From contig NZ_CANMDS010000005.1 of NCBI RefSeq assembly GCF_947496725.1, forward strand, positions 1 to 64,000: DNA of 64,000 nt. Direction: 5' to 3'. The notes below the pieces were generated by a model. That model made no database searches and had not been told where the DNA came from. It saw only the letters and a list, made by a program, of their open reading frames with translations. Origin of the DNA: an uncultured Dokdonia sp. (GTDB lineage Bacteria > Bacteroidota > Bacteroidia > Flavobacteriales > Flavobacteriaceae). The translations under genes and the position numbers were made by a program. Below are positions 1 through 64,000 of the stretch, piece by piece (the stretch's first letter is position 1; each line of letters begins with the position of its first letter).

Positions 1-3000
1 ACTGACTTTACAGTAACAGTACCAACAACTGAAGATGCAATTGATGAGGAAGCTGAAGTTTATGATCTTACTGTTGGCGGAGTAGCTGCTACAGGAACGA
101 TTACAGATAACGATGATGCGCCTACAGTGACTATCGAAGATGTAATTGTAGACGAAGATGCTGGAACGGCAACGGTTCTTGTAACCTTAAGTAATCCAAG
201 TGATGAGGATACTGTTATTGAGATAGTAACTACGACGGGTACAGCTGGTGAGGATGATTATGAAGAGACAATTGTAACGGTAACGATTCCTGCAGGAGAG
301 ACTGAAGGAGAAGTAATTGTTCCAATTACAGAAGACACGACAGATGAAGAAGATGAGATCTTCACAGTAGACGGAACGGTAACAAGTGGCAACACTGACA
401 ATACAGACCCTAGCGGAACGGTAACGATTATCGATAATGATGATGCTCCAACCGTGACTATCGAAGATGTGATCGTAAATGAAGATGCTGGAACTGCAAC
501 GGTTCCTGTAACCTTAAGTAATCCAAGTGATGAGGATACTATTATTGAGATAGTCACTACGACGGGTACAGCTGGTGAGGATGATTATGAAGAGACAATT
601 GTAACGGTAACGATTCCTGCAGGAGAGACTGAAGGAGAAGTTGTAGTTCCAATTACAGAAGATACGACAGATGAAGAAGATGAGATCTTCACAGTAGATG
701 GAACGGTAACAAGTGGCAACACTGACAATACAGACCCAAGCGGAACGGTAACGATTATCGATAATGATGATGCTCCAACCGTGACTATCGAAGATGTGAT
801 CGTAAATGAAGATGCTGGAACTGCAACGGTTCCTGTAACCTTAAGTAATCCAAGTGATGAGGATACTATTATTGAGATAGTAACTACGACGGGTACAGCT
901 GGTGAGGATGATTATGAAGAGACAATTGTAACGGTAACGATTCCTGCAGGAGAGACTGAAGGAGAAGTTGTAGTTTCAATTACAGAAGACACGACAGATG
1001 AAGAAGATGAGATCTTCACAGTAGACGGAACGGTAACAAGTGGCAACACTGACAATACAGACCCAAGCGGAACGGTAACTATTATCGATAACGATGATGC
1101 TCCAACCGTGACTATCGAAGATGTGATTGTAAATGAAGATGCTGGAACGGCAACGGTTCCTGTAACCTTAAGTAACCCAAGTGATGAGGATACTATTATT
1201 GAGATAGTAACTACGACGGGTACAGCTGGTGAGGATGATTATGAAGAGACAATTGTAACGGTAACGATTCCTGCAGGAGAGACTGAAGGAGAAGTTGTAG
1301 TTCCAATTACAGAAGATACGACAGATGAAGAAGATGAGATCTTCACAGTAGACGGAACGGTAACAAGTGGTAATACTGACAATACAGACCCAAGCGGAAC
1401 GGTAACTATTATCGATAACGATGATGCTCCAACCGTGACTATCGAAGATGTGATTGTAGATGAAGATGCTGGAACGGCAACGGTTCCTGTAACCTTAAGT
1501 AACCCAAGTGATGAGGATACTATTATTGAGATAGTAACTACGACGGGTACAGCTGGTGAGGATGATTATGAAGAGACAATTGTAACGGTAACGATTCCTG
1601 CAGGAGAGACTGAAGGAGAAGTTGTGGTTCCAATTACAGAAGACACGACAGATGAAGAAGATGAGATCTTCACAGTAGACGGAACGGTAACAAGTGGCAA
1701 CACTGACAATACAGACCCAAGTGGAACGGTAACTATTATCGATAACGATGATGCTCCAACCGTGACTATCGAAGATGTGATCGTAGATGAAGATGCTGGA
1801 ACTGCAACGGTTCCTGTAACCTTAAGTAATCCAAGTGATGAGGACACTGTTATTGAGATAGTAACAACGACGGGTACAGCTGGTGAGGATGATTATGAAG
1901 AGACAATTGTAACGGTAACGATTCCTGCAGGAGAGACTGAAGGAGAAGTTGTAGTTCCAATTACAGAAGACACGACAGATGAAGAAGATGAGATCTTCAC
2001 AGTAGATGGAACGGTAACAAGTGGCAACACTGACAATACAGACCCAAGCGGAACGGTAACTATTATCGATAATGATGATGCTCCAACCGTGACTATCGAA
2101 GATGTGATTGTAGATGAAGATGCTGGAACTGCAACGGTTCCTGTAACCTTAAGTAACCCAAGTGATGAGGATACTATTATTGAGATAGTAACTACGACGG
2201 GTACAGCTGGTGAGGATGATTATGAAGAGACAATTGTAACGGTAACGATTCCTGCAGGAGAGACTGAAGGAGAAGTTGTAGTTCCAATTACAGAAGACAC
2301 GACAGATGAAGAAGATGAGATCTTCACAGTAGACGGAACGGTAACAAGTGGTAATACTGACAATACAGACCCAAGTGGAACGGTAACTATTATCGATAAC
2401 GATGATGCTCCAACCGTGACTATCGAAGATGTGATCGTAGATGAAGATGCTGGAACTGCAACGGTTCCTGTAACCTTAAGTAACCCAAGTGATGAGGACA
2501 CTGTTATTGAGATAGTAACTACGACGGGTACAGCTGGTGAGGATGATTATGAAGAGACAATTGTAACGGTAACGATTTCTGCAGGAGAGACTGAAGGAGA
2601 AGTTGTGGTTCCAATTACAGAAGACACGACAGATGAAGAAGATGAGATCTTCACAGTAGACGGAACGGTAACAAGTGGCAACACTGACAATACAGACCCA
2701 AGTGGAACGGTAACTATTATCGATAACGATGATGCTCCAACCGTGACTATCGAAGATGTGATCGTAAATGAAGATGCTGGAACGGCAACGGTTCCTGTAA
2801 CCTTAAGTAACCCAAGTGATGAGGACACTGTTATTGAGATAGTAACAACAACTGGTACTGCTGGTGAGGATGATTATGAAGAGACAATTGTAACGGTAAC
2901 GATTCCTGCAGGAGAGACTGAAGGAGAAGTTGTGGTTCCAATTACAGAAGACACGACAGATGAAGAAGATGAGATCTTCACAGTAGACGGAACGGTAACA

Positions 3001-5445
3001 AGTGGCAACACTGACAATACAGACCCAAGTGGAACGGTAACTATTATCGATAATGATGATGCTCCAACCGTGACTATCGAAGATGTGATTGTAGATGAAG
3101 ATGCTGGAACGGCAACGGTTCCTGTAACCTTAAGTAATCCAAGTGATGAGGACACTGTTATTGAGATAGTAACTACGACGGGTACAGCTGGTGAGGATGA
3201 TTATGAAGAGACAATTGTAACGGTAACGATTCCTGCAGGAGAGACTGAAGGAGAAGTTGTAGTTCCAATTACAGAAGACACGACAGATGAAGAAGATGAG
3301 ATCTTCACAGTAGACGGAACGGTAACAAGTGGCAACACTGACAATACAGACCCAAGCGGAACGGTAACTATTATCGATAATGATGATGCTCCAACCGTGA
3401 CTATCGAAGATGTGATCGTAAATGAAGATGCTGGAACTGCAACGGTTCCTGTAACCTTAAGTAACCCAAGTGATGAGGATACTATTATTGAGATAGTAAC
3501 TACGACTGGTACTGCTGGTGAGGATGATTATGAAGAGACAATTGTAACGGTGACGATTCCTGCAGGAGAGACTGAAGGAGAAGTTGTGGTTCCAATTACA
3601 GAAGACACGACAGATGAAGAAGATGAGATCTTCACAGTAGACGGAACGGTAACAAGTGGTAATACTGACAATACAGACCCTAGTGGAACGGTAACGATTA
3701 TCGATAACGATGATGCTCCAACCGTGACTATCGAAGATGTGATTGTAAATGAAGATGCTGGAACTGCAACGGTTCCTGTAACCTTAAGTAACCCAAGTGA
3801 TGAGGACACTGTTATTGAGATAGTAACAACGACGGGTACAGCTGGTGAGGATGATTATGAAGAGACAATTGTAACGGTAACGATTCCTGCAGGAGAGACT
3901 GAAGGAGAAGTTGTGGTTCCAATTACAGAAGACACGACAGATGAAGAAGATGAGATCTTCACAGTAGATGGAACGGTAACAAGTGGTAATACTGACAATA
4001 CAGACCCAAGTGGAACGGTAACTATTATCGATAATGATGATGCTCCAACCGTGACTATCGAAGATGTGATCGTAAATGAAGATGCTGGAACTGCAACGGT
4101 TCCTGTAACCTTAAGTAACCCAAGTGATGAGGATACTATTATTGAGATAGTAACTACGACGGGTACAGCTGGTGAGGATGATTATGAAGAAACAATTGTA
4201 ACCGTAATAATCCCTGCTGGAGAAACTACTGGAGAAGTTGTAATTCTTATTGAAGATGATGAGATTGATGAGGATGATGAAATCTTCACCGTAAATGGAA
4301 CAGTGACTAGTGGTAACACAGACAATACAGATCCAAGCGGAACTGTGACTATCGTAGATAATGATATAACAGCGAATCTTGATTTATCAAAATCTAGTGA
4401 GATTGTAGATCTTAACGAAAATGGTGTTATTGATGCTGGAGACCAAATAAACTATACATTAACGGTAACTAACAATGGTTCAGTAGATCTTACAGATGTA
4501 GTTGTTTCTGATGAAATGATCACCCTAGAAGAAGATACAGTAGCATTGCTTGTAGTAGGGGATAGTGTTGTATTTACAGGTACATATACAATCACACAAG
4601 ATGATATTGATACGGGAGAAGTTATAAATATTGCTTTTGCAGAAGGAATAGATCCTCTTGGAGATATTGTATTAGATCAGTCTGATGACCCAATGGATAC
4701 TACAGATGTGGATACAGATGGAGATGGAGATGGAGAAGACCCTACAGTAACTATGATTGATCAATTACCTGGTCTTAATATCACAAAAACAGCTTCTTAT
4801 CAGGACTTTAATGCCGATGGGTTTGCAAATGCTGGTGACCAGATTATTTATACTTTCGTAGTAATAAACACTGGAAACGTCACTTTAACGGATGTTCACG
4901 TAGATGACCCGATGGTTATCGTTGCAGGTGATCCGGTAACATTACTCCCTGGTGAAAATGCTACTTTTACAGCGGTTTATATAATTACTGAAGAAGATGT
5001 AGCTAATGGAGAGATTGTAAACGTTGCAACAGCAGTAGCTTTATCACCATTTGGTATTGAAGTGATAGATGTTTCTGATGACCCAGAGGATCCTACAACA
5101 GACGTTGATGATCCAACTGTTACAGTGTTGAGTCAGACAGCGGGTCTTATTGTAAATAATGGTCTATCAATAGGCCAAGATGGACGTAATGATAGCTTTA
5201 GAATACAAGGACTTGAGAATTTCCCTGATAATACGCTAACTATATTTAACAGATGGGGTATTGAGGTGTACACTGCAGAGCGTTATGGTGTAGATGGAAA
5301 TGAATTTAGAGGTTTATCTAACGGTAGAACAACTATAAGCCAGGATGATTATTTACCTGTAGGAACCTACTACTGGATACTAGAATATGTAAATGCAGTA
5401 GGAGATACAGTTAATGAATCAGGATACTTATATATAACACGATAA
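1..5445 (+). CDS. Giant Calx-beta repeat surface protein with T9SS type B sorting domain (5' end outside window)
   Basis: The frame is open from base 1, so the start lies upstream; the GTG at 127 is internal. Thirteen nearly identical Calx-beta-type repeats of 109 residues (327 bp) run from about 127 to 4377, preceded by the end of a more divergent repeat; each ends in a TVTIIDNDDAP-type strand and is rich in Asp, Glu and Thr. Two DUF11/DUF7507-like adhesin domains follow (about 4375-5130; each has an NxDG..NAGDQI-type motif). The last 95 residues match the CHU_C gliding-motility/type B sorting domain (NGLSIGQDGRND, TIFNRWGIEVY, GTYYWILEY). Calx-beta domains generally bind calcium. I infer a secreted, surface-anchored adhesin exported by the type IX system, like SprB-type proteins. 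A PorP/SprF gene follows directly. The exact substrate is unknown. Confidence 0.9.
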   Translation, partial: TDFTVTVPTTEDAIDEEAEVYDLTVGGVAATGTITDNDDAPTVTIEDVIVDEDAGTATVLVTLSNPSDEDTVIEIVTTTGTAGEDDYEETIVTVTIPAGETEGEVIVPITEDTTDEEDEIFTVDGTVTSGNTDNTDPSGTVTIIDNDDAPTVTIEDVIVNEDAGTATVPVTLSNPSDEDTIIEIVTTTGTAGEDDYEETIVTVTIPAGETEGEVVVPITEDTTDEEDEIFTVDGTVTSGNTDNTDPSGTVTIIDNDDAPTVTIEDVIVNEDAGTATVPVTLSNPSDEDTIIEIVTTTGTAGEDDYEETIVTVTIPAGETEGEVVVSITEDTTDEEDEIFTVDGTVTSGNTDNTDPSGTVTIIDNDDAPTVTIEDVIVNEDAGTATVPVTLSNPSDEDTIIEIVTTTGTAGEDDYEETIVTVTIPAGETEGEVVVPITEDTTDEEDEIFTVDGTVTSGNTDNTDPSGTVTIIDNDDAPTVTIEDVIVDEDAGTATVPVTLSNPSDEDTIIEIVTTTGTAGEDDYEETIVTVTIPAGETEGEVVVPITEDTTDEEDEIFTVDGTVTSGNTDNTDPSGTVTIIDNDDAPTVTIEDVIVDEDAGTATVPVTLSNPSDEDTVIEIVTTTGTAGEDDYEETIVTVTIPAGETEGEVVVPITEDTTDEEDEIFTVDGTVTSGNTDNTDPSGTVTIIDNDDAPTVTIEDVIVDEDAGTATVPVTLSNPSDEDTIIEIVTTTGTAGEDDYEETIVTVTIPAGETEGEVVVPITEDTTDEEDEIFTVDGTVTSGNTDNTDPSGTVTIIDNDDAPTVTIEDVIVDEDAGTATVPVTLSNPSDEDTVIEIVTTTGTAGEDDYEETIVTVTISAGETEGEVVVPITEDTTDEEDEIFTVDGTVTSGNTDNTDPSGTVTIIDNDDAPTVTIEDVIVNEDAGTATVPVTLSNPSDEDTVIEIVTTTGTAGEDDYEETIVTVTIPAGETEGEVVVPITEDTTDEEDEIFTVDGTVTSGNTDNTDPSGTVTIIDNDDAPTVTIEDVIVDEDAGTATVPVTLSNPSDEDTVIEIVTTTGTAGEDDYEETIVTVTIPAGETEGEVVVPITEDTTDEEDEIFTVDGTVTSGNTDNTDPSGTVTIIDNDDAPTVTIEDVIVNEDAGTATVPVTLSNPSDEDTIIEIVTTTGTAGEDDYEETIVTVTIPAGETEGEVVVPITEDTTDEEDEIFTVDGTVTSGNTDNTDPSGTVTIIDNDDAPTVTIEDVIVNEDAGTATVPVTLSNPSDEDTVIEIVTTTGTAGEDDYEETIVTVTIPAGETEGEVVVPITEDTTDEEDEIFTVDGTVTSGNTDNTDPSGTVTIIDNDDAPTVTIEDVIVNEDAGTATVPVTLSNPSDEDTIIEIVTTTGTAGEDDYEETIVTVIIPAGETTGEVVILIEDDEIDEDDEIFTVNGTVTSGNTDNTDPSGTVTIVDNDITANLDLSKSSEIVDLNENGVIDAGDQINYTLTVTNNGSVDLTDVVVSDEMITLEEDTVALLVVGDSVVFTGTYTITQDDIDTGEVINIAFAEGIDPLGDIVLDQSDDPMDTTDVDTDGDGDGEDPTVTMIDQLPGLNITKTASYQDFNADGFANAGDQIIYTFVVINTGNVTLTDVHVDDPMVIVAGDPVTLLPGENATFTAVYIITEEDVANGEIVNVATAVALSPFGIEVIDVSDDPEDPTTDVDDPTVTVLSQTAGLIVNNGLSIGQDGRNDSFRIQGLENFPDNTLTIFNRWGIEVYTAERYGVDGNEFRGLSNGRTTISQDDYLPVGTYYWILEYVNAVGDTVNESGYLYITR
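127..4377 (+). repeat. Tandem array of thirteen 327-bp Calx-beta coding repeats
   Basis: Repeat units start at 127, 454, 781, 1108, 1435, 1762, 2089, 2416, 2743, 3070, 3397, 3724 and 4051. They differ at only a few codons: Asp or Asn in VIV(D/N)EDAG (Asp in units 1, 5-8 and 10), Ile or Val in DEDT(I/V)IEIV, one Pro-to-Ser in unit 8 and one in unit 3. The second half of unit 13 is diverged. Near-identity at silent sites points to recent amplification or gene conversion. Confidence 0.97.
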
Positions 5446-5453
5446 AAGATGTT

Positions 5454-5490
5454 AAATCACCGGTAGTTTTTAAAACAGCCGGTGATTTTA
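5454..5490 (+). terminator. Hairpin after the repeat protein
   Basis: A perfect 10-bp stem (AAATCACCGG / CCGGTGATTT) with a 15-base loop lies just after the stop codon, but the following T-run is weak. It may be a partial terminator or an attenuator that lets some transcription reach the PorP/SprF gene. Confidence 0.55.
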
Positions 5491-5502
5491 ATTAAATGAT
5501 TT

Positions 5503-6444
5503 ATGAAAAAGATAGTTTCAGTTTTTGGATTCTTATTGATTTTAGCGCTTGGTACAACGTCCCTTTCTGCGCAACAAGATCCTCAGTATACCCAGTATAT
5601 GTATAATACCGTAGCTATTAATCCTGCATATGCAGGTAATAGAGGTGTAACTAGTATTGTAGGATTACATAGAAGTCAGTGGGTAGGACTTGATGGGGCG
5701 CCGAGAACCCAAAGTTTAAGTGTTCATTCTCCTATTGGAGAAGGTAAAGTAGGTTTAGGGTTATCTATTGTAAATGATGCCTTAGGTCCATCACAAGAGA
5801 CTTACGTTGGTGCAGATTTTAGTTATACAATCAACACTTCAGAAAATGGGAAGCTTAGCTTTGGATTAAAGGCTGGAGGACACATTCTAGATGTAGATTT
5901 TACAAAGCTTACGCTCTTTGATGTAACAGACCCTAGGTTTTCTCAAAATATTGACAATAAGCTCTCTCCTATAATTGGTGCAGGATTGTATTATCATACA
6001 GATAACTTTTATGCAGGTGTGAGTGTTCCTAATCTTATAGAGACAGAACATTTTGACACAAGTAGTAACTCATCAAGTGTAATTGCTAGAGAGCGTATAC
6101 ACTACTATGGTATTATGGGCTATACTTTTGATATTAGTGATCAGCTAAAATTTAAGCCTAGTACGCTTGTAAAAATGGTCGCTGGAGCTCCATTGCAAGT
6201 AGACCTTACAGCAAACTTCTTAGTGATGGAAAAATTACACTTAGGAGCGGCTTATAGATGGAGTGCAGCGCTTAGTGGTCTTGTAGGCTTCCAGGTTTCA
6301 GATAGTATGTTAATAGGTCTCGCGTACGATCGTGAAAGTACGGACTTAGGTGATACCTTCTACAACGATGGTAGCTTTGAAGTATTTTTACGATTTGAGC
6401 TGTTTAATGAGTATGATAGAATGTTAACCCCTAGATTCTTTTAA
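5503..6444 (+). CDS. PorP/SprF family type IX secretion membrane protein
   Basis: This 313-residue protein has an N-terminal signal peptide ending near LSAQQDPQ and the family opening QQDPQYTQYMYNTVAINPAY, followed by the glycine- and aromatic-rich beta-barrel pattern of PorP/SprF outer-membrane proteins (GLHRSQWVGLDGAP). Family members attach to or help secrete type B sorting-domain adhesins; in Flavobacterium johnsoniae SprF is needed to export SprB. Its position 57 bp after a CHU_C-tailed repeat protein fits a dedicated partner. The start ATG is followed by a typical Lys-Lys signal n-region. Confidence 0.9.
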   Translation: MKKIVSVFGFLLILALGTTSLSAQQDPQYTQYMYNTVAINPAYAGNRGVTSIVGLHRSQWVGLDGAPRTQSLSVHSPIGEGKVGLGLSIVNDALGPSQETYVGADFSYTINTSENGKLSFGLKAGGHILDVDFTKLTLFDVTDPRFSQNIDNKLSPIIGAGLYYHTDNFYAGVSVPNLIETEHFDTSSNSSSVIARERIHYYGIMGYTFDISDQLKFKPSTLVKMVAGAPLQVDLTANFLVMEKLHLGAAYRWSAALSGLVGFQVSDSMLIGLAYDRESTDLGDTFYNDGSFEVFLRFELFNEYDRMLTPRFF

Positions 6445-6477
6445 TAAGTTATTTTTGACTTATTCAAACTTACAATT

Positions 6478-8430
6478 ATGATGATTAAAACTATTAATTT
6501 ATGTCTTTGCGTTCTGTTTTTGGGAACCATAGCACTAAATGCTCAAGAAAGTAAAATAGACAGAGCAGACAAGAAGTTTGACCAATACGCATTTGTTGAT
6601 GCTCGAAAAATATATCTCGAAGTAGCAGATAAAGGATATGAATCTGCAGATTTATTTCAGAAAATTGCAGATAGCTACTACTTTAACGCTGGTTATGCAG
6701 ATGCTCAGGTTTGGTATGAGAAGTTGATATCTACTTTCCCAGAAGAAGTAAAGCCAGAGTACTATTTCAGGTACTCACAAACACTTCGTGCTTTAAAAAA
6801 TTATGATAAAGCAGATGATATGATGGCTACTTTTAATGACCTTAACGGGGAAGATGTAAGAGCTGTTCTCTTTGAAGCAGAACCTAATTATCTAAAAAAT
6901 ATTGATTACAAAAAGAGTAACTATACAATAGAGGACATACGTAGTATTAACTCACGTTACTCAGATTTTGCTCCTACAGAGTATGAAGGAAAGCTAATTT
7001 TTGCTTCATCTAGAGATACTGGGGGTGTTTCAAAGAAAATACACAAATGGAATAATGAACCATTTTTAGACCTTTATGAGACTAATGTTGGAGAACAGAC
7101 CGAAAGTTTTAGTAAACCTAAAAACTATAGTAGAGAGCTCAACTCAAAATTTCACGAAAGTACAACAGCCTTTACAGAAGATGGTAAGACCGTATACTTC
7201 ACACGTAATAACTACAATAAAGGGACTTACAAAAAGTCTAAAGAGGGGACTAATAAACTTAAAATCTATAAGTCACGTAAGAAAAACGGTCGCTGGTCTA
7301 CACCTGTAGAAATGCCTTTTAACAGTGATGAGTACTCTACTGCACACCCTGCTCTTAGTCAGGATAATACAAAGCTTTATTTTGCTTCAGATATGCCTGG
7401 TACTTTAGGGCTCTCAGATATATGGGTGGTAAATGTAGATAGTACAGATGTAGTAAGCGAGCCAGTAAACTTAGGAAGACCTATTAATACAGAAGGAAGA
7501 GAGACCTTTCCATTTTTAAGTGACAATGGAGTGCTTTACTTTTCATCAGACGGGCATCCTGGTCTTGGAGGTCTTGATGTATTTGCTACAGCACCAGATG
7601 CACGTGGTAATGCTCAAGATGCTATAAGCAACATAGGTGAACCTATAAACAGCTCTTATGATGATTTTACATTTATTGTAAACGAAGAGACTAAAGTGGG
7701 TTATTTTGCCTCAAACCGTAAGCAAGGAGTAGGTAGTGATGACATCTATAAATTTACAAAAGAAGAAATACCTTGTGAGATTGAGCTAGTAGGGGTTGTT
7801 ACAGACAGAGATTCTGGAGAGCCTATACCAGCGGCAACAGTTACTTTATTAGATTACAACGGTAACGTAGTATCTTCAGTGCAAACTACAGCAAGTGGGT
7901 ACTATGCTTTTGATAAGTCTTACTGTGATACGCAATATATCATAAGAGGGGCAAAGGAAACGTATAGTGGAGCAGAAGCAATTACAAAAACTCCAGACAT
8001 ATCTGGTACTGTGACTAACGATCTTGAACTAGAGTTATTGAAAAAGCCTATCAAAGTAGGAGATGATCTTGCAAAGATTTTAGAACTTAACCCTATATAC
8101 TTTGATTTTGACAGATATAATATTCGTCCAGATGCGGCACTAGAGCTAGAAAAAGTACTTGCAGTTATGCGTGAGTACCCTAATATGGTTATAGATGCAC
8201 GTTCACATACAGATAGTAGAGGTAAAGATTCATACAACCTAAGTCTATCAGACAAGCGTGCAAAATCTACTGTAAACTATATCATTGCAGAGGGAATCTC
8301 TTCATCTAGAATTACAGGTAGAGGATATGGAGAGACACAACTTACTAATGAATGTTCTAACGGAGTACAATGTTCTGAAGAAGCACACCAGCTTAACAGG
8401 CGTTCAGAGTTTATTGTAATAAGTAACTAG
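6478..8430 (+). CDS. OmpA family protein with TPR, PD40-like propeller and peptidoglycan-binding domains
   Basis: The 650-residue product has a signal peptide (cleavage near ALNAQES), a TPR-like helical region (about 25-150), WD40/PD40-like beta-propeller repeats (about 160-425, with blades such as LYFASDMPGTLGLSDIWVV and VGYFASNRKQGVGSDDIYKF), a carboxypeptidase-regulatory-like fold (about 435-520), and a C-terminal OmpA domain (about 535-648, with YFDFDRYNIRPDA and the HTDSRGKDSYN peptidoglycan-binding loop). The architecture is that of PorE-like proteins that anchor type IX secretion or gliding components to peptidoglycan. It follows the PorP/SprF gene by 33 bp and ends at a strong terminator, so the three genes probably form one unit. 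Confidence 0.9.
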   Translation: MMIKTINLCLCVLFLGTIALNAQESKIDRADKKFDQYAFVDARKIYLEVADKGYESADLFQKIADSYYFNAGYADAQVWYEKLISTFPEEVKPEYYFRYSQTLRALKNYDKADDMMATFNDLNGEDVRAVLFEAEPNYLKNIDYKKSNYTIEDIRSINSRYSDFAPTEYEGKLIFASSRDTGGVSKKIHKWNNEPFLDLYETNVGEQTESFSKPKNYSRELNSKFHESTTAFTEDGKTVYFTRNNYNKGTYKKSKEGTNKLKIYKSRKKNGRWSTPVEMPFNSDEYSTAHPALSQDNTKLYFASDMPGTLGLSDIWVVNVDSTDVVSEPVNLGRPINTEGRETFPFLSDNGVLYFSSDGHPGLGGLDVFATAPDARGNAQDAISNIGEPINSSYDDFTFIVNEETKVGYFASNRKQGVGSDDIYKFTKEEIPCEIELVGVVTDRDSGEPIPAATVTLLDYNGNVVSSVQTTASGYYAFDKSYCDTQYIIRGAKETYSGAEAITKTPDISGTVTNDLELELLKKPIKVGDDLAKILELNPIYFDFDRYNIRPDAALELEKVLAVMREYPNMVIDARSHTDSRGKDSYNLSLSDKRAKSTVNYIIAEGISSSRITGRGYGETQLTNECSNGVQCSEEAHQLNRRSEFIVISN

Positions 8431-8452
8431 AAGTAGGTTACTACTTATATTT

Positions 8453-8485
8453 AAAACCCCTTTTCATACGGAAAGGGGTTTTTTT
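8453..8485 (+). terminator. Rho-independent terminator of the surface-protein operon
   Basis: AAAACCCCTTT pairs with AAAGGGGTTTT across an 8-base loop and is followed by a T-run, 22 bp after the OmpA-family stop codon. Confidence 0.9.
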
Positions 8486-8487
8486 AT

Positions 8488-8501
8488 GCTTTCGCGAAAG
8501 C
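8488..8501. repeat. Dispersed palindrome GCTTTCGCGAAAGC, copy 1 (intergenic)
   Basis: Exact copy directly after the terminator, between convergent genes. Confidence 0.95.
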
Positions 8502-8522
8502 GCACTCATACCTTTATTCATA

Positions 8523-9044
8523 CTACCCCAAAGAGAAAATTACATCATTGTGCTCAATAACTTGTAGTACATACAAGACTAAGAATACCATTGTAGCCAC
8601 AGCTTTTATAAATGTAGAAGCTATAAAGCCAATAAAGGACCCTAGCGCTGCTTTAAGTGCAACCTGAGTACTCGTATTGTTAAAGTTGAGTTCACCTATA
8701 AAAGCGCCTACAAACGCCCCTATAAGAAAGCCCAAGGGTATGGGGCTAAGCAATCCCACAATAAGGCCTATGGTAGTACCTATTGCACCTGCTTTACTAC
8801 CCCCATATCGTTTTGTGCCCATTGCAGGGATGATATAATCAAGTATGGTGATTGCAACCGCCACGGCTAGCGTAATGCCTAAAAATGTCCAGTCTTGCGG
8901 TACAGCTTCTGTTAGGTGAAGGGTTAACAACCCTAGCCAACTTAAAGGCGGGCCAGGTATCACAGGTAAAAAACTGCCCACTATACCAGCTATTACAAGC
9001 AGTAGGCCTACAAAAACCAAAAAAAGATCTACATAGTTCATCAC
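8523..9044 (-). CDS. DUF456 family membrane protein
   Basis: This 173-residue protein has about five hydrophobic segments and the DUF456 pattern: an opening helix followed by GSFLPVIPGPPLSWLGLL, a central DYIIPAMGTKRYGGSKAGAIGT motif, then PLGFLIGAFVGAFIGEL. Function in the family is unknown. It is transcribed divergently from the BlaI repressor at 9175, and the intergenic region holds candidate repressor boxes, so the two could share regulation. It converges on the OmpA-family gene. Confidence 0.9.
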   Translation of the reverse strand: MMNYVDLFLVFVGLLLVIAGIVGSFLPVIPGPPLSWLGLLTLHLTEAVPQDWTFLGITLAVAVAITILDYIIPAMGTKRYGGSKAGAIGTTIGLIVGLLSPIPLGFLIGAFVGAFIGELNFNNTSTQVALKAALGSFIGFIASTFIKAVATMVFLVLYVLQVIEHNDVIFSLG

Positions 9045-9083
9045 TTATAAGACGTCAAAATGTTATAATGTTACGTTTTTTGA

Positions 9084-9115
9084 ACTAAAACATTAGTTTA
9101 AACTAAATATTTAGT
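9084..9115. promoter_or_regulatory. Two candidate BlaI-type operator boxes
   Basis: Two ACTAA-n4-TTAGT dyads lie at 9084-9097 (ACTAAAACATTAGT) and 9102-9115 (ACTAAATATTTAGT), 18 bp centre to centre, and share an overlapping TTAGTTTAAACTAA palindrome. They sit between the divergent DUF456 and BlaI genes and touch the -7 box at 9116. BlaI/MecI/CopY repressors bind paired short dyads; that this one does so here is inference. Confidence 0.5.
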
Positions 9116-9123
9116 TATATTTG
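9116..9123 (+). promoter_or_regulatory. Bacteroidota -7 box (TATATTTG) for the BlaI/M56 operon
   Basis: The sequence fits TAnnTTTG and lies 52 bp before the BlaI start. No clean TTG sits at the ideal -33 spacing, because the operator dyads occupy that space. Confidence 0.45.
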
Positions 9124-9174
9124 ATGTGTCGATGTTCAATATATTGACATACAGACTATTCAATTCCAGTTTTT

Positions 9175-9534
9175 ATGAAACAACTTACAAAGGCAGAAGA
9201 AGAGGTAATGCAATTATTATGGGTAGCACAAAAGGCAAACGTGGCACAACTCATCGAGCAAATGCCAGAGCCTAAGCCTGCTTACAATACCATATCTACC
9301 ATCATACGGATTTTAGAAAACAAAGGCTTCGTAGGTCACGAGAAAGAGGGAAGAGGCTATATCTACCACCCTCTTGTGACTAAAGAGGTTTACAGCAACG
9401 CCTCTATGCATAAAATGATGGACAGCTATTTTAATGGAAGTTTTAAAAGTATGGTAAGCTTCTTTGTAAAAAAGAATGATCTAGATGTAAAAGAGCTAGA
9501 ATCTATTCTGAGCGAAATTAATAAAGACAAGTAA
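9175..9534 (+). CDS. BlaI/MecI/CopY family transcriptional repressor
   Basis: The 119-residue protein has an N-terminal winged helix (about residues 1-75: LTKAEEEVMQLLWVAQKANVAQLIEQM, then NTISTIIRILENKGFVGHEKEGRGYIYHPLV) and the C-terminal dimerisation region. In this family a partner M56 metallopeptidase senses envelope signals and triggers cleavage or inactivation of the repressor. The M56 gene starts 2 bp after its stop, so the pair is co-transcribed. Paired dyads upstream suggest autoregulation. Confidence 0.9.
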   Translation: MKQLTKAEEEVMQLLWVAQKANVAQLIEQMPEPKPAYNTISTIIRILENKGFVGHEKEGRGYIYHPLVTKEVYSNASMHKMMDSYFNGSFKSMVSFFVKKNDLDVKELESILSEINKDK

Positions 9535-9536
9535 TT

Positions 9537-11138
9537 ATGGGATCTTACATTATACAAGTCATTTGTTTTCAAGCATTATTTCTGGCAGTGTATTACCTGC
9601 TTTTAAGAAAAGAGACCTTTTTCTCATATAACAGAATATATTTGCTAGTCACTCCCGTAATTGCCCTCGCATTGCCGTTTATAAAAATTGCAATGTTACA
9701 AACGGTGGTACCTGTAGAGACCTTTGCCAGTGTTCTCCCAGAGGTTGTAATAGGTGATGCAGCAGTGAGTACGCCTACAGATGCGGCTCCTGTTACAGCA
9801 TCTTTTACCATACCGTGGTTACAAATTTATATGACAGGTGTGGTGATCAGTCTGGTTTTACTTGTCATAAAAATCAAGAAATTTGCAAGCTATTTTAGAT
9901 ATAAACAGAAAGGGTCTAGCATCATTGAGATTCCTTCATCTACAGAGGCTTTTACATTTTTTAACTACATATTTATTGGGGCAGATATAGATACGCTTTC
10001 GCGAAAGCAAATACTTACCCACGAACAGATACACGCAAAGCAAGGGCATACTTGGGATCTCATCTTTTTTGAGATTTTGAAAGTAGTACTGTGGTTTAAC
10101 CCTATTACCTATTTATATCAAAAAAATATAAGTATCGTACACGAGTACCTAGCAGATCAAAAAGCAACCGAAGGTATCTCAAAATACACCTATTATGAAG
10201 AGTTGCTTAACACTGCCTTTGGCACAAGTAAACTCTCATTTACAAATACATTTTTTAATCAATCATTAATCAAAAAACGAATCGTTATGTTACAAAAATC
10301 TAAGTCGAGACAAAGTGCGCTTATTAAATACATTGTAATAGTTCCGCTCATTTTAGCAATGCTTGTACAAGTCTCTTGGGCACAAAATTCAAATCAGTCA
10401 GGTGAGGTAGAAAGAGAGAATTTCACATTGATGGAAAATAACCTGCATAATGAGAAAATATATTACTCTATAATTGTTATAGATACTTTAAAACTGACTG
10501 ATAATGAGAATGCGTTTATAACAGCTGTAAAAAACGATAAATCTTTAGATTCAAAAGATTTTGATCCAGCAACAGGGAATGAGCCTATATTCGAAACCAT
10601 AAATAAATTTCTTACGTTTTCAAGTAAGGAGGATATTATTGAACTCAAAGAAAAATTTGATATAAAATCTTATACACTTCAGGAACTACGGACAAAATAT
10701 AACTTAAAAAATACTTATGCTTATCAGACCACTTATAGAGAAGAGGTTGAAGTTGTTGAAGAAGAAGAGGAGGTTGTTGGTATTCCTTACGCAGTGATAG
10801 AAAATGTCCCAACCTATCCAGGTTGTGAAGATTTAGTAGGTAATGATGCTCAAAAAGTGTGTATGTCTAATAATGTGTCTAAGTACGTAAACCGTAATTT
10901 CAATATGAATATTGCTAAAGATTTAGGACTTACAGGAGTTAATAGAATCTTTGTTTCTTTCAGAATAAATAAAACAGGGCAAGTAGATAATGTAAAAGTA
11001 AGAGCGCCTCACGAAGCTCTCGAAGAAGAAACCAGAAGAGTTATTTACAATCTACCTCAAATGAAGCCTGGCACGCAAGGAGGAGAAAATGTTGGCGTTC
11101 TCTACAGTCTCCCTATCACGTTTCAAATAGCGAAATAA
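9537..11138 (+). CDS. M56 (BlaR1-like) membrane metallopeptidase with TonB-type C-terminal domain, copy 1
   Basis: The 533-residue protein has N-terminal membrane helices, the zinc motif HEQIH at about 161-165 in LTHEQIHAKQGHTWD, and a downstream HEYLADQKA helix. A further membrane helix lies near residues 263-280. The periplasmic region ends in a TonB C-terminal-like domain (from about 420: NVPTYPGCEDL, then VNRIFVSFRINKTGQVDNVK and PITFQIAK). Family knowledge: M56 sensors relay envelope signals to BlaI repressors. A copy of the dispersed palindrome encodes LSRKQ just before the active site. The 780-bp 5' half is nearly duplicated in the next gene. Confidence 0.88.
   Translation: MGSYIIQVICFQALFLAVYYLLLRKETFFSYNRIYLLVTPVIALALPFIKIAMLQTVVPVETFASVLPEVVIGDAAVSTPTDAAPVTASFTIPWLQIYMTGVVISLVLLVIKIKKFASYFRYKQKGSSIIEIPSSTEAFTFFNYIFIGADIDTLSRKQILTHEQIHAKQGHTWDLIFFEILKVVLWFNPITYLYQKNISIVHEYLADQKATEGISKYTYYEELLNTAFGTSKLSFTNTFFNQSLIKKRIVMLQKSKSRQSALIKYIVIVPLILAMLVQVSWAQNSNQSGEVERENFTLMENNLHNEKIYYSIIVIDTLKLTDNENAFITAVKNDKSLDSKDFDPATGNEPIFETINKFLTFSSKEDIIELKEKFDIKSYTLQELRTKYNLKNTYAYQTTYREEVEVVEEEEEVVGIPYAVIENVPTYPGCEDLVGNDAQKVCMSNNVSKYVNRNFNMNIAKDLGLTGVNRIFVSFRINKTGQVDNVKVRAPHEALEEETRRVIYNLPQMKPGTQGGENVGVLYSLPITFQIAK
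9540..10320 (+). repeat. Duplicated M56 coding block, copy 1
   Basis: This stretch is highly similar to 11174-11957. Identity is almost complete over about 9905-10310 and slightly lower before it. The downstream periplasmic portions have diverged, but about 38 bp at the very 3' end (11093-11130) again match 12599-12636. Confidence 0.93.
9995..10008. repeat. Dispersed palindrome, copy 2 (in M56 copy 1)
   Basis: Exact GCTTTCGCGAAAGC, read as (T)LSRK(Q) next to the HEQIH active site. Confidence 0.95.
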
Positions 11139-11170
11139 TTTTTAATAAAAAAACAGAAACCATTGCTTTT

Positions 11171-12643
11171 ATGGCATTACAATACATTATACAAGTTATC
11201 TGTTTTCAAGCATTGTTTCTGGGAGTTTATTACCTGCTTTTAAGAAAAGAGACTTTTTTCTCATATAACAGAATATACTTGCTAGTCACTCCCGTAATTG
11301 CGCTAGCATTACCGTTTATAAAAATCGCAATGTTACAAACGGTGGTGCTTGTAGAGACATTTGCAAGTGTACTCCCAGAGGTTGTAATAGGTGATGCGGC
11401 AGTGATTACATCTACAGATGCGGCTCCCGTTACAGAGTCTTTTACCATACCGTGGTTACAAATTTATATGGTAGGTGTGGTGATTAGTCTAGTTGTACTC
11501 ATCATAAAGATTAAAAAATTTACGAGCTACTTTTCCTATAAACAGAAAGGGTCTAGCATCATAGAGATTCCTTCATCTACAGAGGCTTTTACATTTTTTA
11601 ATTACATATTTATTGGGGCAGATATAGATACGCTTTCGCGAAAGCAAATACTTACCCACGAACAGATACACGCAAAGCAAGGGCATACTTGGGATCTCAT
11701 CTTTTTTGAGATTTTGAAAGTAGTACTGTGGTTTAACCCTATTACCTATTTATATCAAAAAAATATAAGTATCGTACACGAGTACCTAGCAGATCAAAAA
11801 GCAACCGAAGGTATCTCAAAATACACCTATTATGAAGAGTTACTTAACACTGCCTTTGGCACAAGTAAACTCTCATTTACAAATACATTTTTTAATCAAT
11901 CATTAATCAAAAAACGAATCGTTATGTTACAAAAATCAAAATCACAAAAAAGCGCATTAGCAAAGTATTTACTTTTAATTCCACTTGTACTTGCAATGCT
12001 CGTGTATGTTTCTTGCTCCGAAGATAATGGAGTAGAAAATGAGCAAACTCTAGAACAGCAAATATTAGAACTTAAGTTAGCAATTGAGGATAGAGAAAGT
12101 CTTACTGCAGAAGAATTGAAACAGCTTCAAAGTCTAAGAGCAGCATCAGTCAATGGTATTAAAGGTTCTCAAATTATAGAAGTTGTAGAACAGCAAGAGG
12201 CATATAATCTTAATGAGGCTAATCAAGATGAAATAATAGAAGTGCTGGAAGTAGAACGTGTTTATGATGTAGATGAGAACGGAAATATCCCATTTGCTGT
12301 TATAGACGAGGTTCCAGTATTTCCAGGCTGTGAGTCCCTTACCTCAAATGAGCAATTAAGGAAATGTATGTCTCAAAAAGTAAACGCTTTAATTAACGCT
12401 AACTTTAATGTTGCATTAGGAAAAGAGCTAAATCTCAAGGGTACTAACAGAATTTTTGCCAGCTTTAAAATTGATAAAAACGGATTTATCACAAACTTAA
12501 GAACGCGCTCGCCACACCCAGATCTTGATGCTGAAGCACAGCGTGTGATTTCTATGTTACCAAAAATGAAACCTGGTAAACATAATGGTGAAGTAGTAGG
12601 CGTTCTCTACAGTCTCCCTATCACGTTTCAAATAGCAGAGTAA
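11171..12643 (+). CDS. M56 (BlaR1-like) membrane metallopeptidase with TonB-type C-terminal domain, copy 2
   Basis: The 490-residue paralogue of the preceding gene has the same membrane segments, HEQIH zinc motif and HEYLADQ helix. The periplasmic linker is quite different: Glu/Gln/Leu-rich, likely helical or coiled (about 285-365), beginning after an MLVYVSCSED segment that resembles a lipobox-like end. The C-terminal TonB-like domain keeps the paired cysteines of FPGCESL and LRKCMSQ. Placement 33 bp after copy 1 implies tandem duplication and co-transcription, perhaps giving two sensors with different ligands but one repressor. Confidence 0.88.
   Translation: MALQYIIQVICFQALFLGVYYLLLRKETFFSYNRIYLLVTPVIALALPFIKIAMLQTVVLVETFASVLPEVVIGDAAVITSTDAAPVTESFTIPWLQIYMVGVVISLVVLIIKIKKFTSYFSYKQKGSSIIEIPSSTEAFTFFNYIFIGADIDTLSRKQILTHEQIHAKQGHTWDLIFFEILKVVLWFNPITYLYQKNISIVHEYLADQKATEGISKYTYYEELLNTAFGTSKLSFTNTFFNQSLIKKRIVMLQKSKSQKSALAKYLLLIPLVLAMLVYVSCSEDNGVENEQTLEQQILELKLAIEDRESLTAEELKQLQSLRAASVNGIKGSQIIEVVEQQEAYNLNEANQDEIIEVLEVERVYDVDENGNIPFAVIDEVPVFPGCESLTSNEQLRKCMSQKVNALINANFNVALGKELNLKGTNRIFASFKIDKNGFITNLRTRSPHPDLDAEAQRVISMLPKMKPGKHNGEVVGVLYSLPITFQIAE
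11174..11957 (+). repeat. Duplicated M56 coding block, copy 2
   Basis: Partner of 9540-10320; see there for the pattern of identity. Confidence 0.93.
11632..11645. repeat. Dispersed palindrome, copy 3 (in M56 copy 2)
   Basis: Exact copy at the site equivalent to copy 2, so it predates the gene duplication or was copied by conversion. Confidence 0.95.
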
Positions 12644-12646
12644 CCT

Positions 12647-13849
12647 ATGAAAAAACTATTTATAGTAATTGTAATTGGGATGATATCAAAAGTCGGGGCG
12701 CAAGCTCCGGCTTTGGCCGTTGCAGATAGTTTATACGCCACTGGTGAGTATACAAAGGCAATAGCCCAGTACGAGAAGATTCAAGAACCTACAGCACGTG
12801 TATTGTTACAAATAGCCAGAGCATATAAAGGGAAGGGAGCAAAAACAGCTGCTCTTAACTTTTATAAAAAGTCACTAGAGCTTAACGATAAACAACCCAT
12901 CGCCGCAACCGAGTATGGAAGGTTACTCCTCACAAAATCAAAATTTAAAGAAGCAGACAGTGTTTTTTCTATACTTTCAATGAGATACCCCACAAATGCC
13001 GAGTATCACTATCAATGGGGACGAGCACTTAAAAAGACCGCGGTAAAGGACACCTTAGTTTTAAATAAAAAAGTAGATAATGAAAAGATAGATACCTCAG
13101 AAAAGGCTTTTGCAAAAGCAGTCCGGCTGGACTCAACACATCAAAAGGCAATGTTTGAACTTGCAAAGTATCACTTGGGTCATAAAAACTATCCAGAGGT
13201 AGAGACGATCTGTAAAAAAGCACTTGAAAGCGAGCCAGAAAATATTGAGATGATAGGCGTGCTGGCTCAAAGTTACTATTACAAAGGCTGGTGGATAGAG
13301 GCAATAGATCTTTTTAACCAGTTGCTCGATATGGGAGTAGATACCTTATTTGTGAGAAATAAACTAGGGCGTGCCTACTACGAGAAAAGAATGTATCCAG
13401 AGGCTATTGAGGCTTATGAAGAAGTACTTGCTTATGATGACGAAGACTGGGGTACACTTATCACCCTTGCTAGGTTATATAACTTTAATCGTGAGTATAA
13501 TAAGGCTATAAATCACGGAATTAAAGCGCTTAAATTTAAAGATTTACCGCTTGATGATGTGTATTATACAATGGGAAGGTCTTTTGAATTTAAGAAGAAT
13601 TTCCCTGAGGCAATGAAGCATTATCAACGAGCAGTCAAAGAAGATCCATATAACTTTAATGCACTATATGCCATAGCTGTGGCAGCCGATAATTATTATG
13701 TGGATAAGGAAGAGGTGCTAGCACTTTACGAAAAGTTTGTGTCAAATTTTGAAAACGTAAAAAGACCACCATATATAAAAAGAATAGCCGACGATAGAAT
13801 TGTAATCCTCAAAAGAGAAATTTTTGAGGCACAAGAGAAGAAAGAGTAG
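12647..13849 (+). CDS. TPR repeat protein, exported
   Basis: The 400-residue protein has a signal peptide (MKKLFIVIVIGMISKVGAQ) and about nine tetratricopeptide-type helix pairs spanning the rest (YATGEYTKAIAQYEKI, NREYNKAINHGIKALKF, KNFPEAMKHYQRAVKEDPYN). It starts 3 bp after the second M56 stop and is very likely in the same operon. TPR proteins act as scaffolds; a role in the M56 sensor pathway is inferred only from position. Confidence 0.85.
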   Translation: MKKLFIVIVIGMISKVGAQAPALAVADSLYATGEYTKAIAQYEKIQEPTARVLLQIARAYKGKGAKTAALNFYKKSLELNDKQPIAATEYGRLLLTKSKFKEADSVFSILSMRYPTNAEYHYQWGRALKKTAVKDTLVLNKKVDNEKIDTSEKAFAKAVRLDSTHQKAMFELAKYHLGHKNYPEVETICKKALESEPENIEMIGVLAQSYYYKGWWIEAIDLFNQLLDMGVDTLFVRNKLGRAYYEKRMYPEAIEAYEEVLAYDDEDWGTLITLARLYNFNREYNKAINHGIKALKFKDLPLDDVYYTMGRSFEFKKNFPEAMKHYQRAVKEDPYNFNALYAIAVAADNYYVDKEEVLALYEKFVSNFENVKRPPYIKRIADDRIVILKREIFEAQEKKE

Positions 13850-13903
13850 GCCAGCGATGGTCGCTTTTTGGAGCGGTTTAAATATTGTATTTTCGAGCTA
13901 CGT

Positions 13904-14395
13904 ATGAAATGGTTTTTACATCGTGGCTTATTGATAATCACAGCAGTAGTTGTGATGACTTCGTGCGACCAGATTGAAACCAAAAAAATATCTTCTTCGC
14001 AGTACCTTTCTGAGAGTTGGAAGGCAATAGATCTACATAGAGTAGATGGGTATCCCACTTTTGATACCTGTGCTACGTTGCCAGAAGGGGAGCCGCTTAA
14101 GGCTTGTTTTCAAGAGACGGTTACAAAGACCTTTTACGAGTCATTTGGAAAACATACCATCGTAGTGCAACGCGCTCTAGACGACACTATATTTGTAGAC
14201 TTTGTAGTAAACGAAAAAGGGAAGTACTGCATAGATACACTCAAAATCGCTCAAGAAATCCGCACAGAAATCCCTCGCCTAGAACAGTGGATACACGAAG
14301 CCGCAAGACAATTACCAGAAGCAAAACCTGCAACTAAAGAAGGCGTACCCGTAAAAACACGATTTAAAATCCCCGTGGTTTTAAAGGTGGAGTAA
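13904..14395 (+). CDS. Small lipoprotein with TonB C-terminal-like domain
   Basis: The ATG at 13904 is preferred over the in-frame TTG at 13868 because it places a lipoprotein signal (LLIITAVVVMTSCDQ) at the N-terminus; this gives 163 residues. The body resembles the C-terminal domains of the two upstream M56 proteins: FDTCATL...LKACFQETVTKTF parallels FPGCESL...LRKCMSQ, and the end (RQLPEAKPATKEG, TRFKIPVVLKV) parallels LPKMKPGKHNGE...PITFQI. It probably belongs to the same sensor operon as a free-standing periplasmic domain. Molecular role unknown. Confidence 0.7.
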   Translation: MKWFLHRGLLIITAVVVMTSCDQIETKKISSSQYLSESWKAIDLHRVDGYPTFDTCATLPEGEPLKACFQETVTKTFYESFGKHTIVVQRALDDTIFVDFVVNEKGKYCIDTLKIAQEIRTEIPRLEQWIHEAARQLPEAKPATKEGVPVKTRFKIPVVLKVE

Positions 14396-14412
14396 TTGTA
14401 AGGCACCACAAA

Positions 14413-15549
14413 CTATTTCTTGTAGTTGCGACCTTTCCATTGATACCCAGTAGTAAGCGATCTAAGGGCTATGTAGGTGTTTATAAAAGGGTAGCAAACC
14501 ATCACAACTGGATACCATTTTAAATAACTTTTTCGGTTATAAAAAAAAGCTTCGGTGGCAATGAGGATAACATCAACTACAAGTTTTATGACTAAGCTCA
14601 TTAATATGATGGATTGGGTTTCCGCTTTCGCGAAAGCGTAATAAAGAACTCCCACAACACTTAAAAGATTAACTGCCAAAACAAGAATCCCCATTAGTTT
14701 TGAGAACCAAAAGGTATAAGCACTAGACTTTGCCGCCCAGCGTGTGCGTTGTGCTATAAATATGTTCCACTGCTCTTGAGGCTGTGTGGTTACAATCGCA
14801 TCTGGAGAGCGTAAATAGCTTATCCTATTTTTAAACTTCTCTTGAAATTTCTCGAGTAAAAAATGATCATCTCCACTAGCGATATGATTATTATTTGCAA
14901 AGCCTTGAACGGCTGTAAAGGCTTCTTTATCATAAGCGAGATTTGCTCCGTTACATAAAAATGGTAAGCCCATATAAAAGCTTCCGGCAGTAGCGCCCAT
15001 AAGACTTAAAAAATCCAATTGCTCATAGGCAGTTAAAAATGAAGGCTGATCGGTGGTTGCGATAGCAACGGGCATAATCACCATAAGTGGTGATTGTTGC
15101 TGGATGATAGCGTCTAATGTGTTGAGCCAGTTTACGGACACGGTACAGTCGGCATCTGTGGTGACAATCCACTGGTGCTTACTGGTATGGATGGCGGTCT
15201 GGAGTGCATCTTTTTTTGGTGATGCAGAGGTGCGCACGTTGTCTATAACATCAATGTTTGTAAGCGCATATCGCGATATGCACTTATTTATGATCTCAAT
15301 AGAGTTGTCTGTAGAGACGTCATTTACTAAGATGATTTCCCAGCTGTTTTGTGGATAGTCAACTTCGGCTAGTGATTGCAGTAAGTTAGTAAGATGCGCT
15401 TCTTCATTTCTAAAGGGTACAATAACGGTAAATGTGGTAGTTGTAGCGTCACAAGATTGTGAGAACGTACCAGCGCGATTAATCTCAAGCGCAAACCCGA
15501 GGATGATAATTCCATAGAGTAAGAAAACAAAAAACAGCATCCAGATCAT
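14413..15549 (-). CDS. Family 2 glycosyltransferase, membrane-bound
   Basis: The 378-residue protein has an N-terminal membrane helix, a GT-A domain with VIVPFRNEEAHL, a DxD-type TTDADC metal site, an SGDDHF acceptor region and the QRTRW motif of processive GT2 enzymes, then three or four C-terminal membrane helices. Its start codon overlaps the stop of the flippase-like gene at 15549, so the two are translationally coupled. A lipid or polysaccharide glycosylation role is likely; the sugar is unknown. A dispersed palindrome encodes AFAKAE at 14624. Confidence 0.85.
   Translation of the reverse strand: MIWMLFFVFLLYGIIILGFALEINRAGTFSQSCDATTTTFTVIVPFRNEEAHLTNLLQSLAEVDYPQNSWEIILVNDVSTDNSIEIINKCISRYALTNIDVIDNVRTSASPKKDALQTAIHTSKHQWIVTTDADCTVSVNWLNTLDAIIQQQSPLMVIMPVAIATTDQPSFLTAYEQLDFLSLMGATAGSFYMGLPFLCNGANLAYDKEAFTAVQGFANNNHIASGDDHFLLEKFQEKFKNRISYLRSPDAIVTTQPQEQWNIFIAQRTRWAAKSSAYTFWFSKLMGILVLAVNLLSVVGVLYYAFAKAETQSIILMSLVIKLVVDVILIATEAFFYNRKSYLKWYPVVMVCYPFINTYIALRSLTTGYQWKGRNYKK
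14624..14637. repeat. Dispersed palindrome, copy 4 (in glycosyltransferase)
   Basis: Exact copy, read on the minus strand as AFAKA. Confidence 0.95.
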
Positions 15550-16511
15550 TATACTGTCTTTATGGTGCTAGTAGGCTTTTGCACGAGTAAAAAGTAGGCA
15601 CCAGGTAATAGCGGTACTACTACATTGAGCAGCCACATTAAAAGTACAGTACTTAATACAATCTCTTCGGGTACATTAAACCAGCCAAAAATGAGAACAG
15701 CCACACCACCGCGCACCACTACATCTAGTAACTGCATTACAGGTATGAGCGAGCTCACAAGGTAGGTAGCACAAATGCACGCCATTACAAAAGGATAACT
15801 TGTGGTAGCCCCTAGCAGGTAGAGAATGAGGTAGAACTGATGTGCAAAAATGATATATCGTATAAAGGAAAACAGGCGCACCTTCTTTTTGATGGGTGCA
15901 GCAATAGATTTCCAGTACTTCTTGATTTTATACCAAGGATTTCCCTTGAGTGTCCAGTGTACACTTCGTAGTATTTTAGGAAGTACCTGGTACAACACGA
16001 GTGCCATAAATATGCTCAAACTCCAAAAGAATATCGCTGTTCCACTAGTAAAAAAAGCAATAACCCCTAAGCCAATGCTCCCAAAAATAAGCGTCGCCAG
16101 CAGCTGATACATATTGCCTATAAAGTTTAAGAAGAGTATCTGCTTGCGTTGCTCTTTTGGATAATAGAGAGCCTTTGCACCATAGTCTCCAGCTTTGGCA
16201 GGAGTTACAAACCCTACGAGGTGAGCGGTGAGGGTTTGTATTGCGCTTTCGCGAAAGCGTACTAATCTATTTATACTCACTAGAGTTTGCCATTTCTTGA
16301 TTTCAAAAAACCAGTTGGCAGCGGTAAATAATAGTATGATTATAATATAGAGATATAACGATGATGTGCTAATTTCAGAAAGCTGAAATTGTAGCGACCG
16401 TAAATCACCGCGATCTAGTTTGTCATAAATAAAATAGCCAGCCAGTAGTACAATGAGAATCTTAAGAGTCGCCCAGAGTAATTGCGTAGCTTTGTGAGAT
16501 AATCTAGGCAT
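15549..16511 (-). CDS. Lysylphosphatidylglycerol synthase transmembrane-type (UPF0104) protein
   Basis: The 320-residue protein has about eight hydrophobic segments and UPF0104/LPG_synthase_TM features (FEIKKWQTLV, TAHLVGFVTPAKAGDYGAKAL, the late VVRGGVAVLIFGW). Members without the synthase domain are thought to move lipids or glycolipids across the membrane. The gene overlaps the glycosyltransferase by one base and lies first in the pair, suggesting a joint role in glycolipid assembly. A dispersed palindrome encodes RFRES at 16245. Confidence 0.85.
   Translation of the reverse strand: MPRLSHKATQLLWATLKILIVLLAGYFIYDKLDRGDLRSLQFQLSEISTSSLYLYIIIILLFTAANWFFEIKKWQTLVSINRLVRFRESAIQTLTAHLVGFVTPAKAGDYGAKALYYPKEQRKQILFLNFIGNMYQLLATLIFGSIGLGVIAFFTSGTAIFFWSLSIFMALVLYQVLPKILRSVHWTLKGNPWYKIKKYWKSIAAPIKKKVRLFSFIRYIIFAHQFYLILYLLGATTSYPFVMACICATYLVSSLIPVMQLLDVVVRGGVAVLIFGWFNVPEEIVLSTVLLMWLLNVVVPLLPGAYFLLVQKPTSTIKTV
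16245..16258. repeat. Dispersed palindrome, copy 5 (in UPF0104 gene)
   Basis: Exact copy, read on the minus strand as (V)RFRES(A). Confidence 0.95.
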
Positions 16512-16554
16512 TCATTTCTTTGTTAAGGATGAGCACAAAGTAACAATAAAAGCA

Positions 16555-17109
16555 TTGGCAGACGAAAAAATCATATTAGGTATTGATCCAGGAACCACTA
16601 TTATGGGTTTTGGACTTATCAAGGTTGTGGGTAAAAAGATGGAGTTTATGCAGCTCAATGAGTTATTGTTACAAAAGTATAATGATCCTTATGTGAAGCT
16701 CAAGCTCATTTTTGAGCGCACCATACATCTCATAGATACGTATCACCCAGATGAGATTGCGATAGAGGCACCGTTTTTTGGCAAGAATGTCCAAAGTATG
16801 CTCAAGCTAGGTAGAGCACAAGGAGTGGCGATGGCTGCAGGTTTATCTCGAGAAATTCCTATCACAGAGTATCTTCCTAAAAAGATTAAAATGGCAGTTA
16901 CTGGAAACGGTAATGCAAGTAAGGAGCAGGTGGCAAGAATGCTACAGTCTTTACTAAAACTTAAAACCTTGCCTAAAAACTTAGACTCCACAGATGGTCT
17001 TGCCGCAGCAGTGTGTCACTTTTATAATTCTGGAAAAGTAGAAATAGGTAAAAGCTACTCAGGCTGGGAGAGTTTTGTAAAGCAAAATGAAAAACGAGTT
17101 AAGAAGTGA
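16555..17109 (+). CDS. ruvC: Holliday junction endodeoxyribonuclease RuvC
   Basis: The 184-residue protein carries the RuvC fold signatures: IILGIDPGTTIMGFG with the first catalytic Asp, the EIAIEAPFFGKN Glu, and the C-terminal DSTDGLAAAVCHF aspartates. It resolves Holliday junctions with RuvAB. The only start that fits the family N-terminus is a TTG codon at 16555; no ATG is in frame upstream. hemW follows 16 bp later, a common flavobacterial pairing. Confidence 0.95.
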   Translation: MADEKIILGIDPGTTIMGFGLIKVVGKKMEFMQLNELLLQKYNDPYVKLKLIFERTIHLIDTYHPDEIAIEAPFFGKNVQSMLKLGRAQGVAMAAGLSREIPITEYLPKKIKMAVTGNGNASKEQVARMLQSLLKLKTLPKNLDSTDGLAAAVCHFYNSGKVEIGKSYSGWESFVKQNEKRVKK

Positions 17110-17125
17110 TATTTCTTTAGAACAT

Positions 17126-18259
17126 ATGGCATCCATCTACATCCACATACCATTTTGCAAGCAGGCGTGTCACTATTGTGATTTTCACTTTTCGACCACA
17201 ATGGGTAAAAAAGAGGAAATGATAACGGCTATCATAAGCGAACTTGAGATGCGTAAAGCCGAGTTTGAAAATGATGAGGTGTCTAATCTTTATTTTGGCG
17301 GTGGGACACCTTCTGTCTTAAACACTGCAGAGATTGAACAAATTATAGATGCTTGCTACACACATTACAAGATTGAAAAAGATCCAGAGATTACCCTAGA
17401 AGCAAATCCAGACGATCTTACTGAGCAAAAAATAAGAGAGCTCGCAGCATCGCCCATTAATAGATTGAGTATAGGCGTGCAATCATTTTATGAAGAAGAT
17501 CTCAAATTAATGAACCGTGCTCATAATGCTCAAGAGGCAATAGATTGCCTGAGATTAACAAGAGCAAGCTTTCCTAACAGTTCGCTAGATCTTATTTATG
17601 GAATCCCTGGGATGAGTAATGAGCGCTGGGAGCAGAATATAGATAAAGCGCTAGCGCTAGACCTCCCTCATATATCTGCCTACGCGCTTACGGTAGAGCC
17701 TAAGACGGCCCTAGAAAATTTTATTAAAAAAGGAATTGTACCTCCGGTAGAAGATGAGGTGGCACAAGAGCATCACGAGCTATTAATACGTAAGATGGAA
17801 GCTGCTGGTTATGAGAATTACGAGTTTTCAAACTTTGCAAAACCAGGTTATCATTCTAGAAATAATACGGCATACTGGCAAGGGAAAAAGTACATAGGTA
17901 TAGGTCCTTCTGCACATAGTTATGACGGTAAGCGCCGCGCGTGGAATATAAATAACAACCCAAAGTACATAAAGGCAATCGCTGCTGGAGAGCTACCTCA
18001 AGAGGTAGAGGAGCTCTCGCTTACAGATCAGTACAATGAGTATGTAATGACGAGATTGCGCACGCAGTATGGAGTTTCTTTACTCGAGATAAAAACACAA
18101 TATGGCGAGCGTTTTTATAACTACTTTTTAGAATACGCTCAGAAACATATAGAGGAACACTTACTTTTTATAGAAGAAGATAGGGTTTATGTGAGTAAAA
18201 AAGGGAAGTTTTTAAGTGATGGTATTGCAAGTGACTTATTTATACTCAACTTAAAGTAA
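17126..18259 (+). CDS. hemW: Radical SAM protein HemW (coproporphyrinogen III oxidase-like)
   Basis: The start at ATG 17126 gives the family N-terminus MASIYIHIPFCKQACHYCDF with the CxxxCxxC iron-sulfur motif. The 377-residue protein also has the GGGTPS SAM-binding loop, RLSIGVQSF, the LIYGIPG segment and a HemN-type C-terminal domain. HemW proteins act as heme chaperones rather than true coproporphyrinogen oxidases. It lies just downstream of ruvC and before a small hairpin terminator. Confidence 0.93.
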   Translation: MASIYIHIPFCKQACHYCDFHFSTTMGKKEEMITAIISELEMRKAEFENDEVSNLYFGGGTPSVLNTAEIEQIIDACYTHYKIEKDPEITLEANPDDLTEQKIRELAASPINRLSIGVQSFYEEDLKLMNRAHNAQEAIDCLRLTRASFPNSSLDLIYGIPGMSNERWEQNIDKALALDLPHISAYALTVEPKTALENFIKKGIVPPVEDEVAQEHHELLIRKMEAAGYENYEFSNFAKPGYHSRNNTAYWQGKKYIGIGPSAHSYDGKRRAWNINNNPKYIKAIAAGELPQEVEELSLTDQYNEYVMTRLRTQYGVSLLEIKTQYGERFYNYFLEYAQKHIEEHLLFIEEDRVYVSKKGKFLSDGIASDLFILNLK

Positions 18260-18284
18260 CCTAACTCGTTGCAATGAGTTTAAG

Positions 18285-18313
18285 TACTCTAGGTAAATCA
18301 ATAGAGTATTTTT
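18285..18313 (+). terminator. Probable terminator after hemW
   Basis: TACTCTA pairs with TAGAGTA across a 10-base loop, followed by TTTTT. The stem is short and AT-rich. A second imperfect hairpin (AACTCGTTGCAATGAGTT) lies just before it. Confidence 0.55.
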
Positions 18314-18340
18314 ATCTTTAGTTTTCTCTTTAATTACGCT

Positions 18341-19099
18341 ATGCTTGCAACTATAACTCATAATAAAGAAACTTTTAAGGTCAATCTTTCAAAACCTATT
18401 GATCTCTCGATTCCCCTTACTTCTAAGAAGAATCCGCTAGCTTGGTATATTGACCCGCCTAAGTTTGAGACAGTCACAGATGGCGAGTGGGTAGGAAGTG
18501 TGCGCAAGGGAGGCGATGTGAATTTTACTACCATCACCTTTAACCCACATTCTCACGGCACGCATACAGAGACCGCTGGTCATATCACAGAAAAGGTGCA
18601 TAGCATTAATAAAAATCTCAAAACATTTTTCTTTATCGCAGAGGTGGTGACAGTCATACCAGAGCCGCTTGATAATGAAGATGATGATTTTATACTAAGT
18701 GATAAGCAGTTTAAAAACCTACTTAAAGATAAATCACCAGAAGCTTTGGTGATACGCACATTGCCTAACGCACGCGAAAAGAAAACAATGAACTGGTCTA
18801 ACACAAACTGGCCATTTGTAGATGAGAGGGCGATGGTACGCTTTCGCGAAAGCGGTATAAAACACCTTCTCATAGATTTACCTAGTGTAGATAAAGAAAA
18901 AGATGGTGGAGAGCTCAAGGGGCATCACGCGTTTTGGGATGTAAATGGTGAGATACGACTAGATGCGACTATTACAGAGATGATCTATGTACCGCATAAA
19001 GTTCCAGACGGGACGTATCTTCTTAATCTCCAGATTGCCTCTTTTGAAAATGATGCCACACCTAGCAAGCCTATCTTATATAAAATCGAAACAGAATAA
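18341..19099 (+). CDS. Cyclase family (kynurenine formamidase-like) hydrolase
   Basis: The 252-residue protein has the metal-binding signature of this family, HxGTHxExxxH (HSHGTHTETAGHI, about residues 68-80), and a later KGHHAFWDV segment. Family enzymes hydrolyse N-formylkynurenine or cyclic amides; the substrate here cannot be told. The next gene starts on the last base of its stop codon, so they are coupled. A dispersed palindrome encodes RFRES at 18840. Confidence 0.85.
   Translation: MLATITHNKETFKVNLSKPIDLSIPLTSKKNPLAWYIDPPKFETVTDGEWVGSVRKGGDVNFTTITFNPHSHGTHTETAGHITEKVHSINKNLKTFFFIAEVVTVIPEPLDNEDDDFILSDKQFKNLLKDKSPEALVIRTLPNAREKKTMNWSNTNWPFVDERAMVRFRESGIKHLLIDLPSVDKEKDGGELKGHHAFWDVNGEIRLDATITEMIYVPHKVPDGTYLLNLQIASFENDATPSKPILYKIETE
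18840..18853. repeat. Dispersed palindrome, copy 6 (in cyclase gene)
   Basis: Exact copy, read as (V)RFRES(G). Confidence 0.95.
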
Positions 19100-19413
19100 T
19101 GCAACCACCTTACTACGCTGTAATCTTTACGTCTACACAAACCAGTAGCACAAGAGGCTATAAACAAGCAGCAGATCTTATGGAGGAGCTGGCCGCAACG
19201 ATGCCTGGTTTTCTGGGAGTAGAGGGAGCTAGAAATGATAGTGACCACCTAGGGATTACGGTATCATACTGGCGCTCGCTAGAAGATATTGCAAGATGGA
19301 AAGCCCAGGCAGAGCATCAAGGTGCGCAACGTATGGGAAAGTCAGACTGGTATGATAACTATACGGTGAGAATATGCAAGGTGGAAAGAGAATATAGCTT
19401 TGATAAAAGTTAA
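19099..19413 (+). CDS. Antibiotic biosynthesis monooxygenase (ABM) family protein
   Basis: This 104-residue single-domain protein fits the dimeric alpha/beta ferredoxin-like ABM fold (YYAVIFTSTQT at the start, MPGFLGVEGARND, ITVSYWRSLEDIARWKAQAEH). Proteins of this type often serve as small oxygenases or heme-associated or unknown-function proteins. It overlaps the cyclase gene by one base. The function is not resolved. Confidence 0.8.
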   Translation: MQPPYYAVIFTSTQTSSTRGYKQAADLMEELAATMPGFLGVEGARNDSDHLGITVSYWRSLEDIARWKAQAEHQGAQRMGKSDWYDNYTVRICKVEREYSFDKS

Positions 19414-19629
19414 ATATCTGCCAAATGTCAAATAGAAACATACGATGTTTTTTAACATTTGCGTTGCATTTATAACCACACCTCCCAAGGTAATATTTCA
19501 CGTTTATAAATCATCAATGTGTTTAAAACCAGCTATTTTTAGCTTGTCTGAGAACACCCTTATTTTAGATTTATTTTTAATGTCATACGCACATTGGTCT
19601 AAAGTAAGCACCTAACACCATCACTCAAA

Positions 19630-22600
19630 ATGCCTAACTATCATCTCTCATCCTCCTATCTTAAAAAAACCATTATAATTAAGTATGCATACGTCCTGCT
19701 GGCTTTGCTTACCATAACTATTTCTTGTAAAGAGAAGAGCACACCTACAGACAATCTTTTTAAGTTTAAGGATTACATTTCTTACACCACAGAGGATCGA
19801 CAGTCTGTTATGAGCCCTATACGTGTGGAGCTTGCACAGCCACTCACGCAGTTTGAGGTAGACCAGGTGCTACCTAGTGATATTATTAAAGTGCGTCCTA
19901 AAGTTTCTGGAGTGCTTAGTCTTCATAACAGTAGACTATTAGAGTTTATACCAGAAGAGCCACTCAAACCAGACACGGCATACGAGGTCACTCTTATGCT
20001 TGATAAACTATATGATGATCTTGACGCAGGGAAGGAGCAATTTACTTTTGGCTTCAAGACCATTACTCCAGATTTTAAAGTAGCGATGGGAGCTTTGCAA
20101 TCATATAGTAAGGATTATAATTATCTAGAAGGACAAATAGAAGCGAGTGATGATATCGCTTTCGCGAAAGCGCAACAACTCATAAACGCTTCTCAAAATG
20201 GTAATGCACTAGCCGTAAAATGGTTTAATAAAGATGGGGTGTCTAGATTTCATTCATTTAGAATAGATAGCATCTCCCGCTCTAATGCAGATTCACAAAT
20301 TATGCTTACCTGGGATGGTAAAGCTATAGGAGCCAGAGACACAAATGGTAAGAACACCATACAAATACCGGGAAAAGATAATTTTAAAATCATAGGCATA
20401 CATCAAGAGCGCGGCGCAAACGCCTCTGTGATTATAAATTTTTCTGACCCATTAAAGGATAACCAAAACTTTGCTGGACTCGTGACAATTGCGCGTGCAG
20501 GAAACCTTCGCTTTGAAGTAAATGGAAATGTACTACAGGTATATCCAGAAAATAAGATAGTAGGTAATGCACTGGTTGAGGTTTTTCAAGGAATAAAAAG
20601 TACTGATGATTATAAGTTGAAACAACCCTTTAAAGAGACCGTAAGTTTTGAGCAAATAAAACCTGCCATACGGGCTATCACAAATGGAGTTATTCTTCCA
20701 AAATCTACGAGTACTCCTTATTATTTTGAGGCAGTAAATCTTACACACGTAGACGTGAGAGTTATTAAGATTTATGAAGACAATGTACTCGAGTTTTTAC
20801 AAGAGGGATCGCTTAATAATACGAGTAGTTATAACCTTAAAAAAGTGGGTAGGCGCATAGCAAAAAAGACGATTGAGATTGCACAACGAGGCGATCTTAA
20901 CACCGGCCAGTGGCAAGCTCACGGGGTAGATCTCTCAGCTATTTTTAAAGCAGATCCTGGAGCATTGTATAGAGTAGAGATAAGCTATAAACCTTCTTAT
21001 GCTATTTATGAGTGTGATGATGCTGTTGCTGGTAGTGTAGAGGAAGATAGTTATGAGGACTATTATGAAGATGCATATACCGAGGCAGAGAGTCCAGATG
21101 AAGATGCTAGAGAGGAGCAGTACTGGGATAACCGTATTTATAGATGGCGTAAGCAAGTATACAACTGGAGACAAGAAGATAACCCTTGCCACCCCGCATA
21201 TTACCAAGAGTCAAAATTTGTAAATAGTAATTTACTAGGGAGTAATCTAGGGGTGATTGTAAAAAAAGGAAAAGACAATTCTTACTTGTTTGCAACATCA
21301 GATATTGTGACTACTACGCCAGAGGCAAACACAAAAATCACATTATATAATTACCAAAAGCAACCCATTGCAACAATCACTACAGATGCGACTGGAATAG
21401 CTCAAGTAACACCAGATGGCTACCCAGTATATGCTGTTGCAGTAAAAGATGGAAACTATGCTTACTTAAAACTGCAAGATGGGCATAGTCTCTCTATGAG
21501 TAAGTTTGATATTGCGGGTAATCAACTTGAGAAAGGGCTTAAAGGTTTTACCTACTTAGACAGAGGTGTGCACCGCCCTGGTGATACCATCCATCTTACT
21601 TTTACACTTAATGATAAGGCAAACCCACTGCCAAAAGATCACCCAGTAAAGCTGGAAGTGACAGATGCACGAGGTAAACTTATGTATAGAAGGGTAGCGT
21701 CTATATCAAAAAGAGGATCTCAAAATGGAAACCAAGCGCTTAATAACTTTTATTATTTCCCAGTTCCTACAGAGCAGGACGCTCCTACGGGTAACTATAA
21801 TGCTACCATCTCTGTGGGAGGTGCCACATTTAACCAAACGCTCAAAGTAGAAACCATAAAACCTAATCGCCTCAAAGTAGACCTTACTTTTAAAGATGAG
21901 ATACTACAAGCAAGCGGAAATCTTATGGGTGATGCCACTGTAAAATGGTTACACGGAGCGCCTGCCAGAAATTTGAAAATTAAAACAGACGTTACTATAC
22001 GCAAGTCAAGTAGCGGGTTTAGCCAGTTTCCTGGATATAATTTTTATGACCCAATTAGGGAGTTTGATGAGGTTAGTATGGATTTGCTAGATGGCACTCT
22101 GGATAATGAAGGCAACATAAAGATTAATAAAAAAATAGATTTGAGTAAGCGAGCACCGGGTATGCTCAAGGCAACGTTTGTTACAAAAGCCTATGAGGGA
22201 GGAGGTGACTTCTCTCTGGATGTGGTAAGTAAGGATGTCGCACCGTTTGATCACTTTGTAGGTCTGCGAGCTCCAAAAAGTCGTGCTTACGGCAGTTATT
22301 ACACAGATCAAAATATAGAGTTTGACCTAGCTACTACAAATGCTCAAGGCGCACCAGCTGCGGGACGTAAGCTTCAAGTAAAAGTATTTAAAATGTCTTG
22401 GCGCTGGTGGTGGAACAGGAGTCGAGATAATTACTCTAGTTATGAAACAAGTACCGTACATACACCTGTACAAGACTTTACCGTCACGTCTGGTTCTAAC
22501 GGAAAAACAAGTTTTAACCTCAATATTCCGGAGAAGGAAAGTGGACGCTATCTCATACGTGTTATAGATCCAGAAAGCGGTCACGCTACAGGCCGTATCG

Positions 22601-25245
22601 CATATTTTTATAGAAATTGGGGTGGTTTTCAAAGAGACTCAGAAAGTGCAAAGATGCTCGTGTTTTCGGCAGATAAGGATGAGTATAGTGTGGGAGATAA
22701 TGCCACCATTACATTCCCATCTTCGGCGGGAGGTAGAGCGCTTGTGAGTATTGAAAATGGTACAAAAGTACTCGAGAGTTATTGGGTAGAAACCCAGCAA
22801 GGTAAAACCAATTTTTCCATACCTGTTACCTCCGCAATGGCGCCTAATGTGTATGTGAATATTTCGCTATTACAGCCTCATAAACAATCTGTAAACGACC
22901 TTCCTATTAGGCTTTATGGTGTAATTCCTTTGATGGTAAAAGATAGACAAACAGTGTTAGAGCCGGTAGTCACTATGCCAGATGTATTAAAGCCAGAAGA
23001 GCCATATACCATCAAAATCACAGAAAAAAATAATAAACAGATGACCTACACCATCGCTGTGGTAGATGATGGCTTGCTGGATCTTACAAGATTTCAAACA
23101 CCAAAAATCCATAAGCATTTTTATAGCAGGGAAGCACTAGGTGTGAAGTCTTTTGATATGTATGATTATGTGATAGGGGCATATTCTGGCAGTGTAGATA
23201 ATATTTATGCAATAGGAGGTGGTGATGCTGCGAGCGCTGCCAAAAATAGAAAGGCAGAACGCTTTAAGCCTGTAGTTACTTATTTGGGCCCTTTCGCTTT
23301 AAGCGAAAACGAAACAAAGTCACACACGGTAACGATGCCTAACTATGTAGGCTCTGTGAGAGCAATGGTAATTGCTGGAGATGCCACAAAAAGCGCCTAT
23401 GGATCTGTAGAAAAGACAGTACCTGTGCGTAAACCGCTTATGGTTTTAGGTTCGCTTCCGCGAAAGTTATCTCCGGGAGAACACGTGACTTTACCAGTAA
23501 CAGTGTTTGCAATGGAAAAGAACATCAAGCAGGCTAAGATTACCGTCAAAACATCTGAAGCTTTTAAAGCATCTGAAGGGAATGTAAAAAAGGTAAATTT
23601 CACGCAAGTGGGAGAAAAAATAGTTCCTTTTGAGTTTGATGTGCAAGCTGCTACAGGAGTGCAAACCGTACAAATTATTGTAGAAGGTCACGGAGAACGT
23701 GCAACCTATGATGTTGAGATAGACGTAGAAAACCCAAATCCTATTACTCAAAAAGTAACCGATTACGAACTAGACCCTAGCAGTAATCTTACTATTGATT
23801 ATGAGACGTATGGTGTGGCAGGGACTAATGAAAGCGCTTTGGAGTTTTCGACATTACCACCTATGGATTTTACTAAGCGTATGCAGTATTTAATACGTTA
23901 CCCACACGGCTGTGTAGAGCAAACTACCTCTGGAGTTTTTCCGCAACTGTTTTTAGATGATGTTTTTGATCTTACGTATGAGCAAAAACGGGATGCGCAA
24001 CAGCATATTAAAGACGGTATTGCGAGGCTAGGCCGTTTCCAAAACACAGACGGAGGTCTAGGTTACTGGCAGGGAGAAACAGAAGCAGACCTATGGGGTA
24101 CCACCTATGCTGGACACTTTATGATAGAAGCCCAGAAAAAGGGATATGCATTACCGCTCACTTTTATGAATAACTGGTTACGTTTTCAGAAAAAGGAGGC
24201 TCGTGAATGGAGATCTGGACAACAAAGTTATAATGCAACGCTAGTACAAGCATATCGCTTATATACGCTCGCACTTGCGGGACAACCCGACCTTGCAGCG
24301 ATGAACCGTCTTCGTGAGAATACAAATTTAAGTAATGAAGCAACCTGGAGGCTTGCAGGAGCTTATGCACTAGCAGGTCAAGACAAAGTAGCTGGCCAAC
24401 TTGCCGCTACGGCAAATGTAGATTTTACTCCAAAAAAGTATGACTACCATACCTATGGCTCGGTATATCGCAACAGGGCAATGGCGCTAGAAACGATGGT
24501 GCTTCTTAATGATAGCAAGCAAAAAGAGCTTGCTATAAGTATAGCCAAAACGCTAGCTTCAGACAGGTGGTTAAGTACTCAAGAAACCAGTTATGCACTG
24601 CTGGCTATGGCAAAAATGGTTCTAAAGAACGGAGGTAAAGCAATGCAGTTCTCTTATACAAAAGATGGAAAAGAGTATAGTGTAGATACACAACAAGCTA
24701 TCGCTCTACGTGACATAAAAACGCAAGACGGAACAAATAAACTCGTTATAAAAAATGCTAAAAATAGTACCGTGTTCATACGTCTTGTGCAAAGTGGTAA
24801 GTTACCATTAGGCAAAGAGCTTGTAGATCAAAAAAATCTACAGGTTAAAACAACCTTTTATAACCTCGCTGGTAAAGTGATGTCTATCAATAATCTCCAG
24901 CAGGGAGAAGAGTTTACAGCAAAAATTACGGTGAGTAATACGAGCAGAGATTATGTAGATAATGTCGCGCTTACACAAATCTTCCCTAGCGGTTGGGAGA
25001 TTGTGAATACACGTTTTACAGATGCTCAGGGAGGTACAGCAGGAAGCGCTCGATATACAGATATAAGAGACGATCGTGTGCAGTTTTATTTTGATATGAG
25101 TAAGACCAGCACAAGAACATTTACGGTTCGTCTTAATGCGAGTTACTTAGGTGATTACTATTTACCAGGTACTCAGGTAGAGGCTATGTATGATGCGACT
25201 TATTATGCCAGATCAAAAGGTGCTTGGATAAAAGTTAAGAACTAA
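19630..25245 (+). CDS. Bacterial alpha-2-macroglobulin family lipoprotein
   Basis: The 1871-residue protein opens with a lipoprotein signal (lipobox near TISCKEKS, Cys 33). It has MG-type beta domains, the macroglobulin bait-region neighbourhood, and the thioester motif CVEQ at residues 1428-1431 in RYPHGCVEQTTSG, followed by the alpha-helical thioester domain (GGLGYWQGETEADLWGTTYAGHF) and a C-terminal receptor-binding-like beta domain. Family knowledge: such proteins trap attacking proteases in the periplasm and work with PBP1C to protect and repair the wall. pbpC follows 5 bp later, the classical pairing. A dispersed palindrome encodes AFAKA at 20158. Confidence 0.95.
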   Translation: MPNYHLSSSYLKKTIIIKYAYVLLALLTITISCKEKSTPTDNLFKFKDYISYTTEDRQSVMSPIRVELAQPLTQFEVDQVLPSDIIKVRPKVSGVLSLHNSRLLEFIPEEPLKPDTAYEVTLMLDKLYDDLDAGKEQFTFGFKTITPDFKVAMGALQSYSKDYNYLEGQIEASDDIAFAKAQQLINASQNGNALAVKWFNKDGVSRFHSFRIDSISRSNADSQIMLTWDGKAIGARDTNGKNTIQIPGKDNFKIIGIHQERGANASVIINFSDPLKDNQNFAGLVTIARAGNLRFEVNGNVLQVYPENKIVGNALVEVFQGIKSTDDYKLKQPFKETVSFEQIKPAIRAITNGVILPKSTSTPYYFEAVNLTHVDVRVIKIYEDNVLEFLQEGSLNNTSSYNLKKVGRRIAKKTIEIAQRGDLNTGQWQAHGVDLSAIFKADPGALYRVEISYKPSYAIYECDDAVAGSVEEDSYEDYYEDAYTEAESPDEDAREEQYWDNRIYRWRKQVYNWRQEDNPCHPAYYQESKFVNSNLLGSNLGVIVKKGKDNSYLFATSDIVTTTPEANTKITLYNYQKQPIATITTDATGIAQVTPDGYPVYAVAVKDGNYAYLKLQDGHSLSMSKFDIAGNQLEKGLKGFTYLDRGVHRPGDTIHLTFTLNDKANPLPKDHPVKLEVTDARGKLMYRRVASISKRGSQNGNQALNNFYYFPVPTEQDAPTGNYNATISVGGATFNQTLKVETIKPNRLKVDLTFKDEILQASGNLMGDATVKWLHGAPARNLKIKTDVTIRKSSSGFSQFPGYNFYDPIREFDEVSMDLLDGTLDNEGNIKINKKIDLSKRAPGMLKATFVTKAYEGGGDFSLDVVSKDVAPFDHFVGLRAPKSRAYGSYYTDQNIEFDLATTNAQGAPAAGRKLQVKVFKMSWRWWWNRSRDNYSSYETSTVHTPVQDFTVTSGSNGKTSFNLNIPEKESGRYLIRVIDPESGHATGRIAYFYRNWGGFQRDSESAKMLVFSADKDEYSVGDNATITFPSSAGGRALVSIENGTKVLESYWVETQQGKTNFSIPVTSAMAPNVYVNISLLQPHKQSVNDLPIRLYGVIPLMVKDRQTVLEPVVTMPDVLKPEEPYTIKITEKNNKQMTYTIAVVDDGLLDLTRFQTPKIHKHFYSREALGVKSFDMYDYVIGAYSGSVDNIYAIGGGDAASAAKNRKAERFKPVVTYLGPFALSENETKSHTVTMPNYVGSVRAMVIAGDATKSAYGSVEKTVPVRKPLMVLGSLPRKLSPGEHVTLPVTVFAMEKNIKQAKITVKTSEAFKASEGNVKKVNFTQVGEKIVPFEFDVQAATGVQTVQIIVEGHGERATYDVEIDVENPNPITQKVTDYELDPSSNLTIDYETYGVAGTNESALEFSTLPPMDFTKRMQYLIRYPHGCVEQTTSGVFPQLFLDDVFDLTYEQKRDAQQHIKDGIARLGRFQNTDGGLGYWQGETEADLWGTTYAGHFMIEAQKKGYALPLTFMNNWLRFQKKEAREWRSGQQSYNATLVQAYRLYTLALAGQPDLAAMNRLRENTNLSNEATWRLAGAYALAGQDKVAGQLAATANVDFTPKKYDYHTYGSVYRNRAMALETMVLLNDSKQKELAISIAKTLASDRWLSTQETSYALLAMAKMVLKNGGKAMQFSYTKDGKEYSVDTQQAIALRDIKTQDGTNKLVIKNAKNSTVFIRLVQSGKLPLGKELVDQKNLQVKTTFYNLAGKVMSINNLQQGEEFTAKITVSNTSRDYVDNVALTQIFPSGWEIVNTRFTDAQGGTAGSARYTDIRDDRVQFYFDMSKTSTRTFTVRLNASYLGDYYLPGTQVEAMYDATYYARSKGAWIKVKN
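20158..20171. repeat. Dispersed palindrome, copy 7 (in alpha-2-macroglobulin gene)
   Basis: Exact copy, read as (I)AFAKA(Q). Confidence 0.95.
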
Positions 25246-25250
25246 CAGCG

Positions 25251-27620
25251 ATGTACAGCCGCCTCCTACATATCATAAAGCGCCATAAAATCAAGTTTAT
25301 ACTTGTGGTGTTATTTATGTTGTACTGGGTTTTTTCTATACCGCAGCAGGTTTTTAAAGATCCTCACGCTACCGTGGTTGAGAGTGCGAGTGGTGTGTTG
25401 CTGGGCGCCCGCATTGCTAGTGACGGGCAATGGCGTTTTCCGGCATTAGATCGTGTTCCTCATAAGTTTGAAAAGTGTATTCTGTTATTTGAAGATGAGT
25501 ATTTTTATTCCCATCCAGGATTTAATCCCGTGGCGATGGGAAAGGCAATATGGGGTAATATCACTACAGATAAGCGTCGTGGCGGGAGCACCATTACACA
25601 ACAAGTAATTAGACTTTCTAGAAAAGGGAAACAACGCTCCTATACAGAAAAAGTAGTCGAACTTATAAAAGCTACACGTCTCGAGGCAGGCTATTCAAAA
25701 GATGAAATTCTTGGTATGTATGCTACCTATGCGCCCTTTGGCGGTAACGTCGTAGGGTTAGAAACTGCCGCTTGGAGATATTTTGGACTCCCGGCGTCAC
25801 AGTTAAGTTGGGGGCAAATGGCGGCACTGGCAGTATTACCTAACAATCCTAGTATGGTGCGACCGGGTAAAAATGAGATTACGCTTTCGCGAAAGCGTAA
25901 TAACCTCCTTAAAAAACTTTGGGAAACAGGAGAGATAGACAAAACTACCTACGAGCTATCGCTGCTAGAAAAACTACCAGGAAAACCTTATCCATTACCA
26001 CAAATTGCTCCTCACCTAGTTGATAGAATTACTAAAGAATCTCGTGGAAAAAGAGTTCAAACCACAGTACAACTTCCTATACAGCGAGATCTTAATAGAC
26101 TTGCCAAAGAGCATTATGGCCTGTTAAAGCAAAATGAAATTTACAACCTAGCGATAGTGGTTATGGATGTAAATACAAAAGAGGTTTTAGGCTATGTAGG
26201 AAACGCACCAACAGATGCAGCACACCAAAAAGATGTAGATATTATCACAAAGTACCGTAGCACAGGAAGCACGTTAAAGCCTTTGCTTTATGCGGGAATG
26301 CTGGATGAGGGACTCATATTGCCACAAACATTAGTCCCAGATATACCTACAAGTATCAATACGTATAGGCCACAAAATTTTGACAACGAGTATCAAGGCG
26401 TAGTACCGGCAGATGTGGCTCTTGCAAAATCGCTCAATGTACCTGCAGTGCGATTACTACGTGAATACGGGCTTGACAAGTTTTATAAAAATGTACAAGA
26501 GATGCATATGGGAGGTATAGATAAACCAGCCTCTCACTACGGACTTGCAATGATATTAGGAGGTGCAGAGAGCAGCCTTTTTGAGTTGACAAAAACCTAT
26601 GCAGGGATGGCAAACACCCTTAACACATTTAATAGATCTAGCAGTGAGTATACTTTGGAGTCTTTTAGCGATTATCGTTATGTCAAAAGAGATAATCTGG
26701 CTTCTGTAAAAAAGAGTGTCACGTTGCAAAGTGAGCCTGAGGTATTTTCGGCGGGAGCGATTTATAAAACGCTTGAGACACTGCAAACTGTAAATAGACC
26801 AAGCGGCGAAGAAAACTGGCAGTTTTATGAAGATGCCCAGCCTGTGGCTTGGAAAACAGGGACAAGTTTTGGTTTTAAAGATGCGTGGGCAGTAGGGGTT
26901 ACGCCTCAATATGCAATAGGAGTGTGGGTAGGTAATGCAGATGGAGAAGGAAGACCAGGGATTACGGGAATACAAGCAGCAGCGCCACTGTTTTTTGATG
27001 TGTTGCGTAGCTTGCCAGTAAATGGTTCTTGGTTTGACACTCCATACGATGCACTCGTGGAGACTACGGTTTGCACAAAAAGCGGAATGAAAGCGAGTCC
27101 ATATTGTGTAGAAACACGTAAAGAGCAAATACCGCACGCGGGAGAGCATACTGCTTCGTGCTCATATCACAAGCAAATGTACCTCTCTGCAAATAAGGAA
27201 TATCTAGTAAACTCAGATTGTTATGAGCTTGATGAGATGACGGCTGTCACCTATTTTACACTACCTGCTACGATGGAGTATTATTATGCAAGCAAGCATC
27301 CAGATTATAAAGAATTGCCACCATATCATCCAGATTGTAGCTTTTCTGGAGAGATGCCTATGGCGTTTATGTATCCTAAAAATAATGAAGGAGTTATACT
27401 TCCAAAGGATTTTGACGCAGCTGTAAATGATGTCGTGTTTAAAGTCTCTCACCGTAACCCTGAGACTAAGATTTTCTGGTATCTAGATAATGAGTTTATA
27501 GGAGCTACAGAAGATTTCCACGAGCTAGCTGTTACACCAGAGGTGGGAAATTATACGCTCACCGTAGTAGATGCAGCGGGTAATGAAATCAAGAAACAAA
27601 TTGAGGTTTCTAGGGGTTAA
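25251..27620 (+). CDS. pbpC: Penicillin-binding protein 1C (transglycosylase/transpeptidase)
   Basis: The 789-residue protein has an N-terminal anchor helix, a GT51 glycosyltransferase domain (FEDEYFYSHPGFNP, RRGGSTITQQV, EAGYSKDEILGMYATYAPFG), and a transpeptidase domain with the serine motif STLK at residues 340-343, SLN at about 396, and KTG at 535-537. The C-terminal BiPBP_C-type domain follows. It polymerises and cross-links peptidoglycan. It lies directly behind the alpha-2-macroglobulin gene and ends with a 4-bp overlap against the convergent gene. A dispersed palindrome encodes LSRKR. Confidence 0.95.
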   Translation: MYSRLLHIIKRHKIKFILVVLFMLYWVFSIPQQVFKDPHATVVESASGVLLGARIASDGQWRFPALDRVPHKFEKCILLFEDEYFYSHPGFNPVAMGKAIWGNITTDKRRGGSTITQQVIRLSRKGKQRSYTEKVVELIKATRLEAGYSKDEILGMYATYAPFGGNVVGLETAAWRYFGLPASQLSWGQMAALAVLPNNPSMVRPGKNEITLSRKRNNLLKKLWETGEIDKTTYELSLLEKLPGKPYPLPQIAPHLVDRITKESRGKRVQTTVQLPIQRDLNRLAKEHYGLLKQNEIYNLAIVVMDVNTKEVLGYVGNAPTDAAHQKDVDIITKYRSTGSTLKPLLYAGMLDEGLILPQTLVPDIPTSINTYRPQNFDNEYQGVVPADVALAKSLNVPAVRLLREYGLDKFYKNVQEMHMGGIDKPASHYGLAMILGGAESSLFELTKTYAGMANTLNTFNRSSSEYTLESFSDYRYVKRDNLASVKKSVTLQSEPEVFSAGAIYKTLETLQTVNRPSGEENWQFYEDAQPVAWKTGTSFGFKDAWAVGVTPQYAIGVWVGNADGEGRPGITGIQAAAPLFFDVLRSLPVNGSWFDTPYDALVETTVCTKSGMKASPYCVETRKEQIPHAGEHTASCSYHKQMYLSANKEYLVNSDCYELDEMTAVTYFTLPATMEYYYASKHPDYKELPPYHPDCSFSGEMPMAFMYPKNNEGVILPKDFDAAVNDVVFKVSHRNPETKIFWYLDNEFIGATEDFHELAVTPEVGNYTLTVVDAAGNEIKKQIEVSRG
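25883..25896. repeat. Dispersed palindrome, copy 8 (in pbpC)
   Basis: Exact core; the symmetry extends to a perfect 24-bp palindrome at 25878-25901 with outer arms ATTAC/GTAAT. Read as LSRKR. Confidence 0.95.
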
Positions 27621-28105
27621 GTAATATTACTTGGAAGAGTAAAAAGTTCGAAAGTTATTTTTGGATTGACTTCGTCAAAGCTGTAAAAAGTTTCTATAAA
27701 TTCCTTGACTTCTAAAGAGAGCTCAAAGGGTTTTATATCATTTGCGATAAATTGAGCAATTTCTGTGTGTTTCTTTGAATTCCTTATTTTTTCAATTATG
27801 ATAAATTTTCCTTCTGGCGCATTAGCAAACCTCTCACTAAGCGGATTAGCATCTTGTATATCTGTTTTTGCCTTTGCAAAAAGAACATAACCATTTTTGT
27901 AGTATGCCTCATTTATTTTAGCTTTTTCAAACCAAAAGAGGTGTTCTCTCAGAGAGTCAATCTGTATTAAAATTTTGCCATTGTATTTTAATAGTAGAGT
28001 TTTATGATTATTTCTTGATTCAAAGAGGAATTTTGCAAAGCTTTCTTTTGGGTTTCGAGGTTTTTTGATTAAATATTTGTGGTAAAAAATTTTGAATATA
28101 TTCAT
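27617..28105 (-). CDS. Hypothetical protein
   Basis: I do not recognise this 162-residue protein. It has no signal peptide or membrane helix, is rich in Lys, Phe and Ile, and opens with a basic stretch (FYHKYLIKKPRNPKE). A repeated beta pattern (HKTLLLKYNGKILIQIDSL, GKFIIIEKIRN) suggests a small alpha/beta fold. It overlaps the end of pbpC by 4 bp in convergent orientation and lies 6 bp after the CYTH gene, so it may be transcribed with it. Confidence 0.7.
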   Translation of the reverse strand: MNIFKIFYHKYLIKKPRNPKESFAKFLFESRNNHKTLLLKYNGKILIQIDSLREHLFWFEKAKINEAYYKNGYVLFAKAKTDIQDANPLSERFANAPEGKFIIIEKIRNSKKHTEIAQFIANDIKPFELSLEVKEFIETFYSFDEVNPKITFELFTLPSNIT

Positions 28106-28111
28106 TTGTTA

Positions 28112-28579
28112 TCACCAATTTTTAAAAGGATTCTCAGATAGCTGCGAGTTGTAATACTTGTTATCTCCAGTCACTTCGCTGCCTATCCATTCTGGTGTTG
28201 TAAAATCTTCCTCTTCAGCGTTGAGTTCTATTTCGGCGATGGTTAGTCCTTCGTTTTCTCCATAAAATTCATCTATTTCCCAGGTGTGATTACCTGCGGT
28301 ATACTCGTAACGTGTTTTATCTATAACTCCGGGAAGGCATAGTGCTAGAAGCGTTTGCGCCTTGTCTACTGCGATTTCTTCTTCTACTTCTACGCGCGTA
28401 GTGCCGCTATCGTTAGATTTTCCTTTAATCGTAAGAAAGCCTTTCTCGCCTTTAATGCGCACTCTTACAGTTCGCTCAGGATCTGTGCTTAGATATCCTT
28501 GGGTAATACGAGTTGCCTTTTGAGCAACTTCTTTAAAAGCCGCTGAGGTTACTAGGAATTTTCGTTCTATTTCTAACAT
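28112..28579 (-). CDS. CYTH domain protein
   Basis: The 155-residue protein has the CYTH signature ExExK at its start (LEIERKFLV), followed by the alternating charged strands of the triphosphate tunnel fold (RTVRVRIKGEKGFLTIKGK, TRVEVEEEI, WEIDEFYGENEGLTIAEIEL). Such small bacterial proteins act on triphosphate-type substrates, usually as inorganic triphosphatases. It sits first in a pair with the hypothetical gene downstream. Confidence 0.9.
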   Translation of the reverse strand: MLEIERKFLVTSAAFKEVAQKATRITQGYLSTDPERTVRVRIKGEKGFLTIKGKSNDSGTTRVEVEEEIAVDKAQTLLALCLPGVIDKTRYEYTAGNHTWEIDEFYGENEGLTIAEIELNAEEEDFTTPEWIGSEVTGDNKYYNSQLSENPFKNW

Positions 28580-28602
28580 AATGTTGCTGTTATATCTAGC
28601 CT

Positions 28603-28980
28603 TTAGTTAATGCGCCACGGCGGGTTTTTGCGATTATCACCAGCGTAGTAAAGAATAATTTGATTCCCATCTGGATCCTTGAGTCTTGCCTCTCGCCACA
28701 ACCACGACTGGTCTGTGGGCAATAGGTCAAAAGTAACATTCTCTCCTTGTAATCGTGCCACTTCTTGGTCTAAACGCTCTGTTTCAAAATATACCGTTAC
28801 TCCAGCACCTGCAGGTAGCTCATCTACAAGATGTATAGAAAACGTAGCATCTCCCTCTGGGCACTCAAAGCGTGCATAATGTGGCAAGGCTTTTACAATA
28901 AGACGCAATCCCAGTCGCTCATAAAAAGCAATGGATGTTACAAGGTCTAGTGACGGTACGGTGATTTGGTTGAGGTTCAT
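28603..28980 (-). CDS. VOC (glyoxalase/bleomycin resistance) family protein
   Basis: The 125-residue protein matches the VOC metal-dependent fold: INQITVPSLDLVTSIAFYERLGL-like opening (MNLNQITVPSLDLVTS), DGNQIILYYAG at the end. Family members include glyoxalases, fosfomycin resistance proteins and dioxygenases; the activity is not predictable. It lies 5 bp behind a second VOC gene, probably a tandem duplicate. Confidence 0.85.
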   Translation of the reverse strand: MNLNQITVPSLDLVTSIAFYERLGLRLIVKALPHYARFECPEGDATFSIHLVDELPAGAGVTVYFETERLDQEVARLQGENVTFDLLPTDQSWLWREARLKDPDGNQIILYYAGDNRKNPPWRIN

Positions 28981-28985
28981 AGCGT

Positions 28986-29354
28986 TTATTTTTGCCAGGG
29001 AGTTACGGTCGTAGGCGTGTCCTTTTGGTAAAGCACCACATTATTCCCATCGGGATCTCGTAGTGTTAAGTCCTTTCCACCCCAGTCTCTGTATATGGTG
29101 GGGATGAGTACGCTTTCGCGAAAGCGTAATTCAAACACCTCAATACCGTCTGTTTCAAAGTAAACGGTTACGGGTTGTTCTGGAAGCTTGGGATTATAAT
29201 AAGCTGTAAAAATGACTTCGTGCTCCTTATTTTCAAAATGTGCGTGATGCTGAGGCTCGTGCTCAATAAGTTGCATACCAATGCCTGAATAAAACGCAAT
29301 CGCCGCTTTAAGGTCTTGGGAGGGAACGGTGATGTGGTTAAACGTGGTAGGCAC
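28986..29354 (-). CDS. VOC family protein
   Basis: The 122-residue protein resembles its downstream neighbour (FNHITVPSQDLKAAIAFYSGIGM at the start, RDPDGNNVVLYQKD at the end). It overlaps the upstream NAD(P)-binding gene by 17 bp, so the three genes are likely one operon. A dispersed palindrome encodes RFRES at 29112. Confidence 0.85.
   Translation of the reverse strand: MPTTFNHITVPSQDLKAAIAFYSGIGMQLIEHEPQHHAHFENKEHEVIFTAYYNPKLPEQPVTVYFETDGIEVFELRFRESVLIPTIYRDWGGKDLTLRDPDGNNVVLYQKDTPTTVTPWQK
29112..29125. repeat. Dispersed palindrome, copy 9 (in VOC gene)
   Basis: Exact core with symmetry extended by TAC/GTA to 20 bp. Read on the minus strand as (L)RFRES(V). Confidence 0.95.
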
Positions 29355-30006
29355 TGCTTAGTTCTTTAATCTCCATATTTGTGATGTCTGTGTGGGTTAC
29401 TGTTTGTTTTGCAAGTTGTGCCATTGCTCTAGCAATATCTTTTGCCTGTGTAGACTTCCACTTTTTGAGCGGTCCTACCATAAAGAAGTCCATTACGGCC
29501 ATCATCATTTTAAGAGCTTTCTCGCCTTTGCGAGCGTCATCTGGGCGACCATTTATAAAAGCAGGTTTAAGAATGTACGTGTTCTCAATTCCTACCTTAC
29601 TCAAGTCGCGCTCCATCTCACCTTTTGTACGCACATAGAAAAACGGACTCTTAGCCGAAGTTCCCGCCGAAGAAATGACCATATAACTTGCTATCCCGTG
29701 TTGCTTTGCCAGTTGTGCCGTTTCAATTGGGATGCCGTAGTCTATAGCTTTATATTTCTCCCTATCTGGCGTTTGGGCTTTTGTGGTGCCTATGCAGCAA
29801 AAAACAACTTCTCCGGTAAATTGCTCCTTGAAGGTACTCGTGTCTAGTAAATCACAAATAATCTCTTCTACTTTCTCGTGTGTAAAAGAGGTAGGCCGCC
29901 TTGTAAATATTTTTACTTTAGAAAATGCTGGGTCTTTTATGAGTAACTCTGTTAAAAGTCCGCCAGTAAGACCTGTGGCGCCGAGTATAATTGCTGTTTT
30001 AGACAT
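29338..30006 (-). CDS. NAD(P)H-binding oxidoreductase (atypical SDR, HTATIP2-like)
   Basis: The ATG at 30006 is chosen over an upstream TTG at 30012, giving 222 residues. The N-terminus has the Rossmann motif GATGLTGGLL, then YMVISSAGTSAKSPFFYVRTKGEMERDL and YILKPAFINGRP, matching NAD(P)-binding Rossmann proteins of the HTATIP2/YwnB type. No catalytic role can be assigned. It is divergent from dinB across 57 bp. Confidence 0.85.
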   Translation of the reverse strand: MSKTAIILGATGLTGGLLTELLIKDPAFSKVKIFTRRPTSFTHEKVEEIICDLLDTSTFKEQFTGEVVFCCIGTTKAQTPDREKYKAIDYGIPIETAQLAKQHGIASYMVISSAGTSAKSPFFYVRTKGEMERDLSKVGIENTYILKPAFINGRPDDARKGEKALKMMMAVMDFFMVGPLKKWKSTQAKDIARAMAQLAKQTVTHTDITNMEIKELSSAYHV

Positions 30007-30063
30007 ACTCAAAGTTACGATTTATAGTACAAAACCTTCTGAGTACTTTGTAACTTGCATACA

Positions 30064-31176
30064 ATGTCTGAGCTGCCTATAAAAAAGATAATTCACGTAG
30101 ATATGGATGCATTTTATGCATCTGTAGAGCAGCTGGACAACCCAGATTTACGAGGTAAAGCTATTGCTGTAGGTGGCGGTGGTGAGCGTGGTGTGGTAAG
30201 TGCAGCGAGTTATGAGGCTCGTAAGTATGGCGTGCGGTCTGCTATGGCGGGTGCGCTTGCGCGAAAACTGTGTCCCGACCTCATATTTGTAAAGACTAAC
30301 TTTGAACGATACCGAGAGGTCTCTGCTCAGATACGTTCCGTTTTTTACGAGTTTACAGATCTTGTAGAACCCTTATCACTAGATGAAGCCTACCTAGATG
30401 TTACCGAAAATAAAGTAGGAATGCCTAGCGCAACCGTTATTGCCTCGTGGATACGACAACGCATAAAAGAAAAAACAGGACTCAATGCCAGCGCAGGAAT
30501 AAGCATCAATAAGTTTATAGCAAAAGTTGCCAGTGACATTAATAAACCTAATGGTCAGAAAACCATACCGCCAGAGGAGGTAATCACCTTTCTTGAGGAA
30601 CTAGACATCAGAAAGTTTTACGGCATAGGAAAAAAGACTGCCGAAAAAATGTACCTACACGGCATTTTTACCGGTATGGATCTCAAATTAAAATCAAAAG
30701 AATATCTGAGTGACAACTTTGGAAAGAGTGGAGCCTACTATTATGATATTGTGAGAGGTATACAACATAGCGAAGTAAAGCCTAACCGCATACGCAAGTC
30801 ACTTGCGGCTGAGCGTACCTTTAGAGAAAACATCACCTCGGAGATTTTTATGCTTGAAAAGTTAGAACACATAGCCGAAGAAGTGGAGAGAAGATTAGAA
30901 AAAAGCAAAGTAGCAGGGAAGACCATTACTCTCAAAATAAAATACTCAGACTTTACACTACAGACCCGCTCAAAAACGCTAGACTTATACGTGAGATCTA
31001 AAGACATCATACTAGAAACCGCAAAGGACTTGCTGTATCAAGAAAAAATGAAAAATAGCGTGCGTCTTTTAGGCATCTCACTATCTAACCTCAATACCGA
31101 AGACCGTAAAAAGAAGGATGCAGCAAAAGCTGTAAAAGAAGAAGAGATCGATGTACAGATGCGCTTTACGTTCTAG
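30064..31176 (+). CDS. dinB: DNA polymerase IV (Y family)
   Basis: The start is ATG 30064; the TTG at 30055 is less likely. The 370-residue protein has the catalytic HVDMDAFYASVEQ and SLDEAYLDVT motifs, the fingers (VGGGGERGVVSAASYEARKYGVRSAM), the helix-hairpin-helix FYGIGKKTAEKMYLHGI, and the little-finger domain. No obvious C-terminal QLxLF clamp motif is present; it ends VQMRFTF. It performs error-prone translesion synthesis. It ends in a 4-bp convergent overlap. Confidence 0.94.
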   Translation: MSELPIKKIIHVDMDAFYASVEQLDNPDLRGKAIAVGGGGERGVVSAASYEARKYGVRSAMAGALARKLCPDLIFVKTNFERYREVSAQIRSVFYEFTDLVEPLSLDEAYLDVTENKVGMPSATVIASWIRQRIKEKTGLNASAGISINKFIAKVASDINKPNGQKTIPPEEVITFLEELDIRKFYGIGKKTAEKMYLHGIFTGMDLKLKSKEYLSDNFGKSGAYYYDIVRGIQHSEVKPNRIRKSLAAERTFRENITSEIFMLEKLEHIAEEVERRLEKSKVAGKTITLKIKYSDFTLQTRSKTLDLYVRSKDIILETAKDLLYQEKMKNSVRLLGISLSNLNTEDRKKKDAAKAVKEEEIDVQMRFTF

Positions 31177-31607
31177 CAAGACATATCTGCTACAATTTTC
31201 CAAGCGCCGTTTATACGCTTAAAGATGATGATAAAAACACCGTCTGCATTTCCTACTTTGCGTTTGAGATGATATTCTCCCATCACGTAATAAGCGTTTT
31301 CTTCTATGCGTGTCATATCATTTATCACAAATTGCAACTCACCTGTGTGATTTAGCGTAGGGTATCCTTTCTTATAATTTGCTAGTGTGTTTTTCCACCC
31401 ATAGGTAAGGCCTTTACTTCCATAAAACTTTAAGGAATCACTCTTCCAGTAGCCTTGCATAAAAGCTTCTAGATCTCCTTGTGACCAGGCTTCTTGTTGT
31501 GCTTTTAAGACAGCGGTAATGGCTGCCTTATCTTGAGCAACTGTATGTTGTTGCTGGCAGTTTATTAATAAGAAACTAGCAAGCAAGAGCGTGATAACGA
31601 TTTTCAT
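31173..31607 (-). CDS. DUF4440/SnoaL-like lipoprotein
   Basis: The 144-residue protein has a lipoprotein signal (LLLASFLLINCQQQ) and an NTF2-like fold (AITAVLKAQQEAWSQGDLEAFMQGYW, then YGWKNTLANYKKGYP and the final NGAWKIVADMSC). Most members have unknown function. It lies alone between dinB and DUF4407. Confidence 0.8.
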   Translation of the reverse strand: MKIVITLLLASFLLINCQQQHTVAQDKAAITAVLKAQQEAWSQGDLEAFMQGYWKSDSLKFYGSKGLTYGWKNTLANYKKGYPTLNHTGELQFVINDMTRIEENAYYVMGEYHLKRKVGNADGVFIIIFKRINGAWKIVADMSC

Positions 31608-31659
31608 AATAAGCCTATTTCCTATAAAGATACATTATAGCACATAGGACTAAATGTGA

Positions 31660-32763
31660 CTATCCTAAAATTTTAGTCTGCCGTCTGTAAAAGGCATCTT
31701 GCTGTCGTTTTAAAATCTCTTTTGCCATCTTTTTCTTGTAGTTGTATAGCTCTTCATCTTGAGCGATGTCTGTGTACACGCGATCATTTACAATATGATC
31801 TGTCTCGGTAAGGATCTTGCGTTGTAGGGCTTTTTGTGCACTCCATTCTTTTATGGTGAGCTCGTGGTCTGCAAGTTTTATATCATACTCACCCATAGGC
31901 GAGATAAGCTTAGAAAATATAGGTGCCGTCTCTATCGCAAGAAAGAGTAAGAAAATAAACAGCGACGGTAGCCACGGGAGTTCTTTCATCGCATCTATGC
32001 GCGCCATTAATCCGTCAAAGTTATTTATAATAGGCTGACTCGTGCTTACAGCAGTGTTGAACTCGTCGCGCAGTTGTATTTTTTGCGCTTCGGCTTGTGC
32101 TATTTTTTCTGCATTTGTGGCTTTGAGAGTAGTGAGCTCAGCAAGCGCAGCGTCGTGTTTATCACGTTTTTCTTGATATACGGGGCCTTTACCTAGTAGC
32201 TCTGTGCCAGCAGTACCTTCTGCCTCATCTATGTAGATTTCATATAAGTTATTTACTTCTGTCTCTTTGGTAGCGATTTCTTGTTTTGCGGCAGCTATTT
32301 GGGCATCCAGTTTATTGATTTCTGGGGTGTATTGTGCGAGTATCTCGCCTTGATTTTGCACGGTAAACTCATTTTTTTGACTGAGCATCACGCGGTCTAT
32401 CTCTTTCTCAAATATTTTAAGCTCTAAGGGTTTTGAAATCACCACAGCAATAATTACCGCAAGAATAAGACGCGGTATTGCCATTCCAAATTCTTTCCAC
32501 CAGTTATTTCGCTTTTTAAGTGTAGAAACAATAAAACGGTCTAGATTAAAAATAACCAGTCCCCATAATAAACCAAAAAGTATGGCTCTATACACATTAT
32601 CAAAAACGGTAAAAAGCGCATAGGTTGCTGCGATGGTGGCTAATATGGCTGTAAAAAATACGGTAGCACCTATGCCAGCATATTTATTCTTCTCTCCGCG
32701 AGAGCAGGTGTCTAAAACGTCACGATCTGCACCAGAGCAGAGAATAAAAAAGGATTGAATCAT
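31660..32763 (-). CDS. DUF4407 membrane protein with coiled coil
   Basis: The 367-residue protein has the DUF4407 N-terminus with membrane helices (FTAILATIAATYALF, FGLLWGLVIFNLDRFIVSTLKK, PRLILAVIIAVVISKPLEL), a long charged coiled coil (about 125-250), then another membrane helix (WLPSLFIFLLFLAIETAPIFSKL) and a charged tail. Function of the family is unknown. The upstream region contains a hairpin and a dispersed palindrome. Confidence 0.88.
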   Translation of the reverse strand: MIQSFFILCSGADRDVLDTCSRGEKNKYAGIGATVFFTAILATIAATYALFTVFDNVYRAILFGLLWGLVIFNLDRFIVSTLKKRNNWWKEFGMAIPRLILAVIIAVVISKPLELKIFEKEIDRVMLSQKNEFTVQNQGEILAQYTPEINKLDAQIAAAKQEIATKETEVNNLYEIYIDEAEGTAGTELLGKGPVYQEKRDKHDAALAELTTLKATNAEKIAQAEAQKIQLRDEFNTAVSTSQPIINNFDGLMARIDAMKELPWLPSLFIFLLFLAIETAPIFSKLISPMGEYDIKLADHELTIKEWSAQKALQRKILTETDHIVNDRVYTDIAQDEELYNYKKKMAKEILKRQQDAFYRRQTKILG

Positions 32764-32895
32764 AATACGGTTCGTTTAGTTAGTTTTTTGAGTGGGTGGT
32801 TGTTATGCAACCGGCTGATTGATGAGGGCGTGGAGTACTACAACGACGGTTTCCTGCTTTTTCGTATGTATTACATAACAAGATGCAGGCGTAGG

Positions 32896-32920
32896 TGAGT
32901 CTCTTGCTTTAAGAGACTCA
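32896..32920. other. Perfect 10-bp inverted repeat (hairpin)
   Basis: TGAGTCTCTT pairs with AAGAGACTCA over a 5-base loop. No T-run follows on either strand, so it is not a standard terminator. It lies between the mechanosensitive channel stop and the DUF4407 start and could be an operator or mRNA structure. Confidence 0.6.
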
Positions 32921-32954
32921 TAAAATATGAGATTGTTGCAGTTGTGTGTGTTAC

Positions 32955-32968
32955 GCTTTCGCGAAAGC
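32955..32968. repeat. Dispersed palindrome, copy 10 (intergenic)
   Basis: Exact core with symmetry extended by TTAC/GTAA to 22 bp, 9 bp after the mechanosensitive channel stop. Confidence 0.95.
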
Positions 32969-32977
32969 GTAAAAAAT

Positions 32978-34249
32978 CTATTGAGAAACGTCTATAAAGT
33001 TATCACGATTAGGGCTACTAGGGTACTCAAAGAGTTCAAGATCAAAGTAAGGTACGGCGGCCAAAAAATGGTCAAAAAGATCTGCCATTATGTACTCGTA
33101 GTTTTCCCACTTTTTGTCCTTGCTGAAGCAATACACCTCTAGTGGGATACCTTGCGCAGTAGGAGCCAGCTGGCGACACATAAGAAGCATCTCTTTGTGT
33201 ATGGCGCTGTGGTTTTGAATATAGGTCTCCATATATTTTCTAAAAAGACCTACGTTAGTCAGGTTGCTACCATTAATCTGGATAGACTTATCAGAATCAT
33301 CTCGCTCGTTAATGCGAGCCAGTTTTTCCTCCATATTTGTGAGGTAATCTGTGATGAGTCCTATCCTCTTAAAGCGTTGTATATCCTCGTCTGTAAGAAA
33401 CTTTATGCTGTCTTGTTTTATATATAAAGAACGTTTTATACGACGACCAGGACTGTCTGTCATACCACGCCAGTTCTTAAAAGAGTCTGAGATAAGCGCG
33501 TAGGTAGGTATAGTTGTGATGGTCATATCAAAGTTTTGAACCTTTACTGTTGCGAGGTTAATCTCTACCACATCACCATCTGCGCCATACTTTTCAAAAG
33601 TGATCCAGTCGCCTATGCGCACCATATCATTAATAGCAACTTGAATGCTTGCTACAAACCCAAGAATAGTGTCTTTAAAAATGAGTAATATAATGGCTGA
33701 GGCGGCACCAAAAGTTCCCAAGGCTTGCCCTAGTGATACAGGTGTGAGAAGACTTATTGCATAGAATATAGTAAACACCCACGCAAAAATCATAAAGACC
33801 TGTATGTAGCTATCTATAGGTTTATCACGTAAACCTGGTACCGTTTTAAAGTAATCTCTAAGGGTGTGTAAAAGTGCTCTTATAATACGTAGCGCAAGAA
33901 TGACTCCTATAAGATTGAGTATTACACTAAAGACGTGCTCAATTTCAAGAAAATCGTCTAGTACAAATGGAAGCGCTCCTATAAGTAAGTATAATGGGAG
34001 TATGTGTGCTAGTCTTCTAGGCACACGGTTTTTGATGAGGAGATCATCAAAATTTGTTTTTGAACTTTTTGAAATATATGCAGCGAGGTTGCGCAGTACT
34101 TTACGCACGAGCATATCTGCCAGAAAAACCAAAACTAGCACAATAATACCTAGTACAAAGGCATTGAGATACTTAGAGAAGGTTTCTGATAGTCCCCAAT
34201 CAATAAAATGATCAAAGAAAAAACAGCTTATTTCCTTTTTATAATCCAT
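32978..34249 (-). CDS. Mechanosensitive ion channel family protein (YbdG-like)
   Basis: The 423-residue protein has four or five membrane helices, then the MscS core (about 170-270): AASAIILLIFKDTILGFVASIQ and the beta-domain MVRIGDWITFEKYGADGDVVEINLATVKVQNFD, followed by a cytosolic domain. The pattern fits the YbdG/MscM subgroup that responds to mild osmotic downshock. It appears to be a single-gene unit. Confidence 0.9.
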   Translation of the reverse strand: MDYKKEISCFFFDHFIDWGLSETFSKYLNAFVLGIIVLVLVFLADMLVRKVLRNLAAYISKSSKTNFDDLLIKNRVPRRLAHILPLYLLIGALPFVLDDFLEIEHVFSVILNLIGVILALRIIRALLHTLRDYFKTVPGLRDKPIDSYIQVFMIFAWVFTIFYAISLLTPVSLGQALGTFGAASAIILLIFKDTILGFVASIQVAINDMVRIGDWITFEKYGADGDVVEINLATVKVQNFDMTITTIPTYALISDSFKNWRGMTDSPGRRIKRSLYIKQDSIKFLTDEDIQRFKRIGLITDYLTNMEEKLARINERDDSDKSIQINGSNLTNVGLFRKYMETYIQNHSAIHKEMLLMCRQLAPTAQGIPLEVYCFSKDKKWENYEYIMADLFDHFLAAVPYFDLELFEYPSSPNRDNFIDVSQ

Positions 34250-34386
34250 TGCCGCAAAGCTACATATATCTGTATTAATGGCTTTGCTATTGGCTTTGTT
34301 TTAAGAGAATGTGATTTTAAAACCTGTATGACTAGGCACACCTTCGTAGCGCTATTCTATAAGTTTTGGGTAGGTGGTTCTTTAAG

Positions 34387-36768
34387 CTAATTTTCTTTAG
34401 TGTTCTTTACATTATAAACAGTTTTTGTAACCTTAAACTTGTCTTCATATTTAATAAGTCCTAATCCCACAGATTGACTGCCTAGGCTATAATTTTTAAG
34501 AGTTGGTTTTATTGGTTTTTCATAAATAACACTTGTATGAGTAACATCCTTACTATCAATATTGTTTTCTTCTAAAAAAGAAGCGACTGCTTTGTCTGTT
34601 GCCTCTGTAGATCGTATTTTTTCTGACACCTCGTCTATTGTACTCACTGTAAAACCAACCTTCTTAGGGTACGACTCTTGCGATAGGCTGCTAGCTGGAT
34701 CTATCACTTCTTGATGAATAGTCTGGTACGTATTAGGATCTTTAAAAACGTTGCCCTGCCCTTTTTTATTTGAGAGGGTAGCGCCTACTTTTTTACTTAC
34801 CTTAGGTTTAATTGGCTCTGTACTTCCTATGAAAGTTTTGGGCGGGTTGCTGTAAGGATACGGTGTTTTAATTTCTGTTACACCACCTTTTGCAAGGCGT
34901 ACAGCTTCTTCATAGGTTACTTCTTTGCCATTATAGATAAAAAGGCTACCCAGTTTGTGCATTTTAAGTAAATGTTCTTCTGGAGATGGCGGCGGTGGCG
35001 GTGGAGGAAGCTCTCCTCTAGGTGCTGGTGGAGCAGGAGGCGCTGGCGGAATAAGGCGTAAACTGTTATTTGCCTTATACAATTGCGTTTTTCTAAAAAC
35101 AGCTTCGGCTTTATTTATAAACTCTTTTGAGTTGCCCTTAAAAATCATAGACCTCACAGGCGCTGCAAACTCCTCTTTTGTCCACTGTGCGGTGATGTTA
35201 TCTACGCTTTCGCGAAAGCTGTCAAGCGGACTATATTGTCCATTTATATAGATACTATCATTTCGTACCTCTATAACTAGTGCGTTTTTACCATTACGTG
35301 CTGCACCTTCTACAAATTTTGTGGCGTAGGTTGAGGTTTGAGGTGCCTTGGTAGTTAGGTGTTTTTGACTTTGCCAGTACGGACTAGTCCATACATCTAC
35401 TCTGTATCTGCCATTTGTGCGATCGCCAATAGCGTAGTAAGGGAGATCATCTGGATGATAATCTAAAATTGTTTTATTTGAAATTTCCTCGTTGTCTAAA
35501 AATATGGCAAACAACGAAGTGTTTTGCCACTTAACAAGGTCTTCATAGTTTGGTTTTTTTGATTTTACAAAATTTGCTCTTACAAGTGCATTTGCCTCAG
35601 GATCAAAAATTGCATTTTGATCATCAACTAAATTTGAGGTGCAAAAAGTTACTCTACTAAAATTCCATAACTCTGCTACAAGAAATTGTTTTTCTCTTGC
35701 TAACGTGCTAGATATTCCTGGTCTACCTTGAATAGTTAAGTAGTCGTAAACCGTTTCCTTAATAAGGTTCTCGATGCCTTTTAAAGAGATAGGTTTTAGT
35801 TTGTAATAGAAATTACCTTCGGTGTCTAGTTCTAGCTCTAGAGTGTTTGTTGCACTATTCTCGTATGACATAATACCAGATACAGCATTTGGTCCCGATT
35901 GAGCAACAATAGCTTGATTAAAAAAGAGAACACACAAACCTATGATAGGAATGAGTAGTAATGCGCGCAGCACTACTTTTTTGCGACTAAATGATTGTGA
36001 TAACATAACGATTCGTTTTTTGGTTAATGAATAATTAAAAGGACTCTCGAGCGCAGTGTGATGAGTACCGCTTGCATAACTTAAGAGTATGTTTTGATAT
36101 ATAGCAATATTACTTTTATCTGCTATAGCACCTTGATCTGCTAGAAATTCGTGGTTTAATTTTATAGAACTTTTAAAGAGCCACACCAGCGGATTAAACC
36201 AGAAAATGACCTGTATAAACTCGATGGCAATAATATCTAGAGAGTGCTTTTGGCGCACGTGAGTTGCCTCGTGAGCAAGTACTTCTGGTGCTATTTCTTG
36301 TTGTGTGTATGATTGTCTGTTTACAAAAATCCACTTGAGGAAAGAGTGTGGTACCATCACTTGCTCTAATAGGGCAAGCGTAAAGTGTGATGATGGGTGC
36401 AGCTCTGCCTGATGTATCTTTCGCTTTAAGCGCACAAGATTTACAATAAAACGTGTTCCAAAAATGAATACTCCTAGAAGGTATATTCCCCAGATAACGG
36501 TGTTTGTGTAATCTACTTCGGTAACCTGAGGCACTTGGCTTGGCGCAGAAACTGTCTCTACATATTCTTGAAATATGGGAGTAATCTGTGGAGCTTCTCC
36601 TGCTTGGTATGTAAAGGTGATAAGCGGTATGGTAAATGAAAACACAAGACTTGCCAGGAGATAAAACCTTTTAAAGTGGTGCATCGCTTTTCCTTCTAGC
36701 GCTAGCTTATAAAAGCCAAATAGGATGCCTAAACATAAAGCGCTTTTTAGGAGATAGATGAGTATCAT
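34387..36768 (-). CDS. M56 (BlaR1-like) membrane metallopeptidase with long periplasmic region
   Basis: The 793-residue protein has N-terminal membrane helices, the zinc motif HEATH in LAHEATHVRQKHSLD (about 168-172), and HEFLADQGA. A further membrane helix (about 266-287) is followed by roughly 500 periplasmic residues of no clear family. That region contains a Pro-rich stretch (PPAPPAPP, then seven prolines before SPEEHL; about residues 572-596) that could span the periplasm. It overlaps the BlaI stop by 4 bp, so the pair is coupled. It lacks the TonB-like C-terminus of the M56 pair at 9.5-12.6 kb. Confidence 0.87.
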   Translation of the reverse strand: MILIYLLKSALCLGILFGFYKLALEGKAMHHFKRFYLLASLVFSFTIPLITFTYQAGEAPQITPIFQEYVETVSAPSQVPQVTEVDYTNTVIWGIYLLGVFIFGTRFIVNLVRLKRKIHQAELHPSSHFTLALLEQVMVPHSFLKWIFVNRQSYTQQEIAPEVLAHEATHVRQKHSLDIIAIEFIQVIFWFNPLVWLFKSSIKLNHEFLADQGAIADKSNIAIYQNILLSYASGTHHTALESPFNYSLTKKRIVMLSQSFSRKKVVLRALLLIPIIGLCVLFFNQAIVAQSGPNAVSGIMSYENSATNTLELELDTEGNFYYKLKPISLKGIENLIKETVYDYLTIQGRPGISSTLAREKQFLVAELWNFSRVTFCTSNLVDDQNAIFDPEANALVRANFVKSKKPNYEDLVKWQNTSLFAIFLDNEEISNKTILDYHPDDLPYYAIGDRTNGRYRVDVWTSPYWQSQKHLTTKAPQTSTYATKFVEGAARNGKNALVIEVRNDSIYINGQYSPLDSFRESVDNITAQWTKEEFAAPVRSMIFKGNSKEFINKAEAVFRKTQLYKANNSLRLIPPAPPAPPAPRGELPPPPPPPSPEEHLLKMHKLGSLFIYNGKEVTYEEAVRLAKGGVTEIKTPYPYSNPPKTFIGSTEPIKPKVSKKVGATLSNKKGQGNVFKDPNTYQTIHQEVIDPASSLSQESYPKKVGFTVSTIDEVSEKIRSTEATDKAVASFLEENNIDSKDVTHTSVIYEKPIKPTLKNYSLGSQSVGLGLIKYEDKFKVTKTVYNVKNTKEN
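35206..35219. repeat. Dispersed palindrome, copy 11 (in M56 gene)
   Basis: Exact copy, read on the minus strand as (D)SFRES(V). Confidence 0.95.
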
Positions 36769-37136
36769 TTCTTTTTGGCTTTAAGTTGGTTATCTATGAT
36801 TTGTTTTAACTCCTCTAGTTCTTGCTGTGAGAGATCTGTCTCACGGGTAAAGAATGAAGCAAACTGCCCAGCGCTATCATTAAAGAAATTTTTAATCAGC
36901 CCATTTACGTGTTTTGAGAAGTAGTCTGTCTTCTTTACAAGCGGGAAGTATTCCCTAGAACGGCCGTACTGTTTATAATCTACAAACTTCTTGTCTTGCA
37001 TACGCTTAAGTAGCGTTGCGATTGTCGTAGTCGCTGGCTTTGGGTCTGGATATGCTTCTATGAGATCTTTCATAAATGCCTTTTCCTGTTTCCAGAGCAA
37101 TTGCATAAGCTGTTCTTCAGAAGTGGATAGTGCCAT
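36765..37136 (-). CDS. BlaI/MecI/CopY family transcriptional repressor
   Basis: The 123-residue protein has the winged-helix pattern LSTSEEQLMQLLWKQEKAFMKDLIEAYP and TTTIATLLKRMQDKKFVDYKQYGRSREYFPLV, then the dimerisation helix. It is coupled by a 4-bp overlap to the M56 peptidase. Two cop-box-like dyads cover its promoter (37164-37200), which strongly suggests autorepression. Confidence 0.92.
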   Translation of the reverse strand: MALSTSEEQLMQLLWKQEKAFMKDLIEAYPDPKPATTTIATLLKRMQDKKFVDYKQYGRSREYFPLVKKTDYFSKHVNGLIKNFFNDSAGQFASFFTRETDLSQQELEELKQIIDNQLKAKKK

Positions 37137-37163
37137 AATTTTCTACAGTATTAGAATTTACTC

Positions 37164-37200
37164 TACAAATGTAGAATATTATTTTAATTCTACAAGTGTA
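37164..37200 (-). promoter_or_regulatory. BlaI operator pair superimposed on the promoter
   Basis: Two TACAnnTGTA boxes lie at 37164-37173 (TACAAATGTA) and 37191-37200 (TACAAGTGTA), 27 bp apart. On the minus strand the first contains the -7 box TACATTTG (37173-37166) and the second contains the -33 TTG (37195-37193), separated by exactly 19 bp. TACAnnTGTA is the known CopY/BlaI-type core. Binding by the downstream repressor is inferred. Confidence 0.8.
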
Positions 37201-37246
37201 GAGTTAAAGTATTTTAAGATAAGTGTCTGTAAGTGTGTCTTTTTGC

Positions 37247-37260
37247 GCTTTCGCGAAAGC
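37247..37260. repeat. Dispersed palindrome, copy 12 (intergenic)
   Basis: Exact copy, about 47 bp upstream of the BlaI operator pair. Confidence 0.95.
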
Positions 37261-37340
37261 GTAATTACCCTCGTTCATATTAGTAGGGGATAGGCTTCTG
37301 TCTATTGTCTGGCTTCGTTTTTTGAAAAATATTGATATAA

Positions 37341-37384
37341 AAAAAGCGCTTTAGTAATTACTAGATTACCAAAGCGCTTTTTTA
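37341..37384 (-). terminator. Bidirectional terminator after the dipeptidase gene
   Basis: AAAAAGCGCTTT-GTAAT pairs with ATTAC-AAAGCGCTTTTT with one opposed mismatch and a 6-base loop; T-runs follow on both strands. It lies 18 bp past the dipeptidase stop on the minus strand. Confidence 0.88.
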
Positions 37385-37401
37385 TTATTTAAGATTTAGT
37401 G

Positions 37402-38790
37402 CTACTTACTCATCTCAGTAAAATACTGATAGAAATAAGGGATGGTTTCAATTCCTTTTAAGTAATTCCATACGCCAAAATGTTCGTTTGGTGAGTGTAT
37501 TGCATCACTGTCGAGACCAAAGCCCATAAGGATTGTTTTACTTTTAAGCTCTTTCTCAAAAAGCGCCACAATAGGAATACTACCTCCACTACGTTGCGGG
37601 ATAGGTGTTTTTCCAAAAGTTTGCTCATATGCCTTTTCGGCAGCTTGATAAGCCACATTGTCTATAGGAGTAACATAACCTTGACCTCCGTGATGAGGTG
37701 TTACTTTAACTTTTACTCCTGCTGGAGCAATACCCTCAAAATGCGTTTTAAATAGTTCTGTGATTTCTTCCCACTCTTGGTGTGGGACTAGTCGCATTGA
37801 TATTTTTGCATATGCCTTGCTTGCAATCACTGTTTTGGCTCCTTCTCCAGTATATCCTCCCCAGATACCGTTTACGTCTAGGGTAGGGCGTATAGAGTTG
37901 CGCTCGTTTGTAGTGTAACCTTTTTCGCCATACACAGCTTCTATGTCTAGTGCTTTTTTATACTCATCTAGTGAGAAGGGTGCTTCACCCATTTTATCGC
38001 GCTCTGCCTGTGTGAGTTCTTCGACCTTGTCATAAAAGCCCTTAACCGTGATGTGATTATTCTCATCGTGTAGTGAAGCAATCATTTTTGATAAGACATT
38101 AATAGGGTTTGCTACGGCACCACCATAAAGACCAGAGTGAAGGTCACGGTTAGGTCCTGTAACTTCTACTTCTACATAACTCAAGCCACGTAGGCCTGTT
38201 GTAATAGAAGGAATATCATTTGCAATCATCCCCGTGTCTGAAATAAGGATGACGTCATTTTCTAGTTTTTCTTGGTTACGCTCTACATACCAAGCAAGGT
38301 TTGCGCTTCCTACTTCTTCTTCACCCTCTATCATAAACTTTACGTTGCAAGGAAGCTTATCATTTGCAACCATATACTCAAGCGCTTTTACGTGCATATA
38401 CATTTGCCCCTTGTCATCACAAGCGCCACGTGCAAAGATGGCACCCTCTGGATGCTTGTCTGTTTTTTTAATCACAGGTTCAAACGGTGGTGAGTCCCAT
38501 AGATCAATAGGATCTGGTGGTTGTACGTCATAGTGACCGTACACAAGTACCGTAGGTAAGTTTTTATCTATAATCTTATCTGCATACACAATTGGGTAGC
38601 CTGGTGTCTCACAAATTTCTACGGTATCGCAACCAGCTTTACGTAAGCTTTCGGCAACGGTTGCGGCAGTTTGATGTGTGGCTTCTGCATAGGCAGAGTC
38701 TGCGCTAACACTCGGTATTTTAAGGAGTTCTATAAGCTCGTTAAGAAATCTGTCTTTGTGTTGTGCTATATATTCTTTTGGATCTTGCAT
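37402..38790 (-). CDS. M20 family dipeptidase
   Basis: The ATG at 38790 (MQDPKEYIAQHKDRF) is chosen because it matches the family; the upstream in-frame extension to 38859 is AT-rich and unlike protein. The 462-residue enzyme has M20 zinc ligands in VYGHYDVQPPD, RGACDDKGQM, EGEEEVGSA and a late HSPNEHF, plus a dimerisation domain (about 190-345) with DLHSGLYGGAVANP. It is expected to be a cytosolic metallo-dipeptidase that hydrolyses short peptides. Confidence 0.92.
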   Translation of the reverse strand: MQDPKEYIAQHKDRFLNELIELLKIPSVSADSAYAEATHQTAATVAESLRKAGCDTVEICETPGYPIVYADKIIDKNLPTVLVYGHYDVQPPDPIDLWDSPPFEPVIKKTDKHPEGAIFARGACDDKGQMYMHVKALEYMVANDKLPCNVKFMIEGEEEVGSANLAWYVERNQEKLENDVILISDTGMIANDIPSITTGLRGLSYVEVEVTGPNRDLHSGLYGGAVANPINVLSKMIASLHDENNHITVKGFYDKVEELTQAERDKMGEAPFSLDEYKKALDIEAVYGEKGYTTNERNSIRPTLDVNGIWGGYTGEGAKTVIASKAYAKISMRLVPHQEWEEITELFKTHFEGIAPAGVKVKVTPHHGGQGYVTPIDNVAYQAAEKAYEQTFGKTPIPQRSGGSIPIVALFEKELKSKTILMGFGLDSDAIHSPNEHFGVWNYLKGIETIPYFYQYFTEMSK

Positions 38791-38852
38791 TATAATCTCA
38801 TATTTGAAGTAAAAATACGAATAACGAATTGCAATTTTTATTAAAAAAATAT

Positions 38853-38881
38853 TTTGCAATTGAAAAAATGTATTATATTTG
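38853..38881 (+). promoter_or_regulatory. Promoter of tRNA-Leu
   Basis: A TTTG at 38853-38856 and a TATATTTG -7 box at 38874-38881 (17 bp apart) match the Bacteroidota promoter pattern, about 40 bp before the tRNA. Confidence 0.65.
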
Positions 38882-38921
38882 CACCCCGTTACGAAGTAAA
38901 CGAGTAACGATTTATTGAAAT

Positions 38922-39003
38922 GCAGGCGTGGTGGAATTGGTAGACACGCTAGACTTAGGATCTAGTGCCTTACGGTGTGAGAGTTCGAGTCTCTCCGCCT
39001 GTA
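38922..39003 (+). tRNA. tRNA-Leu (anticodon UAG)
   Basis: The acceptor GCAGGCG pairs with CGCCTGT, with discriminator A. The anticodon arm is CTAGA-CTTAGGA-TCTAG, so the anticodon is TAG (reads CUA and related Leu codons). A long variable arm (TGCCTTACGGTGTGA) and the T-arm GAGAGTTCGAGTCTCTC are typical of Leu tRNAs. CCA is not encoded. A terminator follows at once. Confidence 0.97.
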
Positions 39004-39010
39004 CAACGAG

Positions 39011-39041
39011 AAAAGCTGACTTTAATTAGTCGGCTTTTTTT
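39011..39041 (+). terminator. Terminator of tRNA-Leu
   Basis: AAAAGCTGACT pairs with AGTCGGCTTTT (one T-G wobble) followed by T7. Confidence 0.9.
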
Positions 39042-39167
39042 ATGCGATAAATTTTCTGGACTCATTAAAGGCCTTTCTAAGGCTTTTTTTGATGCCTTAG
39101 AGGAAAGACTTTGTAGTATTGCTATTAGCGCTTTAAAATTCTCCTACCCTTTATTAAAAGGCAAAAA

Positions 39168-39197
39168 AATAAAGAGCATCCCCCGACACTCTTTATT
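39168..39197 (-). terminator. Duplicated copy of the alginate-operon terminator hairpin
   Basis: AATAAAGAG/CTCTTTATT stem with a 12-base loop and an adjacent A-run (T-run on the minus strand). It is the same element as at 48854-48883 but with no alginate gene beside it; here it could terminate the HxlR gene. Confidence 0.7.
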
Positions 39198-39282
39198 ATA
39201 CACTCATTTTTGTAGTAAGCAAACTAATTCAAATATTTTGAGTGTTGTAAAGTAAAGGAAGTTTTTTTTTTAAATAATCTCT

Positions 39283-39672
39283 CTATCCCTCAAACAAAAA
39301 TTCCCCTTTTGTTTCTGCTGCGTGTAATCCCCAATCAACAATTAGGTTCAGAATTGGAACCAATGTTTGTCCAAACTCCGTAAGAGTGTATTCTACTTTT
39401 AAAGGTGGTTTTTTTGTAAACACTTTTCTGTTTACCATACCATCTGCTTCTAATTGTTTCAACTGTAAGCTCAACGTACGCTCAGTAATACCAGGAATTT
39501 CTTTACGCAACTCGTTGTAGCGTTTTTTACCGCCTATTAAGTGTGTTAGTATAACACTCTTCCATTTACCACCTATCAATTCCATTGCTGCACTCGTTGG
39601 GCAGTAAGATACTTTATCGTTGATTTTAATTTTTGGCTTCTTTTCAAACAGTTCTTTTCTGTCCATTTTCAT
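39283..39672 (-). CDS. HxlR family transcriptional regulator
   Basis: The 129-residue protein has the HxlR winged helix: YCPTSAAMELIGGKWKSVILTHLIGGKKRYNELRKEIPGITERTLSLQLKQLEADGMVNRKVF and then VEYTLTEFGQTL. Relatives YodB, CatR and HypR sense quinones, diamide or hypochlorite through an N-terminal Cys; here the single early Cys is in VSYCPTS (about residue 24), where the sensing Cys would be expected. It is divergent from the nitroreductase operon, and three inverted repeats lie between, so it probably represses both directions. Confidence 0.9.
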   Translation of the reverse strand: MKMDRKELFEKKPKIKINDKVSYCPTSAAMELIGGKWKSVILTHLIGGKKRYNELRKEIPGITERTLSLQLKQLEADGMVNRKVFTKKPPLKVEYTLTEFGQTLVPILNLIVDWGLHAAETKGEFLFEG

Positions 39673-39697
39673 AACATTTTAAAAGGTGCAAAGATAG

Positions 39698-39735
39698 TGC
39701 ACTTTAAAATAGTGTGCAACTATACTTTTTATAGT
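39698..39735. promoter_or_regulatory. HxlR-type operator candidates near the regulator start
   Basis: Two dyads lie here: CACT-n7-AGTG at 39700-39714, extended by outer TG/CA bases, and ACTATACTTTTTATAGT at 39719-39735. Both are close before the HxlR start codon and are candidate autoregulatory sites. Confidence 0.5.
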
Positions 39736-39810
39736 AATTATTATTATATTTAAGTTTCTGATATACAGTATTTTGCAACTAATTTTAGATACTATACTTC
39801 TTGACCGTTA

Positions 39811-39860
39811 TTGACGCGTATCAACTTCACGCATACATTTGTACTATAATTTTGATAGTA
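39811..39860 (+). promoter_or_regulatory. Promoter of the cassette operon with overlapping HxlR-type operator
   Basis: TTG at 39811-39813, 20 bp, then TACATTTG at 39834-39841 form a Bacteroidota promoter. Immediately downstream (39842-39860) is the dyad TACTATAATTTTGATAGTA, 6-bp arms with a 7-bp spacer, the form known for YodB-like HxlR regulators. It would cover the transcription start. Confidence 0.7.
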
Positions 39861-39891
39861 TTAATAATCAATAAGTTAAATAAATCATAAA

Positions 39892-40545
39892 ATGAATCTA
39901 ACAGAAATATTAAACAAGCGTTACTCTGCAAAAGAATTTGATGCAACTAAGAAAATATCAGATGCAGATTTTCAACAAATAAAAGATGTACTGCGTTTAA
40001 GTCCTTCTAGTGTAAACCTACAACCTTGGCATTTTTTAATTGCAGATACCCAAGAAGGTAAAGAGCGAATTGCAAAAGGCACACAAGGATTTTTCAAATT
40101 CAACACGCCGAAAGTTTTAGACGCATCTCACGTAATTGTTATCGCAGCTCGCACAGATGCAAATGAGGATTATATGAATAGCATTTTGGAGCAAGAAGAC
40201 CAAGATGGACGCTTTGCAGAACAAGAGTTTAAAGATCAAATGCACGGTAGTCGTATGCTATTTGCAAATATTCACCGCTACGACCTTAAAGATTTACCAC
40301 ACTGGATGGAAAAGCAAGTGTATTTAAATATGGGCGCACTTTTATTAGGTGCAGCTGCCTTAGGTATAGATGCTTGCCCAATGGAAGGTGTAGATGTAAA
40401 AGCCTTAGACGAAGAATTTAGCTTACGCGAAAAAGGCTTCACCGCTCTTGCAGTTGTGTCTTTAGGTTATAGAAAAGACAGTGACTTTAATGCAAAATTA
40501 CCGAAATCTAGATTTCCTGAAGAAACAGTTATTACGCAGTTATAA
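39892..40545 (+). CDS. NfsB-like NAD(P)H-dependent nitroreductase
   Basis: The 217-residue length equals that of E. coli NfsB, and the N-terminal pattern agrees (KRYSAKEFDATKKI, then LSPSSVNLQPWHFLIAD with FMN-binding residues) as do the DACPMEGV and LAVVSLGYR segments. NfsB-type flavoproteins reduce nitroaromatics and quinones by two electrons without releasing oxygen radicals. It is the first gene of the cassette operon and is a usual target of HxlR-type regulators. Confidence 0.9.
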   Translation: MNLTEILNKRYSAKEFDATKKISDADFQQIKDVLRLSPSSVNLQPWHFLIADTQEGKERIAKGTQGFFKFNTPKVLDASHVIVIAARTDANEDYMNSILEQEDQDGRFAEQEFKDQMHGSRMLFANIHRYDLKDLPHWMEKQVYLNMGALLLGAAALGIDACPMEGVDVKALDEEFSLREKGFTALAVVSLGYRKDSDFNAKLPKSRFPEETVITQL

Positions 40546-40568
40546 TCAAATTTAAAACTCTAGAAATT

Positions 40569-41498
40569 ATGAATAAGCTTTTAAAAATAATTGGAGGAAT
40601 TATTGGAGTATTAGTGATTGCTGTAGCAGTCATATACTTCTTCTTTCCAAAAATTCTTGTAGACCAAACCAATGCAAGTTACGCTCGTGCTGCCAGTCTT
40701 GAGAAAAAGACGGTTGAAATAAATGGCTACACTGTTCATTTTTATGAAAGTGAAGGGGAAGATGATAAGCCAGACTTTGTTCTTGTTCACGGTATGGGAG
40801 ATGATAAAAGTAGTTTTTTACAAACGGCTAAATTTTTATCAGAAGATTATCATTTAATTCTACCCGATTTAGCGGGTCACGGTGAAAATGAAAAAAAAGA
40901 AGGACTTGATTATTCCATAGATGGACAAGCAACTTTTTTAAAATTTTTTTTAGAGAAATTGGGCGTAAATCAATTTAACCTTGTTGGTAACTCAATGGGC
41001 GGACATACCGCTGCAGCATTTGCTATTAAATATCCCAATGACCTTAACAACCTAATTTTACTAGATGCTGCGGGTATTAATATAGATGACCACGTTGTGT
41101 ATGGTGGTTTTGGTAAAGAAATTGAGAATGAAGAAGAGCTGAATGCGGTGCTTTCACGTGTGTTTTACAAAGTGCCGGAACTACCAGGTCCAATAGCAGA
41201 TTATATGATTGAAACGGTTAACAACAGTAAAGATTTTGTTGATGGTTCTTTAATTCCTGCAATTAAAAACGGAAAATATTTCAATCTAAAAGATGATGTA
41301 CAATCTATAAAAGTCCCCACATTAGTCTTGCAAGGTAGACACGATGAAGTGGTAAAGTTTAATGTGGCAGAGTACTACAGAGATCATATACCCAATGCGA
41401 AGTTAGTAGTTCTTGAAAACGCATCGCACTCTCCACAATTAGAAATTCCAGAGGAAGTAGCTAATGATATTAAAAAATTCATTTCTAACACTAAATAA
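40569..41498 (+). CDS. Membrane-anchored alpha/beta hydrolase
   Basis: The 309-residue protein has an N-terminal membrane anchor (IGGIIGVLVIAVAVIYFFF, about 7-27) and an alpha/beta hydrolase fold: oxyanion HGMGDDKS, nucleophile elbow GNSMGG (Ser about 144), acid in LVLQGRHDEVVKF and catalytic His in NASHSPQLE. It resembles MhpC-type carbon-carbon or ester hydrolases; the substrate is unknown. The active domain should face the periplasm if the helix is an uncleaved signal. It follows the nitroreductase by 23 bp. Confidence 0.87.
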   Translation: MNKLLKIIGGIIGVLVIAVAVIYFFFPKILVDQTNASYARAASLEKKTVEINGYTVHFYESEGEDDKPDFVLVHGMGDDKSSFLQTAKFLSEDYHLILPDLAGHGENEKKEGLDYSIDGQATFLKFFLEKLGVNQFNLVGNSMGGHTAAAFAIKYPNDLNNLILLDAAGINIDDHVVYGGFGKEIENEEELNAVLSRVFYKVPELPGPIADYMIETVNNSKDFVDGSLIPAIKNGKYFNLKDDVQSIKVPTLVLQGRHDEVVKFNVAEYYRDHIPNAKLVVLENASHSPQLEIPEEVANDIKKFISNTK

Positions 41499-41501
41499 AT
41501 T

Positions 41502-42350
41502 ATGGAAACAAACACAAAAATTGTTCACGCAGCTATCGTACAATATCATCGTTGGTATCTTTTTTATGAACGTGATTTTGAAAATAAACAGCGACTAGAA
41601 AATCAGTTAGAAATTTTAGCAGATGATATAAAAATGAAATCTGCAGCTGGAGAAATGCAAGGCAAAGAAAATTATCCTGAAAGATTAAAAGTTTATAAAG
41701 GATGGGAAAATGCGCATCATATTCAAAATATAGAAGTTAATAAATTAGAGAACGGTGTCATTAATTTAGAAGCTGATATTATATATCAAAATTTAAAGTC
41801 AGACGGTTCTAATGATAGTTATCCTTTGCATTATAGTACGTTTCTAAAAGAGGTTCCTGGTGCGCTTTTACCTGTGTTTACAGAAATCAATATTAAGCCT
41901 ATTGGCGAGATTAAAGATCCAACATTTGAGGATGCATATCCAGAAAACCGAATGTTATCTCTTATGCATTACTGGCTATTAAATATGGAACAGTTAGATG
42001 GTAATGTTGCGCCTTTTAAAGAGGTATTAGCAGATGGTTTTAAACTTAATTTTTCAACAAATAGCGAACCTATTGTTACCATAGAGCAATTAGAACAATG
42101 GTTAAACGGAACGCCAAAGCAATTGAAGGAAAGCAGTCATTTTCCAGAGAACTTTACTGTAAAAGTAATTTCAGAAAAGGAATATGAAGTGAATGTAGAT
42201 TTTGTTTGGAAAGGGATATCAAAAGAGGGCCAAAAATTAACCGCAACTACTTCACACCATTGGATTGTAAAGGATAATCCAAATGACAGATTTGCAAAAA
42301 TAAAAGAAGTTACAATCATTCAAAAAGTACCACTTACTCCATTAAAATAA
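41502..42350 (+). CDS. Tandem SnoaL/NTF2-like protein
   Basis: The 282-residue soluble protein seems to have two NTF2-like halves (about 1-140 and 155-280). The first has VQYHRWYLFYERDFENKQRLENQLEILADDIKMKSAAG, the second FKEVLADGFKLNFSTNSEP, both typical SnoaL-like openings. Such domains act as small cyclases, hydratases or binding proteins. No signal peptide. It starts 3 bp after the hydrolase gene. Confidence 0.65.
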   Translation: METNTKIVHAAIVQYHRWYLFYERDFENKQRLENQLEILADDIKMKSAAGEMQGKENYPERLKVYKGWENAHHIQNIEVNKLENGVINLEADIIYQNLKSDGSNDSYPLHYSTFLKEVPGALLPVFTEINIKPIGEIKDPTFEDAYPENRMLSLMHYWLLNMEQLDGNVAPFKEVLADGFKLNFSTNSEPIVTIEQLEQWLNGTPKQLKESSHFPENFTVKVISEKEYEVNVDFVWKGISKEGQKLTATTSHHWIVKDNPNDRFAKIKEVTIIQKVPLTPLK

Positions 42351-42379
42351 AAGGTGCTTCAATTATAAAGAGCATTATT

Positions 42380-43003
42380 ATGAAAAGTACAATAGTAAAA
42401 TTTACTGCAAAACCAGAACACAAAGACACCTTTGCAGTAACGCTTAAAGAAGCACAAGGGGCAACACAAAAAGAAGCTGGTAATAAAGAGATTAAAGTAT
42501 TTGTATCTAAAGCAGAAGATAATGTGTTTTTTGTTTACGAACGTTGGGCAGACAAAGCTGCTATTACAGCTCACGATAACGAGCCACATACCAAGAAGTT
42601 AATGGAAGTAGGACAGACCGCCTTACAGTCGGCTCCTGATTTCTACTTTTTAGGCGATACAAATCCGCTTCCAGACCATTCTAAATCTGCAAATCCTGAA
42701 GATGAAGTATTTATTATTTTCTTCATTTTTAAACTAAAAACTGAATTTAGAGAAGCACTTCTCCAACAGTTTGAAGATCACATTACCCACACAAGAAAAG
42801 AGGAAGAAGGCAACATCCTTTTTGATTTATACACAGTAGATGATCAAAAGGGTACCCTAGCAGTTTATGAACATTGGAGAAAAGAATCTGATGTTTGGGA
42901 CATTCACTTTAATCAACCTTATGCAGTAAAAACAGGCAAACTAATGGAAGAAGCTGTCATAGGTGATTTAAAGCAGTATATGAATTTCGTTAAAGAAATT
43001 TAA
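42380..43003 (+). CDS. Two-domain antibiotic biosynthesis monooxygenase-like protein
   Basis: The 207-residue protein is an internal repeat of two ABM domains. Domain 1 (about 1-95) has IVKFTAKPEHKDTFAVTLKEAQ and NVFFVYERWADKAAITAHD; domain 2 (about 110-205) has IIFFIFKLKTEFREALLQQFEDH and TLAVYEHWRKESDVWDIHF. ABM proteins such as YgiN oxidise quinols. Beside a nitroreductase and an MDR quinone reductase-like protein, a quinone-linked role is plausible but unproven. Confidence 0.85.
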   Translation: MKSTIVKFTAKPEHKDTFAVTLKEAQGATQKEAGNKEIKVFVSKAEDNVFFVYERWADKAAITAHDNEPHTKKLMEVGQTALQSAPDFYFLGDTNPLPDHSKSANPEDEVFIIFFIFKLKTEFREALLQQFEDHITHTRKEEEGNILFDLYTVDDQKGTLAVYEHWRKESDVWDIHFNQPYAVKTGKLMEEAVIGDLKQYMNFVKEI

Positions 43004-43035
43004 GAGAAATTAATAATCAACTAAAAAGCACTCTT

Positions 43036-43893
43036 ATGAAAAAAGTAATTCTATTAGTTTCCTTGGCGATTTTAGCAAGCTGCGGAAATCAGGACAAAAA
43101 AGAAGCAGTCTCAACTACAGAAACGCAGGATCACGAACATCCGCATCCACACAATGTGGATGAAAACGGATTAGCACCACATACAGAAAATACCATTCAT
43201 CAATATGCGCCAACGGTTGCATTGTTAAATAGTATATATGAAGGTGATTTTACGCCAGAACAAATGGTACAGCAAGGTAATATTGGTATTGGTACCGTAA
43301 ATCACCTAGCAGGTGAGTTGGTTGCTGTAGATGGTGTGGTATATACTATTGATGCGGAAGGCGGAATTAAAGAGGCGCCAGAAGATTTAGAATCACCTAA
43401 TATGACGATGATAAATTTTCAACCTAAAAAAACGGTAACCGTTGAAAACATTGTCTCTTACGAAGAACTAAACAAAGAACTTCAAAAATACTCCACTTCT
43501 AAAAATAGTTTTTATGCCTACAGAATTAAAGGAGAGTTTGGATATCTAAAAATGGCATCGGCACATAAAGTAGAAAATGAAGATGTTTCTCTATTTGAAT
43601 ATTTAGATACAAGAGTAATGTATACTAGAGAAAATATCAAAGGAACTTTAGTAGGCTTATTTACGCCAGATTATATTGGAAACGTAGTGATACCGGGAAT
43701 GCACTTTCACTTTTTGTCTGAAGACATAACACTGGGAGGACATTTAGAAGATATCAAGTTTGATAAACTTAAAGTAGAAATTCAAGAAATAAACCAAGTC
43801 AATTTGCAGCTTCCTCAAACTGAAAAATTCAGAAACAAAACGTTAAAACAAGGCGCAGCTCCAAAAGCTACGGCGAAACAAAACGGAAAATAA
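43036..43893 (+). CDS. Acetolactate decarboxylase-like lipoprotein
   Basis: The 285-residue protein has a lipoprotein signal (LLVSLAILASCGNQ) and a His-rich linker (HEHPHPHNVDENGLAPH). The body matches AlsD/BudA: HQYAPTVALLNSIYEGDF, IGIGTVNHLAGELVAVDGVVY, and the metal-binding GMHFHFLSEDITLGGHLED with three histidines. The family converts 2-acetolactate to acetoin. No acetolactate synthase gene is near and the lipoprotein location is remote from cytosolic acetolactate, so the real substrate may be another alpha-hydroxy-beta-keto acid. Confidence 0.87.
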   Translation: MKKVILLVSLAILASCGNQDKKEAVSTTETQDHEHPHPHNVDENGLAPHTENTIHQYAPTVALLNSIYEGDFTPEQMVQQGNIGIGTVNHLAGELVAVDGVVYTIDAEGGIKEAPEDLESPNMTMINFQPKKTVTVENIVSYEELNKELQKYSTSKNSFYAYRIKGEFGYLKMASAHKVENEDVSLFEYLDTRVMYTRENIKGTLVGLFTPDYIGNVVIPGMHFHFLSEDITLGGHLEDIKFDKLKVEIQEINQVNLQLPQTEKFRNKTLKQGAAPKATAKQNGK

Positions 43894-43900
43894 GAAGATT

Positions 43901-45472
43901 ATGAAAAAGTACATCATTTTAGTTTTAGCATTGTCTTTCTCTTTTGCAGGTATTGCGCAAAACACAAAAGAGGACAACTATAAAACAGGCGTAAAAATTG
44001 TTAATGAGGTTAATGGCGAAGGAGCTTCAAAAGGTTTGGAAACAGCTTTTAAAAGTGTCTCTCCAGATATGGCAGATTATATTATTCGCTATGGTTTTGG
44101 AGAAATTTATAATAGAAAAGGGATAGATTTTAAAACCAAAGAATTATTAATAATTGCTAGTCTTACTACACAAGCTAATGCAAAATCGCAGTTAAAATCA
44201 CATATAAAGGCTGCCTTAAATTTAGGTGCTACGCCAAATGAGATTTCAGAAACTATGATTTTGTTAAGCTTGTATACGGGCTTTCCAGCTGCAAATAATG
44301 GCATATTTACTTTAAAGGAAGTTTTAGAAGAAACAAACTATACTGCATCTAATCACATAAATACAACACAGCAATTAGTTAAAAACTGGGAATTAGAAGG
44401 TTTTTCTATGCCTGAGTCTATTGTGGCATCGCCAACAGAGAATTGGTTGTATGTTTCTAACGTAAATCAAAATAACAAAGGGTATATAAGTAGAATTTCA
44501 AAGGACGGAAAAGTTGATAATTATAAATGGGTAACTGGTTTAAATTCGCCAGCAGGCTTGGCATTATATCAAGACAAATTATACGTTGGTGATGGTAAGG
44601 AGCTACATATTATCAATGTTAAAAATGGTAAAGTCGTAAATAGCATTACTTCTCCAGATGTTGTGTCATTAAATGATGTAGTGGTTTCTAAAAACGGACA
44701 GGTTTTTATCTCTGATATAGCAAGTGGTAAAATTTTCACATTAGAAAATAACAAATTAGAAGTTTGGTTTCAATCCCCAGAAATTAAGCATCCAAATGGA
44801 CTTTATATTCAAAATGAAGACTTAGTTATTGCAAATTTTGGTGAAGAATTGACTTTAGAAATTTCACCAGATAAGTTTGGCAGTCTATATAAAGTTAACC
44901 TAAAAGATAAAACGATAACACGGTTTAAAAGTAGTTGTCAATTAGGAGCTTTAGACGGTTTAACTGCTGTTAATGATGGTTTTTTAGTAACAGGAGGTAC
45001 GGTTAGTGACTTGTTTTTTATAAATGAGAATACGCGACAATTAATTGGAAACTTCCCGAAAGGTTTAGCAGATATTACTATAGAAAACAATGTTTTATTT
45101 ACTCCGGTTCTATTTAGTAATTCGATAGCATCTTACACACTTCCATCAACTATTAGTAAAGCTATACCTGTAGATGAAAATTGGAAAAGAATAAACACAA
45201 AAGAAGAATACTTAAAGATAGCTGCCGACAATTTTTATGGTGACAAAGACGGACAATCTGTTGCTACGCACGACGGACAAATATTTGGAGTTTTTGGAGG
45301 TAAAGTATTGACAGGTACTTGGGATTGGAAAAATAATTTCTTCACCAGAACCAGCAAAATCGGAAATATGGATTTAGGGTATGATGAACTTGTAATTGAA
45401 GTTACAGATACCAAAATGCGCTTAACACTTAAGCAAGGCAAGGGAATGACCGTTGTCTACAATAAAAAATAA
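43901..45472 (+). CDS. Exported carboxymuconolactone decarboxylase / SMP-30-like beta-propeller fusion
   Basis: The 523-residue protein has a signal peptide (LALSFSFAGIAQ), a carboxymuconolactone decarboxylase domain (about 25-135; KELLIIASLTTQANAKSQLKSHIKAALNLGATPNEISE), an SMP-30/NHL beta-propeller (about 150-425; GLALYQDKLYVGDGKELHII, GLYIQNEDLVIANFGEE), and a C-terminal 90-residue domain I do not recognise (DKDGQSVATHDGQIFGVFGG at about 445). The CMD half lacks a CxxC pair, so it is not an AhpD-type peroxidase. SMP-30 proteins are often lactonases. An extracytoplasmic lactone-handling role is a fair guess. Confidence 0.78.
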   Translation: MKKYIILVLALSFSFAGIAQNTKEDNYKTGVKIVNEVNGEGASKGLETAFKSVSPDMADYIIRYGFGEIYNRKGIDFKTKELLIIASLTTQANAKSQLKSHIKAALNLGATPNEISETMILLSLYTGFPAANNGIFTLKEVLEETNYTASNHINTTQQLVKNWELEGFSMPESIVASPTENWLYVSNVNQNNKGYISRISKDGKVDNYKWVTGLNSPAGLALYQDKLYVGDGKELHIINVKNGKVVNSITSPDVVSLNDVVVSKNGQVFISDIASGKIFTLENNKLEVWFQSPEIKHPNGLYIQNEDLVIANFGEELTLEISPDKFGSLYKVNLKDKTITRFKSSCQLGALDGLTAVNDGFLVTGGTVSDLFFINENTRQLIGNFPKGLADITIENNVLFTPVLFSNSIASYTLPSTISKAIPVDENWKRINTKEEYLKIAADNFYGDKDGQSVATHDGQIFGVFGGKVLTGTWDWKNNFFTRTSKIGNMDLGYDELVIEVTDTKMRLTLKQGKGMTVVYNKK

Positions 45473-45488
45473 TTTAAAAATAAATATT

Positions 45489-46007
45489 ATGAAAAAAATA
45501 CAATTATCAATAATAGTTTTAGGCACATTTTTATTAGCCTCTTGTACAGACAACTCAGCTGAGTCAAAAAAGCTAAATGAAAATATCTCACGTCTTGAGA
45601 CTCAAATATCTACTCAAAAAGAGGAGAAAGCAACCTTAGAAGCAAATAAAAAATTGGTAACAGATTTTTATCAAGACCTTTTCGGTAATCAGAATTATCA
45701 AAATATGGATAAATATGTAGGTCCGGTCTATGTACAGCACAATCCCAATGTTGCCGATGGTAGAGAGGCATTGCAAAAAATGCTTCCGATTTGGTTTAAA
45801 GATACTCCGAAGTATAAGCTAAATTTTAACCTTGTAATTGCTGAAAAAGACCTTGTTTTTGTGCAAGTAATTACCGAAAAAGACGGGGACAGAACATCTA
45901 CAATGGACGTGTTTAGAGTTACAGATGGTAAAATATCTGAGCATTGGGATGCCTTCAATACTTTTAATGCGGGTGACAAATCTGCCAACGATAATCCATT
46001 ATTTTAA
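45489..46007 (+). CDS. SnoaL-like lipoprotein
   Basis: The start at ATG 45489 gives a lipoprotein signal (IIVLGTFLLASCTDN); an upstream in-frame start at 45453 would overlap the preceding gene. The 172-residue protein has a short coiled coil (about 25-55) and an NTF2/SnoaL domain of the ester cyclase-like kind (FYQDLFGNQNYQNMDKYV, VYVQHNPNVADGREALQKML, DVFRVTDGKISEHWDAF). The HNP and EHWD residues are typical of the subgroup. Substrate unknown. Confidence 0.85.
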   Translation: MKKIQLSIIVLGTFLLASCTDNSAESKKLNENISRLETQISTQKEEKATLEANKKLVTDFYQDLFGNQNYQNMDKYVGPVYVQHNPNVADGREALQKMLPIWFKDTPKYKLNFNLVIAEKDLVFVQVITEKDGDRTSTMDVFRVTDGKISEHWDAFNTFNAGDKSANDNPLF

Positions 46008-46025
46008 TCAAAAAAAACGCACAAT

Positions 46026-46964
46026 ATGAAAGCAATAGTATTAGAAAAAGCAGGAGGACCAGAAAACCTTCACTTAGCAGAAGTAGCAAAACCAGGCATA
46101 AAAAATAACGAAGTATTAGTAGCGGTAAAGGCTATTTCATTAAACCCGGCAGATGTAAAACCAAAGTATCAAGATAAGATGCTGAATATGATGTACGGTG
46201 AAAAACGACCTGTTATTTTAGGCTGGGATATAGCAGGAACCGTAACAGAAGTTGGTACTGATGTTACCAATTTTAAAATAGGCGACAATGTCTTTGGTAT
46301 GGTGAATTTTCCTGGTGTAGGTAACGCTTACGCGGAATTTGTTGCTGCACCAGAAGCACATTTAGCTATAATGCCAGACAACGTCTCTTTTGAAGAAGCT
46401 GCGGCTACCACCTTAGCTGCTTTAACTGCATTGCAAATCTTAAAAGGAAGGATTGATAAAGGTGATAAAATACTAATACAAGCAGGTTCTGGTGGTGTTG
46501 GGCATTTTGCGATTCAAATAGCAAAAGCAATGGGAGCTTTTGTGAATACTACTGCCTCGGCAAAAAACGGTGCATTTGTTACCTCTATTGGAGCAGATAA
46601 CGCAATAGATTATCATACTGAAAAGTTTGAAGAAATTTTATCTGATATCGACTTCGTGTTAGATACGCAAGGTGGTAAAGTATTAGAAAATTCCATAAAA
46701 GTTTTAAAAAGCGGTGGTACAGCTTATACAACAGTAGGTATGGACTTAGATGACTTAAAAGCATCAGCCAAAAAGGAGAACAAAACCGTTTCAGACATTT
46801 TAGTACACTCTAGTGCTGAAGATATGAACACCTTAAAAGTAATGTTAGAAAACGGTAGCATTAAACCAAACATTTACAAGACGTTTGCTTTTGAAGATAT
46901 GGCTGCTGCTCATACCGAAGTAGAAAAAGGAAGAACAGTGGGTAAAGTAATCGTGACACTTTAG
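46026..46964 (+). CDS. NADP-dependent quinone oxidoreductase-like MDR protein
   Basis: The 312-residue protein is a zinc-free medium-chain reductase: MKAIVLEKAGGPENLHLAEVAKP, SLNPADVKPKY, LGWDIAGTVTEVG, and the nucleotide loop ILIQAGSGGVGHFAIQIAKAMGA. Relatives reduce quinones or alpha,beta-unsaturated carbonyls with NADPH. It lies 18 bp after the SnoaL lipoprotein gene and 19 bp before the aldehyde dehydrogenase. Confidence 0.9.
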   Translation: MKAIVLEKAGGPENLHLAEVAKPGIKNNEVLVAVKAISLNPADVKPKYQDKMLNMMYGEKRPVILGWDIAGTVTEVGTDVTNFKIGDNVFGMVNFPGVGNAYAEFVAAPEAHLAIMPDNVSFEEAAATTLAALTALQILKGRIDKGDKILIQAGSGGVGHFAIQIAKAMGAFVNTTASAKNGAFVTSIGADNAIDYHTEKFEEILSDIDFVLDTQGGKVLENSIKVLKSGGTAYTTVGMDLDDLKASAKKENKTVSDILVHSSAEDMNTLKVMLENGSIKPNIYKTFAFEDMAAAHTEVEKGRTVGKVIVTL

Positions 46965-46983
46965 TATTAACTATTAAAACACA

Positions 46984-48480
46984 ATGAAAATGAAAACACA
47001 AGATAAATTACCAAATTATACGAGAAAAATATTTGTTGGTGGCGAATGGAAAGACGGAAAAGGACCAGCCATCAAGGATATTAACCCTTGGAACCAAGAG
47101 GAATTATTCTCTTTAAATGGAGCTACTACAGATGATGTAAATGAAGCTTTTGAACAAGCAGCAGTTGCGCAGAAAAAATGGGCAGCGGTACTACCTCCTG
47201 AAAAGAGTAGAATGATGCTAAAACTAGCCGAAGTAGTTAGAAACCGAAAGCAAGAGTTTGCAGAATGGGCAAGAAAAGAAGTAGGAGCAACCTTAGCAAA
47301 AGGGTATTTTGAAGCAGAATTAGTAGCTAGCGTTTTTGAAAGTGCTGTGCATTTACCATTACAAGTAGAAGGTAAAATATTACCACAAGATATTGATGGC
47401 AAAGAATCTATGGCTGTTAGAAAACCATTAGGTGTTATTGGTTTAATTTCTCCTTGGAATTTTCCGGGTCAATTAACTGCGCGTACTTTAGGTCCAGCAT
47501 TGGCAGTAGGTAACGCTGTGGTATTAAAACCGGCATCAACGTCTATAGTAACAGGTGGTTTAATATTCGCATCTTTTTTAGAAGAGGCAGGTTTCCCGAA
47601 AGGGTTATTAAGCGTTTTACCAGGTGGAGGAAGTACTATTGGTACTGCGATTACAAAGCATCCTATTTCAAAATTAATTTCGTTTACAGGCTCAACACCA
47701 GTGGGTCGTCAAGTTGGTAAAAATGCTCTGGAAGCAGATATCATTAAAAATATTGAGTTAGAATTAGGTGGTAACAGTCCGTTTGTAGTGCTAGAAGATG
47801 CAGATATAGATCAAGCGGTTGAAGCTGCTGCTTGGGGTAAATTTATGAACCAAGGTCAAATCTGTATGGCTATCAACAGAATTATCGTTGAAGATAAAGT
47901 CTATGACGAATTTACAGAGAAGTTTATAGCAAAAGTTAAGACCTTAAAACGATTGGATATGAATGATCCGGATACGTTTGTAGGTCCTATTATTGATCAA
48001 AATCAGTTTGATACTGTTAAAGGCTTAATAGACGATGCAAAAGAACAAGGTTACAAAATGGCATTAGGTGGAGAAGCTGAAGGTTTACATATGCCGCCAC
48101 ACATTTTTGTAGATGTAGACGAAAATTGCCCATTATTTCAAAATGAAATTTTTGGACCAGCAGTGTCTATTGCTAGAGCAAAAGATACAGAAGATGCGCT
48201 ACGATTAGCAAATGCTACAGACTACGGTTTATCTAGTTCTGTATTTACACAAGACGAAGCAAAAGGAATGGCATTTGCACAAGGTATTGAAGCTGGTATG
48301 ACACATATTAATGACCAACCAGTTAATGATAGTGCCTATGCACCATTCGGTGGAGTTAAAAACTCAGGGCTAGGTCGTTTTAATGGACAATGGGGTGTAA
48401 AATCGTTTACCGTAGCACATTGGATTACCATTCAGAAAACACCAAGAAAATATCCTTTTAAAGCAGCTGATTTTCAGTAG
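46984..48480 (+). CDS. Aldehyde dehydrogenase family protein
   Basis: The 498-residue protein has ALDH hallmarks: GLISPWNFPGQLTARTLGPALAVGNAVVLKPAS, ISFTGSTPVGRQVG, catalytic Glu in ELGGNSPFVVLEDAD and catalytic Cys in FMNQGQICMAINR, and the late EIFGPAVSIARA. It resembles the benzaldehyde/vanillin dehydrogenase subgroup rather than betaine or succinate-semialdehyde enzymes; that subgrouping is only by eye. It is the last intact gene of the cassette operon. Confidence 0.9.
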   Translation: MKMKTQDKLPNYTRKIFVGGEWKDGKGPAIKDINPWNQEELFSLNGATTDDVNEAFEQAAVAQKKWAAVLPPEKSRMMLKLAEVVRNRKQEFAEWARKEVGATLAKGYFEAELVASVFESAVHLPLQVEGKILPQDIDGKESMAVRKPLGVIGLISPWNFPGQLTARTLGPALAVGNAVVLKPASTSIVTGGLIFASFLEEAGFPKGLLSVLPGGGSTIGTAITKHPISKLISFTGSTPVGRQVGKNALEADIIKNIELELGGNSPFVVLEDADIDQAVEAAAWGKFMNQGQICMAINRIIVEDKVYDEFTEKFIAKVKTLKRLDMNDPDTFVGPIIDQNQFDTVKGLIDDAKEQGYKMALGGEAEGLHMPPHIFVDVDENCPLFQNEIFGPAVSIARAKDTEDALRLANATDYGLSSSVFTQDEAKGMAFAQGIEAGMTHINDQPVNDSAYAPFGGVKNSGLGRFNGQWGVKSFTVAHWITIQKTPRKYPFKAADFQ

Positions 48481-48520
48481 AATTTTATTGTTTAAAATTG
48501 AATGATAAACAAATATAATT

Positions 48521-48734
48521 ATGTCACTCTCACGGGTGAAAAATGTACTTAATGAGTTGGAAGCAATGTCTTTCCAACTATCTAGTGGAGAATTAGTATC
48601 TATTAATTTTCTCTTGATTGCGGTAGATAAGGTGTCAAAACATTTTATAAATTAAGATGGTGTCTTGAATAGAGTAGAAGTGATAAACTTCCATATATGG
48701 AATGTAGATGACTATAATCTAAGATCGCAAGTAG
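48521..48734 (+). pseudogene. Remnant of a DUF6428-like protein gene
   Basis: ATG 48521 opens a 44-codon frame (MSLSRVKNVLNELEAMSFQL..., ending KVSKHFIN) stopped by TAA at 48653. The same frame continues with DGVLNRVEVINFHIWNVDDY until the right repeat begins. This matches my recollection of the DUF6428 family N-terminus, in which a KHFIDCGG-type motif is followed by a VVNFQLWNADDY-type motif; the stop replaces the Cys position. The 3' half is missing. It seems to have been truncated when the cassette joined the right repeat. No search was possible. Confidence 0.55.
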
Positions 48735-48937
48735 AAAAGCAGACTTTAATTAGTCGGCTTTTTTTATGCTTTAGGAAGTCTTTGTGCGTAAGACTTTATA
48801 ATGCTGATGTTAGCGCCTTAGAATTCTTCTAACCTTCATTAAAAGGCAAAAAAAATAAAGAGCATCCCCCGATACTCTTTATTATACACTCATTTTTGTA
48901 GTAAGCAAACTAATTCAAATATTGTGAGTGTTGTAAA
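48733..48937. repeat. Right flanking direct repeat of the 9.5-kb cassette
   Basis: Partner of 39009-39252. The tRNA-type terminator hairpin at 48735-48765 is slightly decayed here (an A-G mismatch replaces the wobble pair), whereas the alginate-operon terminator is intact. Confidence 0.92.
48854..48883 (-). terminator. Terminator of the alginate catabolic genes
   Basis: AATAAAGAG/CTCTTTATT stem; on the minus strand it is followed by a T-run (48855-48847). It lies about 60 bp past the kdgA stop. Confidence 0.85.
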
Positions 48938-48943
48938 ATCTTA

Positions 48944-49618
48944 TTATACTTTTTTAATTGAAGCTACAATGTCTAGCGCTTTTTTGGTTTTTTGTTCAAT
49001 AGCTTTATAATCCCAAACACCTGTTGTCGCATCTGGAGCGATAAGTTTTGATCCCATACCTACGCAAGTAACACCTGCGTTAAACCATTCTTCCAGACTC
49101 TCTTGAGTAGGAGATACTCCACCTGTAGGCATTATAGAGGTCCAAGGACACGGGCCCTTTATAGCTTTTACAAACTGAGCTCCATATATCCCTCCAGGAA
49201 AAAGTTTTACTACCTCACAACCTAACTCTTCTGCACGAGCAATTTCTGTAAGAGACCCACAGCCTGGTGACCAGAGTACTTTTCTTCTGTTACACACTAA
49301 GGCGATATCTTCTCGTAACACTGGTGTTACAATAAAGTTTGCGCCTAGTTGCATATAAAGCGATGCTGCAGCACCATCTGTAATACTACCTACACCTAGT
49401 ATGAGCTCTGGTAATTCCGCTTTCGCGAAAGCGCACAACGCATCAAACACTTTGTGGGCATTATCACCTCTACTTGTAAACTCTATAACGCGAGCACCTG
49501 CACTATGGCAGGCTCTGAGAATGTTTTTACCCACCTCAATAGACTCGTTATAAAACAAAGGCACGATGCCTGTGTCTTTCATTGCTTGAGCTACTTCTAT
49601 TCTTGTAAATATTGCCAT
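48944..49618 (-). CDS. kdgA: 2-keto-3-deoxy-6-phosphogluconate (KDPG) aldolase
   Basis: The 224-residue protein has class I KDPG aldolase signatures: active-site Glu 46 in RVIEFTSRG, GVGSITD at about 75-81, and Schiff-base Lys 138 in EVVKLFPGG, then SIMPTGGVSP. It splits KDPG to pyruvate and glyceraldehyde-3-phosphate, the last step of alginate uronate breakdown. It lies 2 bp after kdgK. A dispersed palindrome encodes AFAKAE (residues 63-68). Confidence 0.94.
   Translation of the reverse strand: MAIFTRIEVAQAMKDTGIVPLFYNESIEVGKNILRACHSAGARVIEFTSRGDNAHKVFDALCAFAKAELPELILGVGSITDGAAASLYMQLGANFIVTPVLREDIALVCNRRKVLWSPGCGSLTEIARAEELGCEVVKLFPGGIYGAQFVKAIKGPCPWTSIMPTGGVSPTQESLEEWFNAGVTCVGMGSKLIAPDATTGVWDYKAIEQKTKKALDIVASIKKV
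49419..49432. repeat. Dispersed palindrome, copy 13 (in kdgA)
   Basis: Exact copy, read on the minus strand as AFAKA. Confidence 0.95.
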
Positions 49619-49620
49619 AA

Positions 49621-50643
49621 TTATCTTGAAACTTTACCTGTTTGATCTCCATCCATAAATCGCTCTATGTCTTGTAAAGATACGAGGTTATAATCGCCGT
49701 AAATAGTATGTTTAAGGCAACAAGAAGCCACGGCAATATCTATTGCGCGTTGTTTATCCATAGGTTTGTCTATAAGGCCATATGCAAGACCACCCATAAA
49801 GGCGTCTCCACTACCTACACGATCTACCACGGGAGTTACCTCTTGCACGTGTGCTTTATAAATTTGATCACCGTCATATAGTATTCCTCCTATGCGCTGG
49901 TGAGAGGCGCTTACAGAGTAGCGCAGTGTGGTCGCAACTTGCTTTAGGTCTGGACACATTTTAAAGAGTTTATCATACAGCACAGGTAACGACTTTTCGT
50001 CGTGATAATTGGGCTGTACTTTAGGTTCTCCCAGCATAAAATATGCAGTGTCTATGTCGCCTAGTATAAGGTTGCTATACTTGAGTAGCTCTGGCATTAC
50101 CTCGTGAGGTTCTTTTCCCCATTTCCATAATTTAGATCTGTAATTTAGATCTGTAGAAATGGTGAGTCCCATCTTTTTTGCCATTTTAACTGCTTCGAGA
50201 CATTCTAGAGCAGCTTGCTCAGATATGGCTGGAGTGATACCACTCCAGTGAAACCAAGATGCTCCTTTAAAAATGGTCTCCCAGTCAAAAGCTCCCTTTG
50301 TAACGGTAGCCATAGAACTGCCAGCACGGTCGTAAACGACGTTGCTGGCTCTTGTTCCGGCTCCTGTTTCTAAAAAGTAAATACCTAATCGATCTCCACC
50401 TCTGTGTATATGTGTATCACCTACACCTAGTTTTTTTATTTCTTGCAGCGCAGTATCGCCTATCTCATTGTGAGGAAGACGTGTTACAAACTCTGCAGGA
50501 ACACCTAAGTTGTTAAGTGATACTGCTACATTAAACTCACCACCACCGTAGGTAGCTCCAAAGGTTTTGGCTTGTGAGAATCTCAAGAAGCGCTCTGTAG
50601 AGAGGCGCAACATTATTTCTCCAAAGGTGACTACTTTGCTCAT
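49621..50643 (-). CDS. kdgK: 2-keto-3-deoxygluconate kinase (PfkB family)
   Basis: The 340-residue kinase has the PfkB opening VVTFGEIMLRLST with the GGGEFNVAVSL substrate loop and the catalytic VGSGDAFMGGLAYGL motif (anion hole and Asp base). It phosphorylates KDG to KDPG. The neighbouring kdgA and reductase gene, each within 8 bp, confirm the pathway. Confidence 0.93.
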   Translation of the reverse strand: MSKVVTFGEIMLRLSTERFLRFSQAKTFGATYGGGEFNVAVSLNNLGVPAEFVTRLPHNEIGDTALQEIKKLGVGDTHIHRGGDRLGIYFLETGAGTRASNVVYDRAGSSMATVTKGAFDWETIFKGASWFHWSGITPAISEQAALECLEAVKMAKKMGLTISTDLNYRSKLWKWGKEPHEVMPELLKYSNLILGDIDTAYFMLGEPKVQPNYHDEKSLPVLYDKLFKMCPDLKQVATTLRYSVSASHQRIGGILYDGDQIYKAHVQEVTPVVDRVGSGDAFMGGLAYGLIDKPMDKQRAIDIAVASCCLKHTIYGDYNLVSLQDIERFMDGDQTGKVSR

Positions 50644-50650
50644 ATGCTAG

Positions 50651-51415
50651 TTATATACCTAATGCTTGACCACCACCTACTTGAATAGTTTCGGCAGTTA
50701 AGAAGGCTGCATCTGCACTTGCTAAAAATGATACAACACCTGCAACATCTTCTGGTTGTCCTAATCTACCTAGCATAATATTATTTGCCCACGAAGCAAA
50801 CACTTCTGGTTTTGTCTCTTTAATTTGCTTGTGGAAAGGTGTATCTATCGTACCTGGTGATACTGCGTTTACACGTATACCATACTCAGCTAGATCTTTT
50901 GCAAGTGCTCTTGTAATAGTATGCACTCCAGCCTTAGATGTACCATAGATGCCAGCACCTGGTCCTCCGGCATTCCATCCTGCGTTAGACGTATAGTTAA
51001 TAATAGTAGGGTGGTCACCTTTCTTTAAGAATGGGATCGCCGCTCTAGAAGCAAAAAATACACTGTCAAGGTTAAGAGCCATTACAAATCTGTAAAAATC
51101 AGTTGTCATTTCTTCAAAACGTGATCTACCACCTAGACCACCTGCATTGTTTACAAGCACATCTATCTTACCGTATTTTTCACCTATTTTTTTGATGTTT
51201 GCTGTAACCTCTTCTTCTTTAGTTACGTCAAAACCGTAGTACTCTGCAGTTACTCCAGCAGCTTTAAGCTCCTCTAGTCGTTGCGCACCATCTTCATCTT
51301 GAATACCGTTTATGATAACCGTATATCCTTCTTCTCCCAGTCTCTTTGCAACAGCAAATCCTATTCCTCCTGTGGCACCAGTTACGATAGCCACTTTACC
51401 TTTATTTTTACTCAT
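50651..51415 (-). CDS. SDR family reductase, probable DEH (4-deoxy-5-hexoseulose uronate) reductase
   Basis: The 254-residue enzyme has the nucleotide motif TGATGGIG (about 12-19), NNAG at 89-92 and the catalytic Tyr157-x3-Lys161 (YGTSK). SDR reductases in alginate loci convert the linear monomer DEH to 2-keto-3-deoxygluconate. The position directly before kdgK fits this; the assignment rests on context plus family. Confidence 0.88.
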   Translation of the reverse strand: MSKNKGKVAIVTGATGGIGFAVAKRLGEEGYTVIINGIQDEDGAQRLEELKAAGVTAEYYGFDVTKEEEVTANIKKIGEKYGKIDVLVNNAGGLGGRSRFEEMTTDFYRFVMALNLDSVFFASRAAIPFLKKGDHPTIINYTSNAGWNAGGPGAGIYGTSKAGVHTITRALAKDLAEYGIRVNAVSPGTIDTPFHKQIKETKPEVFASWANNIMLGRLGQPEDVAGVVSFLASADAAFLTAETIQVGGGQALGI

Positions 51416-51429
51416 AGTTTTTTAATTAA

Positions 51430-52701
51430 TTAGTTATTTTCAACAATTTTTATATTTCTGATTAGCCCAAAGATTGATATCACAACCATAGGCGCTAGTA
51501 TTGCAATTACAATAAATGCAGGTGTATATGATGTAGAAGCTATCATAGGTATGAACCAGTTCATAATAATAACAGATATTGCTCCCACAGTTCCTGCGAG
51601 GCCTGCAAGCGTTCCCACAGAAGGCCCTCTAAATAAATCTGTAGATAATGTCTGGATGTTTCCGATAGCAAACTGAAATCCAAAAAGTACTACGCCCGTT
51701 ATATAAATAAACGTCATAGGGTTATTATCATCTACTAAGAAAATGATACCTAAAAGACCTAAAAATATAAGTGTAGCCCCTATTAGTATCGTACGCTTAC
51801 GCGAAAAGTCAACCGAATGTTTTGCCATTAACTTACCGCTGTACCATCCACCAGCAAGACTTCCTATCATACCTCCTACGTATGAAATCCACATTGTAGA
51901 CCCTATTTCTTCTACACTAAAACCAAACTGACTGTTAAGGTATAATGGCATCCAGCCTACAAATAACCACCAGATAGGCTCTATAAAGAATCGCGCAGCA
52001 AGAACACCCCAAGATTCTTTATAACTTAAAATTTGCAGAAGAGAAAGACCTTTTTCCTTTGTAGCATTTTCATCTACAATAGCTCTACCTTCCATAATGA
52101 GGGCTTTTTCCTCATCTGTAATCCACGAGTGATGTTTTGGAGCGGCTTTATTGATAATAAACCAAGGTATTACCCATAAGATACCTAATGCACCAATGAT
52201 GATATACGTACTTCTCCATCCATAATTCCCATATAAAACAGCAATAAGTGCAGGAGCAATAATACTTCCTACAGATGCCCCAGCATTAAAAATTCCTTGT
52301 GCAAGTGCTCTCTGGTTTACCGGAAACCACTCTCCATTACTTTTTACCGCTCCAGGCCAGTTTCCTGCTTCTCCCAGACCTAATAAACCTCTAAAAATAC
52401 CTAATGAAACCAGTCCTTTTGAAAATGCGTGAAAAACAGAGGCAAGTGACCATAGTATAATAGAAAATGCAAATCCTAACCGTGTACCTATAATGTCCAT
52501 AAGTTTACCAGACAGAAACTTTCCGGCAGCATAGGTTACCATAAAAATGTTGAGCATTAAGGCATAATCGTAATCATCCATACCGAGATCTTTACCCATC
52601 TCTGGCCACATAATTCCAAAGGCAGAACGATCAATATAGTTGATAATGGTTGCAAGGCATATGAGCGCTATAATCCACCATCTTAGTCCTTTAAGTTTCA
52701 T
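51430..52701 (-). CDS. MFS transporter, hexuronate type
   Basis: The 423-residue protein has about 12 membrane helices and features of the anion:cation symporter (ExuT-like) branch: INYIDRSAFGIMWPEMGKDLG after helix 1 and GLLGLGEAGNWPGAVKSNGEWFP. In alginate loci such carriers import unsaturated uronates or DEH from the periplasm. It lies 14 bp before the SDR gene. Confidence 0.9.
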   Translation of the reverse strand: MKLKGLRWWIIALICLATIINYIDRSAFGIMWPEMGKDLGMDDYDYALMLNIFMVTYAAGKFLSGKLMDIIGTRLGFAFSIILWSLASVFHAFSKGLVSLGIFRGLLGLGEAGNWPGAVKSNGEWFPVNQRALAQGIFNAGASVGSIIAPALIAVLYGNYGWRSTYIIIGALGILWVIPWFIINKAAPKHHSWITDEEKALIMEGRAIVDENATKEKGLSLLQILSYKESWGVLAARFFIEPIWWLFVGWMPLYLNSQFGFSVEEIGSTMWISYVGGMIGSLAGGWYSGKLMAKHSVDFSRKRTILIGATLIFLGLLGIIFLVDDNNPMTFIYITGVVLFGFQFAIGNIQTLSTDLFRGPSVGTLAGLAGTVGAISVIIMNWFIPMIASTSYTPAFIVIAILAPMVVISIFGLIRNIKIVENN

Positions 52702-52756
52702 AGTTTTTATATTTTTTTGGCTCTTTATTATTTCATATAAGAAAGTAAACGCCCTG

Positions 52757-52772
52757 GCTATTTTTTAATAGC
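52757..52772. other. Small inverted repeat upstream of the MFS gene
   Basis: GCTATT-TTTT-AATAGC lies about 56 bp upstream of the transporter start. It could be an operator or short hairpin; no T-run follows on the minus strand. Confidence 0.35.
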
Positions 52773-52808
52773 TATTCTAAATTTGTAATATTTTTTGATT
52801 GTTTTTAC

Positions 52809-52822
52809 GCTTTCTCGAAAGC
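52809..52822. repeat. Degenerate copy of the dispersed palindrome
   Basis: GCTTTCTCGAAAGC differs from the consensus by one base and is flanked by TTAC and GTA. It lies just past the GntR-regulator stop. Confidence 0.8.
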
Positions 52823-52837
52823 GTATATACTCATAAA

Positions 52838-53539
52838 CTATAGATCGTAACAGTATTGATATAGTGCTTTAAAGTGCTCTTTCATCATTTGTTTTGCAAC
52901 CTTTGTTTTTTGATCACGTATAGCTTCATATATGCGCTCGTGTTCTCCTATACTGGTTTGTGCCATTGTGCTATCACAAACGTGGTATTTTTCAAAATTT
53001 GTGATAATCTCTGGTGTAATCATTAACATAAAAGTGTTCATCGTACTGTTTCTAGAAGCTTTTGCAATAGCTAGGTGGAAGAGTAAATCTTCTTGCACTG
53101 CATCTTCTCCATTAAGCACTTTCTCGGTATATGCATCAAGTGCAGATCGCATTGCTTTAAGATCATCATCTGTGCGGCGCATTGCTGCTAGACGAGCGGT
53201 TTTGAGTTCTAATAAAATTCTAGTTTCTACTAGTGATTTAAAGTGTGGAGTCTCTAGACTTAAGATATCATCTATAATTCCATTCATTGCAATCACACCT
53301 ATATTTGCTACAAACGTACCGCTTTGAGGAATGGATTTAAGTAAACCATAAAATTCAAGTTTTTGAATAGCGCTTCTCACGTTACCGCGAGACACTTCAA
53401 ACTTTTCTGAAAGCATACGCTCTGAAGGAAGTTTATCTCCAGGCTCAAGATTTTTATAATTGATCAATTCTTGAATTTGAGCAATTATAGACATCTCAAC
53501 ATCGGCATTTTCAGATTTTGTACGTATGTCTAGATTCAT
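52838..53539 (-). CDS. GntR family (FadR subfamily) regulator of the alginate locus
   Basis: The 233-residue protein has an N-terminal winged helix (about 15-80: GDKLPSERMLSEKFEVSRGNVRSAIQKLEFYGLL, then SGTFVANIG) and an all-helical FCD ligand domain with ETRILLELKTARLAAMR and HEHIYEAI-like HERIYEAI. FCD regulators often bind uronates or KDG/KDPG. It sits between the lyase/SusCD block and the catabolic block and is the obvious local regulator. A candidate operator lies at 60107-60140. Confidence 0.92.
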   Translation of the reverse strand: MNLDIRTKSENADVEMSIIAQIQELINYKNLEPGDKLPSERMLSEKFEVSRGNVRSAIQKLEFYGLLKSIPQSGTFVANIGVIAMNGIIDDILSLETPHFKSLVETRILLELKTARLAAMRRTDDDLKAMRSALDAYTEKVLNGEDAVQEDLLFHLAIAKASRNSTMNTFMLMITPEIITNFEKYHVCDSTMAQTSIGEHERIYEAIRDQKTKVAKQMMKEHFKALYQYCYDL

Positions 53540-53612
53540 AATTAATTATTTATAGTTACACGTTCTTATATGTTTGATATACTGTAATATAAGATTTTTG
53601 CTATATTTTAAA

Positions 53613-54521
53613 TCAGTGATTTACTTCTAATTTATAGACTCTTACTTTTGCAAAGGCTCCTTCGTCTCGGGTTTGTAAATAGTTGCCTACTTTAAAATAA
53701 TTTTCAAAGATATTCCATCTTTTGATAGATGTATTGTCATATACAGCAAACTCTTGATTATTTAACGATACTACCATTTTTCCGTCTTCTACATCTACCT
53801 CTAATGTGAATTTTCCGAAGCCTACTTCTTGTTTAAAAGTATACCCCTTATCATCATCCCAGGCTTCGTCAAGTAATATGGCGTCATCAATCACATTTTG
53901 ACTTTTTAAAACCTTAGTCTTTACTCTTATTTTTCCATCTTGCCAGTATACTTTTAATATGGGTGGCGCATTGTTATCTTTTTGACCTAGTCTATCTCGT
54001 TGCTCATTAGTAAGTCTGCCGTGTATCTGGGCTATAATTACTTTGTGGTATTTACCATTTTCTGCTCTTGAGACAGCATCCATAGCCATCTTGACTTTCA
54101 TATTACCACCTTGTTCAAAGGTCCAGTTTACATTATTTTCTCCAGAGACCATTTGTTCTCTCAACTCAGATCTGGAGTATTTTGTATTTCTGGTAGTTTT
54201 ACTAGGGTAGGCGTGAAAAACAATAGCCCCTCGTGTACTATCATTGTACATAAATGGCTTTAAAGTTTCGTTTGTTGCATACTCTAGAATCTCAGGAGGG
54301 CTTACCTCTATTACTTTAGGATCTCCTTTAGGTATGGTTACCTTCCAGTTTGTAAGATCTATTTCTGGCAGTTTATATTTTTTTTGTTTCTTTTTCTTTT
54401 TTTTCTTTGCTTTTTTTGGAGTTAGAATTTCACTAGGGGTATTACCACTGCTTTCTACCATCTGTCCAAAAGACAGCGTGGTAGAAAGTAATAGTAATAT
54501 GAAAAATGTGGCTTTCTTCAA
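53613..54521 (-). CDS. Family 7 polysaccharide lyase (alginate lyase)
   Basis: The 302-residue protein has a signal peptide (ending TLSFGQ), a Lys-rich tract (residues 36-50) and a PL7 jelly roll with all three signature strands: RSELR at 117-121, QIH at 165-167 and YFKVGNYLQ at 275-283. PL7 enzymes cleave alginate by beta-elimination; QIH rather than QVH often goes with poly-G preference. It closes the SusC-SusD-PKD operon (8 bp after the PKD gene), so it probably acts at the cell surface or in the periplasm. Confidence 0.95.
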   Translation of the reverse strand: MKKATFFILLLLSTTLSFGQMVESSGNTPSEILTPKKAKKKKKKKQKKYKLPEIDLTNWKVTIPKGDPKVIEVSPPEILEYATNETLKPFMYNDSTRGAIVFHAYPSKTTRNTKYSRSELREQMVSGENNVNWTFEQGGNMKVKMAMDAVSRAENGKYHKVIIAQIHGRLTNEQRDRLGQKDNNAPPILKVYWQDGKIRVKTKVLKSQNVIDDAILLDEAWDDDKGYTFKQEVGFGKFTLEVDVEDGKMVVSLNNQEFAVYDNTSIKRWNIFENYFKVGNYLQTRDEGAFAKVRVYKLEVNH

Positions 54522-54529
54522 AATATATG

Positions 54530-55366
54530 TTATTGTAATCCTGCCGTAAAGTTGTCTATACGTGCTTCTACACTTGCATTGTAAAAGAATATACTTACTG
54601 TACTATCTGCACCTGAGTTAAAATCAAGTGTAACTAGTGTATAATCTTCATCAGATCCAGTGAACTCAACAATTGCAGATGCTTCTGCAGTAGCGCGATC
54701 TACATAACCACCACCAGGTAAAACAGATACTGTTGCAGACCCTCCTGGATCTTCTATTCTATATGAATATGTGATTCTGTAATCTGTATTAGGTGTTACT
54801 GTAAGTTCTTGATATCCTATTCTAGAAGCGTCACTTGGCAGTTTTGCTGCTTGTCCACCTTCTGGTACAGTACTACTTGTGTTGATTTGAATCACGCCTC
54901 CTAGATCTGAGTTACGCCAAGAATCACGTCCATCACCAGTACCATCTGGAAGTGTGTTGTCCTCAAAGCTAGGCTCAATTATAACTGGAATAATAGCTTC
55001 TGGTTCTTCTGGTTCTACAACCTCTACTACATCCGAAAATGTACTTACTACGCCTAAAGCATCAGATGCTGTTAGGGTTACTGTATATGTTCCTTCTGCT
55101 GCATATTCGTTCTGTCCATCTACCTCACTAGAAGTGTTACCATCACCATAGTCCCAAGAGTAAGTAGTGGCACTTGTAGATAAATTTGCAAAGTTGTAAA
55201 TGGCAAAATTATTTATATCTACCGTGGCAATAAAGTTTGCTTCTGGTGGTGTTGTATCTTCTTGACTTCCTGCCTCAGGAAGGTCTAATTCATTTTCACA
55301 AGAAATGGCTGCCACCATCCCTAAAAGTAAAAGGGCAATCTTGCTTGTTTTTAAAAAATATTTCAT
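54530..55366 (-). CDS. PKD-domain surface lipoprotein, probable alginate-binding protein
   Basis: The 278-residue protein has a lipoprotein signal (LLLGMVAAISCENE), a PKD domain (about 42-120; TYSWDYGDGNTSSE, GTYTVTLTASDALG) and a C-terminal carbohydrate-binding-like jelly roll (about 130-278; IEPSFEDNTLPDGTGDGRDSW, RITYSYRIEDPGG, ARIDNFTAGL). In this position behind susD such proteins serve as SusE-like surface glycan-binding proteins. Confidence 0.87.
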   Translation of the reverse strand: MKYFLKTSKIALLLLGMVAAISCENELDLPEAGSQEDTTPPEANFIATVDINNFAIYNFANLSTSATTYSWDYGDGNTSSEVDGQNEYAAEGTYTVTLTASDALGVVSTFSDVVEVVEPEEPEAIIPVIIEPSFEDNTLPDGTGDGRDSWRNSDLGGVIQINTSSTVPEGGQAAKLPSDASRIGYQELTVTPNTDYRITYSYRIEDPGGSATVSVLPGGGYVDRATAEASAIVEFTGSDEDYTLVTLDFNSGADSTVSIFFYNASVEARIDNFTAGLQ

Positions 55367-55384
55367 CTTCTTATTTTTTTTAGA

Positions 55385-56848
55385 TTAGTACCCAGGGTTT
55401 TGTGATAATAACCCATTACTAAGGTTAATTTCAAACTGAGGAATAGGTAATAATAAATCTGTAGCGCTAAAGCTATGTCCATTTGCATTTGAGAATTCAG
55501 TAAGAACATCTTGAGCTACCCCAAATCTTCTTAAATCGTGTATTCTGTGATTTTCAAAGGCAAGTTCTACACGTCTCTCGACGAGTAAATCATCTCTTGT
55601 AATTACAGTTACTGTATTTGCATCATCATCTGGATTATCTGGATCATCTGCTAGTCCAGCTCTATCTCTAATTTCTTGAAAAGATGCAAGAGCATTAGAT
55701 GAGGTAGTCTGAGCACCACCAGCTAGTATAGCCTCTACGTGCATTAAAAGTACATCTGCATAACGGAATATAATCCAGTCATTACCTGCACTCGTAGGGT
55801 CACTACTCGTTTCTGCAATACCTAAATCTGCATCTCCATTAGGAATCCATTTTACTACTTGAGTTTGTGTAGGTTGTTGTGCATCTACTCGCTTTGAGTA
55901 TTGTGCTCTATCTCCACCAAATTCATCTAGAGCTGCAATAGCCTCATCTGTAACATAGTTTACTCCACTTGTACGACCTACACCGTTAAGCATTTCTGCT
56001 GAGAAGTTTTGACTTTCAAGAGAGTTGCTTGCTACATAACCTACAGTAAAAATGTTTTCACCATTTGCCTCATTAAAGAATACATCTCTAAAGTCTGCTT
56101 CAAGGGCATATTGCTCACTGTTTATGATATCTTCAAGTAAACCTTGAGCTTCACCATAATTAGTTCCTTGTGTTAAATATACTTTTGCTAGCATACCCTG
56201 TGCAGCAGCTTTTGAAGCTCTGTTAGGAGTACTAGTAACATCTAGAGATGAGATAGCATTTTGAAAATCTGTAACAATAAAGTCATAAATATCACTTGTT
56301 GCTACTCTGGTAAACTGTGCTTCAGAGTCAGTGATAATTATAGGTGCATCTATAAGTGGTACATCACCATACGAGCGTACTAAGTTAAAATATGCAAGTC
56401 CTCTTAAGAACCTAGCCTCGCCTTCTATAGTTGCAGCATTATCACCGGCTAAATCTATATTATCTAAAACTAGATTAGCTTTCGTAATAATATCATACAT
56501 ACTACGGTAGTAGTCAAATACAAAACCATTAGTAGGTTGTACTGTAAAGTTGTCAAATTGACCAGCTTCACCTTCACCACTTTTTGATCTCGTGTTGTCA
56601 CTGAGCATCTCTGTTACATAGAACTCAATTTGTTGAGAGTGATTAAGGCTGGCATCCGTAAGCTCAAGACTATTAACACCTTGTAGTGCGTCATAGACTG
56701 ATACTAAAACAGATTCAAGCTCTTCTGCATTATTTGGGAATGTTTCACCCACAAGTACCGCTGTTGGTACTGGCTCTAAAAAGTCATCGCCGCAAGAGAC
56801 AGTGCTCACTACGATCAATAACATCAATAAATTTTTAAATGTTTTCAT
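55385..56848 (-). CDS. SusD/RagB family outer-membrane lipoprotein
   Basis: The 487-residue protein has a lipoprotein signal (LIVVSTVSCGDDFLE), the helical SusD fold (GEARFLRGLAYFNLVRSYGDVPLI, then RASKAAAQGMLAKVYL) and the C-terminal VERRVELAFENHRIHDLRRFG motif. It forms the lid that delivers oligosaccharide to SusC. It lies 11 bp after susC. Confidence 0.96.
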   Translation of the reverse strand: MKTFKNLLMLLIVVSTVSCGDDFLEPVPTAVLVGETFPNNAEELESVLVSVYDALQGVNSLELTDASLNHSQQIEFYVTEMLSDNTRSKSGEGEAGQFDNFTVQPTNGFVFDYYRSMYDIITKANLVLDNIDLAGDNAATIEGEARFLRGLAYFNLVRSYGDVPLIDAPIIITDSEAQFTRVATSDIYDFIVTDFQNAISSLDVTSTPNRASKAAAQGMLAKVYLTQGTNYGEAQGLLEDIINSEQYALEADFRDVFFNEANGENIFTVGYVASNSLESQNFSAEMLNGVGRTSGVNYVTDEAIAALDEFGGDRAQYSKRVDAQQPTQTQVVKWIPNGDADLGIAETSSDPTSAGNDWIIFRYADVLLMHVEAILAGGAQTTSSNALASFQEIRDRAGLADDPDNPDDDANTVTVITRDDLLVERRVELAFENHRIHDLRRFGVAQDVLTEFSNANGHSFSATDLLLPIPQFEINLSNGLLSQNPGY

Positions 56849-56859
56849 AGTTGTCTTTC

Positions 56860-59800
56860 TTAAAATTCTAAATTAACTCCTAGCGATATAGTACGTGCAA
56901 TAGGCGACCCTCCACGTTGGTATCCTACATTAAGAGCACCTTCATTCTGGTATGATTCTGGATTCCATCCAGTATAACCATCTGCAGTGATATACATTAA
57001 GTTTTGCCCTGAAGCATATACACGAGCACGAGATAAACCTACACGTGAGATAAGATCTTTATCAAAAGTATATCCAAGGCTCAATGTACGGAGTGCTACG
57101 TATGATGCGTCAGAAATAATATCATCAGTAAATATTTTCTCTTTAATAAATTGTTGATCTGGAGTCGTTTCTGTGTTGAAATCCTCACGACTACTAAACT
57201 GATTAAAGATATACTGGTCTGCAATGTTTCTTACCTCTGCACCCCAGCTTCCTTGTAGTGTGAAGCTAAAATCTACATCACCTATTTGGAAATCATTTGC
57301 AACACTCCAGATAAGATCTGGGAATGGATCACCTATGATTGTTTTATCCTCATCATCTATAAGTCCATCACCATTTAAATCTTTTACGTAAACATCTTGT
57401 GCTTCACCACCTACTACTGCATAAGGGTCATTTATAAATTCAAGCGGGATATCTCTATCCACTACATAACCATAAAAAGAAGAGATAGGCTGTCCTTCAA
57501 GTGTAATCCACTCAGCAGCACGTTTACTATCTACATTTGTAATAAGTCCACTTGCTCCAGCAAAGTCAGTTAGTTCATTCTTATTTGTAGAAGCTAGTAT
57601 AGTCGTATTCCAAGTAAAGTTTTCATTTGTAATGTTACGTGTACGTAACTCAATTTCTATACCCTTATTTACCACTTCACCTCTATTTGCAAGTGCTTGA
57701 CTAAATCCTGTAGTTGTAGAAACAGGTACATTAAGTAATAACTGGTCTGATGTCTTGTTATAAGCATCAATAGATCCAGAGATTCTCCCTTGGAAAAGGC
57801 CAAAGTCTACAGCGACGTTTGCCTCACTTGAGCGTTCCCACTGTAAATCTGGGTTTGCAACGTTTATAGGAGCAAGACCATTAACTACCTCATTGTTAAA
57901 GACACTAGAATTTGGTCCGTATAATTGTAGTGATGGGTATAGTTCAATATTATCAGAAATAAGACCGCTACCTAGGCTTAAGTCTTTGTTACCTGTAAAA
58001 CCGTAACTAGCTCTAAGTTTTAAGTTACTTATTACATCGCTTTCGCTAAGGAAATCTTCTCTCGCAAGGTTCCAACCTAATGATACCGCTGGGAAGTAAC
58101 CATATTTGTTATTTACTCCAAAAGAAGAGTGTCCATCTGCTCTTAAACTTACAGAGGCAAGATATTTATCTTCATAAGAATAGTTTACACGTCCAAAAAA
58201 TGAAAGTAAACGCTCTTCAGTATTATATGATACATTTTCTATTACCGTTGTACCACCACCTAGAGTCTGTATAAGATCATTTGAAAACCCGTTTACAGCA
58301 ACAGATGAGTATTCACGATCCCACTTCTCTGCAGAGGCTCCTAAAAGTGCACTTAAGTTATGCGAGCCAAAAGACTTGTCATAAGTAAGTAATGCTTCAG
58401 TAAGGATATGTATACGCTCGAAGTTGTCTAAATCTAGTTGTGCGGCAGATGCGCCGTTACGGCTAGCTTCTACTCCTTGGTAACGACGTTGCTTTCTTGA
58501 CTGGTAATCACCACCTAGAGTAGCTTTAAAGTTTAATCCTTCTGCAATCTTGTACTTTCCGTAAAAGTTACCATACATTCTAAACTGCTTATCTGTACGA
58601 TCTCTCTCTAATACTTTTGCAGCGGGGTTTTGATTACTTGTAGTACTTATATCTACTAGCTCACTTCCATCTCCAAAGAGATCATAATTATCAAAGTGAC
58701 GTTCTCTAGCATAATCACCTATTTGTACATCTGGATACACGTTGCGATCTACATATTGAATAGAGTTTGCATCGTGAAAAATAGGTAACCACGGCTGTTG
58801 CCTTAAAATATCGTGAGTAGATCCATCAAAACGTCTTCTATTTGTATAAGAAGGAGCAAGGTTAGCCCCAAAAGAGAAGTTGTCATTTACTTTAGTATCT
58901 ACTTTAAGTCTAAAGTTATATTTCTTAAAGTCATCTGTAATTAGAACCCCTTCATCGTGTACATAAGAAAGTGAGGTGTTGAATTTTGTTTTCTCGCTTC
59001 CACCTCTTGCGCTCAGTGAGTGACTTTCTATCTGTCCGCCGTCAAAAATGCGATCTTGCCAAGACTCATCTATACCTAAAAGCTCTCTATATTGAGACCT
59101 TAGAGAAAGTTCTCCAGTATTTGCAAGCTCTCTAGCGTGAGATGCTGCTACGCTTATATCATAAGCATCACTTTGTCTTGCTTCTTTAAAACCAGTAAAG
59201 GTGTTGTAACTAAAAACCGTTTTACCTTCTTTACCCTGCTTAGTGGTTATTATAATAACCCCACCAGAAGCTCTAGAACCATAAATAGCAGCAGATGCTG
59301 CATCTTTAAGAACTTCTACAGAGTCTATGTCGTTTACATCTACAGTGTTTAGGAAGTCTGCATCGAGAACTACGCCATCTACTACAAGAAGCGGCCCGCT
59401 GTCTCCAGCAATAGATCCTACACCCCTAATGTTTATTGTAGCATTAGATCCAGCTTCACCTTCGGTAGCCTGTATATTAAGACCGGCAACTTGACCTACG
59501 AGGGCTTCGTTTGCCGTACCTACAGCTATCTGATCTAGATCTTCATTTTTTACCTTACCTACAGCTCCAGTAATTTTTGTTCTAGATTGTGTACCATACC
59601 CTATTACAACTACTTCTTCAAGAGCATTCGCATCTACTGTAAGACTCACGTTTGCTTCAGTTTGCCCAGTAATAGGTACAATCTTAGTAGCAAAGCCTAC
59701 ATACGAGTACTGTAAGACATCACCAACCGATACAGACAACTGGTAATTACCATCAAAATCTGTTGAGACTCCGTTTTGAGAACCTTGTACAATTACACTC

Positions 59801-59928
59801 ACTCCAGGAATAGGAGCATTGTCTTCCTCCGAGACTACGGTACCTTTTATAATATATGCGTCTTGCCCAAAAAGCAATACACCACATAAAAGAAAAAAGG
59901 CTAAGGAAAACTTAGTTTTTACATTCAT
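56860..59928 (-). CDS. SusC/RagA family TonB-linked outer-membrane transporter
   Basis: The 1022-residue protein has a signal peptide (ending LLFGQ), a carboxypeptidase-regulatory-like domain (about 25-100), the SusC signature EEVVVIGYGTQ (about 105-115), a plug domain (VLKDAASAAIYGSRASGGVIIITTK) and a 22-strand barrel ending in SLGVNLEF. With SusD it imports alginate oligomers using TonB. The gene order with PL7 and PL17 gives the substrate. Confidence 0.96.
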   Translation of the reverse strand: MNVKTKFSLAFFLLCGVLLFGQDAYIIKGTVVSEEDNAPIPGVSVIVQGSQNGVSTDFDGNYQLSVSVGDVLQYSYVGFATKIVPITGQTEANVSLTVDANALEEVVVIGYGTQSRTKITGAVGKVKNEDLDQIAVGTANEALVGQVAGLNIQATEGEAGSNATINIRGVGSIAGDSGPLLVVDGVVLDADFLNTVDVNDIDSVEVLKDAASAAIYGSRASGGVIIITTKQGKEGKTVFSYNTFTGFKEARQSDAYDISVAASHARELANTGELSLRSQYRELLGIDESWQDRIFDGGQIESHSLSARGGSEKTKFNTSLSYVHDEGVLITDDFKKYNFRLKVDTKVNDNFSFGANLAPSYTNRRRFDGSTHDILRQQPWLPIFHDANSIQYVDRNVYPDVQIGDYARERHFDNYDLFGDGSELVDISTTSNQNPAAKVLERDRTDKQFRMYGNFYGKYKIAEGLNFKATLGGDYQSRKQRRYQGVEASRNGASAAQLDLDNFERIHILTEALLTYDKSFGSHNLSALLGASAEKWDREYSSVAVNGFSNDLIQTLGGGTTVIENVSYNTEERLLSFFGRVNYSYEDKYLASVSLRADGHSSFGVNNKYGYFPAVSLGWNLAREDFLSESDVISNLKLRASYGFTGNKDLSLGSGLISDNIELYPSLQLYGPNSSVFNNEVVNGLAPINVANPDLQWERSSEANVAVDFGLFQGRISGSIDAYNKTSDQLLLNVPVSTTTGFSQALANRGEVVNKGIEIELRTRNITNENFTWNTTILASTNKNELTDFAGASGLITNVDSKRAAEWITLEGQPISSFYGYVVDRDIPLEFINDPYAVVGGEAQDVYVKDLNGDGLIDDEDKTIIGDPFPDLIWSVANDFQIGDVDFSFTLQGSWGAEVRNIADQYIFNQFSSREDFNTETTPDQQFIKEKIFTDDIISDASYVALRTLSLGYTFDKDLISRVGLSRARVYASGQNLMYITADGYTGWNPESYQNEGALNVGYQRGGSPIARTISLGVNLEF

Positions 59929-60074
59929 AATTAATGATTTAAGATTTAATTAATTTGTTTTTTAAATAATCCTCAGAAAAACATTAAGTGCTATAGGTTC
60001 TGTATGCGTTTTACTACTTTTACAGCAAATAGACTTTCTAAGTTTATTTATACTTCCTACCAGAAGTGATTATC

Positions 60075-60103
60075 AAGGACAGTGTCGCAGCTGTCCTTTT
60101 TTT
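60075..60103 (+). other. Hairpin in the susC leader region
   Basis: AAGGACAG pairs with CTGTCCTT over an 8-base loop and is followed by T7 on the plus strand only. For the minus-strand susC transcript it is a leader hairpin preceded by an A-run, not a normal terminator. No plus-strand gene is seen that would use it. Confidence 0.55.
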
Positions 60104-60106
60104 ATT

Positions 60107-60140
60107 GGTTTTCCAGACTGGTTTACCAGTTTGGAAAACC
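60107..60140. promoter_or_regulatory. Candidate GntR/FadR-family operator before susC
   Basis: A 15-bp inverted repeat with one mismatch and spacer TTTA. Its core TGGTTTACCA (60119-60128) fits the TGGT-n-ACCA operators of FadR-subfamily repressors such as UxuR and ExuR. On the minus strand a near-consensus -7 box (CATATTTG, 60147-60140) abuts it, with a TTG about 20 bp further up. It would control susC-susD-PKD-PL7. Confidence 0.6.
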
Positions 60141-60193
60141 AAATATGATGATAATAAATTGTTAATGCAAAAAAAAGAGTGTTAAAATATTAA

Positions 60194-60541
60194 CTATTTC
60201 ATAAAATCTTCGCGTATTGGTGAGAAAACGTCAATAAGCACCCCTGCTTCAGTACAAATAGCTCCGTGTAAATCGTGTGGCGGAATGTAAAAAGAATCTC
60301 CAGCTTTAAGGGTCTGAGTCTTTCCGTCTATAGTAACATCAAAAGATCCACTCTCTACATAAGTTACTTGAGAATGGTAGTGCTCGTGCATAGGTCCTAT
60401 TCCTCCTTTTTCAAAATATACCTTTACGAGCATAATCTTATCGTCATAGCCCATTATTTTGCGTTTTACGCCTTCACCTACTACTTCCCACTCAATGTCT
60501 GCGCCTTGTATAAATTCTTTACTTGATCCAAATGATTCCAT
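60194..60541 (-). CDS. kdgF: KdgF-like cupin (unsaturated uronate linearisation)
   Basis: The 115-residue single cupin has metal-binding motif 1 HEHYHSQVTYVESG and motif 2 AGDSFYIPPHDLHG, with the MGYDDKIMLVKVYFEKGGIGP opening seen in KdgF proteins. KdgF speeds conversion of cyclic 4,5-unsaturated monouronates, released by PL17, to linear DEH. It lies 5 bp after the PL17 gene, which supports the assignment. Confidence 0.9.
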   Translation of the reverse strand: MESFGSSKEFIQGADIEWEVVGEGVKRKIMGYDDKIMLVKVYFEKGGIGPMHEHYHSQVTYVESGSFDVTIDGKTQTLKAGDSFYIPPHDLHGAICTEAGVLIDVFSPIREDFMK

Positions 60542-60546
60542 AATGT

Positions 60547-62844
60547 TTAATTTTTAAGTTGTTTAAAATAATATGTACCCTTCCAGGTGTATGTATTGTT
60601 AGATAATTCTAGTTTGTGTTGCGCTTTCGCGAAAGCGGAATCTACCACAATCACTACATAACGGTCTTTGTTTTGTAAGGTAAGCTCGAGGGCTGTATAC
60701 CCTTGAGGTGACGCTAGTGATTTAATATGTTGAACGGCTGCATAGGCATTTTCTGCTTTTTCGGTCACTGGATTATACGTGCCGTGAGACTCTATTACTT
60801 GCACAAACAGACCATTCTTCATGTTGTTGCGACGATGTATAAGCATAGGGTCGCGACGTAAATTAAACTCTGGATCACTTGCCCCTACACGACCAAAAAT
60901 GAACTGGTCTTTACCTTCTGTAAGAACAGTTGCCGAGTAAAACTTCTTGTTATCTAGCCAGGTAAACTGTGTGTTTTCTGTACTAGGGATGCCTGTAGCC
61001 TCTTTCCAGATATGCTGGTAACCTGCTTGTGTGCCTAGAGGGCTGAGTTGAGGTGGAGTTTTTAAATCAAGGTTTGTCGCTACTACCTGCCCTTTATAAT
61101 AGAGTGGGAGATCATATTTGTGATTACTATCACTGGTCACATTAAGAATATCTATAAGCAATGGTTTTTTATGATGGTCTAGCGTTACCATCATCATAGT
61201 ACGAGTAAACTCTGTGCCGGGGTAGGCATTTGCCTCTAACGCACTTACAACTTGAATGTTTGGGTCGCTTGTTTCAAAAGTGATTACCTCTGGGTGATGT
61301 TTTGAACTTTCTTTAAATATACCCTTGTAATGAGAGGTTTCATCTTGTACGAGGGTGTTGTGAGCTATTGTTTGTTTTGCCCAACTCGTATTTTCTTTAA
61401 GATATCCGCCACCATTTTTTTGCTCTACATTTACAAAACGCGCCAGGCCATAGTCTTGTAATACCTCTTCACCATCTTCATATAACGAGTACGATAATTT
61501 ATCAAAGTGACCGTGACTTAACCCGTGAGCGGCATTCTTCATAACAAGTGCCATTGTGCCGCCCTCATAATTTGCACGCAATATAGCTACACCACCTTCA
61601 TCACCTTTTGCCCCGTCACGTAAGAGCATAGACTCTTTTATAAAAGGTTGTGCTTTGCCTTGATGTATGCCTTGAGCAACGGCAAGGCCTGTGGCATCTA
61701 GCTGTACATTATCTTGTTGTAGTGCAACAGATAGTAGTCTTGGATCTTGATTACCGTAATAGTATGCAATATCTACTGCAGAAACTAGGGAGGCCGTTTG
61801 GTATGACATTCCCTTCTGTCCATCATTAAGAGGGAAGAACTCACCATCTGCATCTGTAAGGTTTAATAAGGCATCTACCGCTTTAATGAGCACACCGCCG
61901 TTGTATTCAAATATCTTGAGCTCTGGTTTTTTAGTTTCTAACGCTTGCGCGAAAGCTAAGAAAGGATACATCGCATAACGCTGATAGTAAGGTCCCTCTG
62001 TATAATAACCATCTGGCGAAAATGGCTCATCTAGATTTGCCAAAAAACCGGTTTTCTGTCCTTCTCTCTTTATCGTTCCGCCATCATTGTCAAGAGCTTC
62101 ACTGTCTATTCCGTCGTCCTTTATTCCGTATAAAGCTCTATCTACAAGCTCGTCATCATTTATCACTAAGCCTATCATCCCTACAGCTACAGTTCCCCAA
62201 GTGCTATGGTTATGTACTCTATTAAAAAACTGTGGCGTTTCTACAGATAGAAAATCTGCAAAGGGGCGAAATAACTCATTATCTAAGGTCTGTCGTTCTT
62301 CTTCTGTGACCCATCCTCTTATACCGTCATACGCCTGACTCATATACACGAGCCAGTTTGCATCATTAAGACATTGCCAAAAGATTTTTCCGCGGGCATA
62401 TGAGCGTTCTTGCGGGTGACGAGGTAGTGACTTGTACATCTTTGCATATGCTAGTAATACATCTCTGGTAAACGCTGCATATTTCGTGTCGCCTGTAATT
62501 TGAAACAGGGCACCTGCTTTTTGTAAAGTGGCATAATTTTTTTTGTGTTGCGTATGGGTGTAGCCACCAGCCATATCTTTTGGTATGGGCACTTGTATAC
62601 CTTCTGCCATTGCCGCGTCTACTTCTTGCTTTGCTCGCTCGAGCGATTTGTCAAATAATGGTACACTCCCTAATGCACTTTTGATATTATCTACACTTTT
62701 TGAGGTAAGCATTAGCTTAGGGTGATCTGCAATATTTTCTGAGTCACTTACTATAGTAGTTTGATCTTGATTTTTGCAAGAAAGAGCAACCATTACAATT
62801 GCGATGAGCTGTATAGCTTTTTTTAAGTGTTTAAAGTGTTTCAT
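60547..62844 (-). CDS. Family 17 polysaccharide lyase (oligoalginate lyase), lipoprotein
   Basis: The 765-residue protein has a lipoprotein signal (IAIVMVALSCKNQ), an alginate_lyase toroid (about 40-400; HPKLMLTSKSVDNIK, FFNRVHNHSTWGTVAVGMIGL with the Asn/His catalytic neighbourhood, GYYTEGPYYQRYAMYPFLAFAQ) and a heparinase II/III-type beta-sheet domain (about 420-760; HGLSHGHFDKLSYSLYEDGEEVLQDYG). PL17 enzymes release unsaturated monouronate from oligoalginate. A dispersed palindrome encodes AFAKA near the C-terminus. Confidence 0.94.
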   Translation of the reverse strand: MKHFKHLKKAIQLIAIVMVALSCKNQDQTTIVSDSENIADHPKLMLTSKSVDNIKSALGSVPLFDKSLERAKQEVDAAMAEGIQVPIPKDMAGGYTHTQHKKNYATLQKAGALFQITGDTKYAAFTRDVLLAYAKMYKSLPRHPQERSYARGKIFWQCLNDANWLVYMSQAYDGIRGWVTEEERQTLDNELFRPFADFLSVETPQFFNRVHNHSTWGTVAVGMIGLVINDDELVDRALYGIKDDGIDSEALDNDGGTIKREGQKTGFLANLDEPFSPDGYYTEGPYYQRYAMYPFLAFAQALETKKPELKIFEYNGGVLIKAVDALLNLTDADGEFFPLNDGQKGMSYQTASLVSAVDIAYYYGNQDPRLLSVALQQDNVQLDATGLAVAQGIHQGKAQPFIKESMLLRDGAKGDEGGVAILRANYEGGTMALVMKNAAHGLSHGHFDKLSYSLYEDGEEVLQDYGLARFVNVEQKNGGGYLKENTSWAKQTIAHNTLVQDETSHYKGIFKESSKHHPEVITFETSDPNIQVVSALEANAYPGTEFTRTMMMVTLDHHKKPLLIDILNVTSDSNHKYDLPLYYKGQVVATNLDLKTPPQLSPLGTQAGYQHIWKEATGIPSTENTQFTWLDNKKFYSATVLTEGKDQFIFGRVGASDPEFNLRRDPMLIHRRNNMKNGLFVQVIESHGTYNPVTEKAENAYAAVQHIKSLASPQGYTALELTLQNKDRYVVIVVDSAFAKAQHKLELSNNTYTWKGTYYFKQLKN
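60623..60636. repeat. Dispersed palindrome, copy 14 (in PL17 gene)
   Basis: Exact copy, read on the minus strand as (S)AFAKA(Q). A one-mismatch copy (GCTTGCGCGAAAGC) lies in the same gene at 61943-61956. Confidence 0.95.
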
Positions 62845-62850
62845 AAATAG

Positions 62851-64000
62851 TTACTTTATCTTATAAGTTACCTCTGTTGCAGGTTGTAATGTGTAGTTTG
62901 TATCAATACCATCTTGAGTGACAATAATCGCTACTTTTTTGCCACTTAGTAGCGTGATGGTTAATTCTTGATTGTTTACTTGAGTCATTATATCTGCCCC
63001 TTCTGGAATTTCAATATTTATTGTGTCAATAATCGCTTTTGAAATATTAAAGTAAATGGAGGTGTTTCCTTTAGATAGTATTTTTATACTGCCATTATGA
63101 AGTGACCACCCTTTTAAAGATGGGTTTTTATCAGTCTCTAGTATGCGGGTGTCATAAGTGCTATAAGGATAAAGTACAGTAATAAAACTATGTGATGCTT
63201 CTCCTTCTTTAGAAACGGTAGACCACTGTTTTCCTCTTTTTCCAGAAGTAGTTACACGATCCACCTTATTGAGTTGGTAAATATCTAGACCGCTTCCGTT
63301 AGAAAAATTAGAACGTAAGAGTTCGGCACCATTTTCTGTGGTGTAGTGACCTTGCCATTGTTGCTTATAGATATGTGCTTCTTTAGCGTAAAAATTATCT
63401 TTCACGATCCAAAAATCACCTTCTACAGAGATTACTTGTCTTGTGTATGTAACCCCTTTTTCCTCAAAGCCATCGTGGCTGCCTATAAAGAGATCTATAG
63501 ATTCGTTAGAGAGCCACCCCAGCACCTTAGGTTCGGGAAGACTTTTAAATTTACCAAAACCACTTCCTCCTTTATTAGATGTGTAGTCTTTACCTTGAAG
63601 TATGTTGTCTGCAAGTGCAACATTTTTTACTTCACTATTTTTAAATAGTTCTAGGTCATCTAGTGAGTAGCGTACCTGGTAATTAGGTAAAATTACGTGC
63701 TCATTTGCCATTGCTTGTATGCCTAGCATATCACCGTGCTGGTGGTCTGGCTTGTCTTTATCTAGACCTGCAGATATTATGAGCATTTTATCACTAGCCT
63801 TCCAGCCTTCTCTCATTATATAATAGCCTGTGTCTTTAAAAGCATATGACTTTGTTTCTGGTGGTGTTGCTTTTATAGATTTTAATCCTTCTAGTTGATT
63901 ACGGCTTAGGTACCATAAATACTTAGGTTGTACTGCTTGCTTTGCAAAATGTCCTATTGCTGGATCATCAAATAATAGGTAGCCTAGTGTAAGCGTCCCA
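62851..64000 (-). CDS. Heparinase II/III-family lyase, C-terminal part (5' end outside window)
   Basis: The frame stays open to the window edge; the ATG at 63816 is internal, because the segment before it (KDTGYYIMREGW) is the usual heparinase II/III motif. About 383 residues are visible: DHQHGDMLGIQAMANEHVILPNY, a His/Asp-containing strand set, a SHDGFEEKGVTYTRQVISVEGDFWIVKDNF segment and a beta-rich C-terminus. It resembles the C-terminal domains of alginate-related lyases of the PL15/PL17/PL12 superfamily. It lies 6 bp before the PL17 gene, so an alginate role is likely; the exact family cannot be set without the N-terminal part. Confidence 0.82.
   Translation of the reverse strand, partial: GTLTLGYLLFDDPAIGHFAKQAVQPKYLWYLSRNQLEGLKSIKATPPETKSYAFKDTGYYIMREGWKASDKMLIISAGLDKDKPDHQHGDMLGIQAMANEHVILPNYQVRYSLDDLELFKNSEVKNVALADNILQGKDYTSNKGGSGFGKFKSLPEPKVLGWLSNESIDLFIGSHDGFEEKGVTYTRQVISVEGDFWIVKDNFYAKEAHIYKQQWQGHYTTENGAELLRSNFSNGSGLDIYQLNKVDRVTTSGKRGKQWSTVSKEGEASHSFITVLYPYSTYDTRILETDKNPSLKGWSLHNGSIKILSKGNTSIYFNISKAIIDTINIEIPEGADIMTQVNNQELTITLLSGKKVAIIVTQDGIDTNYTLQPATEVTYKIK

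What the first reader, a model, noticed from the sequence alone, without database searches (positions are those of the whole stretch)
8488..60636. A 14-bp palindrome, GCTTTCGCGAAAGC, is scattered through the window
Exact copies start at 8488, 9995, 11632, 14624, 16245, 18840, 20158, 25883, 29112, 32955, 35206, 37247, 49419 and 60623. A random 14-mer would be expected far less than once in 64 kb. Several copies extend the symmetry by TTAC/GTAA to 20-24 bp. One- or two-mismatch copies occur at 23454, 30255, 51795, 52809 and 61943. This could be a DNA uptake sequence, a recognition site for a methylase, nucleoid or segregation protein, or a HIP1-like iterated palindrome. I know of no described function for it.
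Basis: partly seen in the sequence, partly recalled or inferred. Interest (0 to 1): 0.78.

Follow-up and report, generated by a model that had tools for sequence, protein, structure and literature searches.

The report
Dokdonia's evenly spaced genome-wide palindrome
Dokdonia bacteria and two related genera carry hundreds of exact copies of one 14-letter mirror-symmetric DNA word, spread at fairly regular distances and preserved even where they bend the protein code, which points to an unrecognised DNA-level signal.

Summary
The window belongs to Dokdonia (Flavobacteriaceae). Its genome holds 905 exact copies of GCTTTCGCGAAAGC, the reversed control 0. All 18 Dokdonia genomes searched hold 369-905. 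In a 299-genome family sample 5 genomes from 3 genera are rich (408-905); the other 294 have 0-19.

Copies are more evenly spaced than chance, about 11 times denser outside called genes, and nearly all-or-none: 141 exact against 9 one-mismatch copies. In Dokdonia each copy sits in a symmetric field of about 26 bp per side where the 5' arm of each strand is short of C, in coding and non-coding sites alike. Most alignable copies stay exact across 10 other Dokdonia genomes; in PBP1C the word goes with changed residues.

This is a DNA-level signal under selection or drive. Best guess (0.4): a palindromic self-DNA signal for uptake and recombination, like DUS/USS. Rivals: a chromosome-organising site, a two-way Chi. 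No binding factor was found. Twenty motif-free genera sampled show no counterpart. Novelty: new variant of a known kind.

The parts
8488..8501 (.). exact copy, non-coding (convergent gap)
   Evidence: exact in G001, not aligned
9995..10008 (.). exact copy inside the M56/TonB_C gene 9537-11138
   Evidence: exact in the 4 relatives aligned there
11632..11645 (.). exact copy inside ORF 11171-12643
   Evidence: exact in the 4 relatives aligned there
14624..14637 (.). exact copy inside the glycosyltransferase gene 14413-15549 (-)
   Evidence: exact in the 4 relatives aligned there
16245..16258 (.). exact copy inside ORF 15549-16511 (-)
   Evidence: one mismatch in G005, exact in G001, G007, G004
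18840..18853 (.). exact copy inside the cyclase-family gene 18341-19099, read as FRES
   Evidence: exact in the 4 relatives aligned there
20158..20171 (.). exact copy inside the 1871-aa ORF 19630-25245, read as AFAKA
   Evidence: exact in the 10 other Dokdonia genomes compared
25883..25896 (.). exact copy inside the PBP1C gene 25251-27620, read as TLSRK; the motif goes with Dokdonia-specific residues
   Evidence: exact in the 10 other Dokdonia genomes compared; 5 of 5 homologues from other genera have other residues
29112..29125 (.). exact copy inside ORF 28986-29354 (-), read as FRES
   Evidence: exact in the 6 relatives aligned there by DNA; by protein search present in 7 of 11 Dokdonia rows, the other 4 being weak matches
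32955..32968 (.). exact copy between genes (32763/32978)
   Evidence: one mismatch in G004, exact in G001, G005, G007
35206..35219 (.). exact copy inside the M56 gene 34387-36768 (-)
   Evidence: two mismatches in G007, exact in G001, G005, G004
37247..37260 (.). exact copy between genes (37136/37402)
   Evidence: exact in the 4 relatives aligned there
49419..49432 (.). exact copy inside the KDPG aldolase gene 48944-49618 (-)
   Evidence: exact in G001, the only relative aligned there
60623..60636 (.). exact copy inside the alginate lyase gene 60547-62844 (-)
   Evidence: exact in G001, the only relative aligned there
52809..52822 (.). one-mismatch copy, non-coding
   Evidence: the orthologue in G001 is exact
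61943..61956 (.). one-mismatch copy
   Evidence: the same one-mismatch form stands in G001 (L155 16907)
25857..25922 (.). example of the full element: 14-bp core plus about 26 bp on each side in which the 5' arm of each strand is poor in C
   Evidence: composition profile over many sites

Best explanation
Shown: GCTTTCGCGAAAGC is a genome-wide, orientation-free DNA element, kept at about one per 3.6 kb in this Dokdonia genome and abundant in two other Flavobacteriaceae genera, by selection or drive acting on the DNA itself; in Dokdonia the composition field makes it about 66 bp long. Inferred: it is a palindromic self-DNA signal of the DUS/USS type. A sequence-specific host protein binds the core as a dimer on double-stranded DNA and so favours uptake, or retention and recombination, of DNA that carries it. 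Sites are then spread and repaired by homologous exchange among site-bearing cells, so that one site per fragment length is enough and spacing becomes even. The C-poor, G/T-rich 5' arms would keep the incoming single strand unstructured outside the core and favour RecA loading. Mobile cargo and phages that live in such hosts acquire the sites too.
For: Count 905 with control 0. Restriction to 3 genera of the sampled family. Mismatch spectrum: 141 exact, 9, 20 and 18 copies with 1, 2 and 3 mismatches in 464 kb, against 0, 0, 1.3 and 13.8 in Markov sequence; a falling excess with mismatch load is what PMC1939737 reports for uptake sequences (passages). Even spacing: CV 0.46 over 99 gaps of the window's genome, 0 of 20,000 random sets as even; 0 of 2000 gene-aware null sets reach the observed dispersion, short-gap counts or gap CV in G001. 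65 of 127 sites lie in the 8.9% of bases outside called ORFs. Exact conservation across Dokdonia while control 14-mers are 1.2-2.0% identical in the six most distant relatives. Residues and codons that fit the motif. Symmetric C-poor 5' arms independent of gene sense. No site in 10.9 kb of window not aligned to the fetched G001 stretch, against 14 in 53.1 kb aligned. Related Riemerella take up DNA without a pilus, and R. columbina transformation is competed by its own DNA at amounts at which R. anatipestifer or E. coli DNA has no effect (PMC7965970 section 16; PMC8459023 passages and sections 19-20).
Against: Known uptake sequences (from memory) are not palindromes. Competence of Dokdonia was not searched for in the literature. 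The type IV pilus ATPase has no strong hit in 4 of the 5 motif-rich genomes of the family sample. The one tested candidate of the Riemerella uptake machinery (DUF5689 protein) is present in 34 of 34 genomes, motif-free ones included, and its tree does not bring the motif-rich genera together. Sites occur in phage head-region genes and in metal-resistance islands of hosts with few other copies, which uptake bias alone does not predict. The accessory-DNA contrast is small (0 sites where about 2.9 would be expected). In the genus g191 the C-poor arm reaches only about 7 bp (24 half-sites), so the long arms are not general. No binding protein was identified.
Confidence: 0.4

Rival explanations
1. 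Binding site of a lineage-specific chromosome-organising or nucleoid protein that must sit every few kilobases on any resident replicon (chromosome, islands, prophages).
For: Even spacing with no sampled piece empty; palindrome suited to a dimer; positional conservation; sites on islands and phage contigs.
Against: Beyond about 8 bp the arms differ from background mainly in strand asymmetry (C replaced by G and T) and not in A+T content, though A+T is raised at -3 to -7; that is unusual for a double-strand binder. No extra chromosomal ParB accompanies the motif. I know of no such protein with about 900 sites (from memory).
Confidence: 0.27
2. Two-way Chi: a palindromic signal that turns the AddAB-type helicase-nuclease from degradation to recombination, read from either side, embedded in RecA-friendly G/T-rich arms.
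For: An AddB-like nuclease protein is present in 20 of 20 genomes tested, with a second match about 5 kb away in 16 of 20. RecC is absent from 58 of 58. Density near that of E. coli Chi (from memory). G/T-rich 5' arms on both strands; RecA prefers TGG repeats (PMC3763553, start of abstract). Would explain sites on phages and islands.
Against: Known Chi are read on one strand and are not palindromes (from memory). Single half-words would suffice, but GCGAAAGC occurs 282 times inside and 24 times outside the 14-mer (24 is still above the 7.1 expected). AddAB-like genes are equally present in motif-free genera; Chi regulation itself was not tested.
Confidence: 0.15
3. HIP1-like by-product of a methyltransferase plus mismatch repair (Elhai's ratchet). 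I raised this from 0.07 to 0.09 on re-checking.
For: Highly iterated GC-ended palindrome, taxon-restricted, as in PMC4390886 (abstract and section 3.4 part 1 read). Two-mismatch copies deviate mostly in a terminal dinucleotide: 62 of 82 deviating positions are the outer two. Longer sub-words are enriched outside the 14-mer (TTCGCGAA 13 against 5.7, GCTTTCGCG 17 against 1.4).
Against: The short cores are not enriched outside the 14-mer (CGCG 404 against 631, TCGCGA 43 against 60). One-base deviations are spread (9 of 22 in the outer two positions, 13 of 22 at positions 5-7). A 14-bp methylase target would be unprecedented (from memory). The composition field and even spacing are not explained. 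No methylase survey was made.
Confidence: 0.09
4. Transcription terminator or RNA hairpin element.
For: The 22-mer folds as a 9-bp hairpin in the DNA fold, and two window copies fold better than shuffles (z -3.4 and -4.3). In 41 co-directional-gap sites the position leans to the upstream stop codon (46% in the first quarter). Convergent gaps are densest: 14 sites in 4.1 kb.
Against: Divergent gaps hold 15 of 72 intergenic sites and about 24% of the gap bases, so they are not avoided. 84 of 156 sites are wholly coding and spread along the genes. The arms are the same whatever the gene sense.
Confidence: 0.03
5. Selfish or mobile short repeat, or HGT artefact.
For: In motif-free genera, clustered copies sit mostly in shared metal-resistance islands (10 of 12 fetched places).
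Against: In the ten Dokdonia comparisons whose differences were listed, changes at orthologous places are substitutions without gaps; copies share only the core and composition; spacing and long-term exactness.
Confidence: 0.03

Closest known systems
DNA uptake sequences (DUS of Neisseria, USS of Haemophilus)
   Same: Hundreds of near-exact dispersed copies, genus-restricted, tolerated inside genes, excess falling with mismatch load (PMC1939737 passages).
   Different: 14-bp perfect palindrome; symmetric C-poor arms; no strong type IV pilus ATPase hit in most of the motif-rich genomes of the sample; no uptake evidence yet.
HIP1 of cyanobacteria (GCGATCGC)
   Same: Highly iterated palindrome of unknown function in one bacterial group; two-base deviations mostly at the ends.
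   Different: 14 bp instead of 8; Flavobacteriaceae; short cores not enriched; about 1 per 3.6 kb; evenly spaced with a composition field.
Chi recombination hot spots (RecBCD/AddAB)
   Same: Similar density (from memory); G/T-rich surroundings.
   Different: Palindromic, needs both halves, far longer.
Noc/parS/matS chromosome-organising palindromes
   Same: 13-16 bp palindromes bound by dimers (from memory).
   Different: Many more sites, spread uniformly; no motif-linked extra ParB.

Membership tests
DNA uptake sequence | Massive over-representation of one short word in a genus | tested here: met
   905 copies, control 0; 18 of 18 Dokdonia genomes
DNA uptake sequence | DNA with the word is preferentially taken up | not testable with these tools
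   needs an uptake assay
DNA uptake sequence | Type IV pilus / ComP-type receptor machinery | tested here: not met
   PF00437: G000, G003, G207 and G027 have only weak matches (E 5e-5 to 5e-4); only G258 of the 5 motif-rich genomes in the sample has a strong one. Related Riemerella transform without pili (PMC8459023), so this does not exclude the way of working
DNA uptake sequence | Scarce in recently acquired DNA | tested here: inconclusive
   0 of 14 sites in 10.9 kb unaligned, but islands in other genera and phage contigs carry sites
HIP1 | Highly iterated palindrome | tested here: met
HIP1 | Deviations biased to first and last base, embedded methylase word | tested here: inconclusive
   two-mismatch copies mostly terminal, one-mismatch copies not; short cores not enriched, longer sub-words enriched against PMC4390886 (abstract)
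HIP1 | Matching methyltransferase in the genome | not tested
   no methylase survey or methylation data
Chi | Host has a Chi-regulated helicase-nuclease | tested here: inconclusive
   AddB-like protein in 20 of 20 genomes; RecC in 0 of 58; Chi regulation itself not testable
Chi | Strand-specific, non-palindromic word sufficient alone | tested here: not met
   GCGAAAGC: 282 inside and 24 outside the 14-mer
Noc/parS-type site | Regional bias on the chromosome and a dedicated ParB-family protein | tested here: not met
   3-9 copies in each of 20 sampled 20-kb pieces; one ParB_N match in 11 of 12 motif-rich genomes tested (the exception, G002, has a 616-aa type also found in motif-free genomes)
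Intrinsic terminator | Hairpin after genes followed by a T run, absent from divergent gaps | tested here: not met
   15 of 72 intergenic sites in divergent gaps; arms independent of gene sense

The most novel reading that the evidence does not exclude
A new class of genome watermark: a bidirectional, palindromic self-DNA and recombination signal with RecA-friendly arms, used by pilus-free competent Flavobacteriaceae (or by their AddAB nuclease) to tell own DNA from foreign DNA, and carried like a passport by the mobile elements and phages of these hosts.
Probability: 0.3. Interest if true: 0.87.

Novelty: new variant of a known kind. Interest (0 to 1): 0.77.

Why it matters
A 14-bp word kept exact at about 900 fairly evenly spaced places, strong enough to go with changed codons and amino acids, must be read by something important or strongly driven. 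It gives a direct handle on how Flavobacteriaceae without pili might recognise their own DNA, or on an unknown chromosome-wide binding protein. It is also a marker for tracing DNA exchange: metal-resistance islands in other genera carry the word.

Tried and rejected
Rejected: chance; one mobile element; tandem-repeat palindromes of the window; RecBCD-type Chi (RecC 0 of 58); Noc-like second ParB; terminators; an analogous word in other genera: in 20 motif-free genera, 40 kb each, the best dispersed word scored 33 (a 9-mer GCTTCGGAA in G118) against 65-147 in four motif-rich controls; G057 scored 55 from 23-copy words in 5 bins, which I take for a local repeat. Words of under 9 bases were not looked at there.

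Only partly rejected: an extended hairpin. Outside the inner TTAC/GTAA consensus, pairing between the arms does not exceed composition, yet two window copies fold clearly better than shuffles, so a single-strand hairpin stays possible. Each strand also contains GCGAAAGC, which I recall as an unusually stable DNA mini-hairpin; one search listed papers holding the word, none opened.

Led nowhere: named phages and plasmids with a 30-nt query gave only short chance-level matches, 7 and 4 records; the DUF5689 tree did not bring the motif-rich genera together; the first RpoB tree was spoiled by reading minus-strand loci in the wrong strand and was redone; one search printed nothing because of a wrong pattern and was redone; one search was swamped by its second term; the five Dokdonia-plus-palindrome papers look incidental by listing and were not opened; searches gave nothing to the point except one RecA abstract.

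Correction: in my notebook I wrote that the g11 PBP1C sites differ between G258 and G027. That was an error from an unturned locus; one search shows the same peptide place (NSAFAKAEQ / DSAFAKAEQ) in both. They do differ from the Dokdonia place.

Full report
Check of the observation. Position 51795 is not within two mismatches and 13106 was missed. The other abundant palindromes of the window sit in a 327-bp tandem repeat and are a separate matter.

Who carries it. PBP1C matches in named contigs are all Dokdonia MAGs (3 of 3 loci), one at 99% identity to the window's protein. The window's genome (3.29 Mb, 121 contigs) has 905 exact copies; the reversed word has 0. All 18 genomes of the genus have 369-905. 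Of 299 genomes sampled over the family, 61 have a match: 5 rich ones (G000, G003; g11: G027 578, G258 664; g191: G207 408) and 56 with 1-19; 238 have none. In 296 genomes sampled over the class, 16 have a match: the window's own genome and 15 with 1-4. An RpoB tree puts g191 next to Dokdonia (local support 83) and g11 elsewhere, so the label needs at least two changes (FastTree, 30 genomes). In 40 kb from each of 20 motif-free genera no dispersed word reaches the strength seen in four motif-rich controls of the same size.

Shape of the element. In 464 kb the numbers of copies with 0, 1, 2 and 3 mismatches are 141, 9, 20 and 18; Markov sequence gives 0, 0, 1.3 and 13.8. Much of the two-mismatch class is one kind, in which one terminal GC is replaced and TTTCGCGAAAGC is kept (24 entries in a larger set, some of them orthologues); their arms are less C-poor than those of full sites. 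In Dokdonia, flanks are biased to about 26 bp on both sides: in the 5' arm of each strand C falls to about 5-7% at positions -5 to -12 (background about 19%) and G and T rise. A+T is raised at -3 to -7 and near background further out. The bias is about equal on both sides of coding sites read in gene sense and in intergenic sites, so it belongs to the DNA and not to transcripts. g11 shows it too; in g191 it reaches only about 7 bp (24 half-sites). Outside the inner TTAC/GTAA, pairing between the two arms does not exceed what composition gives.

Placement. In 20 pieces of 20 kb placed along G001 each holds 3-9 copies. 65 of 127 copies lie in the 8.9% of bases outside called ORFs, a rate ratio of 10.7. 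In the larger set of 156 sites, 84 are wholly coding and 72 intergenic, with all gap types used: 15 divergent, 14 convergent, 43 co-directional. Spacing is even: the first 99 gaps listed for the window's genome have CV 0.46, none under 500 bp against 14 expected, 0 of 20,000 random sets as even; the first 99 gaps of G001 have CV 0.74, reached by 0.08% of random sets. With a null that keeps the intergenic preference, the variance/mean of counts is 0.29 against 1.27, and 0 of 2000 sets match it. The window itself and the 60-kb stretches around it in five relatives have CV 0.60-0.90, so evenness varies. The two longest gaps in the G001 list coincide with ORFs of 4431 and 5060 aa; the 12-kb gap of the window contains a block at 39.3-48.8 kb that is not in the fetched G001 stretch.

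Conservation. Window sites compared with 10 other Dokdonia genomes are exact in 13 of 13 (G001), 10 of 11 (G005), 10 of 11 (G007), 10 of 11 (G004), 3 of 3 (G003), 2 of 2 (each of G010, G017, G002, G016) and 3 of 3 (G014) alignable cases; control 14-mers from the same alignments are identical in 59, 58, 14, 20, 2.0, 1.6, 1.2, 1.2, 1.2 and 1.4% (same order). Differences that were listed are substitutions without gaps. In PBP1C all 11 Dokdonia sequences read T-L-S-R-K-R through identical motif codons, while three motif-free genera and two g11 genomes have other residues at that place. Two predicted exported proteins carry the word as AFAKA in their N-terminal signal region. Between genera, 2 of 3 alignable coding sites of G207 are shared with Dokdonia (one in a short ORF), and 1 of 3 gene places of g11; the two unshared g11 comparisons rest on weak alignments.

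Mobile DNA. I fetched 12 places in motif-free genera where copies cluster (29 sites). Ten of the 12 are related to one another (not L208 and L212); in the two annotated, L204 and L211, the genes are for metal efflux and resistance. In 132 matches on pieces of viral contigs, 27 from 14 contigs have Dokdonia-like arms (score above 0), among them contigs with portal, head and tape-measure genes; some of the 14 look alike.

Mechanism. The data show a DNA-level element under selection or drive. Selection for a bound dimer explains the palindrome; saturation within a few kilobases explains the spacing. The strand-asymmetric arms suggest that the element acts at some step as single strand, as in recombination or transformation. 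I therefore put a self-DNA uptake/recombination signal first (0.4), a chromosome-organising protein second (0.27) and a two-way Chi third (0.15). Tests of partners: no strong type IV pilus ATPase hit in 4 of 5 motif-rich genomes of the sample; RecC in 0 of 58; AddB-like protein in 20 of 20; one ParB in 11 of 12 motif-rich genomes tested; the Riemerella-type DUF5689 protein in 34 of 34. None separates motif-rich from motif-free genera, so the factor is unknown.

Literature. The 14-mer and 12-mer occur in no paper of the library; the 10-mer occurs in 10 papers, unrelated by title and abstract start. Dokdonia plus palindromes gave five papers, incidental by listing; Flavobacteria plus uptake sequence plus palindromes plus over-represented gave none. 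HIP1 papers (listing) concern cyanobacteria. PMC4390886 (abstract, outline, section 3.4 part 1) has no hit for Flavobacter, Bacteroidetes or Dokdonia. PMC7965970 (passages and section 16) counted words of up to 10 bp in Riemerella and Flavobacterium johnsoniae and lists A/T-rich words. Statements about Chi, DUS, Noc and parS sequences beyond these are from memory.

Noticed in passing
window 127-5445: A 1772-aa ORF built of near-identical 327-bp repeats next to PorP/SprF and an OmpA-family gene; it holds no copy of the motif.
   Followed up: no
window 39252-48766: Block absent from the fetched orthologous stretch of G001, with no motif copy; probably accessory.
   Followed up: partly
L287 3426-16721 and L288 125-15307: Giant ORFs of 4431 and 5060 aa in G001 that fill the two longest motif-free gaps in its listed sites.
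   Followed up: partly
L202-L207, L209-L211, L213: Related islands (metal-resistance genes where annotated) shared among several Flavobacteriaceae genera carry the motif although their hosts have few other copies; a 616-aa ParB_N protein type occurs in several of these hosts, at G029:C18:76088 about 4 kb before the fetched stretch.
   Followed up: partly
L119, L143, L072, L146 (IMG/VR pieces): Contigs with phage-type genes (portal, head, tape measure, baseplate hub, primase) carrying the motif with Dokdonia-like arms.
   Followed up: partly
Dokdonia loci, e.g. L158 6492 and L164 6398: A second, asymmetric site class keeps TTTCGCGAAAGC but lacks one terminal GC; some look conserved between species by their flanks.
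   Followed up: partly
L323-L324, L329-L330 (G095, G118): Weakly over-represented 9-mers CTTCGGAAA / GCTTCGGAA in two motif-free genera.
   Followed up: no
window 9995 and 11632: Two motif copies share identical flanks of at least 15 bases on each side in neighbouring genes, apparently paralogous sites.
   Followed up: no
L177 16764-19544, L174 3750-5087: N-terminal signal regions contain the motif read as AFAKA before the putative cleavage site.
   Followed up: no
genera g1, g11, g191: The density differs between genera and species (369-905 copies per genome), and the arm field is shorter in g191.
   Followed up: no
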